Source: Glossina fuscipes (Eukaryota > Arthropoda > Insecta > Diptera > Glossinidae). Taken from it: 64,000 nt of DNA. Within the stretch, counting starts at the first letter, position 1; each line of letters opens with the position of its first letter. The stretch spans positions 407,511-471,510 of the forward strand of contig NW_023998485.1 of NCBI RefSeq assembly GCF_014805625.2. The letters are read 5' to 3'. A model generated the notes under the pieces. That model had not been told where the DNA came from. It searched no databases and saw only the letters and a list, made by a program, of their open reading frames with translations. The translations under genes and the position numbers were made by a program. Positions 1 through 64,000 of this stretch are shown in pieces.

Positions 1-1534
1 CTACGATCATTACCCCTCACGAGATTAATCAGTTCCAGGAGTTATTGACAGTGCATAAGTATATTATATCGTTGCTTTAAGACGCTTAATTGTCTCAGAC
101 GGCTGCAAATGCATCATGTATGTAACTTAGCATATACAACAAGTTTCTTTTGGTTTGTTAAATTAAAGTAATCTAAATTTTCCTTTATTTGCGAGTAACC
201 TTTTCTATTATAGATCTGTGTATCCTTTGCTAATTGATGTTAATTAAAAATAATTTTTATATTCTATAAATTGTAAATGATTTACTTCTTATAAAAAAAA
301 AAAAGAAAAAAAATATAAATGTCTTTGAATTGTTAAACCTTTTTTTAGATTTTAAATTAGTTTAATTATATTTAACTTAAATAATTTCGTATTGTTATTT
401 TTCTTTTATTTCTTTTATTTGGAAAAAATAGAAAAGATTTATTATTATTAAAAATATTAAATAACTGGTGAGACTTCTTGGGGGGTGACTGACTGGTGGC
501 GGTATTAATAGGGCATAGTAATGAATTTTTCCGGGAAAAAAAATTTCGAATTAAAAGTAAGCACTTTTTCTATTTTAAATAATGAAACATTTCTAGCGTA
601 ACAAATAAATTATCACGAAACTAATTACAATTTTTTTTACCTATCCCACTAGACGAGCCAGGCCGGAAAACATGCGATAGGTTCATGATATAAATAAAAA
701 GTACTTACATCCTTGCAAAGCTTAAACAACAAATACGTTACAAGCCCAATTTAGAAATTTTCGCAATAAAGAGAGTAAAATTATCATTGCCCGACGTTGG
801 TTTTGACAACCCCGAATGTCAAGCGGCATTTTTTTCCGAGCTTTATATGCTAACATTGTGAATAAAAAGCCGACGAAAGTTTTGTAACAGCGTTTGGTTT
901 ATAAATGAATTCTCAAACTTACGTAGAAATTATGTTCAAAAAATTGGAGTTAAGTACTAAGTTAAGTGAGAAGCATTGACACTTTAAATAAATATTGAAT
1001 TAACAGGCATTAGTAATAATAAGATTTAAAATTATTTTACTTTACGAACTCTCACAATATACACAACGTTAAACATTGCGTTTGTTGCTTGTTTAGAGCG
1101 GCTTTGACAAGTCTTTGATAATACCAAAACTTTTAAATTACTTGCTCGTTAATAAAATAGTTTGCTTTGTTTATATATATTTCCCTTCCTTCAAGCAAAT
1201 TCTTCATAGATTTATTCGCAACACCTTTTAACATATATTAGTAAACGCAAACAGTTCTTTTAAAAGCTATTTTGGAAGGTCAGCTTTACAGCTTAGGCGA
1301 AATTAATCTAAATTCCTATTAGAAAACTATCATAAATTGCCGAATGATTGGTAGACAGTAGGGCCTAAATCCGGCGAGTACAAAGGACGATGAAGAAGCT
1401 CCAACTTCAATTCGATACTGTTTTTGCATAGCAATACTAAAGCCAAATGCATTTTAAACTATCGCGTCTGTGATGCACGTAAGAGCTCATATTTCATAAT
1501 AGAGCACATTTCTCACCGTTATTTTGTCAACACA

Positions 1535-1561
1535 ATTATTATTATTATTATTATTATTATT
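1535..1561. repeat. (ATT)n microsatellite
   Basis: About nine perfect ATT units. Confidence 0.9.
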
Positions 1562-2436
1562 ATAAAAAGAAGCTAAAGAGCTTGCAATGATTTAAACAAG
1601 CGACATGTGCAACTTTTCAACATAAAGAAGAAGGGAACGTATTCCTTACATTAAGAGACGTTTTTCTTCTAAATGACATTTAAAGAAGAAGATATATCAT
1701 AACATATATCGGATGAAAATTTTTTCTAAGATATACAGATGAAAATGATTCGATCAGGTATGGTTTCATTCCCAATGATAGAAATCGTTACAGCGATGAC
1801 AATCGAAAAGATACGTCGAACGGGGCGCAATTTTCTATAAGTGCCCAAAGAGTAAATGTATATAAACGGAAAGTTAAAATAAATTTGCTTGATTTACTTT
1901 CCAGAACAAAAATGAAGATAGTTGTCGTTACGGACCTTTCATTTTTTCGTATAAACGCTTTTCACTTGCCTTCCAAAACTTTCTTGTATATATAACATGT
2001 AATAAACAGACCGATTCTTACATTTTTGTGGGAATTAATTTCAATTAATGATATATCAAAAATGTCGTGCCTTAATCTTCATTTCAAGCAAATCATATAT
2101 ATTTCCTTTCCTTTAAGTAATGACTTAAAGGCTTATGTAACTAATAAATGAATTTACTATCTGTGACGACTGCAAAGTAATTGCAGGTTATTAACCGAAT
2201 AAAAGCAAAGGTTTGAACTTGAACTAAAGTATGCGGCACTCTAAAACGTTGTTCGTTCAACGGAGGAAAAAACTTCATATCTACATGAAATGAATGTAAT
2301 TCATATAGAAAAATGCGGTCACAGCTTAAATGATATTTAACCTTCAGATTAAACAAAAAATTGAAGGAAAAAAGTAATAAATAACTTATTAAAGATAATA
2401 TAATATGTAAAGAAAAGCATATAGTAAGTATAGTAG

Positions 2437-2463
2437 TAATAATAATAATAATAATAATAATAA
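2437..2463. repeat. (AAT)n microsatellite
   Basis: About nine perfect AAT units following two AGT units. Confidence 0.9.
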
Positions 2464-4036
2464 GAGCAGTTCAATTTTGCATAATAAATTATTGATAATC
2501 AAAACTTTTTTCATAATACGCGGGATATTATTCAAAATTTTAATCAATATTAAATTTAAAAGAGATCTTAGGATACAAGCTTCACGTAAAGAAGACCATA
2601 AATGATTAAGCAGCTAAAAGGAAAGTAAAAGAGAAACTTACTTTCAATTCAACTCTCAATTTTGCTGCATCTAGGAGAAGTTTATGTTAAACAACCGAAG
2701 TTTCAACATATATAGAGAGTTTTTTAGTAAAAATGATCTTCATTGAACTTTGCTTCCCAAACGCGGCTAATTGCAACCAGTTCAGTAATTCCAAGGGTTT
2801 TTTGACAGTTTGATGGCTCCATTGTTAGTTATGTACATTAATTAAATAAAAACCTTCAATAATATCCAACAGTTATCAAATGATTAGCTATTCACGATTT
2901 AAGGGTAATGTGTAGCATATTGTACAGATTAACGAAATTAGAATGAATTTTTTGAGAATATTTCAAAATAAAAGCAAATAAATATAGTGCGCTTCGATGA
3001 AAAGCCATTATATATATACGAAGTAAGAGAAGAATTAGTATAAATAGTTTACAAGGATTAATGCCCTGACTTCGAGAATATTTATTGCTTTAAATATACA
3101 AAATAGATGCAGTTTTTCGATACTTCACTGCAATCATATTCGTACTTTCATTTTACACTTTTTATAAGTGTAAAATATGCAATTGTCCGTTTGACTGTAT
3201 ATGTGTAGACACGCAAGTGGACACCAATATCCCCTTTTTATGCTGAAAAATGTTTTCTTTAAAACAAAAAAAAGTCGTAAAATGAGATGTGCGTATAGAA
3301 ATTTTCTTTTACTTCAAATTTTTACAAGCTACACGGAGCAGCGAGAGAGCTCGAAATGCATTGAACGCCTTGGAGACACAAATTGAAAAAGAGTTTGTCG
3401 CACAATTAGTAACAAGTCAACAAAATTTTTCATTTCGTTTGCTTGGAATGAGAGAGATACAAGAGAAGAAAAATAGGGTTCCTATGAGCTAATCGGAGAG
3501 GTTGGAAATCCAATGGTAGCATAGAGATTCGCAGATAGTAATACAACAAATTTTTATCTCTGAGAAAAATTGGGCTGTATTGTAATTAACGTTAAAATTT
3601 AATTACTTCTGCTTTACTAATTATTTAATATACTTGCATGCAGAATTGCCTGCTGCAACTTGAAGTTTACGATCCATGTTTTAAATAGGCTTCTGAAAGT
3701 TCGTATTCCATAAGGAATATCAAAATTTCTTAGTTCTCTTTCAAAGTTCAATTTTATATTTAAACATTTTTGTTTTATATCTGATTTGTAACAAAAACTA
3801 AGATTGAAGGGCTCACCATCGCAAAACTTTAAATTTGTTATTAAATATCTGATTTAAATTTTTAATGTGTTATGACTATGCATATATACAATACATTATA
3901 TATTTGAATGTTAGAAAAATCGAAGATCGTAGATTATTTCGAAAAAATTTGCGATAGATGAAACATGAAACTCAGTTAAAATAAATTAACAGCTGAATTC
4001 AATTCTCTTAAAAGTAAATCTTATACTTTTTCATAC

Positions 4037-4441
4037 TGTTACGGAAGTCCCAAATTCATCTCAAAAAAATCAATTCCCTAGAAAGGGAAAACCAAAGTGC
4101 ACATTCGCTGCGCGTCATGTAGCTGTCAGCCGAGGAAAAGATTAGCGGAAAAGTGGATTAACAGATTAAAAATGAAGCAATGAACTTAGGTAATAGTAAT
4201 ATGCTTCTAAAAATGTATATAAATAGAATATTTGCAAACGGCAGAGTCAGTCAGACGAAAAAATTTGAGTCGAAAGAGAATATTAGAGTTGAGAAGTCGA
4301 GAGTATTGTCAAAGTAAAATGTAAATAGTCCTATAAATAATAAAATAAAAGAGTATTGTAGTGGAAACGTCCAAGTGTATCTCTCTTCAAAAGAAAAACC
4401 TGTTGTATGAACTCTATTCGAGGAAAGCGAATTTCGTAGCA
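4037..4441 (+). mobile_element. solo LTR of a gypsy-type retrotransposon
   Basis: The 405-bp block begins TGTTACG and ends CGTAGCA, an imperfect inverted terminal repeat (6 of 7) with TG..CA ends. It is flanked on both sides by the 4-bp direct repeat ATAC (4,033-4,036 and 4,442-4,445), as expected for a target-site duplication. The flanking DNA is continuous 3' UTR of a non-LTR element, so the LTR is a secondary insertion. A TATA box, an initiator and AATAAA-like sites inside match U3/R/U5 organisation. No internal region or second LTR is present, which points to LTR-LTR recombination. Gypsy superfamily assignment rests on the 4-bp duplication only. Confidence 0.75.
4216..4252 (+). promoter_or_regulatory. 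LTR core promoter (TATA plus initiator)
   Basis: TATATAAATA at 4,216-4,225 lies about 31 bp before TCAGTC at 4,247-4,252, which fits the arthropod initiator consensus TCAKTY. The spacing is canonical for a Pol II start and marks the U3/R border of the solo LTR. Confidence 0.65.
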
Positions 4442-5609
4442 ATACAAAGTATTTAAGGAGAAGTAAACAAAAAAGAAAAGAAAAGCCCGTACACGACTAC
4501 GACAAAGGCACACTCACAACGAGCACAGATGTAAGTTGAAAGTGAACCCCTAAACCATTACAAACATGCAAAAGCTTGGCAACCGATAACAGGAAACAAC
4601 ACCAGTTAATTTTCGAATCATAGTGAGATGTTAAGCTTGCAAGTTAATTTAAATACGGCATAGGCAAAACGTGTGTATTAAGCTTAGTTGTTTTGTTAGA
4701 CTTTACAGGATTCGGTAGTGAAATTAAGTGATAGACATTAATTAGTTTTCTGCAAAGAACTGTCGACGGATTGAACAGCTCATAATTATGTTTACGTTAA
4801 CTAAGCTTAACGAGTAAGTCCCTGGAGAAGCGGTTAGGGACACTAAGTCTTATTTCACCTAGTAACGAATCGATAGTACCATTAATTGGCTTAATTAAGA
4901 AAGAAATACTAATAATAAACCTACGTTTCTCAAGTGATGGCCAGGATAACAGAAACAACCTATTCTCGTAAGGAGACAGAGAGACGAGCGGATCTCAATC
5001 TAAATTGGTAAGGATAAAGAGCAAGAATTGCTTTTGAACGGATTCAATTGTGCCTGTATAACATCTATAGGATAACGCAACACACGGCAGAGACATACCC
5101 AAGCGTAAGTTGAACTAAGCGCCTGTAAAGCCTTTTCGTAATGTAAGGATCTTTATGCGCTTTGGACCAGCCCACAATAAAAGCTAGCGCGGATCTAGGT
5201 TTACGTAAATAGAGCTCGATGTGCAAATTAAAAGGTAATAGAACCCCAAACCCATTGAGCGAACTATGTTTTCCAACTTGTGTAAATCAATGAAGTATTC
5301 AGTATTGAATGACTTCCTACTTGAGAAAGAAGGAAAGCTTCTTGCATTTTTTTAGGTTTAATTTTATGAAATATAACAATCATCGCGTAACCAAATTATT
5401 TATTAATTTGCCTTTCTTTGGAGAAGGAAGAAAACAGTTTAACATCACCAGCGTACATTAAAATTTGGCTGTATTTAATCATGGAGAAGAGACCATTAAT
5501 ATATAAATTAAATCAAAGCGGTCCTAAGTGACGCTGGAGGTCGTGCGAAATTCATGCAATAATGGAAATATAATTTATGTCTTCAACAAAACTTATGATA
5601 CCAATACCT

Positions 5610-6110
5610 ACCTGATCCTATCTTATCGGGCTGCGGTATGGTAACATTGATATTGCAAGTTATTTCCGTACACAGCAGTATTAAAGAGGAAGCAGTGGAA
5701 GTTCTTGCACGCACGTTGGTATTAAAAATGAGCTAAATCGGTGGAGGAACACGCCCACAGCGCCACGTTAATTGAGAACACCTGCCTTTCAAAAGGAATG
5801 AAAAATTGGTCTATTGTTACTCACTCTTAAACTATAGCTTCTCCAAAATTATACCGTATCGAAATTTAGTTGCTTTTAATACCTTTGCAACGCGCAGAAA
5901 CGAGCGTCAAAATGCCTATTAGGTATATAAATACTTGAGCAGTTACAAATTTGAAATGCACCTAAGCAGCCGGTCTGTTCCGTCTGGCCAACCGTGTAGT
6001 ATATGTGGTAAACGTTCCCCCGTTTGCAAAAATGAAGGCACAGTCTAGAAACTTACAAAAGAACTTGAAAATGGCTGAACTGTGTAAAAAAACGGTGAGC
6101 GCTTTTGCCT
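5610..6110 (+). repeat. INE-1/DINE-1 (Helentron)-like repeat
   Basis: The block aligns with the repeat at 12,950-13,510. Shared landmarks are the string around 'AACACGCCCAC', the 'GAGAACACCT' block and the 'CCGTCTGGCCAACCGTGTAG' block. The cgccc-rich core and the 'gtctg' segment are typical of INE-1/DINE-1 elements of flies. It has no coding capacity, and the boundaries are approximate. Confidence 0.55.
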
Positions 6111-6687
6111 TTGGTGACCGGTATAAAAGATTCGGTAACGACCGAATATAAATCTCATTTTTGTTTGTTTTGTATTCAATTTTGCATCTGTATGCTGTAT
6201 GTACGCAGGTTGCCTTACATAGGAAACACCTCCCTAGATTGGCTAAAGTGCTGCTATTGTCAAATATTTTTCAAAATCGTGTTTTTTTAATGTTTAATGC
6301 TTATACGCTTTGTGTAGCTTTCTCGACTATTTTCTATTACCTTTTTTTCATCTTAAAAATATTGCAAAAAATATTTTGTTGTTAGACCATTAAAAGTAGG
6401 CCTAAGGTAAAGCTTAAGACTAAACTTTAAGTCCTAAAATGACGACGCTACACTAAGATTTGTAATTTTTTAATAATTTCCGGCAAACCCCGGAAACAGC
6501 AAATTCGTCCTGCGAGGATCGTTTAGTTAAACATAAATGGTTAACGCGATTCTCTTATTAACGCTGATCATGAATATTTAATTTTTACCTTCTGCTTTTG
6601 TCCTCAGAGGCGTTATAAAACTTTCAAAAATCTATTTCTAGTATGCACCAAACCATATTCATCTGAACGGCCGAGTAAATTGTTTCA
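6111..6687. other. intergenic DNA
   Basis: I see no gene. Two overlapping short frames (61 and 74 codons) are hydrophobic by composition but match nothing I know. Confidence 0.5.
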
Positions 6688-6693
6688 TTTATT
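6688..6693 (-). terminator. putative poly(A) signal of the 7-kb gene
   Basis: Reverse-strand AATAAA about 90 bp after the stop codon of the reverse-strand gene at 6,783-7,379. It is the first canonical hexamer downstream. Confidence 0.45.
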
Positions 6694-6782
6694 AAAGAGA
6701 AATGAAGAACATATTTTTGAACAAAATCAAAAATAATTAATGCTTGATAAAAGAAAGCAAACAGAAAATGTGCTCTTCGCGG

Positions 6783-7379
6783 CTACCAATCAAACAGATC
6801 CCAGTCATCGTCTTTCATTTGCTCTTTGAACAATTCTATTAATTCGTCAAGGCGCATCGATTTCGATTTAAGTAACTGAAGGGTTTTCTTATATTTTTCG
6901 TCGCGCGTCAGATACGTTTTCAAATTTTCTAGAAGTTCCAAAAACTGTTGAAAAGTTAATTCTCCTCTTGATAGTAATATTTTTTCGATGTAATTTTTAA
7001 TTTCTTCCACGGATTTGTGATCGCTTTCTACAAACATCAAGGATAGACGTATGTTCTCGAATATCTCAAAATCCTCAATAGCACGTTTCATTGCAAAGAT
7101 TTCCTTAAGTGAAACATTGTCCCCATTCTCGACCTTAGACTCCATAAGGTTCGTTAAAAGTTCATGCATCTTACGCTCATAATTATTTGTGGGTTGTTTT
7201 TTGAAAACTTCTTTATGGTTTGCTAGTATTTTGTCAATTTTAATATTTAAATCCTTAGCCTCCCTATCTGGCGTTAATTGTTGTCTCGATTTCCTTGTGA
7301 TATTTTCCCCACAGCCGAGATCGACGCGAGCACTGAGTATCACTGCCGTCAGCGCTAAAACTAAATGTAATTTTTTCAT
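6783..7379 (-). CDS. small secreted protein, subfamily A, first member of the cluster
   Basis: This 198-residue intronless frame has an N-terminal signal peptide (MKKLHLVLALTAVILS, cut probably near residue 16-24) and no later membrane segment. The mature part is lysine/glutamate-rich and predicted mostly helical. Residues 139-154 read GELTFQQFLELLENLK and the tail ends KDDDWDLFDW; both recur in the 15-kb gene, so these are paralogues. The upstream in-frame ATG at 7,430 lies before the inferred transcription start near 7,419, so I place the start at 7,379. That ATG also has a good AAATGA context and heads the signal peptide. There are only two cysteines or fewer, so no disulfide scaffold. Function is unknown. 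The protein is likely to be secreted in quantity given the strong TATA promoter. The frame is intact, which argues against a pseudogene. Confidence 0.8.
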   Translation of the reverse strand: MKKLHLVLALTAVILSARVDLGCGENITRKSRQQLTPDREAKDLNIKIDKILANHKEVFKKQPTNNYERKMHELLTNLMESKVENGDNVSLKEIFAMKRAIEDFEIFENIRLSLMFVESDHKSVEEIKNYIEKILLSRGELTFQQFLELLENLKTYLTRDEKYKKTLQLLKSKSMRLDELIELFKEQMKDDDWDLFDW

Positions 7380-7415
7380 TTCCAAGAGTTTCAGATATAT
7401 TAATATTCTTATTAT

Positions 7416-7446
7416 GTATGAGAAATTCACCGCGCATCTATTTATA
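7416..7446 (-). promoter_or_regulatory. core promoter of the 7-kb gene
   Basis: Reverse-strand TATAAATAG (7,438-7,446) is followed about 27 bp later by TCATAC (7,416-7,421), an initiator-like site. The sequence between them (GATGCGCGGTGAATTTC) resembles the same interval in the three other cluster genes. Confidence 0.65.
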
Positions 7447-7469
7447 TGGCACTTTTGGCATAGTGTGTA

Positions 7470-7893
7470 TTAAGTTTGTACGGCTGGTTGTAACACACAG
7501 AAGGAGACCTATCTTTTATTATATCCACATGACCTAAACATGTATCTCTGTTTGACGTCTGTCCATATGCCTTTGTGTTTATCTAACAGATCGTAATTTT
7601 CAAGACATTTTCATGGAATTTGGTATATCAACGTCTTTTGACGCAAGGACGAAAGCTATTCGATCGGATATTTGTTTCGACCACACTCCATATAACGGAT
7701 CGGATGGGCCAATGTTTTGAAAATTTGGACCAAGCTGACGACTGAATATCCTCCAAGCCCTTAGGCTTTGATGAGAATTACGCATTTATATAAAAATAAT
7801 GCAAAATTTTTGTTATACTATTAACTAAACAATTTGTGATATAGGGTATCCAATAGATGGCCTTGTCGGACTATAGCATTCTTACTTGTTTTT
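7470..7893 (+). repeat. INE-1/DINE-1-like repeat next to the 7-kb promoter
   Basis: It carries a 'GACGTCTGTCCATATG' block, a block with 'CGATCGGATATTTG', and ends with GGGTATC...GACTATAGCATTCTTACTTGTTTTT. That terminal string is the hallmark 3' end of INE-1/DINE-1 elements in flies. It begins within about 30 bp of the TATA box of the divergent gene, so it forms that gene's immediate upstream DNA. Confidence 0.65.
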
Positions 7894-9611
7894 ATATACA
7901 AATTGTTTGGACTCAAATTTTTCTAAGTTATTGTAACGAAGTTTTCGTTAATTGTAGCAAGAAAAGATAATAAGATTTATTGAAAAGCTTCAAACGAATT
8001 TAGATTTTTTTTAAATTATACGAAGATAGGCAAGCGGGAAATGCCCATTAAATATACAACATTTACAACATTTGAGCTAATTTCGGCTTTGGGGTGATTT
8101 CTTAATAAACTACGAAATAGAAAACTTATGCGTAATGAAATATACCTAACATATGCGGAGATGATGTACGAATGTAAATCATTGATTTTAACCAACTCAC
8201 TCCGGCGCCGTCTGTAAGTAGGAACATTAATTTACGTTTTTAATTCCCTATCTCAGTTTCACCTTTTCAAGATTTTTCTAAACCGTGACTTTAAAACACA
8301 GAAACAGCGAAAATTAATTTTTTTTTGTAGATAAGTTCGAAAAATAATTGGATTTAAAAACAAAAAACATAGAACGAATTTAGTTAAGAACCTTAGGTTT
8401 CAGTGTAAATTTCTTAAAAAATATTCAAATGGTCATTTGAAATATACAACAGCAAATGACAATTTCTTTGAAAGTGATGTATCGAAATGTAACATTTCGA
8501 ACGGAATGAAAATGAATAAATATATTTTCAGAAATTAAGTTATTATCCATCAACTTCCATTGGCAATAATTTCATTTTGCCATTTGTTGCAATCGCTAAA
8601 TAACGTGGCCTTAAAACGAACCAATCGCAAAACTTTTAGATATAGATATAGCGTACGCATTAAAATAGAGTTATCCTACTCTGGTAATGTATATTTCATG
8701 GTTTCTTTCTTTTTCCGAATGAATTTTCAAACGTTTGCATTACTGTTACCATTGTAAATTTCATTAGCTTGAAAAGATTGTTGAGTCCTATACCATTATT
8801 ACTTTCAAACTAGTCGGGCTGCGACAAATTTTGTGTTTCAAATCTCACTTGTTATGAAAGGGCTTGAGATAGCCAGATTTCAAGCATTACCTTACACCTT
8901 GTTGATGTTTTTGCCATTCAGAGTTGTTGAAGGTTGACAAGAATGAATTAAAAGAATTAATTTTTTTTCTGCGCTTTTATTGCTATGAACAAAAATATGC
9001 TTTTTATGCAGCAAGCCTTCGTTGTTCAAATTTTGTGAATTTAATTTTTATGTCAAATTGCCATTATGAAACAATTTCCGCCATGATATGTTTTAAACTT
9101 GATCAATTGGCCATATCATTTTCTTAGAAAACTTGTATGCGGGCGAAGTTTAATAAAAAGGTCTTTCTTAAGCAAATTTTTCGATACTGCGGTTTTCGCC
9201 AGCTGAGTGTTACTATTTTTGTTCAGAAATTTTAAATATTGTAGTTGAAAGCAAGGCGTTTTATGGGGATTTGTCCGATCCACTCGATTTTTTATAGGGT
9301 ACATTCTTAAGCCAAAGCGCGACAGCATAAAAAATTTCGTTAAAATATCTTAAAAATTACGACCTGTTGGTTGAATATAAAATTATATGGACAGTCATCA
9401 CACTGATAAAGAAAAAGATAACCTTGTAAGCTTAAATCGATGCAGACAAATATTCTGAATCAAGCAGTGAAATAAAAGTTGGGCCTATCCCATATTCCCC
9501 TAGCACAAGTATTGCAGGGCTTAATAACGTGTAACGTTCGGAGCTGGCCTCTCAACTTAAATTAAATGAAGTAAAAAAGAAAAAATTGTACTTCTTCCCG
9601 TCGTCCAACCT
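7894..9611. other. gene-free A+T-rich DNA
   Basis: There is no recognisable gene or repeat. The short frames at 8,560-8,757, 8,924-9,127 and 9,116-9,328 (reverse) carry no motif and overlap each other. Confidence 0.55.
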
Positions 9612-10665
9612 ATCTTTAATTTTTATTTTACTTTTTATTTTACCCATTTATACATGAAATTCAACTAAAGAAAATTACAATTGAGTTCAGTGCATCTTAA
9701 TAGAAAATCTTATACTAATTGTTTTAAAACTGGTATGCAATAAAAAGGAAGAAAGAAAAGAGAAATTATAACAGCAAAGTAAGTTTAAAAGTAAATTAAA
9801 AAAGTTAAAAATAATTATAAGCAAAAGCACAGAAGCACAGCAGCAACAAGAACAGATCCAGGTTGCAAGTGAACCCTTAAACTATTGCAAACGTGCGTAA
9901 GCTTTGCAACCAACACGTTAACAACGCAATATTATTTTAAATAAAAAATGGGATATTAAGAATGAAATGTTAGTTTAAGTACGACATAGGTAAATCGCGC
10001 ACATTAAGCAAAGTTGTTTTAATAGACTTTAAAGAGTCCGAGAATGAGAATAAGTGTTAAATATCATTTAGGTTTCTGCCAACAAGTCTGAGCGGGTTAA
10101 ACAGCTCATAATTGTATTTGCATTGACTAAGCTTAATCAAGATAAAATGCCTAAAGAAGCGGTTACGGACATTAAAGCTTATCTCACTAAGTAATGCGAG
10201 CGAGTCGATAGTACCATTTATTTCTTTGATTAAGAAGGAAGTTTAGAAAAAATTTACGTTTTTCAAATGACGGTAATGATAACAGAAGCAACCTGTTTTC
10301 ATAAGAAGGAAGAGAGGCAATCGGGTCCCAATCCAAATACGTAACGGCAGGCAGCAAGAATTGCTTTTGAACAGATTCAATTGAGTCTACATAGCACCTA
10401 TATGAAGGAGACTGCACAACAAAGGCATACTCAAGTATAGGTCTAACCAAATACACGCGCAGACTTTTTGTAATATACGGATCATCAAGCTCTTTGAACC
10501 ACCTCTTTATAAAACCAAGCGCGGACCTAGTTTTGCTTAACGAGAACTCAATATGGAAGGTAAAACGTAATCTATGGTCAAATAGAACGCCTAAATCTGT
10601 GAACGAATCGTCGTCTTCCAACTTGTGCGAATCAGTGAAATACTGAGCAATGAATGAGAAAGAAA
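9612..10665 (-). mobile_element. non-LTR retrotransposon fragment B (CR1-like, 5'-truncated)
   Basis: The 3' end of the element lies in reverse orientation. The 3' UTR starts after a T-rich tail at 9,612-9,655. A 144-codon frame at 10,187-10,621 encodes the C-terminal RT/thumb region with SKTRSALGFIKRW, YLVRPILEY and SPSYRCYVDSIE, matching the copy at 46.4-47.4 kb almost residue for residue. The catalytic RT core and endonuclease are missing. The truncation point is near 10,665. Confidence 0.85.
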
Positions 10666-10739
10666 GTGAATGAGGTTAAGATTGCAATTGTTGACAAAAT
10701 TAAATATTAACAAGTTAATATACGGACTTATGAGATCAA

Positions 10740-11060
10740 ATTTTCCAAAACTTTCTAAAGTTCTCATACCAATGTAGAATATCGACGTTCTGTTATATAG
10801 AGTATACAGAGTATTGTCGAAAAATTCGAAAAATTGAGTTTTTGTTCCTCTTAACGAGTTCTCAATTTTACGTTCTCTCTAATGTTTGGAACACCCAAAA
10901 TGAATCTTTAGAGACCATATAAAGTACATATATTCTTAATAAGAAAATGTAAATCGATTAGGCCTTGCTCGCCCGTCTCCGTGTCTGCGTGTCTGTTTAT
11001 TTATGCGGTGTGTGATGCGTGCAGTGTGGAATGTCTTGGCACTTTCCTAAACGCAAAAAA
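10740..11060 (+). repeat. INE-1/DINE-1-like repeat
   Basis: It carries the INE-1 landmarks in order: 'TTAACGAGTTCTC', 'GAGACCATATAAAGTACATA' with 'TATTCTT' following, then 'CGATTAGGCC' and a run of 'gtctccgtgtctgcgtgtctgt', corresponding to the gtccgtctgtccgtctg block of the fly consensus. Confidence 0.65.
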
Positions 11061-12593
11061 AAAGATATCAACCTTAAATGGCAAATTTATTAGAGCACAA
11101 GTCCACAGGGAAGTGTGAACTGATCATCACTCCGTTTTTGTAAACGAAAACTTGAGAGTTTTTGGTAATTACTCAAAAATTATGTCCTTCGTCTTACACA
11201 GCCTGGTACAAAACGGATGTCTGTTTGAAAGAAGTCAGTAATGTTGTCAACATAGTCGAAAAAGTTATGAGATTAAATAAGCAACCCCGATAGAATAATG
11301 TTGGACTGATTGCGCCGCCTGTCAAGTCCATTATGCGCAGTTTTGAAAGGCTTATATCTTTTGATCAATTTACATTCCCAACTTATATTTTGGTAAATTG
11401 CCTTTTTATATACATCGCCTCGATGTTCCCTATTCTTGGGCTAAGTAAACAGAGATTTTGTATGCCGTTTATTAAATTTTTATTCTTTATTAGAAAATGG
11501 TCTTTATTTTGGTTTCTTCTTTATTGTGTAGCAAAAATAGACGAAATAACTGCACAAAGATTTTAGTTTCTTTTTATTAATTTTTTTCATAAAATATCTC
11601 CTGCTTATTATCGATTATAAAGTTTGCATGTTCTGTGATCTTTTTTACTTTGACAGTCGTAGTTTATTTTTATTTATTTTTTTATTTTTTGTATATTACA
11701 TAACGTGAACACTAACTTGACTTACTGACTTTTATAGCAAATAATAAAGGTAGCTTTTTCAAAAGTTTTGACAAGACGAATGTACCGCTACTCTTCAGTG
11801 ACGGATATAAGAAGGAAAAAATGCAATCTTCTCGATTAGTTAGCGAACACATCTCAATTGCTTCATTTCTTTTTTATTTTTCTGTTACGTTTTCAACCTT
11901 AAGTTCGATTCAATTTGTTATGCTACTTCTCCACAAACGTTTTTTTATAGTTTCACACAAACGTTTTTTTTATAGTTTCACATATTTTATAAATTTAAGA
12001 AACTGTTCATAAGTAAGGACTCCTGCGCCTGCTGGTTAAGCTTCAGATTAGTCCAGCTAACCAATTAATTTAATATTATTGCGTATATTAAAAACCTAAG
12101 GGCGCATTAGTTATTCATTAATTTTCCGTTAACTGTAGTTTTAATCTCTGTCAACCTCGAAGACAAATTTGATTGATCATTATTTTAGAAATGAATTCGC
12201 TTTTTGTTTATAGTTTTCTTTAGTTTATTTACAAAGAATTCGTTACAGAAATGAAGGCACAAAATAAGTTGTTCTTATAAAATTTCACATGACCCTCGTC
12301 CTGAAGTTGCTTGTGTACTCCACGACACCTTTGCACATTCTTGTGCAACTCTTTGCACCAAAGTCATCTTCTTTGGAACAAGCATTCTGCGGTTGTCTTT
12401 TGCCCCGTTCAGGGTATTTTCACTTTTAAACCGAACATGGGCAAGTTTCACATTCTCTTTTTTCGCTCCTCTCCCTATAAGTAATATATTCTAAAGACTG
12501 CTGTGCTTATATGCGCGGTGAACGGTAAATATTTGGTCAAATATAAAGACAAAATATTTTCCATAGCAACTTGAGCTTAAGGTTTATACAGAC
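11061..12593. other. gene-free A+T-rich DNA
   Basis: I see no supported gene. A 77-codon frame at 11,333-11,566 is phenylalanine-rich and hydrophobic, as expected by chance from T-rich DNA. A short near-perfect direct repeat (CACAAACGTTTTTT, twice) lies at 11,933-11,978. Confidence 0.5.
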
Positions 12594-12742
12594 TATAAAG
12601 GCTATTTAAGTTACAATACTTAAACGTTACACCATCCACTACATACATGGCACGTCTACCACTGCTATTACTTACACTAACAACTATTAATGCCATGTTG
12701 AAGTATTTCTTAACCAAACAACACGCTATGGTACTTTACTGA
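12594..12742 (+). CDS. possible 31-residue secreted micropeptide with TATA box
   Basis: The frame at 12,647-12,742 starts MARLPLLLLTLTTINA, a textbook signal peptide, followed by only 15 residues (MLKYFLTKQHAMVLY). TATAAAG at 12,594-12,600 is 53 bp before the ATG, leaving about 20 nt of 5' UTR if transcription starts 30 bp downstream. This layout resembles the cluster genes, but the sequence does not. It could be a true micropeptide, the first exon of a spliced gene, or chance. I do not recognise it. Confidence 0.25.
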
Positions 12743-12949
12743 ATTTTTTCGATAGAGATAATGAATTAAAAAGCCCATCATTTGCAAAGTCTGATACCTT
12801 AAAGTGAATGCCTTTTTCCTAAAATTAGCGTTATATTTGCGTCGCTCTTTTTACTACTATGGACAGTGCCATTAAAAATTGCTTGATTCGTTTTTAAAAT
12901 ATTCCCCACTACGTTCTACACAATTTTTGCATGCGTTCGTTTCATTTTT

Positions 12950-13510
12950 ATACCCATCGCCAAAGGATGATGGGTATATTCATCTTGTCGAGGCGTTCGT
13001 ACCACCCAGAAGGAAGTCAGAGACCGCACAAAGTGTATTTATTCTTCATTAGCGCCTTTTTCTGAATCAATTCACACATGTCCGTCTGACCAATTCTGTA
13101 AAATGTGTGTCGTAAACATTCTCGACCGCAAAAATGGAGACATCGAGTTCAAATTTGGCAGAAACATTGCAAGTTTCTGTGTGTAGGTTTGTACTGAAAG
13201 TGGGCCAAATCGGTTCAAGGACACGTCTACAGTACTAAGTAAACTAAGAACACCTCTATTTGAAAAGGGATAAAACATTGGGTTGTTTTTATTACTCAGA
13301 AACTGCAGAAGATAAATCTACAAAATGTCTATGGTCTATGGTCTACCGACCGATCCCTAGTATCTGTAAAAGAATGGGGAAAATCGTTCCAATTCAATTC
13401 GGAATGAGCCTCAACAACTCCGTCTACGCATGTTTCCACCTGTTTGTCTGTGCAACTGTGTAGTAACTGTGGTAAATATTCTCCCTTTCACAAAAATTAA
13501 TATATCGCCT
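12950..13510 (+). repeat. INE-1/DINE-1-like repeat with terminal hairpin
   Basis: It opens with TATACCCATC...GATGGGTATA, a 10-bp perfect hairpin arm like the one near the end of fly INE-1. The order then is 'CAGAAGGAAG', 'GAGACCGCACAAAGTGTAT' and 'ACATGTCCGTCTGACC', all INE-1 landmarks. The downstream part aligns with the repeat at 5,610-6,110. There is no coding capacity. Confidence 0.75.
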
Positions 13511-15370
13511 ACAAAATAATTTGAAAATTACTCAAACTTCTCAAAGAACACGCCTACAATGTCTAGATGTCTATATAACAAAAACAAATAAATTTCTATT
13601 TTTATTTTGAAAATAGGAAAATAACAGCTGCGCTCATTATTATAGAATTTAAAAATTTAGTTCTTTTGCATTTTTAAGTCTTTTTTAGGACAACATGGTT
13701 TTGAAGGCGACGAAGGCTCCTTCTAGCGACGGAAATTACCGATCACGCAATTTGTTCTTGACGTTAATTTACGAAAAGAACTCGTTACTCAATGGTATCT
13801 TCGTTATCTGACCTTTTCATTTATAATAAAGACATGGATTCATGCCATTTACATTTAGATATAATAGAGAGCCTGGAGTTTAATTCGTTAACAGCAATTT
13901 TGGCCAGTTTCTTACACTGTCTGGGAAACTATGGCAAGCTTAAATAAGCTTTTTTGGACATAACACGGCCATTCAACTTTTTTCGACATGTACGGCATGT
14001 TGCAATGTTTTATTAGAATAAAATCGAAATGATCGAATTCGAGCAGGAGAAAATCAATAATCATATTTTTCTGCAATATTCTCCATTAAGGGTAACTCCA
14101 ATGCCATTTTCATATTAACGAAAAAATATTTTCTTCTCACAAACCATACCCGAAGGCTATTTTCGTGGATGCAAATGTCTTTTCGAAATAATAGATGTGT
14201 TTTCTCTACGGGACATGTTTTCTAATTTATCAAGTCATTAACCAAATTTACGTTAAATCTAAACAATTTCTAAATACTGTAAAGCTGATTATTTTTCCAA
14301 TTTTTCGCAGATACAAAAAAAAACTGGCAAAAATACCAATAAGTCCCAATTGTGTGCAAATTGCACACTTCTAATCGTGTTTTGACAGCAAACATACTTT
14401 AGTTCCCTACCAAATTGTCGTTGCACATTTTACGTGTTTGTGGTATCAGGTACATCTTTACGTAATGGATTATACAGTGAGTAGTAAGTAAAAGATTTGA
14501 GTACTATGGTACCAGCAAGAATAACATACGATCGCAATAATGTGTGGTTTGTGTAGAATAAATTAGGGGTTTGGTCGTTATTCTTTATACGTTTGAGTCG
14601 CATATTTCGAAAAAGAGCAGATTGCTTCACAAGCTGCCACACTGCAAGAAAAAGATTTACGACAATTTGCGAAAAATTGATTGGTGAATAAATTTCGGAC
14701 GGACAAAAACAACAAGCACTGGAGATGGTAAAGCATCGCATATCTGCGAGCGAGCGACTATCTGTTATATTACATTTTTTCAGGGTAAACGCTGCGTCTG
14801 ATATAGATGGAAATTGACAACTATTGCGAACAAAATTTACTGGGACTTGATTTCATTTGCGAACCCAGAAAGTGAAAAGACGCTCTATCGCTGTTGTTAA
14901 CTGCAAATTTCTTGTTGTTTGTAGCATGTCTTCAGGGTAACGTAAATTAAAGCTACAGAGGGTTTTCATCATTTTGAAAGATGAGATTTTGTCACGAGTG
15001 GTATTGCCATTAATATCTATGTGACGAGTGTATTTCAAGAAAATGCAAGTTAGAAGCTTCCGATTTTCGATTGTCAAAAGACTTGATATCCAGCACGTAT
15101 GGATGGGATATTATTCCATATTTGTCGGCAGATATTGCATTTATTTCATCACTCATAAGTGTTTTCATGTCGCTGTTTATTGAGCGATCACTCCAAGCTA
15201 ATCTTAACTTAAATTAACTAGTTTTTTAAAAATTGCTTGTGTTCATGTAATTTAACAAATATTCAAAAATTATTGAAGGCATTTCCTATAAATCATTTTA
15301 TCTTCATTGAGTAAATAGAAAAAGCTAACATAATAATAATTTAAAAAAAAATTCAAGTTGAAAGACCTCG
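13511..15370. other. intergenic DNA
   Basis: No gene is recognised. Reverse frames of 103 codons (14,430-14,741) and 74 codons (14,853-15,077) show no domain, no signal peptide and no promoter-like sequence; I treat them as chance. Confidence 0.45.
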
Positions 15371-15406
15371 TATATAAGAAACAGTTGTGCGATGAATTCC
15401 TCATTT
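15371..15406 (+). promoter_or_regulatory. core promoter of the 15-kb gene
   Basis: TATATAAG (15,371-15,378) lies 30 bp before TCATTT (15,401-15,406), a perfect TCAKTY initiator. The interval reads AAACAGTTGTGCGATGAATTCC and matches those of the other cluster genes. It sets the transcription start near 15,403, downstream of the ATG at 15,392, so that ATG is unlikely to be used. Confidence 0.75.
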
Positions 15407-15454
15407 ACAGTTTTAACATATTACAAGTCTTTAAAATATTCGAGAATTTTGAAA

Positions 15455-15967
15455 ATGAAGAAATCAGTTGTTGTAACTTCAGTGCTGATGACGTTGGTAC
15501 TTAGTTTAGATGTACATTTCTGTCTTGGTTTTGTTATTTCAGAAAGAGTCGAAACGGTGGACATTCCATCGTATGAAAAAAGAGAATCGCCTGAAGATTT
15601 ACTTGAAGCTGTGAAGTTGTTGTTCAATTTGGAGGAAAGCAAAAATGAGAGTTTGGAAAGGCTGAAGCAAATTTTAAAAGCAAACAAGTCTGCAAATGGA
15701 ACGGGCTCGTCAACGTCTACCTTATCTTCACCGATTTCGGCAACTTCATCGTTAGTTTCATCATTACCGACGGGAAAACTAACATTTAAACAATTCTTAG
15801 AAATTCTCGAAAAACTAAATATTTATCCTGTGCATGAAGAAGTTATTCAACTTATTGAATCCAATTCAGACCGAATTAATAAGTTGTACGAAGTTTTAAA
15901 AAAGGAGATGAATGACGATGATTGTGGTGATGATATTTTCGAATGCCTTTGGGATTTGTTTAATTGA
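15455..15967 (+). CDS. small secreted protein, subfamily A, second member of the cluster
   Basis: The protein has 170 residues in one exon. Residues 1-25 form a signal peptide (MKKSVVVTSVLMTLVLSLDV). Residues 44-60 (ESPEDLLEAVKLLFNLE) are helical and recur in the pseudogene at 21.4 kb. Residues 78-106 are a Ser/Thr-rich linker (GTGSSTSTLSSPISATSS), a candidate O-glycosylation or phosphorylation region. Residues 107-122 (GKLTFKQFLEILEKLN) match the 7-kb gene, and the acidic tail MNDDDCGDDIFECLWDLFN matches its DDDWDLFDW end with an insertion. I chose the start at 15,455 because the in-frame ATG at 15,392 precedes the inferred transcription start. It is a paralogue of the 7-kb gene with low overall identity. 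Function unknown; no catalytic motif. Confidence 0.8.
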   Translation: MKKSVVVTSVLMTLVLSLDVHFCLGFVISERVETVDIPSYEKRESPEDLLEAVKLLFNLEESKNESLERLKQILKANKSANGTGSSTSTLSSPISATSSLVSSLPTGKLTFKQFLEILEKLNIYPVHEEVIQLIESNSDRINKLYEVLKKEMNDDDCGDDIFECLWDLFN

Positions 15968-18838
15968 TGAGCAAGAAAAAGCAAGTTTTAGTTACAATAT
16001 ACATAAAAATAACTCAAGAAAAATGTTGTCTTTTCTATACGCAAAACTCTCGCTTTAGTGTTTTAGTATCCAGCGAATCGAGTATTACAGCCAAATTAGT
16101 TATGGAAAGACGCGTTCGGTGTCCGCTAAAGAATATCTATTGCTGATGGTCATAAACAATATAACGATAGATTGATTTAGCTTAGACCTATCGGTATGTT
16201 TGTTTATGAAATGGTTCCGGTGGAGCAGCACGCCATTCTCACATTTTTCGGTTAAAGATAGTCATCAAAACAAGTTAGAAAATTATATAAAACATCGCCA
16301 TTAGGCCAACTTAAAAAATCGATTAAAACATATTTTGGTTGCCCCTCAAATAGTAAAAAAGTATGGTCTTCTTTTTTCTTTTTTTTTTAAATTTCGCTTC
16401 TCATATTTTTAGAACATTAAAACTTCCGTTTAAGGCCTAATGGTGACGACGAGATTGAGAGAAAATCAAAGACATATCGAATAAATATTTAAATTAAATG
16501 AAAATTAAGAAATTACGTTTTTTACGCAAACGATATGTTCTGCAATCTTCGTTTTTAGAAGTTTGAAATATCAAATCGTAGTTGAGCGTCGTCGTTTCAT
16601 TTCAATGAAATATATCCTAGCCGAACGCCCCAGTGTTGCCGAGTGTTGGTTATCTTTGCAGCCCTCATACTGTTATTGCGTGAGTGTATGTGAAGTCCGA
16701 AGCAGTTGGCCTTTGACGAAGCGCAGGAATGATTTTAGCACCCTGGCAAAGAATTAATAATGTTTTTATGGAAAAAGTATATTACAGAATGAAACTTGTA
16801 CTAGATGTTCTTATCAAGATTATAGTAATTAAAAAATATTTGTAATGGGTACGAATATTGCAGAATAAGATGGTATGGTGCGGAGCGGTTTTACCCAATA
16901 ACGCTTTTCTACAATACAATATGTTACTTTATTTCAATTACTTAGTTAAAAAAAAAAATAAATAAACAAAACATTTTATCCATAAGGTAGAGTAATTTCT
17001 GAAGCGTAATTGTTTGGTTGGCGCGTCTGTAAATAATCATATCTTCAGTAAGATTGCAAGTTTAAAATAATTTCCATCTTATTTTCGTAGCTTCTTTTAC
17101 CCTTTTGTTCCTTTCGTGTTTAAGTTTATATCAAAACCGTACTAATCCATATTTTGTTTAAGATGCAGATGCTTTGCTCAAGATCAAGAATTTTGGATTC
17201 ACTTCAAATTGTCGGGTTAGATCGGTTTTGGTCGGTTTTGGTTTCACCTTACATTTCACTTTTGCGTTCTTACAGTTGTTATCTTTACTTTTTGTTATCT
17301 CTTTGACTCGTCCACCAAATTAATGTGTTTTTTCGCATGATAATCATTCAAGTGCTACCGTTTTAACAGTTGGACGCTGGCGAATTCCAAGACGTAAATA
17401 TACGATTATTATGGTCGGATTGAGCTTCTTTCGAAGCGTCAAATCGTCACATTATCACCTTCATTGCCATCAAAATCTTCAGCAATATCTTCATATTTAT
17501 CTGAACTGCTTTTGGTGTCCGCTATTTTCTCGTATCGCGATTTAATGCAGATAATATTCTTCACTGAATTGACGCATTCATAATATTTTTTTAACCTGAC
17601 AAAAGTTGTTTTTGTTTATTTGAACCATTTGTCTTTTCCAAAGAAAATGATGTCTTTGTTAATAACGATTTCTTTAATGTTAAGGTTAGATAACCCGTAT
17701 CATGCCTTCGATCCTTTGGTATATGACTATTGCCTTGCATCGGAAAACACGTCAACATTTTAAATTAGGTCTCCGTCCGAGCCAGGTTGCTTCAAAACCC
17801 TTCTGATTACGACGGTCAAGAATTTGGTTTGTTAAGTAGGCGGTATTCACAGCAGCTTCTGCGAATGGCCAATGTTTCGACAAAGTGAATATACTCTCCC
17901 CTCTCAGTAGTTAGGGTATAAAAAAAGTGGAAGTATGCGAATTACTACTACTATTTAAATTAACGAGCGCCACTTTGCATTCACATCCTTGTTATTGATT
18001 TTTATTGTAATTGTAAGTAATGCTTATAGGTGGCTTTACTATGGCTTACACAAATTTTATTTTGAGGAGATTAGGGAGGTGATTTTTCTAAGCACTTTTC
18101 TGTATGCTTACAAAAAGGTTTGCAAAATTTTATTAAGGTAGAAAATGAGTTTTAACTATCTTTTTGTAAGCTATTCCAAATTTTTGTTCACAGCCACACG
18201 CATAATTGTTGCTTATTGTGTTTGTAATTGTCTCGAGTTGAACGCAAATATCGAATTGAACAATATTTTAAAGGGATTTGAGACTTTCGCAAATGTTGGA
18301 AGAAATAGCGATATGTTTTCTAATATGTATCGTGTTTCAATATCTATCATTTACGGGATCGTACATATCTTATACAGTGTACGTTCTATATCGTAGTATC
18401 TTACAAGTTAAATAAATGTTCTGTACCGTATTTAGTGTTTTGACTGGTTTCAATGTGGCTAGTTTTCGAACTCGGTAAGAAGATGGTTTAAATACTAAGT
18501 AATTTTGAGCTTTATACTGGGAGTTTTAAAATGCTGATGATATCAACAGAAAAGAAGAAGCATTGTGAACTAACTAACTAATTATTATTATTCTGTAGGA
18601 GACTTAGCGAATGTTTCAAAGGAAGCCTTTTCCTGTAGCCTATTATTGCGATTAAAACAAACTGGTAAATAGACAATACCGATTTCAATATGTACGCTGG
18701 TTAAGAATAGTTTTCATTTTTTTGTTCATTTAATTTTTAAAAAATTTTATTTATTTAAATTTTAAAAAAATACCAATATGAAGTTAGAGCATGTCTTGCA
18801 GGTAAACGCGCTAAGCTAAATATAGAATTAGCAAATGG
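15968..18838. other. intergenic DNA
   Basis: No gene is recognised. The DNA just after the stop at 15,965-15,967 still resembles the post-stop DNA of the 7-kb gene. Frames at 16,563-16,757 and 18,145-18,396 have no features beyond chance. A short sequence at 17,900-17,930 (AGGGTATAAAAAAAG) could be an INE-1-like scrap. Confidence 0.45.
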
Positions 18839-18844
18839 TTTTAT
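18839..18844 (-). terminator. putative poly(A) signal of the 19-kb gene
   Basis: Reverse-strand TGAATAAAAC, about 180 bp after the stop codon. The same TGAATAAAAC string follows the paralogue at 30 kb (30,748-30,757). Confidence 0.5.
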
Positions 18845-18916
18845 TCATTGGAAATAAGACAGATCGATTTTTTCTATTAGGAGAGAAAGCAAACTTCCAA
18901 ACTTGTAAACTAAAAT

Positions 18917-19020
18917 TAAGCAAAAAGTGTGCTCTTCCCGCTTAGCAATCAAAAAAGCTCTATCACTTTTTTCTCCGTTTCCTCTTCCGTTATTTTTAAA
19001 ACTCTAATTTTCTACCGAGA
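18917..19020 (-). other. relic of an ancestral C-terminal coding tail in the 3' UTR
   Basis: In the same frame as the upstream gene, after two stops (TAA at 19,021-19,023 and TAG at 19,012-19,014), the DNA reads KIRVLKITEEETEKKVIELF and then stops (18,949-18,951). The DNA around 18,918-18,957 on the reverse strand (GATTGCTAAGCGGGAAGAGC...) aligns with the end of the 7-kb gene (GATTGGTAGCCGCGAAGAGC), where it encodes the last residues and the stop codon. The tail therefore appears to have been coding in the ancestor. Confidence 0.55.
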
Positions 19021-19875
19021 TCAATTAAATTTTTTGAAAACTTCTGCCAATTTATTATTGTGGTAATTTTTTAGTTGTTGGAAAAGTTGTTCCTGAGTTA
19101 CACCCTTTGAGGTTGATGATGAAGTTGATCTTTGCGGAAGGGATTTTGTCAATTGTTTGTTATCCGCTTCCGCCATATTCTCTGCTGGTGTATCGCCTGC
19201 CTGTGTATTCTCTGCTGNNNNNNNNNNGAATGGCGCTCTTACTGCTGGTGCCCTTGCTCCTGTAGTTCCCTCTGCCATTTCACTGGAATTCGTACCTAGG
19301 CTAGGTAGTGCAGAGAAAGGTGCTGGAGTTGGTGGTGGAGGTGATCTTTGGAGTACTTTTGTTTTAAATTGTCCTTTGTCAGATGTCGTATCCCTGTCCA
19401 TCGTATCCGTTTCCTGGTCGTCAAATGAAATCTGCGTTGTAGGAGTTGTTGTCATCAATGACGATCTTGACGCTGCGATTGCCGCCTCGCGTATTATGTA
19501 TTGCATCATATCATGAGTTGAAAACAGAAAAGGTAAGAGTGGTCTTTCTGATGCCGGCATTTTAAGTAGTCTGTTACGAAATATCGTACTCCTCTGCGTG
19601 TTTTCCGCCTCCCTTTCGTTAGGCCGTGTAGTCACAACAGATGTTGCCAGCGATGACGCGTTTGGCATTGAGGTTGCTGTATTATTTACTATGAATTTCA
19701 TAATATTACTTGTTGTAGGAAAAGACGCTAGGAGTGGTCCTTGAGGCGCCAGTATTTTTGGTTCTCTGTTATCCAATGTTATTACCCTTATAGTTCCCTT
19801 GGCCATTTCATCGTACTGCATACTTACACCATGTGTTGCTGCCATCAACAACAAAGTTAAGAGTAATTCTTTCAT
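19021..19875 (-). CDS. secreted repeat-containing protein, subfamily B, with assembly gap
   Basis: A 284-codon frame, counting four unknown codons across the N run. The signal peptide is MKELLLTLLLMAATHGVS, followed by MQYDEMAKGT, almost the same start as the 30-kb gene. Residues 26-83 and 94-147 are two copies of a module (K-x-L-x-P-x-x-x-PLL...SSLATSVVTT against PLLPFLF...SSLMTTTPTT). A third MAEGTTG begins at residue 200. A proline run (SPPPPTPAPF) sits at 178-187. The end, VTQEQLFQQLKN...KLAEVFKKFN, matches the 30-kb gene. I start at 19,875 because the in-frame ATG at 19,917 lies at or before the inferred transcription start. Length is uncertain: the gap (19,218-19,227) falls in repeat-like sequence and the frame across it is assumed. 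Confidence 0.72.
   Translation of the reverse strand: MKELLLTLLLMAATHGVSMQYDEMAKGTIRVITLDNREPKILAPQGPLLASFPTTSNIMKFIVNNTATSMPNASSLATSVVTTRPNEREAENTQRSTIFRNRLLKMPASERPLLPFLFSTHDMMQYIIREAAIAASRSSLMTTTPTTQISFDDQETDTMDRDTTSDKGQFKTKVLQRSPPPPTPAPFSALPSLGTNSSEMAEGTTGARAPAVRAPFXXXXAENTQAGDTPAENMAEADNKQLTKSLPQRSTSSSTSKGVTQEQLFQQLKNYHNNKLAEVFKKFN
19218..19227. other. assembly gap (10 N) inside a coding region
   Basis: Ten N in a row. It lies between AVRAPF and AENTQAGDTP in the reverse-strand gene. The flanks are alanine-rich and repetitive, so a collapsed tandem repeat of unknown length is likely. Confidence 0.95.
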
Positions 19876-19915
19876 TTTAAAGACTAACAACTGCTTTAAA
19901 ATACGTAAGACGTTC

Positions 19916-19958
19916 ACAGTGCGAATGGCAAATTCGTTGCGACACTATTCTTTATATA
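19916..19958 (-). promoter_or_regulatory. core promoter of the 19-kb gene
   Basis: Reverse-strand TATATAAAG (19,950-19,958) precedes GTGTCGCAACGAATTTGCCATTCGCACTGT. The CCATTCGCA.TGT segment and the 5' UTR (TTACGTA.TTTAAAGCA.TTGTTA) are nearly the same in the 30-kb gene. Confidence 0.7.
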
Positions 19959-21439
19959 CAAAAAATTTTTATTCAAACTTCTTTCTAATTATTGCAACGT
20001 ATTTTTGCTTAATTGATGTAAAAGTGCTCGTAAAATACTTTCAAAATGTGCTGAATAAACTTAACTCGTGTAGGAAAACTTTTCGGAAATATAAAACTAA
20101 AATTATGCATATTTCAGGAAATATCTAAGAATATGTCTATGCGTATCATAATAACTTATGCTTATAGGGAATTGGATTATGAGCCCAATTTTAACCGAAT
20201 CAGACCCGTTTTCGATGCTACGATGGGTATTGCTTATATAAAGCACCCCACATAATAATTTAAATTTATATTTTTGTTTAGAGTTTTTACTTTATAAGGA
20301 ACATAGGAATGGGAGCAGATTTGTTAAAAATAACATTAGTCTAAATAATCCAAACCTTATTTAATAACTTTCCCTTAACTGTAGTTCTAAGTTCTGCCAA
20401 CTCTGACGGCAAATTTTACGGCCACTCATTTACTAATTTAGAAATAAATTAGATTTTGTGCAAACTTTGCTTTAATTTATTTACAATTCTTTGCGCAAAA
20501 GAAATTACAAAATAAGTTGAGCATACGTTCCCAATCGATCATTTTTTAAAGAAATGTTCTCGGAAGAAAGAGAAAATTACATCGTCCTGTTTGTACCTGT
20601 AGCAGAAACGGATGGCTTTCTTATTTGATTTTTTAACTCATGTTTTATCTTTATATTTCACATTGTTTTTATAATGTTATTTTCAGCTTCCTTGTTGATT
20701 CCTTCGAGATTTCTCATGGCTCTCGTCTTTAAGGTGCCCGTATATCCCAAAACCCACTTACGCATTTTAATTTTTTATACGCTCTTCCCGCCAGTCCTCT
20801 TTCCGATCATTCGCAGTAATTTTAATTTTAAAGCAAAATACTGCGTTCTCTTCCTTTTCTCCTCTAGCTATATTTAATTAATTCGCACCATAAGTGCGAC
20901 ATGTGTACACGTGTAGTGCAACCTGAATGTCCGGTCATATATAAAACAAAAAAATTTTTCGAATAATAAGCTGATTAGAACGTTGTAAAATTAAAAAACG
21001 CAATTGTTAAATTGAAATTTCTGCTGTTATTGATTGCGATGCAAAACTGTTTATGTAATTAAGCGTAAAATATTAACGTTTGCATTCGTGTTTTTAACGT
21101 AACGAGCAATTTACCTTAATATCGCTCTCAACGGTAACGGTATCTGGGGAACTTGGCCGCTAGGAATTTGAAGAGCCGCAGACGGTAGATAGTAGTTGCA
21201 AATCATGCCAACACCGGCACCAAAAATGTTATTGTTGCAGGGATATTGTTCTAATTGCTCAGACTACTTCATCCCCAAACGGTGCTTTTAAATCATTGAC
21301 ACAAGTGCTATTAAAAACTGCTACAATAATAAGGATAAAGGGTAGGCAAACCGAACCTAGTGATATTTTAGGTTTATTTTATTTGTGTTTGGCCAAAATG
21401 AAGTCCCAAAAAAATGTTTAATGTGCGAAACTCGTTAAA
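19959..21439. other. intergenic DNA
   Basis: No gene is recognised. A short stretch near 20,210-20,250 (GATGGGTATTGC, TATATAAAG) may be an INE-1-like scrap. The frame at 20,674-20,877 has no motif. Confidence 0.45.
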
Positions 21440-21645
21440 ATGAGGAAATTGACTTTAGAGTTGATGGCAGTGATACCTACCTTAGATGCAATTTTAAGTC
21501 CTGGCTGCGAAGAATGAGTTGGTGGAACGAAAGAATCACCTGAACAATTATTCAAAGCTGTTGGATTACCATTGAATTTGTTGTGACAAAGCTTATTATT
21601 GAATTGAAGCGAACTAATAAATTATATAAAAAGTCAAAAGAGTAA
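21440..21645 (+). pseudogene. decayed subfamily-A gene
   Basis: Read from an ATG in good context (TTAAAATGAGG), the frame gives MRKLTLELMAVIPTLDAILS, a signal-peptide-like start, then a stop (TGA) after CEE. In a near frame it continues ESPEQLFKAVGLPLNLL, which matches ESPEDLLEAVKLLFNLE of the 15-kb gene. After a further stop it reads LIIELKRTNKLYKKSKE, close to IQLIESNSDRINKLYEVLKK of that gene. About 65 residues between the two blocks (linker plus the LTF-QFLE helix) are absent. There is no clear TATA box upstream. It lies in the middle of the cluster in the same orientation as the 15-kb gene. I read it as a broken, internally deleted paralogue. Confidence 0.6.
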
Positions 21646-24348
21646 GTCTAGAGAAATTTATTCATTCAGCCAAATCAGGCTTAAAAAGACACATCCTTGC
21701 TAAAGTATATATATACTTCACGGATTTAAGTAACATCTCAACGTATACATTGATTTAACATCAGCCTTTCTGTTCGCGTGTACATTGAAAAAGTCCGTTA
21801 GAACAGACCAATAACCCACATTTATGTTTTTTTTTTTTGCCAAACATTATTCAGCAGATATATATTATAAATAGAGAGCTGTCAATGTTAAACACATAAT
21901 GCGTAAAAATGCAATATAGCCATTGTGTGTTCAAATAGGGTCATTCAACGACGCTGAGATCAACACAAATATAAGCGCCTTGAAAATACATTGAAATTGG
22001 AGGATTACATAAAGTGTATACTGCATTAATTAAGGTTGAGATAGTTTTTTAAGATCACGATTACATTACAAGGTTATTTGAACAAAAGCACTGGTATGCT
22101 AACAGAGCAAATAACAAACGCAACAGTGGAAGTAGTTGTAGCAAAGTGCTCAAATTTGTTTACTAGCACAACATGCTTAGAAGTGTTTCTTCAAAAAAAG
22201 AGAGCAGCAAAAACGTGTATTACGAAAACTTCTGTTTTATAGAACTTTTATCTATTTTTTTAAGTGAAATAAAACAATGTTTACTATTTGAATCCTTGAC
22301 TATAAATAATTTATTAAAAATAATTTTGTTTAACTCTTAAATGGATGAATTTTTATTTTTAATATACAAAATTTTTAACTAACTAGGAAATGGCTGTAGT
22401 TAGTAGGAAAAATACAAAAAAAAAGCACATAAGAATTACTCCTTAATTTTTAAAAAACATATTAATGCATTTCTATGTCATCTTGAGCAATCACTACTTG
22501 CGTTTCGTAAATCTACTGCGTACAAAAATATAAGACAAATGATATCTCTCATTACATTACAATCCATGAAAACCTACGAAATAATTATTTTTTCAACGTA
22601 TAACGTAAAAGAACGTTGCAGGTAGCGCGTTGTCACTGGGCAGTATTTTTTAAAGTGGAATATTACAATGTTTTAAAAGATAGGCCAGTGATAAATGCCT
22701 TCCTGTCCGGGAATCTACAATTAGGCAATCTGTTCTATTATACAGTTCCGACATGACATTTTGGTGACTTCCAAACCTGACTCTTTTCGTAGTTTATTTC
22801 TTTTCCGGAATAAACTTCGAAACGATGTGCGTATCTTTTGGATAATGTATACAAAAACGTCAACCCGCAATTAATAAGTATGGAAATTATTCAGTCGCAC
22901 TGAAAATACATTATTATTAACACAACAATACAATTACTAAAAAAGATTAAAAAAATATGACAACAGAGATAAATATTCCACAAAGTAACTTGAGGATTAG
23001 TGAGTTTATGTATATTGAATATTTATGTATTTATACATCACAAAAAAACTATGTTTTTCTTGCAAAAATATGCACGTTATTCGTTACTCTCACCTTGTTT
23101 TTCCTTTATGTTTTTTATTACTTTTTGTATGAATAATCGTAATTCGTAACACCCGTCGAAATGAAATCTCAGCTAGCGCGTTAACAATAAAAATTGTCAC
23201 AGATAAAGAAATGAACAGGCAAAGATTCTAGTTGCCTACGGATTTGATAAAATAGTTTTGGTAAAATAAAAATTAAAAAAAAAAAATACTGTGCAAACGT
23301 TGCTACATAAAGAGTCATGAAGGTTTTAAACATACGATGTAGATCTACACCACCACGGACTTAAGGATTAAAGATAAACAATTATTTCTTCCATAGAAGT
23401 GCTTATTAATCAAACCTACTTTCCCACCAATAAGAATATTCTTAATGAGAACCTAAGCATTAATAGGAATTTTGGAATGAATACCGGCTTTAATCGAAGT
23501 AGCAATTGTTGAACAAGAAAAAAGATATTGCTTATTAGTAGGCCTTGTAACTGGAAATTTTAGTAAACTGTGACAAATTAGCAGGAAGTACAATTTAGCA
23601 AGGAGAACGCCACTGTATTCTCTTCGCACTAAATTTTGGCGTTGTCAAATTTAATTTTTTAAATCTCACGTGAAGCAGAATGCGCAAATCTCAGCAAATG
23701 TAAATAAAAAAAAGTCTCACTGTGGCGTGATAGTCAATTGTGCAGGAAAGATGTAACTCTACTAACATCGAGTATAAGCAAACCTAAAAAGTTTCTGTTA
23801 TGTCAAGAATAAGTTCTGGGCAAGTGAAACACTGTACAATAGTATATCAAATTTTTAAGCTAAGCGCAACAGTAAACAGTTAGTAATAATTTTTTCGCTT
23901 GGTTTAGCAAGAAACTGAAGCATATAGGGAATCGTAGAAAAAGACTTTTTAAAAAGTTTGAGACAAACGGTTCTCTCACTGATCTTTTCTCTTATACCAA
24001 TGAGAAAAAGAAATTTCTGGTAATGAAATGATGATGAAATTCTCTTTCTTACGACGAACAATTTTAGAGTAATTCGAAAAATGTTTGTGCGTTCGTGAGT
24101 GAGAAAAACTAGTCGATACCTTTCACATGTGCGTTCTAACGACTTACCAAACTCTTTAACTGTGTCTAAAATGTTTTCAAAATATTTTGAACTTTCTCTA
24201 GAACGATTTTCATATATAACATTATAATATAACTTAACATTGTAATATATGCAAGTGGCGTTTCAACATGCATCCTCATAAATTGTTGTGATGAAATGGT
24301 TCGACTTCTGACCTTTATAATCAATTCACTGCTCATTCTTCTTACTTA
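21646..24348. other. gene-free A+T-rich DNA
   Basis: I see no gene, transposon landmark or repeat. The frame at 23,855-24,061 (reverse) is unremarkable. Confidence 0.5.
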
Positions 24349-24485
24349 TTAATACTGGAAAAGAATACTTATTTCGAACTTAATACTAGAAAAGAATGCC
24401 TATTTCGGACTTAATACTGGAAAAGAATACTTATTTCGAACTTAATACTGGTAACGAATACTTATTTCGAACTTAATACTGGAAT
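24349..24485. repeat. 31-bp minisatellite, about 4.4 units
   Basis: Units start at 24,349, 24,380, 24,411, 24,442 and 24,473, each beginning TTAATACTGG and ending TTATTTCGAAC with one to four differences. The last unit is partial. Confidence 0.95.
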
Positions 24486-26689
24486 TCCTACCTTTGAGAA
24501 TTGTTCTAGGGACGGCATTGAAAATTATACGAAAACTATTGTCGTACGTAAGCTTTTTAAGAGCTTTGTAGCGAAACGATGATTACGTTAAATTCATCCC
24601 ACCCCATCTATATTTTGCTTCAATCATTCATTCATTCATATGTATTTCAAACTGCGCTTGCACTTTCACATACTTATTTTGAATGTAATATTGATCTAAG
24701 TAAGTGCGGTCAGAAACATTTCGTTAACTTAACTCCATCAAGATTAAGATGGAGTCTGGGTTGGCTACTGCCATCATATTTAACCGAGTGAAAAATTCGA
24801 CATACTTCCGATAGGTGGCGTCTTTGCTGTTAGATTGGTAAAGGGAGAAATCAACTCACCAATTTGACTTGGTAAAATCGAGCTCAATACATCTCAGCCG
24901 GTCCCGTTGATTTTCCGTTTTCTTGTTGTAATTATGAATCACTATGTAACCTTTTATATTCCAGTGACGAGTGACGATTATTATCATTTATTCTCTTTTT
25001 CTGATCCGGTCGGCCAAACGAAAATTTAAGTAATTTGCAGAGGCACATCCCGACATCTTCCGCCCTATCAACATCGCTTAAAGTTAATTGATTTACCACC
25101 GCTTAAGAAAAGAAGGCAGGCGTTAGGGTTGTCTTTTGTGTTTAAGCTAATAGAGGCATAAGTTAGTTATCTATTTTTGCTCAGTCAATTATCTTTAAAC
25201 GTTCCGTATTGCTTTTATAGCCATTATGTTCCAATTACGCTCTCTCAATGCCGTACAAATTGCAGGCCTTCTTCGCCGTTCCGCTTTGCTTGTAAAACGA
25301 CTTTTGTATGCACGTTCAGTTTCTGATACGGTAACATCCTTTAATTTATTTATTGGTTGTCAGTTGTGTACCTATATCTAAAATTATGTACAGTTATAGG
25401 GCTAATTGCGTATATTAACGATAGGATTAAGGTTGGCAAACCATCTGCGTCTTTGGCGCATTGTTTGTCAGTTTAATTGTGCGTCATTTTATCGGTATTT
25501 TTGTTTGCTTTTTTTTTGTTTCATCTTTTGAATTTACATACAGTGAATTATATTTTCATTTACGTATATTGGTTGTGTAGATTAGCTAACAACGTTCACT
25601 AAATAAATAAATTATCTTTTCCTTAATTAATTATGTAAACTCCAGTCGCCTGCTAATTACAATAACTAATACTGATAATTAATATTTAGGGTACGATATG
25701 AGTACATTTAAGCTCCTTTGTACGTTTTTTATTAACTAATACTCTTTATAGAAACGATAGAATTTGAACGCCTGTTAATCCCTAGCCAAACGAATGCAAT
25801 AAAGAATCGGATTGCTTAATTGCCAACTAGGTTCATTAGTTTCTTAAACCTTCAGTTATTTTACAATTTCATGATCATAGTTTTGGATGGTAGCGATTAG
25901 GAAGCTAACCTTGTAGCTGCAGTTAATTGCATTGATGGAAATATTCGTTTTTAAAATTTTTTTGATAACGCTTTAGTTATTCTGACTTTCTTCGAAGCAG
26001 TTCAGCAATTTACTGTGATATCTATCTAAGCGATAGCTCCATTAAATTAGCGTTAAAAGATTTACGCTCTTGCTCGATTTTACTCAATGTTAATCGATTG
26101 TAAACTTAGTTAAGTACGTTTAAGTTTAACCGCGACTAAAAATGCTATGATTACTCTTTGTGAAGTTTTCCTTCTATTATTATGGCAATCTTTACACGCT
26201 AACGTATCAATTTCAAACTCTTGATGCCCATATTACAAATTATAAAATTATAAGTTTTAATATCGTTTTCTGCTGTAAACGACCGTGCACCTATATAATT
26301 GTCTCATTTCTTCTTTTAGCCAATCACAAGTAAAATATAAAAAAAATGTGGCTGGCTTCGGTTATTCTACCTTTAATCCAACTTAAGGTTTATTACTCTC
26401 TATTTACAAATTAAAATCAGCTAAAATAAATTAATTGGATTAGCACTTAGGAATAAACTTTTAGCTAAACACTCTAACTTAACTATTATAGAGTATAAAA
26501 AAAAAAGAAAATTATATTCAGCTGTGAGCAGATCTTTAATACCCAACCTATATACAGGGGGACCTGACTGTTTTCTTCTATTTCTGTAATATGAAAATGG
26601 ACCTTTTTTCATGTGCTTATTGTGGCTTATGAGTAATGCGCACAAAACTTGCAGAAATCATATGAGTTCTTTGTGCACGTTGCATAGTG
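24486..26689. other. intergenic DNA
   Basis: No gene is recognised. 25,500-26,150 has many TAATTA/TTAATT motifs, but this is expected in A+T-rich DNA. Frames at 24,579-24,791 and 26,421-26,645 (reverse) lack any domain. Confidence 0.45.
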
Positions 26690-27260
26690 GGTGCGCTTTT
26701 TAACCGGTTTAAGCCATTTTAAAATTTCTTCTGTCAAATTTAAAAGTGGAGAATACTTATTACGGCTATTATCCAGTTGACCAGATGGATAGATGGTCAG
26801 GCGAATAGACGAACATGCTTAGATGTGTTCCAAATTTGACACTGATAATATATGTACTTTATAAGCGCTTCAAAACTTGGTTTTGACGTTAAAAACATTT
26901 TGAAAGAAAAAAATAAGATTTTAATAGACCCTAATTCAGGGTAGACTGGGTCGTTTTATCTATTTTTGGTATGAGTAATATAACATCACCCATAGGATGT
27001 ACATTTAAATTTTTACAGGTTTATCTGCTGCAGCTTTCGAATAATGAGCCGAAAAGCAATCTTTGTTCCTTTAGAAAACCATTGTTCCCAGTCTATGTAG
27101 TATAGTAGGCATCTCCATCAATCGATTTGTCCTATTTTAAACATCAACCCGCGTGCAAAAATTGTAAATATTTCTAAAAAATTTGAAGCCAATAATTTCA
27201 ATTATGCAGATAGGAGAATGTTCACAAGAGACAATATGTGGACAGACAGACCAACAAACA
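26690..27260 (-). repeat. INE-1/DINE-1-like repeat
   Basis: Forward-strand blocks 'GGTGCGCTTTTTAACCGG' and 'GACAGACAGACCAACAAACAGACACG' (27,241-27,266) are in the reverse orientation of the gtctgtc block of the other copies. Boundaries are approximate. Confidence 0.5.
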
Positions 27261-27261
27261 G

Positions 27262-27862
27262 ACACGCTTCAATCGTTTCGTAATGCTGAACTAGAATATA
27301 TATAATTGATGGAGTCTTTTAAGATTTCTTTTGAGTATCGTAAACAATTTGACAGAAGGAATATACTTTTCGTCTTAGTTTTTGGTTCTGAAGTAAAGTG
27401 ACAAACCCAGGTTTTATCCATTGTTACATACCCAAGCAAGAAATTCTTTCCATCTCGTTTGACCAGCTCTCTTAATCGTCGATGCGTTGTTGTTGTTGAT
27501 CCGGTTTGAGCAAACACGGCACCCACGAAACAGTAAAATGCCTAATGGTATCTTTAACGTGCCAGACATCTTACGCAACTTAAATAGGCAAGTAGACAGT
27601 TTTCCGAAACCGTCTTTTTAAGTTTTCCAAAATGACTGCCGAATTCGGGCGACCAGATCGTCGGTCTCGTTGGGACTTGTTCTAAATCAAATATTTCGGA
27701 AAATTTGACAAGTTGTTACTTTTGGTACAGAAGAGACGTTGGAACACTCTTGTGTTTTGTAACAATGTCGAGTTTGAATGGTATTTATTTCCGCTAAAAA
27801 GCAATGCTTTATCAGCAAATGAAATTCCGATTTTCCAAAGCCAGCGTCACTTAAAATTTGTA
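27262..27862 (-). mobile_element. mariner transposase remnant (irritans-like)
   Basis: Read on the reverse strand across several frameshifts and stops, it has an N-terminal SEFHLLIKHCFLAE (helix-turn-helix start of the mariner transposase), then SGRPNSAVILENLKR (the GRP linker and second DNA-binding motif), SWVPCLLKPDQQQQRIDD (the WVPH-L...Q-R-D region) and GYVTMDKTWVCHFTSEPKTK (first catalytic Asp; the usual MDETW reads MDKTW). The catalytic domain after this point is lost, and no terminal inverted repeats were identified. It is a dead fossil. Confidence 0.8.
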
Positions 27863-27984
27863 AACTAATTTTTAGAACGTCATGGAATTTTGACACGTAT
27901 TGTTTGAAGATTGTCAAAAGTGTTGCCATATGTACGCCACACCGGAGACTTATTGAATGATGTGTTATGTAATTAAATTACTAA

Positions 27985-28700
27985 AATTACAGTAAAGGAG
28001 ATAAGACTACGACTCCAATCGAAGGAACTAAACAGTTTAATATCGTCAGCGTACATTAAGCCGATATTGGACTTAATGACCGAAGAGAAATCATTGATGT
28101 ACAGGATAAACAAAAATAGTAGTGAGCAATTGCCTTGACCAGTGACTCAGATGCTCATCAGGGATGCTAAAATTAATTCTATGTGCTCTGTTATACTGAT
28201 AAGAGTTTTTTAATTTCGAATTTGAAGGGCAACCAAACCAAATTTAGATATCGATCAACATCTTTACTAAAATCTTGAATAGATTACAAGTAAATTCTAA
28301 AGCGTTTTTGCAACTGTTGATCTTCGTTTTAGAAAGCTACGCGATAAGGGAAGAAGACTTTTGGCAGAAGCTAGTTATTGAGAAACAATTCATTTAACAA
28401 TACAAAACATGTCTGATGTCTGTTTTGATATTTGCGAATTGAAGTAAGGAAGTTTCTCTTCCATTGTACCGTTCCGATCAAATATTTCACTGAAAACCAC
28501 AATATCTCTGTTAGACGTTGAAAACGCGAGCATACATATTCACTTATCCCTTCGCCACCAAGTGACTTACGATAAATTATTATCCCCCAACACTATGACT
28601 ATGTCAGTAAGTTTTGAATCTTCAACAACGTCCCGAAAATGGACAGATTACATAGCCACATTTGGTAGAGATTTTCAATGCTATATGCATCGACGTTAGT
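27985..28700 (-). mobile_element. diverged non-LTR retrotransposon fragment C
   Basis: The reverse strand at 28,000-28,140 reads LLFLFILYINDFSSV and GLMYADDIKLFSSF, containing the reverse transcriptase catalytic YADD box. At 28,590-28,630 it reads IVIVLGDNNLS, matching the endonuclease motif GDFNLP of the copy at 41.6 kb. The RT core between them is mostly deleted or unrecognisable (28,260-28,330 still aligns with the 43.25-kb region). It is the most diverged of the pieces in this window. Confidence 0.7.
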
Positions 28701-28734
28701 TTAAGACGCTCTTCCAATATTGCTACCATTGTCC

Positions 28735-28930
28735 TTAATAGCAGTAGTGATTGGTACCGCTTATGAGACCAAGGTACTGCGCGTTGTTATTGGTGCTGCC
28801 TATACCATTGTAGTATAAATAGCGTTTCTCGTCGGTGTTTCTGCTATTATTTGCAATTACCGTTTATAATGTACGCCTTTTCTTGCTTGGTCGCCAAGTA
28901 CCCGGATACTGCTACTAGTAAGAATGACAT
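28735..28930 (-). pseudogene. possible small secreted peptide gene with one frameshift
   Basis: From the reverse ATG at 28,930 the frame reads MSFLLVAVSGYLATKQEKAY then IINGNCK and stops. One base of frame change there joins it to NNSRNTDEKRYLYYNG and a Asn/Ser/Tyr-rich end IGSTNNNAQYLG...HYCY. The start looks like a short signal peptide and the rest like a small secreted peptide of about 65 residues. It could be a broken gene, a spliced one, or chance. I do not recognise the family. Confidence 0.25.
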
Positions 28931-29957
28931 TAAGATAAATATCTTGTTATTATAAAAATACGAATGAAAAAGTTAATGTTTAACGCTTGATTATATAAAG
29001 AATTTTTCATATTACACTAATAATAACAGCAAAAGTTTTAATATTTTTGTTTTCAATGTACGATAGTTTAATCAGCGTATTATTGAAATTATTATTATTA
29101 TTTTTTTTTGACCAAACTGTCAGGGTCCACATGTATTACTGGAGGGTGAAAAGATGGCATAGTACTTGCGTATGTTCTCTTTAAAAGTGAAAACACGTTG
29201 AACGGCGGTAAAATCAAGTCCAACTAGACCATAAGCCAGGAGTTAGGTGGAAAAATGAGGGTGCACAAGGATTGTTGGGTACATGGAGAGAACCTTGTTA
29301 TGTGTGATAATAATAAGGACTGCGAAAATAATTTTGTAAAATCAAAATAAAACCTTTACATCAAAATTAGGAGAAAAAAAAAGATATTCCTAATTCGATG
29401 TATGTTTACCCTGCAAAGTTATAAATAAAACGATAAAACAAATATGTATATTTTTTCCTTAGAGAGCATTTATAATGTTATCGACCTAGTATCAATACTT
29501 CATTCATTTGATATGTGCAACGAATTGTAAATAAATTAAAACAAACTTTACACAAAAAGCCCATTTATTTCTGAAATCATAAATTGATGCCCATCAAACA
29601 GGTCGTCAACCACGACAGAACATAAAACTACTATTAAGGGAAAGTCTGTAACAGGTTTTTGTAATATGAAATTAATAAATTGAATACAAAATCCCGACCT
29701 GTTATTACGCCCTTTATAAAAGTAAATGAAGGTGAATATTATATCGGTATCCGATTCGTCAGAATTATAAGCTATTAGGCTATGCGTATGTCTCATAAAT
29801 ATTTTCTGAGGTATAATCAACTGTATTTCTATATTTATTAAAAGGTGATCAAAAAGTTGTACTTAGCTAATATATTTTAAAAGTGCTTTGCGAGCATTGT
29901 TAATTAAGGAAAACTATAATATAGGCGTTTAAAAAAACTTTGAGCCAAAAGTTTCCG
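28931..29957. other. intergenic DNA
   Basis: No gene is recognised. The 90-codon reverse frame at 29,548-29,820 has no signal peptide or motif and looks like chance. Confidence 0.45.
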
Positions 29958-30000
29958 TATATAAGGAATAGTTGCGCAATGATTTTTCCATTCGCAGTGT
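29958..30000 (+). promoter_or_regulatory. core promoter of the 30-kb gene
   Basis: TATATAAG (29,958-29,965) is followed by GAATAGTTGCGCAATGATTTTTCCATTCGCAGT (29,966-29,998). Transcription probably starts at or near the CAGT around 29,995. It is the best example of the shared cluster promoter. The ATG at 29,972 is between TATA and the start site and therefore not used. Confidence 0.75.
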
Positions 30001-30040
30001 CAACGTGTTACGTACTTTAAAGCAATTGTTACTCATAAAA

Positions 30041-30544
30041 ATGAAAATACTACTTTTAACTTTATTGCTGATGGCTGCAATACAGATTATAAGTATGCAG
30101 TACAATGAAATGGCGGAGGGTACAACGGACACAACAATGTCTGCGACAACCATCAACTCTTCTAACGCATGGGAAGCAGACATACCGGCAGGGGATACAG
30201 TGGCAGGTGAAGCGGACACATTGCTGGAGGAAGAACCAGAAGCAGTGGTATTAAACACGTTGACAGGGGTAGCGGACAAAGAGGCAGGGCACACGCTGGT
30301 AGAGGATACGCCAGCAGCGGAAGAGTCTACCCCGGCAGTAGATAAGGTCGTAGGGGATATTGCGAAAGACGACAACCAACAATTTAGCTTTAAAAAACCC
30401 TCCCTCCAAAAAACACCTCTACCTCCACTTCCACCTCTACCGTTAACCGTAGACGAGTTTAGTCGCGACCAACTTTTCCAACATTTAAAAAATGAACACA
30501 ATGAGAAACTATCAGAAGCTTTCAACAAATTTAGTCGGGCCTAA
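30041..30544 (+). CDS. acidic secreted protein, subfamily B
   Basis: 167 residues in one exon. The signal peptide MKILLLTLLLMAAIQIIS is followed by MQYNEMAEGT, nearly the start of the 19-kb gene. Residues 28-110 are strongly acidic and rich in Ala, Thr, Glu and Asp with no cysteine (for example EADTLLEEEPEAVV), so probably disordered. A proline run PLPPLPPLPL sits at 127-135. The end (RDQLFQHLKNEHNEKLSEAF) is a predicted helix matching the 19-kb gene. Compared with that gene it lacks the two repeated modules. The start at 30,041 follows the inferred transcription start and has a good ATG context (AAAAATGA). Function unknown. Low complexity and acidity suit a secreted nutritional, adhesive or calcium-binding protein, but nothing decides between these. 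Confidence 0.8.
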   Translation: MKILLLTLLLMAAIQIISMQYNEMAEGTTDTTMSATTINSSNAWEADIPAGDTVAGEADTLLEEEPEAVVLNTLTGVADKEAGHTLVEDTPAAEESTPAVDKVVGDIAKDDNQQFSFKKPSLQKTPLPPLPPLPLTVDEFSRDQLFQHLKNEHNEKLSEAFNKFSRA

Positions 30545-30749
30545 ACCAGCTCAGTAGATTATTAGAATTACCGAGAAGCAGAAACCAGAAACGAGGCTGA
30601 CGGCTGCAATGTTTCTTGTTGGCTACTAAGTGGGAAGAGTACAGATCGTGCTTATTTTTATTTTACAACGCTTAAAAAATCATTAAGAAGTGGCAGAATT
30701 TCTGTGTTCTCCAAATAGAAAAAATTTATCTGCATTCTTATTTTTTGTG

Positions 30750-30755
30750 AATAAA
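30750..30755 (+). terminator. putative poly(A) signal of the 30-kb gene
   Basis: AATAAA about 205 bp after the stop, in the same TGAATAAAAC context as in the 19-kb gene. Confidence 0.5.
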
Positions 30756-32149
30756 ACAATTTGCTATTTCTATGTTTAAATTTTTATTGATGGTAGATTT
30801 ATTTCATATTTATAGGATACTGGACGGAACACTGAAAGCTGAATAGAGGACACCAAAATCGATTTTCTCTGCCCATTAGTTTGTTTCAGTCACAACAATA
30901 GTCTCTTTCAGGATAATTCTCAAAACTAATTAAATTTGTTATTTACTTTGCTTTGCTATTAAATAGCTGATCAGTTTTCTTTTTTTCTACTGACATCGTC
31001 AACATTTTAAAACTTCTAATATATAGCTCAACATTGCTTAGCACTTAAATCATCTTCTTGCTAATTAAATTCGTTATTTAGTTTGCTATTAAACAGCTGA
31101 TAATGTCGCTTTTTTCTCTTCAGTTTCAAAATTACAAAATTTTATTTTTAGAGTTAAAAATTACTTAGCAATCATAAATCTGCTTGCCAAGCTCGAAAAC
31201 TAGCTAAAATCAAGATAGTGTTCATCCACTTTTATCAAAGAGCTGTTGTAAATAGAATGAAATAGGTAGGTAGGATTTTAACTGAGAGCATCTGTCTAAA
31301 ACGTACGCTATATGTGATTCCTGGGAAATACATATCTTCCTTTATTTCTTTCAGTCAAGTATTGCAACAAAATATTTTCGAAAACTTTTACGCTCGTGTA
31401 TTAATTTATCTAATATATATAGATAAGTAAAGTTTAAGAAGGACGGTAATGGAGAAGCTTTAGCACATTTGCACACAATCGAATTATTCTCTTACTTTGT
31501 TTTTGTTTGATTCCGAGACAATCGTAAAGATAAGAAGAAGACTGTAAAGCGGATAAAATTACATGAGTTTGGACCAAATATTTGATAAGTTTACAAGGTT
31601 TACAAACACGCCTCGATGAAATTTTGCAAGATTTGGCACACCTAAAGATCAGTACTAGTTACAGAAGTTTTAGAAAATCTATTTTATCAATGGTAATAAA
31701 TCCAAAAAAAAATAATCAAACATAAAAACCAGTAATTTTAAATTATTGATAATGTACATTCATACATGTGCAACAATTTTTTATACAATTCACAATTAAG
31801 GTGGTTGCATTACTAAAACTTTCATTCGCCTGATCGAATTGAAGAAGGCGAATAAATTATAGCAACCATTAGTATTTTCATAAGAAACTTAAAAGGGGAT
31901 AAATTGTCCACCATTTAAACGATAGAACAGGAAGTTAACCAATTTAATCACAAAAGCGAGTTTAAGTGCAGGTCCCCGCCTACAAGGCGTTGGAAGATTA
32001 ATCAATTTCGGACAATTAACATGTGGAGACCGAATACGATTGAGGATCCACAGTGGCCCTGGTTATCGTAATGTATATAATAAAAATACAAGAAAAATAA
32101 GCATAAATATGTATATAAGAAATAGTTTTTGAACATCACTCATAGTTTG
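30756..32149. other. intergenic DNA
   Basis: No gene or repeat is recognised. Confidence 0.5.
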
Positions 32150-32240
32150 GAGACTGGGCAGTTGACGCATATTCTAGAAATGGTCTAACCAGCGCAATAA
32201 ATAGACCATTCTTTGTGTAAAGGTAATCGTGTGCTGGACG
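32150..32240 (-). mobile_element. tiny non-LTR retrotransposon scrap
   Basis: The reverse strand reads LYTKNGLFIALVRPFLEYASTAQSPNY, matching the YITK..YMCLVRPILEYA..SPSY block of the copy at 47.2 kb. The flanks do not continue the alignment clearly. Confidence 0.6.
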
Positions 32241-34207
32241 TGCGACAGTGTTGCTCATTGAAAATTTGACATTTTCGCTGGCAGTTTGAAAAATATTTGC
32301 CGACAGTACAAAAGGTATGCGCTGCGTTTGTAAGGTATCTCGCGAGTAGGTTGAGTATGTCTATCAAGTTTTCAAGCATATGCGAAGAACGTGTTCCGAT
32401 ATCCGTAAAGATACGACCAATACGACCGATAAATTTAATGGACTTCAGGACTTTTCAACAATTGCAAATGCCTATTCCAATACATCTTCCAAACAATAAT
32501 TCTTGTCGTTCTCTGCCTTCTCATTTTCTCGGTTACAGCTGAGAGGAATTCCGTAAACGTGGTTCAACGTGTTGATTTTCAAATATATATTCCGTTATTT
32601 GTAGTTCGCCAGTCATCTGATGAAACGAAACTGCTTCAGCTCCACCTGCCGATAAACCAGTATAAAATAAGAGGAAGGCGGTTGGTTTATCTGCTACAGC
32701 TGTTACTGATTTGGTCGATTAGGCGAAGATACGTATTGCAATTTATCGAAATTTTACATCAACCAACACGCGCATAGGACCCTTTGTTTCGACAATATTT
32801 GCACTCGAAGACGATCAGACGATGAAAAGTCCGCGTTCGAAGAAGACGAATGCGATTCGTCTAGACAACGAGCTCAACTAAGTACAATCCCGCAGATATT
32901 GATATAAGAGGAGCTTCTACTTACGAAGCAAAAACGAATCGGTCGCTCTCATCGAAGGAACTCGTTGTTAGCTCTGATCGTAAATTCTTTTCTATTTTTC
33001 AATTGGCCATTAACTTTTTAAATTTTTAATGATTTTTGTGGGTTAAAATTTTCATGCTTGCCTGATCCTGATGCCATTTCCTTGTGTATCCTTATCGATT
33101 ACGCAGATATTTTTGTAGAACCAACTGCGGATATTTTTAATTTGTCTTTGACTTGTGGAGTTTTCCTCGATATCTAGAAGTGCAGTTATGCTTTACCCAT
33201 ACTTAAATCTAACAGTACCCAATAGATTAAGAACTGTGTGAACTATGCAAAGCTCTCTGTTATACGGAGAAAAACTTGTAACGAATACATAAGCTTACAC
33301 AAGATTTAGGGATGTTTTCTATTTACATAGTTTTACTGAAACTCGTCAATTTGACGGAAAATTTTGCTGATCGTCACTGTCGCTTAAAAAAAAAATAGGA
33401 ATAAAATTTTACGCGCAAATGCGATTAGAAATATTTGGGTAAAAATTAAAAGTAACACGCTCTCATACGCGACCACAATAAAAAAAATTAAGACAACCTT
33501 GAAAAAGACTGACAATTTTTTCACATTTTTGTCTATAACTTTCGATCCTGTAATATATTTTTAAAAAAATGGATTAGAACTATCGACATGTTTGGCACAA
33601 AAATGGTTCCGATTTTGCAATACATTCACAATGGACTATGTAAGTGAGTTACCATTTATATACAAATTTACGATCATTGAGTTCTTCTTGATATTATCTG
33701 CTACTATTTGATTGTACTAGATTTACTTTCATTTCTGCAATACGGGACAGATTTATTCGAAATGGTTGAATCTTACAATTGCTGAAAAGTTGTTGCCAGC
33801 CAAACTAGATGTCGTTTATATATGCCTAATAATCCTGATAAATTTGGCATAAAGTTTCTGTTGGCAACGGATTTTGCAAGATAATATTTAGTAGATGCCT
33901 GACCCTTATTGGGGAAAGACGAACAACGACCGTTGGAGTTACCTTTGGGTGAACACGTCGTACGCTTGTTGAGTTGTAAATAATAAAAAGGATAATATCG
34001 TTCGATATCCTACAAACCTGTAGCAATCAGTTGAGTACGTTCTCACAATTCGCAAATCAAAATCAAATAAAAGATATTATTGTATAGTTCTGAGCAGAAA
34101 AATGCGAAGATAGAGCAAAATACAAACGTATTCCTCAAATAGCTAGATTTTACAGGAAAATTAAGTATGGAGTTAGTATTCTCGAAGGAATAACTAAAAA
34201 ATATTCA
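32241..34207. other. intergenic DNA
   Basis: I see no recognised gene. Frames at 32,297-32,542 and 32,559-32,777 overlap other frames on both strands and have no domain. This stretch has a slightly higher G+C content than its surroundings and may hold an unrecognised transposon remnant. Confidence 0.4.
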
Positions 34208-34330
34208 GGGACACCATTTCAGATTTGGCAACCATCAATGCCTGGATATTGTACAAAGAGACAACTAATGTAGACATATCTCAGAAGAATTTCCTCCTTC
34301 AATTGGCTGAAGAATTGGGCAATGACCAAA
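34208..34330 (+). mobile_element. piggyBac-type transposase fragment
   Basis: The frame reads DTISDLATINAWILYKETTN and continues VDISQKNFLLQLAEELGND. This is the conserved C-terminal segment of the piggyBac DDE transposase (the N-A-W-I-L-Y-K block followed by the F-L-LA-EL helix). Only about 40 residues are recognisable. The catalytic domain, C-terminal cysteine-rich domain and inverted repeats are not seen. It is a fossil. Confidence 0.75.
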
Positions 34331-34549
34331 ATGAAGAAAACGAACTTCAATTATTCAATTATATTATTACTGGCTTCAATTTGTTGTCTGATGTGCGACA
34401 TCCTTAATTCTCGAAAATCTTACCAAATTTTGCTATGTAAGAAAAACAAAGCTAAGTACGCTTGCGTTCGGTACAAACAGTTTGCACACGGAATGTACAC
34501 ACGCAAGGTAGATACTGCATGCAAAAGATTAATTCAAGAGGAGTGTTAA
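34331..34549 (+). CDS. candidate small secreted cysteine-containing basic peptide
   Basis: A 72-residue frame starts in a good context (AAAATGAAG) with a signal-peptide-like MKKTNFNYSIILLLASICCL. The mature part is strongly basic with four cysteines (residues 36, 45, 64 and 72: LLC, YAC, TAC, EEC) and ends in cysteine. AATAAA-like sites follow the stop at about 34,550-34,577. It begins at the end of the piggyBac fragment in another frame. An alternative ATG lies nine bases upstream. I do not recognise the family. Even cysteine count, a signal peptide and a poly(A) signal favour a gene, but no promoter is evident, and chance is possible. Confidence 0.35.
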   Translation: MKKTNFNYSIILLLASICCLMCDILNSRKSYQILLCKKNKAKYACVRYKQFAHGMYTRKVDTACKRLIQEEC

Positions 34550-36599
34550 TAAAAATGTGTAAGATGTAAATAAATAATTTAGATAGACATTTCTTTTTAA
34601 TATGTTTGCCAAAAACACAAACTCCATTAAAGAAAGGTATATATAATCCAAGGCCGTAAATGTAGGAACGTAATATAATTTAACATTCGGGAGTATTAAT
34701 ATATGCAGACGATCTTCTTGTTGTTTAAACAATTTCGAAGGTTTTCGTCGCCTTCATCTACTTTGCTTTCGTTGGCTGGACGGTGTCGAGCAAATGGTAT
34801 TAAATATAGAACAGTGCGAAGCTATGTCCCTCTATGAGCAGTATCCTCTATTACTTTCAATTGTGATTTGAATGGAGAGGTTTTAGAATTAGGTTTCGGC
34901 GTTTAGGGACTTTGATGTTATTTTTGACGATAAACTTGTTGACTTTTTATCTCCATGTGAAAGTCGTGTATAGGGCTAGGTGCGCATTTAACTTTATTTA
35001 GCGCTAGGCGAAAGATTATGGCGGCCTTTATGTAACAAATTGTTTCTACGCTTCTTTGGTATATGCGTCTGTTATTTGATCTATCAATTACCACTGTTTC
35101 AGTCATATTGAAAATGAAATAATTTCAGTTTGCAACAATTTGCTTAGCTCCGAACGTAGAAGATTTATCTCGGGAATTGGTTTTTCAATGAAGCTTATTC
35201 AAAGCGACTTCTTATGTAAGATGCAAGATCTTTTGCGCTAATTTTTGATATGCTTGGGTTTATTTTACTTTGCAAGCCAATCAAAACGATAATATAATAG
35301 CTAGATGTTTAAAGGTTAAGCAGCTAAAGAAGGATAATATTGTATTGTTAGTATTTTAACATTTTCTTCCTAGATATAATTTTTTCTCAACTCAGCTTAC
35401 CTACTTACGATGTTATTTCATATTAACTAAGGTTTTATGCAAATAAATCAGAAAAAGATATAACTGCGGATCTGCTGGAGATAAATCCAGTTTAACATGG
35501 GGCAATAATAGTATTATTTGAACGTCATAAACGTTTTGTTACCAACCTCTCAAGGAGCTTAGGCCGAACATTAAGTGTTGCTATAGCCCTTTATTTTTTA
35601 AACTGGCTCCAACGAGCGCTCTTTAAAATCGGGAACCCCCCGATCTTACCGATAAGTTGAGTATATCGGTCAATTTATAAGGATACAGGAATCATCTGAA
35701 CAAAGGCAGTAGAAATATGTACTTCAAAAATATTAAGTTGTCTTAAATATCGCAGTTAGCAGGACTGTGAATTTTTCACACTCTTTTCTTCTATAACGAA
35801 AACGTTTTTCACTTTTCCATAATATTCCTTTTTCCTCTTTTTGGTCATACGTCGGTTACGTATGCGATTTGTCAAGTTGTTTACTAAATTGTACTTTCTG
35901 CTAATTTCTCATTGTTTACCAAAGGTTTCATCGGTTGGTGTTACAAGGCCTATTAATGAGAAATATCTATCTTCTTGTTTAAAGATTGGTACTTCTATTA
36001 AAATTGGTGGGACAACTTTTGCCGAAACAGCCTTTTTTGTGAACGCAATGGGTTCGGACCAAATTAATTAGTAACGTTCAGGCTCCTATAAGGAATATTG
36101 TTATTCGGCGGAAAGTAGATTTCATTAATAAACATTTTCTTGAAAGGAATAATGGTTTATCTTTAGGCAAAATTGTATTAAATAAATGATTTGTAATCGA
36201 GAGCTCAAATAGTAAAGATTTTTTTATTTCACTCACAAAAGAAAATAAAATTCTCTTTCATTACACGTTTTTGCTTGCCTTTTCTTGCCGGCTTTGTAAT
36301 TCGTACATCACTTCTAAGCACGTTGTGCAAGCAGAAACATTTCAGCACCCTACTATACTGTTATTGGTTTGGGTATTTGATCCGCTAAGCTCCTGTTGTT
36401 TTTCATTTTTCTACTATTTTCACCACTTTTCTTACCTTTTTGATAACCTCTGTCATTTGACCCTATTTTCGTCCCTGCATTTTTAAGACGTATACATATT
36501 CTAATATGTAGCATTTTAACATTGTGAGCAGAAAATTTATTGCATAACTATTTCTTATATGCAAATAGTTTTTACTTGAAAAAATGAATAAAGTAAGTG
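34550..36599. other. intergenic DNA
   Basis: No gene is recognised. 35,575-35,690 contains 'GTTGCTATAGCCC' and 'GATAAGTTGAGTATATCGG', possibly a scrap of an INE-1-like end. Frames of 60-77 codons here have no motif. Confidence 0.45.
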
Positions 36600-37100
36600 T
36601 GATTGATCAGAGTTAACTTCTGAATCGATTTACGCTTATACGTGTATGCGTCGGATTGTCTGCGTAGTTTCACAAGCAATGTTGTACTTAAAGTGGGCTA
36701 AATAGGTGAAACGACAGTGCAACATAAAACAGGAACAAGTCTGCTGTCTGGGTTTTTCACTCATTACAATTATATTCGACCTTATCTTTCATATCCGTCA
36801 CTATTATCCTATCCAAGTCGTTTTATTTGATACTCAATTGATAGGACTGTTAGGAAAAGAAAGAATCCTGCGCCTTGTGGGTTTCACTATATTGATTTTA
36901 GAAGTAACACATTTTTAGACGAATGCACAGAATAATTTGCAACGCTCGGTCTTGTTTATGTTATGAGTAAAAAACAGAAAAAAAGCGAAAAAGTAATAAT
37001 TTTATTCTACCTGCCTGGCCGATTTTTTCCATTTGTTTGGTAGAAGTGTGAGGTGATTCACAAAAAAATATACAAAATGTCAGCATTCATAGGTGCGTTC
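36600..37100 (+). repeat. probable INE-1/DINE-1-like repeat, degraded
   Basis: 'TGATCAGAGTTAAC', 'TGCGTCGGATTGTCTGCG' and 'CTTAAAGTGGGCTAAATAGG' follow in the order seen at 12,950-13,510 (the last corresponds to TGAAAGTGGGCCAAATCGG). It is strongly diverged and its ends are not defined. Confidence 0.4.
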
Positions 37101-37559
37101 ATTTTACGCTTTACAGCAGACGTGCCCTTTAGGCAATAACAATCCTTCGTGCTAGAACTTCAAATGTTTTTGTCAAATTTGAAGTTGATACCTTAATTTT
37201 TGCGACCAGAAGTGTGTTAACAACGCACATTTCATTCTTCAGAACTTTCCAGGACTACTCCTGATTGTTTGTGAATTTCTCAGTTTAGACATTAAAAGCA
37301 AGAGTTCTAGTAATTGAATTTTTCAACTGCACGAAAGTCAAATAAGCATATTATTAACAAGCAAGAACATTATATTCAGCTGTGGCCGAATCTCTTACAC
37401 TCATCAAAAAGACTAAAAACAGGAAAAGAACTATATTTTCATACCCAGTTATATTGAGTGGCCGTGAGTGGTTTTTTCTATTCTTTTAAAATAAAAGTGA
37501 AAATTTATATCCTATATTCGTTGTAGTTTACGAGTAATAAGAAAAAATATTCTTAGTTT

Positions 37560-37885
37560 TGGTTGCATTTTAGGCATGTTCTCTGATCAGTTTGGTCAAT
37601 GTTCAAATACTTTTATAAATTTGTAGGCGATGTTTTCGTTTGTGTGAATGGGAGAATGTTTCCGGTAGGTTTGTTCGTCGTGCTTTTTGTGTCCCACCTA
37701 CATGTCCCAAGTTTAAAGATATTTTGGTGAAAATCAGTATATTGAACTGTTTTTCGATCACTTTCCTTATAACGACTTATTTTGAAAAGTCAATATATGG
37801 GTAAGTAGAAAGTAATGTAGGGTATTTAATGGCAAGTCGCGCCTCGCTATAGCGTTTTTCATTTCTTATAAATATCTAAGCAATA
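37560..37885 (+). repeat. INE-1/DINE-1-like repeat end next to a cluster pseudogene
   Basis: It ends GGGTATTTAATGGCAAGTCG...CTCGCTATAGCGTTTTTCATTTCTTAT, the form of the INE-1 3' end. It stops about 90 bp before the decayed promoter of the pseudogene at 38 kb. Confidence 0.5.
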
Positions 37886-37971
37886 ATTGAAAAATTTTCA
37901 AAAAACCTTTCTTTTAAGTAAGGAAAGCTGTCTTGAATAATTAAAAAAATAAATTGAGTTGACAGCTTCTG

Positions 37972-38008
37972 TAGACAAGGACCAGTTGCGCATTACGCTT
38001 TCCATTCG
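37972..38008 (+). promoter_or_regulatory. decayed cluster promoter
   Basis: TAGACAAG (37,972-37,979) stands where TATATAAG occurs in the intact genes and is followed by GACCAGTTGCGCATTACGCTTTCCATTCG. The spacing and the TTGCGCA...TTCCATTCG block align with the 30-kb gene. Two substitutions destroy the TATA box. Confidence 0.6.
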
Positions 38009-38014
38009 TAAAAA

Positions 38015-38280
38015 ATGAAAAAATTAGTTTTCATTGTAATGCTGTTGGCAGCGGAACTTGCTGTGAAATTAGTTTCTACAAAGCGAATAACAAACCTTAA
38101 CGACATCCCAACGATCGGATTCGCGATATAGAAAAAGCTATATCTGCTATGAAAAATAAACTCAACAATCCATCCTCAAATTCAAAATTTTTAGAAATTC
38201 TAAGAATATTTAAAAAGTTAAATGATGACGGTTTTAGAATTAATCAAGAGGAATTTCTGAAACGAAAAGATGTGGAGTAA
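38015..38280 (+). pseudogene. frameshifted cluster gene relic
   Basis: The frame starts MKKLVFIVMLLAAELAVKLV, a signal peptide like those of the cluster genes, and stops after residue 38 (38,129-38,131). In another frame a continuous reading begins before that stop and runs to 38,280, including SNSKFLEILRIFKKLND, which resembles the QFLEILEKLN helix of subfamily A. One indel near 38,113 would connect them to a protein of about 90 residues, shorter than the intact genes and without the WDLF tail. The ATG is only 6 bp after the CCATTCG block, so the 5' UTR found in intact genes is deleted. With the broken TATA box, this is a pseudogene. Confidence 0.65.
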
Positions 38281-39767
38281 GATTTTGTGTGCAAATGAAA
38301 ACTGAATGATCACGTTTTTCGAACTTTGCACTTTAATGAGTATAAGAAACAATAAAATTTATAGAATTTTTTTTTAAAGTGAAATGTTTTTCTTTATTGA
38401 TAAATAAAATAATTGTTTTATTCATCGTTCAGCCAGAATTTTGTCTTAATTTTCTTCAGTATTCGCCTTATATTATGACAAGTCTTAATCAATGTCATTA
38501 AACCCTTGATTACTCTCTTTTTTGCTGTTCCTTCTTTCTAACGTTGTTGGAATAACTTTCATATTCGAATTAATAATTCAGGTAAATTTTTGACATTTTG
38601 TCAATTATAAGCAAAAACTAAATCTTAATAAGTATCCACTGAGTTCTAGATTCAAATAAGAGAAAAAAGAAACAAATTCTGTACCGGTTTAGAATACGAA
38701 GGAGAAAACAAAATTACATACATGAAAATTGAGAACGCTTTTACTGTGTAAAAATTATCCCGTTAACTTAGAAGTGAAGTGAGCGAAGAAAAGCCATTTT
38801 AATCGCTAATCGTGTCTTCTTCATTTTCATCATCATTATTCAGGCATTTAAAAATTTACACAATAACTTTTATCCATCGTCGTTACCTCTTATATTATCT
38901 ATTTGTAAATGTAAAATATAAATGTATCTTGTATATAATTTGTGCATTAGATTCGGACCAATCGTTGCAATTATTCATTGAAGTCTCATCTGAGAAGATT
39001 CTTTTGTTAAAAACTTCCCCATCGTCTTCAAGTCGTCCAAAGCACATTTGCCGAATTCACGACGCTGATTTTATAATCTGTAGGTTTAATCTTTTCCATA
39101 GAATAAGCCGCTCGAATGATAAATTTCGTTACTCAAAAAAGTTCCACAATTGTCTGAAAAGAAGCTTGCTACTTCGAGGATTTCTTTGTCTTATTGGTAG
39201 ACGAAAAACGAAAGAAAGTAAAACAGTACAAGTGTAATTGGACGAAGTTGGCGAAAGGGAATGAATAGTTGTAAAAAAAAACAGTCAGAGGAAACCGACA
39301 ACATTTACCGTTCGACCATGGATGGAGATCAAAAATTGTAGACGAAAGGGCAGAATATACTCGTTTTTCTTGGATTCTTTATCGATGGAGGAAATGTTAG
39401 TGCCAAATATCAGCTTTGCACCTTGCTACTTAGTATGGTGATTCCACAAACATTATGTGCCAAGTTTATGCGTATTTGCACAAATAGATGTACACTATTT
39501 ACAAGAAATAAAATATGAATGCATTATGCTTAAAAATCAATATGTAATGTCCAAAGAAAAGAAATAATCAGAAGCAAATGCTTCAAAATAGTCTCCGACA
39601 CTAGTTCCTTTCAGTTTGCTAGTTCTTGGTACTTAGTTTTCTCGACTAATACATATTCCATTATTTTAGTAATTTTATATATTTTTCCGGTGAGAATAAT
39701 CGTTTAAGCAAGACGCACGTGCATTCCTGATTTGCGCTAAAAAAAGACGTTGAAACCAATTTTAACA
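38281..39767. other. intergenic DNA with an unexplained 141-codon frame
   Basis: A frame at 38,812-39,237 is long for chance (141 codons) but is rich in Ser, Phe, Arg and Lys. It has no signal peptide, domain or promoter that I can see and resembles nothing known to me. Otherwise nothing is recognised. Confidence 0.35.
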
Positions 39768-40190
39768 GTTTGCCAATTCTGCGTGCGTATTGTAGTCGCG
39801 TTTTAATTTTGTGCAAGAAATATTTCAATTTCTTAGTGTATTTCTTAGTTTTTTGGCTGTATTCATGTCCAAGTTATGAAGATCTTTAAAAGAATAAAGT
39901 ATAAATATAACTTATATGAATTATATTAATCTCTTATGTGAAAAATTCATTTTGGTTTTATGCAATCAACAACTAGAGCTCTTGGTAAGAGTCTCTATTT
40001 TTTTCTTTTAATCTTTGTTTACAGTTTTTCTTGCTTTCGCTATATATTTACAGTGAGAACGAAAGTGAGAAGTTTGCTTTAATTTGCCGAAAATTTGCGC
40101 CGTGGAATCTTTTGGTTGTTTGTTCTTTTTTTTTTTCTTCACAAACTCCTTTTGTTGTTTTCACTGAACTTGGATTGTTTATTTACACCA

Positions 40191-41126
40191 TGTCGCACGA
40201 AAACAGGACCTAAATCTGAACGATTCATCTCGTGTTGGCTGTGTGATCGCTTTTGCCATGTAAAGTGTGCTGGTATTATTGGCAGTGCTTCTGATGCAGT
40301 CCTTGATCTCTCAAAAGCCTTACGATGGTCATGTCCTGACTGTAGAAAGCAGCACATAGTTTTCCACAAACTCTTCACGGAGACGAGAAATCGTTTCTCA
40401 GATTTGAGCAATAATCTCGGCTCCTTGTGGAAGAAATTTGAAATAATTAAGACTAGGTTTGATGAGTGTTGTTATTTTGAGCACTCATCTTCTTACCTAG
40501 CTAGCAAAGTTACAATTCGTTGCAGCGTTGCGTGTGGTTCGTCACCTCTGAGTTCTCCTAAGTCGGATTCGTTGGTGCAAGTTAGCTATTCCTCAAAGTC
40601 TACGAGGATGTTAGCGTTTTTGTGATTGTTGAGTCGATCGGTAACAAAAAAGTTACAAAGAAGCCGGGAAGTTCTCCTGTTTTGAGCTACGCTGAAATGG
40701 CAATGGTATCTGCTCCCACGGGCGTCATTCCATCTACTCAGGCGTCATCGCCTGAAACTGATAATGAGAATATTCTCCACAACTCAAAAATCCCCATCCG
40801 TGAACCCTAGTGCTCCTAGTACAGATGGCATTTGCTTGAAGACAGTTCCTCCCAGAAAGGCAATATTTGCGTCAAGACTGGCACCTGATACATCTGTGGA
40901 TAACGTAAAAACTTATGTGGCGGCGAATGTTCCACCTGTCAAATTAAAGCTCGTTAGCATTTTCAAATTGGCTCGTTTTCAACCTAGAGCTATCTCATTT
41001 TTTAAAATTCTAGTTCCGACTAAAAATATGGATTTGATGTTAAATAATCCATTGTGGCCGCTTGGATCCTTAATTAAGGAATTTTTCCCTCGTAATAATC
41101 GTGCAACAGCCCTTTCAAAAAACTAA
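40191..41126 (+). pseudogene. ORF1 of element D (PHD-type zinc finger, gag-like)
   Basis: In frame with 40,209 it reads FISCWLCDRFCHVKCAG, then LRWSCPDCRKQ, the Cys/His pattern of a PHD-like finger that CR1-type elements carry in ORF1. A low-complexity Ser/Pro region follows (SYAEMAMVSAPTG). Frameshifts occur near 40,620 and 40,790. The expected initiator methionine lies in another frame at 40,190, showing an indel near the start. Confidence 0.7.
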
Positions 41127-41139
41127 ATATTTCTTCAGC

Positions 41140-42285
41140 ACCATTATCTCTCATTTATCAAAATGTTAGGGGCTTAAATTCTAAAATTCGTTCTACCTTC
41201 CTAAATTCAATGAGCACAGTGTTTTCCTGTTTGGTCTTTACTAAAACTTGGTTAAAGCCGGTTCTACATGCGTTGGAATTTTTTTATAATTCGTTTCAAG
41301 TTTTCAGAAATGATCGATTGTATCGCAGTGGTGGTGGTGTTTTAATTGCCATTTCTTCGGCAATCCCCTCCTATTCATTTGAATTTCCAACTACTCCCGA
41401 CGTTGAATTTATCGCCATTCGATTGAAATTTCCTAATAAACACTTATATGTGACCTGCTCCTATATTCCCCCAAATTCGGATATCTGAGTATATAAGAAA
41501 CAGGCCGCCCTCATTTGTGAAGCGGCCAAGCAATCTAAACCTACCGATATAGTCCTTGCGTTGGGTGACTTCAATTTGCCTCAAGTCAATTGGTTTTACA
41601 GTGATAGTTCTGGCTGTTTGATCCCTTCCTCAACATCTGATAAAGCCGGTGTGTTCTTCAATGAATTATTTCATAATAATTTAGTTCAATACAATGGTAC
41701 CCCTAATTGTAATGGGAGATTTCTTGATCTTTGCTTTGCCAATTTTCCTGAGGTTTGCGTTAATCGTTGTCTTCCGTTTTGTTTACCTGAGGATCCATAC
41801 CATCCAGCATTGGGTATTTCCTTTCATTACAAGCATGTTGGTTCGTTCGACTTCCATAAAGTTCCAAATTTTCATATAAATTTTATGATTTCCATAAAAT
41901 CAATGTCTCCATGCTAAAATCACATCTTTCTCAAATTGTGCTTGATTTCTCAGTGGAAAGTATTGATAGCAGCTTACTGTCGTCGTTCTACAATATATTA
42001 AATCAATTTATTTCTGCATCCGTTCTGATCAAGCAGTCCCGTCCTCGAAGCAAATGTCCCCCGTGGTTTAATAAAACAATTAAATATTACAAGAATAGGA
42101 AAAACAAGCTTTTCAAAAAATTTTCGAAAAGTGGTTCTTCTTTCGACTATTTCGCTCACTCAGTGGCAAGGCATAAATTTAATTCCCTCAACCGCCAACA
42201 CTATTTCAGCTTGTTAAATCCTCCTTGTTTGCTAATCCTAAGTACTTTTTTAAGTTCGTTAATTTCAAAAGAAAAATCTCCATAA
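41140..42285 (+). pseudogene. ORF2 endonuclease and early RT of element D
   Basis: APE-type endonuclease motifs occur in order: TKTWLKP (usually TETWL; the catalytic Glu is Lys here), RSGGGVLIAI, CSYIPPNS, GDFNLPQVNW (catalytic Asp and Asn kept) and DPYHPALGI in place of the usual SDH end. A linker with PPWFNKTIKYYKNRKNKLFK and the early RT segment MFANPKYFFKFVNFK follow. Stops at 41,485 and frameshifts near 41,915 and 42,240 break it. Confidence 0.8.
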
Positions 42286-42999
42286 ATCCCTCGCATATGT
42301 CTTTTAACGGCTCTGAGTCCTTGGACGATATTGAAACATCAAATCTCTTTGCTGAATACTTTCAACAAAGCTTTTCGATTGCTGATTCCGATTTATCAGT
42401 AAAGAATCTAGAAAAGCGGTTAGGGACATTAAAGCCTGTCTCACGAAGTAATACGGGCGAGTCAATTGTACCATTTATTAATTTGATTACGAAGGAAACC
42501 CCAAGAACAAGGACAACAGAAGCAGCCTATTTTCATTGGGGGAAGAGAGGCAATGGGATCTCAGCCCAAATTCCTAAGGGCAAACTGAAAGAATTGATTT
42601 TGAACAGATTCAGTTGAATCTACGCAGCACATATATCAAGGAGACCACACAACAGAGGCATACTCAAGTATAGGTCTAACCAAACACATGTAAAGGCTTC
42701 TCGTAATATAAGGACCATCAAGCTCTTTGGACAACCAAGCGCGAACCTAGCTTTGCTTAACGAGAGCTAAATATGCAGGTTAAAACGTAACCTGTCATCA
42801 AATAGAACGCCTAAATCTGTGAACGAATCGACGTCCTCCAACTTGTGCGAATCAACTGAGTAATGAATGAGGAAGGAAACTTCTTACATTTATTTAGATT
42901 TAGTTTCAGAAGATTCAAAGAGCACCATGCAACCAAATTATTCCAGTCACTTTGAAGCTGATGTTATTGCGATTTAAAGGAAAAGGAAGAAAACAGTTT

Positions 43000-43661
43000 T
43001 ACATCATCAGAATACATTAATATCTCGCTGGAGATAATCACCGATGGGAGATCATTAATGTATAAATTAAACAAAATGGGTCCTAAGTGGCTGCCTTGAG
43101 GTACACGGGGAATTCATCCCAAGTAATGAGAAGGAAGCCAGAGGCTTGGAACTTAGAGATAAGAAAGTTATGTTTAACCAAATCAAATGCTTTGCTTAAA
43201 TCAGTATATATAACATCAGTGCGAGAGCCACTAGAAAAAGTCTTGAAAGCATGACAAGTAAACCCTAAAAAGTTGGTGAACGTAGATCTTCCTTTGTGAA
43301 AGCCATGTTGGAGTGGAGAAATATACGATTTGATGACAAAGGCCGAATGCTGAGTCACAATTCGCTCCAACAGTTTAGGCAAGACACTCAATTTGGCAAT
43401 GCCTCTGTAGTTCTCTACAAGTTGTCTACTTCCACTTTTGTGAATAGGAATAAGGAAACAAGTCTTCCAACACAAAGGGAGAGCATTCAACTTCAAGGGC
43501 TTGTTAAAAATCTTTAAAATAACACCACATAGCTCGCCAGCACAACATATAATTACACATGAGGGGATTCCATTAGGTCCAGGCTCACATTTATGTTTTA
43601 GAGAGCTCAACCATTCAAAAACGTCATTTTCAAATATAACAAAGTTGGGAATTGAAATCAA
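43000..43661 (-). pseudogene. reverse transcriptase of element E
   Basis: RT motifs in order: GPNGIPS, NYRGIAKLSVLPKLLERIV, LQHGFHKGRST, YTDLSKAFD (catalytic Asp of motif A), VPQGSHLGPILFNLYIND and EILMYSDDVKL (YSDD in place of the common YADD/FADD, with both Asp kept). A stop or frameshift lies near 43,083. The RT itself is well preserved compared with the other copies. Confidence 0.85.
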
Positions 43662-43985
43662 ATTGGAAATTGGATGTGGATAGTTTGCTGATAAATCAAA
43701 ATTGGCAGTTGAAAAGTTCTGTCGGAAGTATTCCGCAAAGAGATGTAGATTTCAAAATCATCCGAGGACTCGGAGCCATTAAAAGACACATGCGAGTGAT
43801 TTATGGAGATTTTTCTTTTGGAATTAACGAACTTAAAAAAGTATTTAGGATTAGCAAACAAGCAGGATTTAACAAGCTGAAATAGTATTGGCGGTTGAGG
43901 GAATTAAATTTATGCCTTGCCACTGAGTAAGCCAAATAGTCGAAAGAAGAATCACTTTTCGAAGATTTTTTGCACGAGCAGCTTT

Positions 43986-44640
43986 TACGACGTGCCCAGT
44001 TTGGCGACCGGCGTTCACAATCGAACAGCCAGGAGGAGAGGACGATTTACTATTATCATTGTTAGTTTTAGGCGATGACGCTTGAGAAGATTGAATGACA
44101 TCAATGGGAGGAGATACCATTGCCACTTCAGCGTAGCTCAAAACAGGAGGACTTCCCGGCTTCTTTGTAACTTTAATGGTACCGACCGACTCAGCCGTAG
44201 CAGAAACGCTAACATTCTTTGAAAACTTTAAGGAATCGCTAACTTGCACCGACGAAACGGAGCTAGGAAAACTCAGAGGTGACGAACCACACACTACGCT
44301 ACGAGTTGATACTTTGTTAGCTGGAGAGGAAGATTGCTGCAATAGATTGCAATAGAACGACACTCATCAAACCTCGTCTTTATTATTCCAATTTCTCCCA
44401 CAAGGAGCCGAGATTGTTGCTCAAATGTGCAAAAAAATTTCTCGTCTCCATGAAGAGTGTGCAGAAACCAATGTCCCGCTTTCTGCAGTCGGGACATGAC
44501 CATCGTAAACCTTTAGAAGGGTCAATCAGCATCAGCAGCACGGCCGATAATACCAGCACACTTTGCATTTCCAAAACGATCACACAGTCAACAAGAAATG
44601 AATCGTTCAGATACAGGGCCTTTTTTCGCACGATATGGTG
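43986..44640 (-). pseudogene. ORF1 of element E
   Basis: It has LRWSCPDCRKRDIGF of the zinc finger (44,383-44,631) and the SYAEVAMVSPPID low-complexity part, matching ORF1 of element D, with frameshifts. It ends at the deletion junction. Confidence 0.7.
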
Positions 44641-45058
44641 AAAATAAGCATTCCAAGTCCAGTGAAAACAACAAAAGAAGTTTGTGAAGAAAAAAAAAAG
44701 AACAAAAAACTAAAAAATTCCACCGCACAAATTTTCAGTAAATTAAAGCAAACTTCTCACTTTCGTTCTCACTGTAAATATAGAGCGAAAGCAAGAAAAA
44801 CTGTTAACAAACATTAACAGGCAAAAAGAGAGACTTTTACTAAGAGTTCGATTGTTGATTACGCTAAATCAAAACGATTTTTTCACATAAAGGGGTGTTA
44901 AGTTCATATACGTTAAATTCACACTTTATTCTTTTAGAGAGTTTTTAAAATTAAACACGAATAAAGCAAAAAAGCTAAGAAATACACTAAGAAATTGAAA
45001 TATTTCTTGCACAGAATAAAAACGCGACTACTACACGCACGCAGAGTTTCCAAACCTA

Positions 45059-45839
45059 CGATGTCACTGAATACTTTGATTGGTGTATGATTCGTTGTTA
45101 TATACACAACGACACGATAATTCATAAATTGTACGTTCACATTTGTAATTCTTTGATTTAATCATAAAAACTTTATTTATTGAACCTTATCTATTGAACT
45201 CTAAATAAACTAAGTAAAATAACGGGTTCGTGGTTTCTGTGCAAAAAGCGAATAGAGCAAATAGAGAGAATGAACCAATCAGTTGTTCGTTGTATCTGAG
45301 TGTGACCAAAGTTGCCATACTACTTCCAAATTGTTAAAAAAGACATTCTAAAACGAACTTTTTTATCAGCTCTTGTTATGCCCGTTTGTGGTTTGTTGAC
45401 TCAAGGTGTTAGTACAAGAGAATTTTTCCTTACAACAAAATCTAACTTCGATGTCAATTTTAAAATAGTTTTCTTTTCGTTCCATAACGAGGGGTAGTTC
45501 TTCATAAGGCAACAAGCATGCTAACCAAGATGTATCAGCGACAACAAGTGCACCCATTTTTCGGTTTGATAACACTTTATTGTTTTTTTTGAGTATATGG
45601 CCGTTTGCAGACGAGTGTTAAGTAGTTGTTCGATAAAAAGCGTACTCAAATTAAAGAAACACCAACATAATTGTCTTCGCCTATCGGTGTTGACTTGTAA
45701 TGGATTGTCAAAGTGGAAAATGCAATTACCATGAAAAATAAAGATTGTAGGTAGTAAATAGTGCGCGAATATCTCGAGAGATGTCTGCTTATTGAAGTAG
45801 TACACATGATTTTATCCAATTTTTAAGATCTGTGACACG
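45059..45839. other. no recognised gene
   Basis: Short frames on both strands only. It may include further parts of the gypsy-type element that follows, but I cannot identify them. A palindromic CGTTGTTATATACACAACG sits at 45,092-45,110. Confidence 0.4.
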
Positions 45840-46330
45840 TAACCTGCATCGATACGTGACAGTATGTCTGCAGAAGGGTTTTGTTTTTCAGGTAAACGCT
45901 CTTTGTGCAACTACAAATTGCAATAGATTGTAATCCGTTGTAATTTACAAACTGTTTGCAGTTCTGTCGAAAGTATTTAATCGGTTGCTGAAGTGCAAAT
46001 ACTTCTCTGCCATATGTGCTAGATTTAGATTGTAATGGTGTGACGCGTTCGAAATAGAAAGACAGCTTTCTCGTTGGTCTCATTACGCTGCTAAAGCAGT
46101 GTGCCGACTACTGTATGAGATGCGTCAACGCCGGGTTTACGAAAAACTAAAAGCGGGCCCTTAGCTAATTCGTTCTTACATTGTTGAAATAGCTCAATTG
46201 TATTGCAATGCTATTGAATCCTAGCTCTGCCGCATTTTCTATTACCTTTCATTATCTCGCGGAATATACTTTGGTACTCCACGGCATCTGGTAAATCTGC
46301 GGAGAAAGTTGGTCGTTCTAAGAAATCGTC
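45840..46330 (-). mobile_element. gypsy-type LTR retrotransposon pol remnant (RT end and RNase H)
   Basis: On the reverse strand, across frameshifts, it reads IELFQQCKNELAKGPLLVFR (connection between RT and RNase H in gypsy pol), then a degraded DAS-T--G-VL motif (DASHTVVGTLL), then SSTYGREVFALQQPIKYFRQ (the RNase H YS-(Y/E)RE-LA---A-KHFR motif). No LTR, integrase or gag is seen. It is a dead fragment, unrelated in position to the solo LTR at 4 kb. Confidence 0.75.
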
Positions 46331-46426
46331 TAAGTTTGCACACACGCCCAAGTGTTGTGTACACCCATATCGCTTTCACAAGTTCTGGTGGTAAGCGTAT
46401 GTGTTGTCTTTCATATGCACGCGTAT

Positions 46427-47400
46427 ATTTTATTTTATTTATTTTATTCCACTTATACTAGAAACTCAACTAAACAAGTAACAGTCGAGTTCAATAGGCT
46501 CTTAATGCAAAACTAATATTAATTAACAATAAAATTGAGTATAAGCATAATAAAACAAATAAGAAGAGAAAAAAAAAAGAAAAAGAAAAAAGAAAAAAAA
46601 GCATGTACACTATCAGCATAGGAGCACACTTACAACCGGTACAGGACCAAATTGCAAATGAACCCCTAAGCCATCGCAAACATGCATAAGCCTGGCAACC
46701 GATAATAAATTAACAATAATTCACTTTCGAAACGTAACGACTTTTTATTGATGAAAGCTAGTTTAAATACGACATAGGTAAATCGCGCGTATTAAGCAAT
46801 GTTGCTTTAATGGACTTTAAAGAGTCCGATAACGAGAATAAGTGGTAGACGTCATTTAGGTTCTTGCAAACGACTCTGAGCGGATTGAACAGCCCATAAT
46901 TAAATTTACACTGATTAAGCTTTACCAAGATAAAGTGCCTAGAGAAGCGGTTAGGGACATTGAAGCTTACTTCACCAAGTAATGAAGGCGAGTCAATAGC
47001 ACCATTTATTACTTTAATTAGAAAGGAAACGCCAAGAACAAATCTACGTTTCTCAAGAGACGGTAGGGACAGCAGAAGCAACCTATTTTCATACGGAGGA
47101 AGAGAGGCAATCGGATCCCAACCCAAATTTCTAAGGGCAAACAGCAAGAATTGCTTTTGAACTGATTCAATTGAATCTACGTAGCACCTATATGAAGGAG
47201 ACCACACAACTGAGGCATACTCGAGTATGGGTCTAACCAAACACATGTACAGCCTTTTCGTAATGTAGGGATCATCAAGCTCTTTGGACCACCTTTTTAT
47301 AAAACCAAGCGCGGACCTAGCTTTGCTAATCGAGAGCTCAATATGCAAGTTAAAACGTAACCCATGGTCAAATAGGACGCCTAAATCCGTAATCGAATCG
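46427..47400 (-). mobile_element. non-LTR retrotransposon fragment F (3' end)
   Basis: The T-rich tail at 46,427-46,449 (TATTTTATTTTATTTATTTTATT) is the reverse of the (TAAA)-type element tail. The 3' UTR follows, then a 196-codon frame (46,758-47,348) for the C-terminal RT region: SKARSALGFIKRW, YMCLVRPILEYASVVWSPSY and ENRLLLLSLPSLEKRR. It is the longest intact stretch of this part of the element in the window. Truncated at about 47,400. Confidence 0.9.
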
Positions 47401-47799
47401 TGTTGCTGTTAATTAAATACGTCAAGGAAACCTCCTCGGATTTGCCTAACGATATTTGGTTGATTATTAACTCGTATTCTCGAAGTCTTGAAAAAAGTTC
47501 ATAGATGGTCACGGTGTGATTATTCACATTTCACATTTATCATCTAGGTATGGTGAAGAGAAATCAATCTGTTGTAAAATGTGTTCCATGAACCGTTTGC
47601 GCTGCGTTCCGTTGATCAAGGCGTAGACATAGAAGGGTACTCGTGCATTCTCAACGGCGTTGTTATTAATAGATTAAGATCTATGGATGAAAACATGCAT
47701 CTGGAGTTTGGCATATGTGTGAAGCCGTGCAAGTGAGGCAAAGTGTACCGGGTTGTTTAGTAATTTATTTCGTCACTTCAATTTCCAATCCTGGTGTGA
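47401..47799. other. no recognised gene
   Basis: Intergenic DNA between two non-LTR fragments; I see nothing in it. Confidence 0.45.
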
Positions 47800-50410
47800 T
47801 ATTCGGTTTGGTTTTTGCGATCAGCGCTTCGTAATAAACCTCTTTTTTGTTTTCTTGTTTCTTTCTCTTTCTTTTGTGTGTTTACAGGTGTTCTCCTAGC
47901 TTGCTCTTCATTTACTGTGTCACTAGTAGCGCGAAGTTTACATCTACTTTCAGAGATCATTTTTGTGTGTGAGACAATCTTTTTTGTTTTTTTTTTCTTA
48001 CAACCTCTCACTCTTCTCTCTTCAATCTGTTGTCTGTTATTTTTTGACATGGAGTGTTCTATTACATTACGTCGAAAAAAAACTGACCCCGAATCTGAAC
48101 GTTTCATTACCTGTTTGATTTGTGAACGTTTTTGCCATGCGAAATGTCCTAAATCCTTTAAAGGATCTTCGTCGGTCATGTCCCGACTGTAAGAAGCGGG
48201 ATATTGACTTTTATAAATTGTTCACGGAGACAAAGCTGGAATGTTTGAAAAAACCAAGTTATCGTTCAATGAGTGTCCAGAGCACTTACTTTCTCGCCCA
48301 GTCTGTACAAGATCGACTCGTAACGTAGCGTGTGGTAGTTCATCTCCGCTTTCGCCTAAATTGGATTCGTCGACTCATGTGAGTGCTCCATCTTTCCATA
48401 CAAAGAACGTTACCGTTTCCATTATCGTTAGGTGGGCCGCTATTGAAAAAGTTCCAAATAGGTTGATTTGCCTTTGCTTTTATTACAGGCATGATGGTCC
48501 CTTGTACTACTCTTATCTACCAAATCCAACTTCCTCAAGTAGACAATATGATTTCAATGCTGGGAATGCTGAAATCTTTCTGCCTTCGTTTTATAATTTA
48601 CCAGACCTTGCTATTTCTGCGACCGTTTCGATCAAGCGATCTCGTTTTCGAAGCATGTGCACGCCATGGTTTAGCAAGGGCATTAAATATTATAAAAATA
48701 GGAAAAACGAACCTTTTAAAAAATTTATTTGAAGTGGCTTTGCTTACGACTGTTTCGCCAATTGTGCTGCAAGACATAGGTTTAATTACGTCAACTACCA
48801 ATTTTATTGCAGATAGGATAAAACCCTCACTTCTTATTAATCCCAAATATTTTTTTAAGTTTGTCAACTTCAAAAGAAAAATTTCCATGCATGTTTTTAT
48901 CAATAGCTCTCAGTCCTCTGATCATATTGAAACCTCAAATCTCTCTGCTTAACACTTATGACGAAATTTTTCAACTGCTGATTCCGATTTAACGGTTAAC
49001 TATGCGTATCTGATAACTAACTCGGTTTCGATTTCTATTTGGTCATTTCAGATAACGATGCTTTACATTGTTTCAGCTATAGCTGTGCGCCTGCACCTGA
49101 TGGGATTTCATGGTCAGATGAGCTACACTATTCAAAACTATTTCAAAGCTTTTCTGACTCCACTTCACAAATATGGAAACAGACATGACATTCAGAACTG
49201 CAGACGCATCTGTGGCCTCTAAAATATAGTTATGCGTCTAAACTTAATGGGATTCTATCACGTATACTGCACTCATGCTCTGTCGAGCTACGTGGTGTTA
49301 TTTTAATGATTTTTATCCAATCCTTGAAATGAAGTTGGAAGAGTTGTTTCTTTATTCCAATTCACAAATATGGAAGGAGACATCACGTTGAGAACTATAG
49401 AACCATCGCCAAGTGGAGTGTCTTACCTAAATTCTTTAAGCGAATTTTTACTCAGCATGTAGCTTTTGCTATTAGACCGTATATTTCCCAGTTCGAGCAT
49501 GGCGTTTGGAAAGGAAGATCTACTGTACAAATCTGTTAGAGTTCACTTGCCGTGTTTGCAAGCCCTTTTCTAGTGACCTTTCCTTCTTAACGAGGAAGAC
49601 TTTCAATACTGAGCATTTCATTGATTCACACTAGTTGGAAAACGTTGATTCGTACTTCGCTTTAAGGGTTCTATTGGACCAAAGACTACGTTTTAAATTG
49701 AACATTTGGCTTTAAGTAAAGTTAGGTCTGCGCTTGGTTTCATTAAAAGGTGGTCCAAAGAGCTGAAGGATCGTTATATTACAAAAAGGCTATAAATGGG
49801 TTTAGTTAGATCAATGCTTGAGCACGCCTCCCTTGTGTGCTGTCTTTCCCATGGATGTTATGTAGATTTGATTGAAGCAAAGCTAGTTTGGGTTGGGACC
49901 CTCTCTGCTTTGTCTCTCTGCCACCTTATGAAAATAGGTTGCTTCTGTTATCCTACCCGTTCAGAGCTGACTATCACTTACTTTCAATAGCGAATTCTGC
50001 AAAGTCTAACAAAACAATTGTGGTTAACACGCGTGATTTGCCTACGTATTTAAACTAACTTGTAATTTTAACATCTCATTATGATTCGAAAATGAATTGG
50101 TGTTGTTTATTGTATCGGTAGCCAAGCTTTTGCATGTTTGCGTAGGGGCTCACTTGCAACTTGCATCAGTGCTGGTTGTGTACATGCTTTTTTATTTTAC
50201 TCCTTTTTCTATCTATCTATCTTATTCTAGTTATACCTGAATTATTTTTTTAATTATTATTTTTTTTTTTTTTTTCTTTACTTCTCCTTATTTTCTTTAT
50301 ACTAGTTTTCAATATTAATTACTGTAACATTTACTTCTTAGAGTCAATTGAATTCGACTCTTAATTTGTTTTAGATGAGTTTCATGTGTAAATAAATAAA
50401 ATAAATAAAG
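47800..50410 (+). mobile_element. non-LTR retrotransposon G, internally deleted, intact 3' tail
   Basis: ORF1 starts MECSITLRRKKTDPESERF with TCLICERFCHAKCPKS and SCPDCKKRD (48,050-48,220), the most complete zinc finger in the window. Most of the endonuclease is deleted. Fragments of the linker (TPWFSKGIKYYKNRKN), early RT (NPKYFFKFVNFKRK at 48,840) and RT (NYRTIAKWSVLPKFFKRIF near 49,400) follow. The C-terminal part and 3' UTR end with AAATAAATAAAATAAATAAA at 50,391-50,409. Its 5' UTR differs from elements D and E, so it is another subfamily. The start is approximate. Confidence 0.8.
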
Positions 50411-51235
50411 TACAACAATGTAATTTCAAAGCAAATTTCAAAACAATTGACATGTGATGGGGTGGCGTCACCATTAGGTTCTAAAAGTGCTTAACGGGCT
50501 TCAGTAACAGATTTATTCAAATCAAACAACAAAAGTAATGAACATCGAAAATGCAACTTCGAGCGCTCCATTATTAGCGTGTGTATACACACAATAGCGC
50601 AATAATACTAAATGGAGAACTGTTCTTTTTTATAGAAGAAGGTGTAAATCTTCGAATTTAACCGATGTGTACTTTGTACTAAGTATTTCTACTCTCAATA
50701 GTAATCATAAAATGTTTCATATCGTCAGGTACATACACAGGCGACATAAAATATAATCATTTAATATAGTACCAATTTCTTTTTCGTCAGAAAAAGAGTA
50801 TAATTTCTTCTCTAAATTTATCACTGCTTTTAAATTTAAAACGTTCGCAAATTAACTTTTCAGCCCTATTCACCTAAACTCTGCTGAGCATCGCAGGCAC
50901 TAAAGCAGCTTCTAATATAAATAAAATTATTCGGTTTCACGCTTAGAATAAAGGTCACCCGCTCTTACTTATTGAATTTTTTTCATATAGCAGTTCCTTT
51001 TAAGTCTGATGCAATGCATAGGTGCAACATGAGCAACCAAGTTTCGATCTAGATGCTCCATGAAGCATAAATTTCTTCTGTAAAGCAGCCCGAGTACTAT
51101 AACGCGAGTCAAATTTCCGAGTTTATATAAAAAAGAAAAACACAAAAGGCATTAAAAGTGGTCAGCCTTAGTTAAATGCAATGGTTTTATGCAATCACTA
51201 ATCCGATGACAAAATTTTACATGAAAGGCAAAGAC
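50411..51235. other. no recognised gene
   Basis: A+T-rich DNA between two non-LTR pieces; nothing recognised. Confidence 0.5.
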
Positions 51236-51637
51236 ACAACTTTGCTTAATACGTGCGATTTGCCAATGTTGTATTGAAACAAATATTTAATCTTAGCATC
51301 TCATTATGACTCGAAAATTAACTGGTCGTCGGTTCTCAAGCCTTTCCATGTTTGCAATGATTTAGTAGCTTATTTGCAACCTGGATCGGTATCCGTTGTG
51401 GGCCCGCTGTGTTAGCTGTGTACATGCTTTTTTTCCTTTTTTTTTTCTTTCTATTTATTAATACATGAATTATTAATTAATTGTTTGTGTTATTTTTTTT
51501 TCTTTTCTGTACATCTCTTTATATACTTTATACTAGCTTTTAATAATAACCAACATAAGATTTACTTCTAAGAGTCAATTGAATTCGACTGTTAATTTAT
51601 TTCACTTGGGTTTCATGACCGGGTAAATAGCTAATAA
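51236..51637 (+). mobile_element. non-LTR retrotransposon 3' UTR fragment H
   Basis: It matches the last 370 bp of element G: AATACGTGCGATTTGCC, TTGCAACCTGGATC, GTACATGCTTTTTTTCC, GAGTCAATTGAATTCGACT and the end GGGTTTCATG. The tail is not the TAAA type here. Only the last few RT codons and the 3' UTR remain. Confidence 0.85.
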
Positions 51638-51713
51638 TGACATAAAAATACCATTGTGGGCTTTGAATAAATGCTATTTTTCAAATATAATTATATGGTA
51701 GTATACGAACCTT

Positions 51714-52153
51714 TTTCCAATTTTCATTTTTGCCATTCAAATCTTCTACTATATCTTTAAAACCATATTCTCTCTGAAATGTGTAGAATTTTTTGATGCT
51801 TTTTGGAGTTAATTCTAACATTTTTTGTTAAAAAATATACAAAAAGGCTAAAGTGCACCGCAGTTTATCATGAAATACTTTTATTATTATATATTATTCT
51901 TATTATTATCATAATTATTATTATTATTCATCCAATTTCCAATTTTCATTTTTGCCATTCAAATCTTCTACTATATCTTTAAAACCATATTCTCTCTGAA
52001 ATGTGTAGAATTTTTTGATGCTTTTTGGAGTTAATTCTAACATTTTTTGTTAAAAAATATACAAAAAGGCTAAAGTGCACCGCAGTTTATCATGAAATAC
52101 TTTTATTATTATATATTATTCTTATTATTATCATAATTATTATTATTATTCAT
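51714..52153. repeat. 222-bp tandem duplication carrying a short conserved reading frame
   Basis: Two copies, offset by exactly 222 bp, are identical as far as I can check, including a (ATT)n tract. On the reverse strand each holds an ATG (51,821 and 52,043) followed by the same 35 codons (MLELTPKSIKKFYTFQREYG, then FKDIVEDLNGKNENW). The two copies end with different last codons. Identity implies a recent event, or an assembly artefact. Confidence 0.9.
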
Positions 52154-52329
52154 ATACTTATTTTAAAAAAGTGGAAAATACTCGAAAAAGTGGTGCGATC
52201 ATAACCATTTTCAATAGCGTTACCTTCCTTGGCCCAAGCATGTCAATGAACAAAATTGCGCTCACAGCGTGGATAGACCGACAGGCAAACTTGGTCAAAG
52301 GTGGATTTATGTAAAGTCCTTCTATGTGG

Positions 52330-53213
52330 TGCGCTTATCTTTAATATAGCCTTGTACCATAAGTGGTGCAGGGTATAAAGAGTGCCTTTCTTGATCGTAA
52401 ATTGAATCCCTTCATTCAACCATGTGCCAATTGTATAATAAGTAAGAAGGTTATATTCGGCAGGGCGAGTTTTGCATACCCATCACTTTGCTTCTCGCTT
52501 TCCACCCTCCACGTTCTTTTATTGGGTACCCATATCGCTGAAATTGTTAAGAAACGATAAATTGTGGTGTCTACCATATTCATCTTAGACTTAACCCATT
52601 TTTAGGCAGATAATATATCTTCATTTGAGGAATGTACAAGATAGTTCCAAACAATCGTGTTTTGCTTGTATTAAGATCCAAACAACCGTGTTTTGCTTGT
52701 ATTAAGATAAATCAGCAAAAAACCCCAAAAAATATAGAAAAATAAAATTTAGTTACTTGCAGCTTTGTGAGGACGTGACCGATTTTTTCCATTTTTGTAC
52801 GTAAAGAATGCATCGTAAAGTCAATGCGGAAAATTTCAGCCTTCTAACTTTTATAATTTCTGAGTAACGAGCAAAAGCCCATTAAGTTTTGTTAAGAGAA
52901 ACCGGGTTGTAATCAGTTTATGCTCCAATACGGGCTGCTACTCAATTTGGCCCATTTTGCCCATGTTTTTACCAAATTTGAAATTAATATTTACATTTTT
53001 TGCGACCAAGAGAGTGCCAACAACTAACACCACATGGACATACAGACGGACAGACGTAGCTTAATCAATTCAGGATTTCGCGCTGATCAAGAATACGTTT
53101 TTTTTTTTAAGGCTCTGAAGCTTCCTTTGGGGTGTTATACAAATTATGAAAAAAAAAACCAAACCGAGTGTACCCCCACCCTTCAGTGGTGGGTATAAAA
53201 ATCAATATTTTTA
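52330..53213 (-). repeat. INE-1/DINE-1-like repeat
   Basis: On the reverse strand it begins TATACCCACCACTGAAGGG, then CCAAAGGAAGCTTC, 'ACGTATTCTTGATCAGCG' and 'ACGTCTGTCCGTCTG', the INE-1 order. 52,365-52,382 (GTGCAGGGTATAAAGAG) is an extra end-like segment, so two insertions may be joined. A 31-bp direct repeat (CCAAACAA/ACCGTGTTTTGC...) lies at 52,647-52,708. Confidence 0.75.
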
Positions 53214-54465
53214 GAAACCCCTATATGCCTCACTCGACATCGAAATGTGGATTAAATGATTTTTTTTGTTTTAAATTCTGCTTATGACCACATGCGTAGT
53301 TTGTCGCAGAGCCCTTTAAATCGATACTGCCGCGCGAAAATAACTTCGGTGTTGTCATTTTTTTAATATACTTCAGACACAATATTTTTTATAATACTGG
53401 AAAATAGGTTTAATAATCTAAAAATTTTTTTTTTTCAAGGTGTTACAGCGATCTCCTCCCATATAGCTATTTAAACCGTTGCATAAGATTCTAGAGGACG
53501 AACATAACTCATTTGACTATTCTCTCCGTACCATAAATAGTTGATAAACGCATTTTACCGACTTGTAATACATCCAAATAAGAGATAAAGTTGTCCACAG
53601 TGACGTATTTTCACTACTACGGATTAATTCTTGAACAAACAGTAATCCTTGAATGATGGTTAATTAGACATGTGTAGAAAGCGCTTCCGCGGTAGGTCTG
53701 CATTTGTGCGCTCTTTCCGCACATAAAACAAAGACGCACTTGAGTTTTATTTATTGCATATGAAAGTAATTAAATGCCAGCTTTACAATATACCAAGCAG
53801 TTCTCGCGCTAACTTTATTTTAATGCCTTATTCGTTTCATCATAAAGGCTTAATTAAACGTTCAGGCGAAGCACATATGTATTCTTCATTAGATTAAATA
53901 AAAACTAACATTCATTGACCGGCTTCCATATGCATTACAAATAACTTACGACTTCTAGAAAGTATTATTCCAAAATTTGTCGTTAGATATAATGGTGAGT
54001 CGTCCATCATTGTAAAAAGGCTGTTGAGTTAATGATTATAGAAGATTTTTTTCAAGGAAAATTTCGCTTTTTTAGTTGGTTTATGTAGAAGGTTTCAACT
54101 TAAATTAATTGATTTATTAAACTTAATTTTTTTCTTTCGTGCCATATAAATTTTTATAGCTTCTAATCAAACAAATGTTAAATGTAACTCGTGTTGTTTT
54201 TTTTTCTCATATTATTTCTTGATAATAAAACATTAAATGTAAGAAGACAAAAAAGTACAAAGCAGCACGAAAATCGTTATTTGAGAAACTACAGAAAATT
54301 TAGGTCAAATTATGTCGCAGTTAAATATTGTTATTGTTGCTATTCTTTTAGTCCTATCAAGTGTTTTGCTTTTCTGTTCACTTATTTATGCATTTTTTTT
54401 TCATAGTTATTTATTGACCGTGGTGGGTTCAGATTCTTTTCTTAACCATTTTGCAATTTATCTTA
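53214..54465. other. no recognised gene
   Basis: A+T-rich DNA with nothing recognised. Confidence 0.5.
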
Positions 54466-54760
54466 AGGCTCTAAAGAGTTAGACTGCATTTTGAATTTTA
54501 AATCTATCTTAAAATTATTCATTAGTAATGAGATTTGAAGACAAGATTTTTAGTGCCTAGAGGTAATGTTAGTCAATCTTATTATTATATAATATAATAA
54601 TTTCCTTATCTTCAGGCTCTAAAGAGTTAGACTGCATTTTGAATTTTAAATATATCTTAAAATTATTCATTAGTAATGAGATTTGAAGACAAGATTTTTA
54701 GTACCTAGAGGTAACGTTAGTCAATCTTATTATTATATAATATCATAATTTCCTTAAGAA
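54466..54760. repeat. 148-bp tandem duplication
   Basis: Copies start at 54,466 and 54,614 (AGGCTCTAAAGAGTTAGACT) and differ at about five positions, for example AATCTATC/AATATATC and GTGCCTAG/GTACCTAG. It is older than the 222-bp duplication upstream. Confidence 0.95.
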
Positions 54761-57700
54761 TTTTAAGCAATTTCTTAAATTAGATAGCAATTCGCTATAA
54801 AAATATATGTCATAAATACTAAACAGATGAAAGCAGTAAAGTGGGCTTGTTTCGATATTTGATTTACGCGTGTTGCTTGAAAACGGAATTTCGAGAAGTC
54901 TATCAAGTTTAAACCCAGTTCGGCCAAAATGTAATTTCACGTGTTGACTTTGTTTAATCCTAGAATCATCTTTGATATATTGGTATATAACGGACACATT
55001 TTTGGCGGTATTAGTATTTAGTACTAGATTAGTAGTTAGTAGATCTACGGCGACATTTTTTCATAGAATTATCTTAGGGGGAGGATCGATTAAAGTATGT
55101 ACGAGATTCTGAGGAATTGTGTATTTATTATCAATTATCTTAAGTGATTAATTATTTTATATTTATGTTAATGTTTATATATATATATTTATGTTTATAT
55201 ATCCATATATTTGATATTTAAGCTATTTATATTTATTACTGCATATATACTGTATATTATATAACTTAGTTAGACTAAAGAAATAAATTTTTGGACTAAA
55301 AGGTTGGTTGAGCACTGGCTACCAAGACTATTGGCTTATGTTTCTATTTTTATTTCTATTTCTTTTTATACATATACTTTGCAAATATACGTATACTTAC
55401 ACTTACGCTTTTATTTGTATGTGATATAAAATTGTCCACGGTCAAACTTTGCCTTATCTATTACCGGTAGAGAGATAAGGTTCTTAGTGCAAACATCAAC
55501 TGAGTAGATACCAATGTGTCTATGACATTCAAAATTAATTTCAATAACGCAATCGCGCTGATTCGATCATCCAACGTTACCGTCATAAAATTTATTGTTT
55601 TGCGTTATATCACTTTGAAGAGCGTTTACATAAGGATGAAAATTTTTTTGGTTAATTGAAAGTGAAATCAGAAAATCTTACCTTCGAAATCTTATAACCC
55701 GAGTCGATCAGAATGAAAGAAACAATTGCTAATTTCAATATTTATGATCAGAACGCGTGTTTGGGATCAATTCAGTTATAGTTAGCTATAGTGTGTCAAC
55801 AAAAAAGATTTGAAATATAATTGTCAAAAATTCATTATCATCAAACATCAACGTCATGCACAAACTTTATAAAAACATAACGAAAATAATAAAAACAAGT
55901 TTTGAAATAGTCGAATTTGATTTATCAATAAAAATATGCATGAAAATTGAAAGTCGTACATATGTAATGCACTGTACATTTGTCTAATGGACGCACCCCA
56001 AACTAGCAAGTATAATAATTCGGGTTCAACAAAAAGCATTCGCGATCTGTGCACTTTGGATCTTTATTTCACGCAAGCTATCCATGTCCCCTTAAAATCT
56101 ATCAATAATTTTAGAAGTTGTCAAATCTTGGATCTAGTAAATTGGGGGGAAAAACAAATTAAATAAATTTTTTAAAAATTATGCAAACTTCTACCGATTA
56201 TTAGGGACAATATATTTTGAGGAAAAGTGACGATATTTTGCATTCAGAACAATACAAATATAAAAAAAAAGAAAGTATAGCTGTTATTGAACAACGGCCG
56301 ATACTCGATATATCGAATTCTTTATGCTTTTGCATTCGAATGCCCTCATTCAATTCTTTCATAGGTATTCGTGACTGTTACGCATGGAATGACAAAATTA
56401 ATATTATCTCTTTTTGCTTATATACATAAATAAAAAAAAAACCAAATTCACATTCAACGTTAAAAACATGTTTTGCTGAACTTCTTTAAATAAATAAAAA
56501 CGTTTAAATATTAAAGCCATTTTATTCAAATATCATAATGTCAACCTTTTGTTTACAGTTCTTAAGAATATTTTATTTTAACTTCTTATGATGACATTTA
56601 ACATGTATATCAAATTTAATTATATACAAAATATATGTTGATTATAAATACATACCTAGTGATATGTTGCACAAATCAATAAATGAACTGAGAAATGTCG
56701 TAACAGTATATCGTCTAATAACAGAGCGTCTAGAAGAAGATCACATTAATTGAAATGAAAAATGAATTGTAACTAATGCATTTAGATCAATAAATATTTT
56801 CAGGTACTCGTAACATAAGTGATAGTTGTTTTTAATTGAAATTTAAAATAATTTACTCGTAACGCTTAGCGGTTAATGATTTGTACAAATTTTTGTGAGA
56901 GTGTTTAAAAGCAACAAAAATAACAACAGCAAAAAGTTTTTTTTTGCAGCAGGTCCATAAAAAAAACTCGAAACGACATCAATAACATTTTCATATCATT
57001 TCACATAGATGCATACATGCATCTGTTTTACACTAAGCAGCGCAGCATCCACTCACTTTTAGGTTTACTCAGACAGCTCTTAGCAATTTTCAGAGAATTT
57101 GTTGATTGAAAGAGTTTTTTTTTTTAATATTGGTAGGCGTCCGAGAGTCAGCACAAATGTGCATTAGAGCCAGAGAGAAATCATTAATACAAGCACTTGT
57201 GCCTTAAGGCCTTCCTCAGAACGATACACAAAACCAAAGACCACAAAAGGTCAGTCACGTTTATACAACAACAATACAAGAAAATTACCTAACTTAAAGT
57301 TGACTTGCTTTTGCCCGAAATGAAAAATCAAGCGACGAGAAGACAGAAAAATCAATATAATTAAATAATTTAGATTCAATTTAAGCGAAACTAATAGCTA
57401 AAAAAATTGTAATTATTATAGAAAACAAAACAGTTTTTTATTACCTCATCAAAGAGAAAAAAAATTACAAAAATTCACTACTATTTTGGTTGCAATTTTA
57501 ATAAAACGTTGTTGCTATTGCATTGCTAACATAAGATACTTGTGAGCAGTACCGTCATCATTTTCATCATGATCATAGAAAATGTAACCCAATCATCGAA
57601 TGCAACCATATGTACTTATGACCAGCTTCACAATCACATTTGCCGCAAACGAGTTGCAGATAACAAGTCATCATCATGATCATCATTGCCGTGCTCGTTG

Positions 57701-60700
57701 TTGCTCGCGATGCGTGTTTGTTACCGATATGTTATGTTACATTGCTTTGGTAATAATGCTTGTTTTTGTACATGCAGACACATAAATTTATTGGTTGTCT
57801 ACGGCTTGGTGGCAGATGTTAAATTTTTTTGGTAGTTTCGCTTTTGTTGCAGAGCAAACAAGTAGACCGTAGTTTCTAAAATTACGTGTGATTGCTAATG
57901 CGACATAGCTTGTAACAATTATGCAAGCAAGTATCGTAGATTAACTTACGGATATATATATATATATTTCTATATCCTTGCTATACTATTTCATTCGATT
58001 TTTCCTTCTATCTTTCGTCCTGTTTGCGCTCGCCTTCCTGTTCCCTCATACCATCCCACTGCTCGGCATATCTCTATGGATTTTGAGTAGGGTTGGAGAT
58101 GGATAAATAGAAGGATATAGAAAAGTCTAATGAACTCTTTATTCTAATTGCTATATATCGATTTCGTGAAGCCGTGAATAGGAATTTGAAGAAAACCCTT
58201 GCAATTTGCCGCAGATATCGAAATGAAGTATAGCACAAAAGCTAAGCCAAGCCATTTGCAAAGTCGCATATGTAACTTCTTTGCATGTAAATGATTGTGA
58301 ATAAACTTTTGAAATAATTTACTTGTTTATTGAATTGAACCTGTCCACGGTGAAAACGAAGAATACGAACGTTTATTTGCGTCTCGCGGATTTTCTTTTA
58401 AATGCTAAAATCAATCATTTAAAGAATTAAGATTTTTTTACTCTTTTTTATTAATTTTATTCGAAAAAATATATCGAAAACTTTATAATTGTAATTATAT
58501 TATTTTTTCTACAATTTGCTAGAGCAACTGTAATTAGTCTGATAACTATCACAACAAAGGGGCTTTTCTGTATTTATTGCTTTAGTTACTACTCTGGCTA
58601 ATAAGCAATTATTGGCTAAACATGATTACATTAGAAAAAAAAAAAATAATAATAACGTGTAATAAAGCATATCCGTAATCAAGTTACGGCTAAAAAATTT
58701 TCTTTTCATAAAAGAAAAAAAAGAAATCCATTTATATGCACAGAAATCGAGACCATTAGTGATCACTGGTGTAACTAAACGACCTTGAACAAGTTTTTTT
58801 TATCTTGCTTTTTATTTGTTGTTCTCAACACACATTCATTCAACGGCCAAAGTTTATTTTTAAATTTAATTCAAAACATTAATTGTAACATTAATAAGAG
58901 AACTGTGCTTTGCATATAATGAATAAAAATGAAAGCAAAAACAAAATAACAAAGTTCTCTCTCATACTAAACCATGTAATGATTATGAAACCGGAATTAT
59001 GTTCAATTATAAGACCATTTGTTGATCATAAGACATTCATTTAGTCAATCATGTAATCCCTACATTTGGTGTTATTATAAATTTTTGCAAAATATTTTCT
59101 AGACTCGTAGAACAAAAGTATTTTAAAAAATAATTCATCCCCTCCACTAAACGACCCTGACGAAACTCGCAAAAAGAAAGTCTTTTGTGATTTTTCTTTA
59201 TGATCGTCATAAGAGGCAACCGGATTGGATTTATTGGATATAATCTAAATACCAGTTAATTTTTTTTGTTATTATTTTTAAATTGACTTCAAAATGATTA
59301 ATTCAAAATTCATTTATTAATAATTAATCAAAACATTTTAATGTAAAACTTGTTTTTATTTACTTTTCAAATATTTTTTCCTTGCTTTGCATATCCAAAG
59401 TTCAATAAGAAATGAATATGTTTTCAGGATGGGATATGGAATTATTTTAGTCGATTTTTAAAGCACTTTTCTAATTCAATACAAACAAAAAAAAATCAAT
59501 TTCTTCTTTGATTTAATATAATTTAAATGTGAGTTAAATGCTTCAAAGCGTCGGGATATTATTTACAAAATGTAGCCTAAATCAAAATAGAAGGATTTTC
59601 GACATCAGTGGTACACAAATTGATTTTCTTTAGAGAAAAAATTTAGATGAAAGTTTTTTTTTTTTATTTGCAAGTATATTTGATGCAATTAACTTTGCAA
59701 GTTCGGCAAGACTTATATACGATTTAAAAGAAAGGAGAAGTCTCACACATGTGTCTCAAACATATGTTGAATTTCCGAACAAAGTCAGAGTACTCCTGTA
59801 CCATTAAGGCCTTGGCGGTCATTTACGTCCTAACTATTCCGGACATAATCCTATATTGTCTACTTTATGAATCAATAAATAATATACAATTTTTATTTAA
59901 GAGTCTGAATTTCCTATCAAAGTTACTTCTCATCTGGATATTGGTTTACTATTTGTATTTGATACAATTAAATTTTAAATAGATTATCATTTAAATTGCT
60001 GGACCAGCTGCTCTTATTGAAACGAACGTGGCGGCCGTAGCTGTTTAGCACTTTGTTCACTAAATTTGACCTAATTTCAACAGTAAAGCGTTCAATATAC
60101 CTTTTTAATGCAAGCACAGAATCTGGTTTATTATATATACCTACGACTTCAAATGACTTCATAAGGACTAATCCAAAAGCACTAAGTTACAGTTTTTTAG
60201 ATGCAATGCGATATCAGAATTTCTTGAGTTTACTGCATAGTCAAACTTATCGCGTAATAAAAAAACTAAGATCACTAAAGCTGAGCAAGGGCGACCTTAC
60301 CGACCATTAAATACTTTGCCTAATAAAGTTATTCATACCCTTTCATGATAATACACCAAAAATTATACATTACTTTTATGTAAGGGCGCACTGCTTATAT
60401 TGCAGGATGGCGAATACATTAACTACTGACAGTTGCTTCCATCTTAAAAAACTATAAAGTAGACTTTGTTGCCATAGAAGGACTTGCTTTTCGAGAGAGT
60501 CTTTGTGTACGGTAGGCCCTGAAATATATACCTACGTAATCTAAATCGATTTCTTGGCATTTAATATTTCATAACAATTTTTGTACAAGATGACATCGAA
60601 AAAATAGGCCTACTGGATCCAAATTCGATACAATTAAGTTTTAAATCAATTTACTCTTATGAACCAATTGTCATCATAAAATATCAAAAATTAGGCATGT

Positions 60701-63474
60701 TCGCCATGTAAAGATTTATTTCTCATAACAATTACTATAAATCCTACGCCTCCGTGGTCCAAACTCTATGTCAGATTATTATTATAAACAAATTTTCATC
60801 GAAAACCATATAAAGGTTCACTATCAATAGCAATGAGTTGCCATGTAAATTTTTCGAACTAAATCAGAATGTCGAAATCCGGGCAACCGGGACGGCAACC
60901 GGTATGCACACAAATAAAAAGTATCTGTGAATTTCATATTTTATTACCCTGCACGAGGTGCGGTGATAACACCGATAGGTCGCCTAAGATGCGCGAAACT
61001 AAGAAGAGGAGCATATGCGATTTTACACGTTTACCCAAGGTTGTTAACATTTATGAGTTACCTTAAGCCGAAATATAGGTTTTTGTTTTTTACAAATATG
61101 TAAGTTTTTTCCCTATCTACAAAGTCATGTTGATGATGACCCACATTAAGTTTTTCCATCATCAAGCCAGTTTCCAGGTAATTTCGATTTTATTGTATAT
61201 CAATATTGTGTCAATATTTTTAAAAACTTGTATCAAATATAATTATGTAACTTTCTTTTTATTTATTTTTATTGTCTTTGTTTATCGACAGAAGCAGTTT
61301 ACGTAAATTATTGTCTGCTTGCGGTATCTTATGTTAAGATTTTTACGATCTCTACGGCCTTGATTGACAATATTTGACACAAGTTATCAAAATAATTTGT
61401 ACCTACGAATATTGTTAGAAACGTTATAAGGAAATAAGTTGATTGAATGCTCAAAAAATAAGTACTATAGCGTAATCTAAAACAATGGAAAAGCTTATAA
61501 ATAAAACATAGAAGGAATAGAGTAGCATTCTGCGGAAGAAGTGAAATTCTCTGCAAAATTGTCTTGTGAGAAATGTTTCTCACACACATATTGTGTGGGC
61601 ACTTAATCATATTCATTTTGATGCATGATACTGAAGAATGCAATCGGCGAACTTAAAAATACTTGTTAAATATTTTATTTTTGCAACCCGTACAATATCT
61701 AAGAAAGAAAAGAATTATAGGTTATTGGGTTCTGATTCATTTTTAGGTTATGTCGTGGATTTCTATTTTGGGTTCCACCACTAGTACTACTATTACTACT
61801 ACTACTACTTTTGCCTATTCTCTCATCAAGGAACTATCAAGGAATGAAGTCTTTGTTAATGTTTCTAACCTATTTAGATTTAATATTAAAATTAAAAAAT
61901 ATTATTTTAAGAGTGATTTACTGGGCAACTAAAAACGGGCACTAGTCGCAATGGTCCACTTAATTCAGGAATTAAAATTAAAAAACAAACAAAAATTTCG
62001 AATCAACGCGCCTTTACGCGGGACTTTTCAAGAATAGTAAAACACTTTCTATCCATCGCTAAATCTAGGCCATCCAGCAGTCGGGAGAAATAGGATGGTG
62101 GAAACCTTGGGGTTTTAGCTCTTACATGCTTGCTTAAATCTTTAATATAAAATTTTAGACTTGGCCATCCTCTTATAACAAAAGAAACACAAACGAAAAC
62201 AGAAAACAACAAAATGTTGAAATGAAATCGGGAAGAAAAAATCGGAAAGATCTAAAATGAAGCAGAAACTCGTATTAAATTCCAATATACAATTGGCACT
62301 GACTGACAAAGATTTTGCGATACGTGCTTAAGGTGATACATATTCGAGATAACTGTCAAGGTAAGCCGGCTGTTATTTGTTTCGACCCCACCGTTTAAAA
62401 GTATTTATGATTCAGCGTTTAATGAATTCATCAGAAGTTTGTACTTATGAAAACCTTTTGAAGATTATCTTGCATTTTTGGAGCTGCCAAAAGCAATAAT
62501 ATTTTTTTTGAAACAATTTTTACTTTTTTCTAAAGATTTTTCATTTCATTTTATTTAATATATTTTTATCATTGTCTTTTTTACACATTTTCTTTTATTT
62601 TTCTTTTTTTGTTTACTTAATAATTATTTACAATTATAATAATATAAAACAATTTTTACACATCTTAATTTACAAATGAAAGACATACATAAAAACAAAA
62701 AAATATTATACTTTTACAAATATATCAAAAATTTGAATACAAATTGTGTACTAAAGCCGGAACACACAGCGGATCATATAAAATTGTTTAAGAATTCAAG
62801 GGGTGGAGAATTTTTGACACACACGGTCATAAAAGTTTTTTTTTTTTATTTTCTTCAAATCGGAAAGCAAAAGTCTATACACAAGAATATCACGATTGGC
62901 TTTAAGGATTTAAAGAAAATACTTAAAGGAATTAACTCTTAAATGAACTTTTCTTTTAACAGAGACAGAACTAAAATTTAATTTTGTTTATACAAACATT
63001 TATACAATTTTGGTCAAGCTGTGAGTTGTGTTTAAGCTAAATTCCTTTGGATGATGTTGCTATGACTTAATTCTAATGGCAGGCTGCTGTTCTTGTCTCG
63101 AAGAAGTGTTTTTAAAATTTTCAGAGAAATTCTTAAACAATTTCAATGCGTCTCGCATTATGTAAAGCTGTGTAATAAAAGATATAAGTCGAAGAAGCAT
63201 ACCTAGGGGAAAATATTTATTTATCTCAGTTTTTTCTACGTTGCAAAGGAATTATTCGCTTCTCACACCACATAAAGATGATATTTTGTGGTGTCCGCAC
63301 ATAATAAGAGTTCGTAGCATGGGTTTTGGATAATTGAAGATTAAAATTAAAATTGCTAGGGTTTCCGCTTCAATTACAATAACAACAATCGTTTATATAA
63401 AAATTTGTTGTTGGTTGAATTAATGAGTGAGAGCCTAAAGAGTTTGTTTGGTAGAATTCTGTCTGCGTTATTAT
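54761..63474. other. 8.7 kb without recognised genes or transposons
   Basis: No frame here has a domain, signal peptide or paralogue. The longest are under 105 codons. Small features are an (ACT)n tract at about 61,783-61,808, a (TA)n tract at 57,952-57,967 and many A or T runs. It contrasts with the transposon-dense 39.8-53 kb. It includes the 3' flank of the gene at the right edge and could hold its regulatory DNA, introns of an unseen gene, or non-coding RNA. I cannot tell which. Confidence 0.45.
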
Positions 63475-64000
63475 TTATTTCTTTTTGTGATGATAACCGC
63501 CATGACCGCCATGACCGACATCAGCATAGATGAGAGCACCGCCACCACCACTGTGACCATGCCCGGCATAGGAAGAGAAGCCCAAACCGCTAGACGAGAA
63601 ACCGTGACCACCACCGCCGCCTCCGCTTAACAGAATGGCGCCACCACCGCCACCACCACCACCACCACCACCGTAAGCAACTGCTCCATGTTGCACTACA
63701 GAATGGCCGGCAACGTAAGGTACGCCAACTGGTACTGGAACGGGTTTTTCAACGGCTACTGGTACAGGTCGAGTGACATGCACGGGATAAGGACGATCAA
63801 CTGCCACTTTGATTGGTACTGGCACTGGCTTATCAACTGTGTATGGTACCTGTTTTTCTACGGTGTAAGGTTGCGGAACGGCAACTGGTACTTTAACAGG
63901 ATAAGGACGATCCACAGCTACTGGATACGGTTTATCTACACGTACAGGTACTTGTACCGGTACTTTCCTTTCTACTACCACGGGATACGGTTTTTCCACA
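63475..64000 (-). CDS. PYPV-repeat, Gly/His-rich structural protein (cuticle-type), partial
   Basis: The reverse frame runs off the window edge; the first visible codon is GTG (Val), not a start, so the 5' end, signal peptide and any intron lie beyond 64,000. About 90 residues consist of repeated PYPV/PVPV units (DKPYPVAVDRPYPVKVPV, EKPVPVPIKVAVDRPYPV), followed by GHSVVQHGAVAYG, a run of eleven Gly, then glycine/serine/histidine repeats, ending GGHGGYHHKKK at 63,475. This composition is typical of insect extracellular matrix and cuticle proteins of the low-complexity kind (for example vajk-like proteins). Assignment to a named gene is not possible from the fragment. It is likely secreted into cuticle. 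A poly(A) site was not fixed; an AATAAA lies close to the stop. Confidence 0.75.
   Translation of the reverse strand, partial: VEKPYPVVVERKVPVQVPVRVDKPYPVAVDRPYPVKVPVAVPQPYTVEKQVPYTVDKPVPVPIKVAVDRPYPVHVTRPVPVAVEKPVPVPVGVPYVAGHSVVQHGAVAYGGGGGGGGGGGAILLSGGGGGGHGFSSSGLGFSSYAGHGHSGGGGALIYADVGHGGHGGYHHKKK

Follow-up and report, generated by a model that had tools for sequence, protein, structure and literature searches.

The 64-kb window analysed here, a stretch of Glossina fuscipes DNA with a mean GC content of about 33%, contains four genes for putative secreted proteins. Gene g7 (6783..7379, minus strand) is a single-exon ORF of 198 aa with a hydrophobic N-terminus, an L/E/K-rich composition and an acidic C-terminal tail. 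Gene g15 (15455..15967, plus strand) is a single-exon ORF of 170 aa with an S/T-rich linker and a C-terminal part homologous to that of g7; an upstream ATG at 15392 would extend it to 191 aa, and that ATG precedes the predicted transcription start. Gene g19 (19021..19875, minus strand) is a T/A/S/P-rich ORF of 284 codons (284 aa), and g30 (30041..30544, plus strand) is a single-exon ORF of 167 aa, acidic and A/E/T-rich, with a C-terminus homologous to that of g19. All four ORFs listed as intact genes in the preliminary description were confirmed, but the intactness of g19 and its frame are unproven because an assembly gap of 10 N (19218..19227) falls within it. Introns in the coding parts, which that description suspected of having been missed, were rejected from the DNA reading alone, because a TATA box (67–84 bp before the ATG) and an initiator stand close before each ATG and the frames run open.

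For g7, g15, g19 and g30, in this order, full-length pI is 6.16, 4.72, 9.09 and 4.35, cysteines number 1, 3, 0 and 0, and N-x-S/T sequons number 2, 3, 3 and 1 by plain motif count rather than NetNGlyc. With assumed cleavage sites, the mature proteins would have masses of about 21.0, 16.4, 28.7 and 16.1 kDa and pI values of 5.6, 4.6, 9.1 and 4.3. The signal peptides claimed for all of them agree with hydrophobic N-termini, called here by hydrophobicity only and not by SignalP. T, A and P are abundant in both g19 and g30. An AATAAA lies at most about 210 bp past the stop codon in g7, g19 and g30 and is absent there in g15. A Pfam scan of the four proteins gave no match at E≤0.01 and none near a curated cutoff, and their best PDB match (E 0.39) was not meaningful. 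Because the AlphaFold model of g7 was not usable (pLDDT 38.9 for g7 with g15), structure is described here as composition only. A viral origin of g7 was rejected: seven IMG/VR stretches matched its peptide pattern, and none of the seven encoded a relative.

Gene g19 owes much of its additional length to a tandem repeat within it (19387..19770, minus strand; residues 36–97 and 101–163), which scored 69 as protein against a null maximum of 58 and 39 as DNA against a null maximum of 19 (0/1000 in both cases). The alternative of g19 as a doubled g30 was unsupported over the whole length, since 153/500 shuffles were equally good.

Common to the four genes are a TATA/initiator promoter, a leader, a signal-peptide start and, mostly, the 3′ ends. 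In g7, the stretch from core promoter to signal-peptide start (7318..7471, minus strand) has TATAAAT at 7446 and an initiator-like TCATAC downstream; in g15 (15345..15519, plus strand), TATATAAG lies at 15371 with an initiator-like TCATTT. The corresponding stretches of g19 (19813..19984, minus strand) and g30 (29932..30103, plus strand) carry TATATAAA at 19958 and TATATAAG at 29958, and in g30 a palindrome-like GTTGCGCAAT lies between TATA box and initiator. Compared with what we take to be the C/EBP consensus, the stretch between TATA box and initiator agrees at 10/10 positions in g30 and at 7–9 of 10 in six other aligned copies. About 0.5 kb upstream of g7 lies an old promoter-like stretch (7891..7954, minus strand) that resembles the g19 promoter (77% over 66 columns, E 9e-7). 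A promoter-to-signal model built from the four genes scored its own training set at E 1e-29 to 2e-40 and matched four relics independently at E 1e-9 to 1e-4, which bears out the earlier report of TATA promoters and a related promoter-to-ATG region. Promoter, leader and signal-peptide start have a common origin.

These relics, where two decayed copies had been counted before, lie at 21.4, 36.5, 38.0 and −37.77 kb. The first (21411..21800, plus strand) is a g15-like copy with an ATG at 21440 and no recognised TATA box. The second (36100..36580, minus strand) retains a promoter with a CATATAAG box before an unrecognisable coding part, and the third (37946..38330, plus strand) has an altered TATA box, a shortened leader, an ATG at 38015 and a broken frame. 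The last, 37.8 kb left of the window, was found as a match to the promoter-to-signal model. A TATA-type box, or an altered form of it, precedes the conserved stretch in seven of eight copies; the 21-kb relic, which retains no such box, is left out. Among 16 shuffle comparisons of coding remnants, uncorrected for multiple testing, the similarity to g15 was equalled by 0/200 shuffles for the 21-kb relic and 3/200 for the 38-kb relic, and that of the −37.8-kb relic to g7 by 8/200; the 36.5-kb relic gave no coding signal. A weak promoter-like match at 28918..29014 (minus strand, model E 0.015) may be a further relic. The sequence at 34.3 kb was considered and rejected as a further, fifth gene for a secreted protein, and from its motifs we take this stretch to be a piggyBac-type transposase remnant with a cysteine-rich end. 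Remnants that are presumably of retrotransposon and piggyBac-like origin adjoin the genes; among the 10 of 69 stop-to-stop ORFs scanned with Pfam, nothing was above cutoff.

The C-termini of g7 and g15 are homologous (tblastn 42% over 71 columns, E 4e-11). Genes g19 and g30 are a whole-unit duplication; relative to the g19 ATG, the unit extends from about −1.36 kb to +1.4 kb, and identity in the upstream flank is only 59%. The statement that the middles of the proteins barely align is only partly true, since g30 can be aligned with the second half of g19. Similarly, related ends were found for most pairs but not for all. In windows that included the final 120–170 coding bases, five of six pairs of 3′-end DNA beat all single-base shuffles (n=300 per pair), g15/g19 barely so (90.5 against 89.5), but g15/g30 was matched by 124/300 and was not significant. 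In C-terminal protein comparisons, shuffles were as good in 96/500 cases for g7/g19, 221/500 for g7/g30 and 58/500 for g15/g30, and in 1/500 for g15/g19, a rare result. At the protein level the g7/g15 and g19/g30 pairs are therefore not clearly joined, and we join them because their promoters and 3′-end DNA match. As part of a broader, doubtful reading, the former coding end of g19 and g30 may have been cut off and may survive as 3′ untranslated sequence.

Open frames of this length are not expected by chance. Simulation of 20 second-order Markov sequences, each 64 kb long, gave longest ATG ORFs of 94–155 aa, and because none of the 20 reached 167 aa, the ORFs of g7, g15, g19 and g30 are unlikely to be accidental, in keeping with the proposed cluster of diverging, intronless secreted-protein genes. 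Moreover, when ORFs of at least 50 aa over 264 kb were filtered for a hydrophobic N-terminus, a K or R among the first eight residues and a TATA box at −150 to −55, only seven remained: the four genes, one ORF of 75 aa and two alternative frames of a Nimrod-type gene. Decay was simulated with 0.02 indels per site and a 0.2 chance of redrawing each base, equivalent to about 0.15 actual changes (n=2000), and at least 80% of the ORF was retained in 6/2000 cases for g30 and 1/2000 for g7. Without indels, 173/2000 (g30) and 39/2000 (g7) were still open at 0.2, and 594/2000 and 221/2000 at 0.1. The argument from ORF decay hinges on indels, because many more unconstrained copies stay open without them.

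Signs of purifying selection appear at several end segments. In the g7/g15 C-terminus, pS was 0.72 and 0.80 against pN of 0.26 and 0.29, and in the g19/g30 signal peptide 0.46 against 0.14. Constraint was weak in the g19/g30 C-terminus (pS 0.28 against pN 0.20, 25 codons). For both pieces of the g19 internal repeat together, pS was 0.51 against pN 0.40, and the larger piece showed no constraint (0.37 against 0.36, 34 codons).

Old, conserved genes of an immune region surround the family: it is flanked by two genes that we take to be vajk, and ACE genes are found on the left side, EGF genes of the Nimrod type on the right; the name Nimrod and the designation of an ACE–vajk–Nimrod block are likewise our assignments. 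The right-hand vajk-like ORF occupies 63478..64000 and continues to 64845 (minus strand). Repeats of the VPVPYPVEK type, presumably a vajk trait, are shared within the region by three neighbouring ORFs only, and EGF matches were found in the three neighbours tested (113–148 kb). Although vajk and Nimrod genes are neighbours on the same contig, no sequence relation to the four genes was found: these had no match to vajk-like ORFs at E 1e-5, no VPVPYPVEK-type repeats, no EGF-type or CCxGY motif and no NIM/EGF repeats. Among the literature matches listed, no description of a Nimrod/vajk cluster was found. Genome-wide searches of the 366-Mb assembly (709 contigs) with the g7, g15 and g30 proteins and the g30 promoter as queries gave no relatives beyond the family (best match E 0.24).

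With local duplicates, intact beside decayed copies, and an export signal that is better conserved than the rest of the protein, the locus has the form of a birth-and-death cluster of secretory-product genes. We consider it probable that these are one locally duplicated family of single-exon secreted-protein genes, driven by TATA/initiator promoters in a secretory tissue and evolving by birth and death. Expression in such a tissue, through a focused promoter, is predicted. Promoter, signal peptide and C-terminus would be held while the middle varies more freely, and the products may be secretions of a bulk or structural kind, those of g19 and g30 mucin-like and those of g7 and g15 charged and probably helical, as judged by composition only. 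If the middle needs composition rather than exact sequence, it can drift and grow by internal repeats, as may have happened in g19. The idea of a lineage-specific secretory cluster stands in part: as far as one genome shows, the proteins are likely secreted and TATA-driven, and the searches with the g7, g15 and g30 proteins and the g30 promoter gave no relatives outside the locus. A reproductive or salivary gland is our best single guess for the tissue, followed by haemolymph or immune secretion; a role in immunity or in haemocytes is suggested equally by the position in the Nimrod block.

Among other readings, secreted immune effectors or haemocyte products, functionally part of the Nimrod block, seem unlikely. 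The position would suit them, with vajk-like genes on either side and both ACE and Nimrod-type genes in the region, as would the C/EBP-like stretch of the promoters, and fast evolution with copy turnover is usual for immune effectors. However, cysteines are few or absent in the proteins, known domains are lacking, and genes of different descent can lie side by side without a common function.

Another unlikely reading takes the proteins for mucins of the saliva or mouthparts, or for salivary peptides, in a fly that feeds on blood; the T-, A- and P-rich, cysteine-free g19 and g30 are consistent with it. S/T-rich mucins are described from Glossina saliva, as are several multigene families of secreted proteins specific to the genus (PMC2853526), similar to the present genes in lacking known relatives. 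The FB-SG 20 kDa salivary/fat body family has mature masses of 18.9–20.2 kDa and pI 5.6–6.0 in that account, and g7 alone comes near it; taken together, the four proteins do not match the published mass and pI of this family or of the acidic 8 kDa family. Glossina also has novel seminal proteins, GMOY005874-5-6, which are duplicated at a single locus like the genes studied here, but with six conserved cysteines as described (PMC4742874), unlike any of the four proteins. A broader proposal, in which a new secretory or immune-secretory family was born inside an old ACE–vajk–Nimrod block and kept a compact TATA, C/EBP-like and initiator promoter with a nearly free protein middle, is doubtful.

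In tsetse flies, the mgp2-10 milk gland protein genes lie in one block of about 40 kb. The preliminary guess that our locus is this block, or part of it, is very improbable, although it too holds clustered genes for small, divergent secreted proteins with conserved signal peptides, and those milk protein promoters that have been studied share a TATA box as well (PMC3998940). MGP2-10 are described as nine proteins of 170–191 aa, with pI 5.86–6.92, no predicted glycosylation sites and a common exon–intron structure (PMC3998918), whereas over 264 kb we find four ORFs beside four relics that can still be recognised, coding parts without introns (in g19 across the gap), lengths of 198, 170, 284 and 167 aa, pI of 4.35–9.09 and sequons in all four proteins; g7 alone, with its pI and near-MGP length, comes close. 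Moreover, one-to-one orthologues of all nine genes are reported from five further Glossina species, with the exception of G. brevipalpis, where mgp2 was not found (which leaves eight), and as conserved under heavy negative selection (PMC6721284), in contrast to the strong decay seen here. Because gene number, single exons, lengths, pI and sequons all differ from the published family, identity with mgp2-10 was rejected, and the cluster argues against the milk locus.

Finally, functionless open frames, whether transposable-element remnants or chance, can be virtually dismissed: transposon remnants do lie close by and four of eight copies are decayed, but the chance and decay simulations, the synonymous excess at several end segments, the conserved TATA-to-initiator layout and a copy number unlike that of repeats in the genome searches all speak against them.

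Clusters of the kind we favour, a locally duplicated secretory family, are a source of lineage-specific secretions such as milk, seminal fluid, saliva and glue. Since flanks, promoters, intact genes and relics are all readable at this locus, it can help to understand what selection keeps, here apparently the export signal, the C-terminus and the core promoter, and what it releases. Because Nimrod-type genes lie next to it, a link to immunity can be tested. If the broader proposal of a new family born inside the old block is true and the genes are expressed in one gland, then composition-driven secretion from a local gene nursery, as in the tsetse milk proteins, would have a second and independent example.

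As read from the sequence, the family in this locus is made up of four intact-looking genes beside four recognisable relics, because further promoter copies were found and the reading frames that follow them are broken. The preliminary description had placed six intronless genes for secreted proteins, four of them intact and two decayed, at 6.8 to 38.3 kb, and an ORF scan found all four ORFs in place: g7 (6783-7379, minus strand, 198 aa), g15 (15455-15967, plus strand, 170 aa counted from the ATG downstream of the predicted transcription start), g19 (19021-19875, minus strand, 284 aa) and g30 (30041-30544, plus strand, 167 aa). The g19 ORF contains 10 N (19218-19227), so that continuity of its frame is unproven; its final 25 codons are in frame with the g30 end in the alignment. 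Among 20 simulated 64-kb sequences (second-order Markov), the longest ORF starting at an ATG ran to 94-155 aa, and none contained one of at least 167 aa. A secreted-gene filter applied to 264 kb of the contig, which asked for 50 aa or more, a hydrophobic N-terminus carrying a basic residue and a TATA box between -150 and -55, passed seven ORFs, and four of them are g7, g15, g19 and g30.

The two decayed copies claimed earlier, at 21.4 and 38.0 kb, were recovered, and their number rose to four when a model built from the four promoters also matched at 36.5 kb and, left of the window, at -37.77 kb (C202:369744-369871), with E-values over the four of 1e-9 to 1e-4 in Infernal and 6e-9 to 7e-6 in nhmmer. 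In 16 shuffle comparisons, uncorrected for multiple testing, coding remains of the 21-kb relic resemble g15 (0 of 200 shuffles equal), those of the 38-kb relic resemble g15 more weakly (3/200), those of the -37.8-kb relic resemble g7, again more weakly than at 21 kb (8/200), and none related to the family were found at 36.5 kb. Promoter-like pieces also lie at 7.9 kb and, weakly, at 28.9 kb (E 0.015 with the promoter model).

Promoter, leader and signal-peptide DNA can be aligned across all four genes. By BLAST, identity between g19 and g30 is 75.7% over 255 bp (E 1e-47) and, at the 3' end, 67% over 313 bp, and that between g15 and g30 is 69% over 151 bp (E 2e-7); links of g7 to other members are weaker (E 0.001 to 0.005, and 9e-5 to g15 in another comparison). 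The g19/g30 duplication involves a whole unit that spans roughly -1.36 to +1.4 kb relative to the g19 ATG; the two copies are 59% identical over the kilobase upstream and 70% identical near the promoter and signal peptide. For 3' windows (the final 120-170 bases of coding sequence and a further 250-270 bp), scores exceeded the maxima of 300 single-base shuffles for g7/g19 (112.5 vs 88), g7/g30 (106.5 vs 93.5), g7/g15 (100.5 vs 95.5) and, just, g15/g19 (90.5 vs 89.5), and g15/g30 showed no excess over chance (124 of 300 shuffles reached its score). Since the g7 coding end and stop align with DNA about 75-85 bp past the g19 and g30 stops, the old coding end appears to be kept there as untranslated sequence; at the protein level, the g7/g15 C-termini show no clear join with those of g19/g30.

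Constraint is uneven along the proteins. In six segments (153 codons) chosen by hand as those aligning without gaps, pooled pS was 0.55 vs a pN of 0.27. Values were 0.72 and 0.80 vs 0.26 and 0.29 for the g7/g15 C-termini, 0.46 vs 0.14 for the g19/g30 signal peptide and only 0.28 vs 0.20 for the C-terminus of that pair. An internal repeat of g19 (residues 36-97 and 101-163; matched in score by 0 of 1000 shuffles) gave 0.37 vs 0.36 in a 34-codon piece and 0.76 vs 0.50 in a 15-codon piece, and the second half of g19 can still be aligned with g30. Under simulated neutral decay (0.2 redraw and 0.02 indels per site), 80% of the ORF was kept in 6 of 2000 runs for g30 and 1 of 2000 for g7; without indels the counts were 173 and 39, and 594 and 221 when redraw was 0.1. 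Given gapped flanks at 59% identity, we read these simulations as indicating that selection holds the ORFs open, and parts of the middle seem to change almost freely.

Of the eight copies, all except the 21-kb relic, which was left out, can be superimposed at a TATA-type box, and this box has a changed form in the 38-kb relic. In the four genes it begins about 27-32 bp upstream of an initiator-like TCATAC, TCATTT or CCATTC. Between box and initiator g30 has GTTGCGCAAT, a perfect match to what we take to be the C/EBP consensus, and the other six copies fit it at 7-9 of 10 positions by hand count; as the promoter copies are related by descent, this likeness is a lead and not a test. The TATA-to-ATG leader is open in the gene's frame in all four genes. 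Would-be peptides of the g30 (29972-30040, plus strand) and g19 (19876-19944, minus strand) leaders are similar, neither has an in-frame ATG, and 6 of their 11 differences fall at third positions (hand count, not significant).

With 100 kb examined on each side of the window (C202:407511-471510 in a 366-Mb genome), Pfam matches placed ACE (Peptidase_M2) exons at -97.7 and -68.9 kb, and the three Nimrod-type ORFs scanned, between 113 and 148 kb, had EGF matches. Three related ORFs with low-complexity VPVPYPVEK-type repeats (-61.9, -18.1 and 63.5 kb), named by no Pfam family, are presumably vajk genes; their positions put the family between two vajk-like genes, and one relic falls farther left. 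We assume the whole stretch to be the ACE-vajk-Nimrod block of insects, of which a literature search turned up no description. A Nimrod-type EGF ORF array occupies L018:9446-10000 and L019-L022 on both strands, several members having CCxGY motifs and one a single open frame of 1171 codons (L021:4998-8510); a rhodopsin-family receptor gene (L022:4944-6821) adjoins it. At 34100-34546 (plus strand), a naive ORF scan suggests a small secreted cysteine protein, which we take to be a piggyBac-type transposase remnant with a cysteine-rich end. Several broken non-LTR retrotransposon-like copies (10190-10675, minus strand; 40083-49222, both strands) carry similar reverse-transcriptase-like ORFs, with comparable ORFs in the flanks.

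Among the best candidates scored genome-wide, g7 matched g15 alone (limit E 0.001), g15 matched g7 and one chance-level sequence (E 0.24), g30 matched g19 alone (at E 0.01 and E 0.03), and a search with the promoter of g30 likewise matched only g19. None of the four proteins came near a curated Pfam cutoff (weak g7 and g15 matches at E 0.016 to 0.24), the PDB held no meaningful relative of the family proteins, and IMG/VR held none of g7.

In mass and pI, two salivary families (PMC2853526) do not fit, except that g7 alone is near the 20-kDa family. The six-cysteine seminal family GMOY005874-6 (PMC4742874) differs from the present one. The preliminary description had guessed at the tsetse milk gland cluster mgp2-10, in favour of which stands a TATA box, common to the milk protein promoters studied (PMC3998940) and present here. 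In gene number, coding exon structure, length, pI and glycosylation, that is, in every testable published property, the locus disagrees with this cluster, a reading left unsupported by comparison with published descriptions (PMC3998918, PMC6721284), not with sequence. The M. ovinus mgp block is given as 20 kb without mgp2 (PMC9887928).

The best-supported reading is of duplicated genes that would encode secreted products, with a compact focused promoter switching them on in a secretory tissue. In the proteins, the export signal and C-terminus would matter, and the middle may give bulk or composition. For tissue and role, a reproductive or salivary gland would rank first, and immune secretion second.
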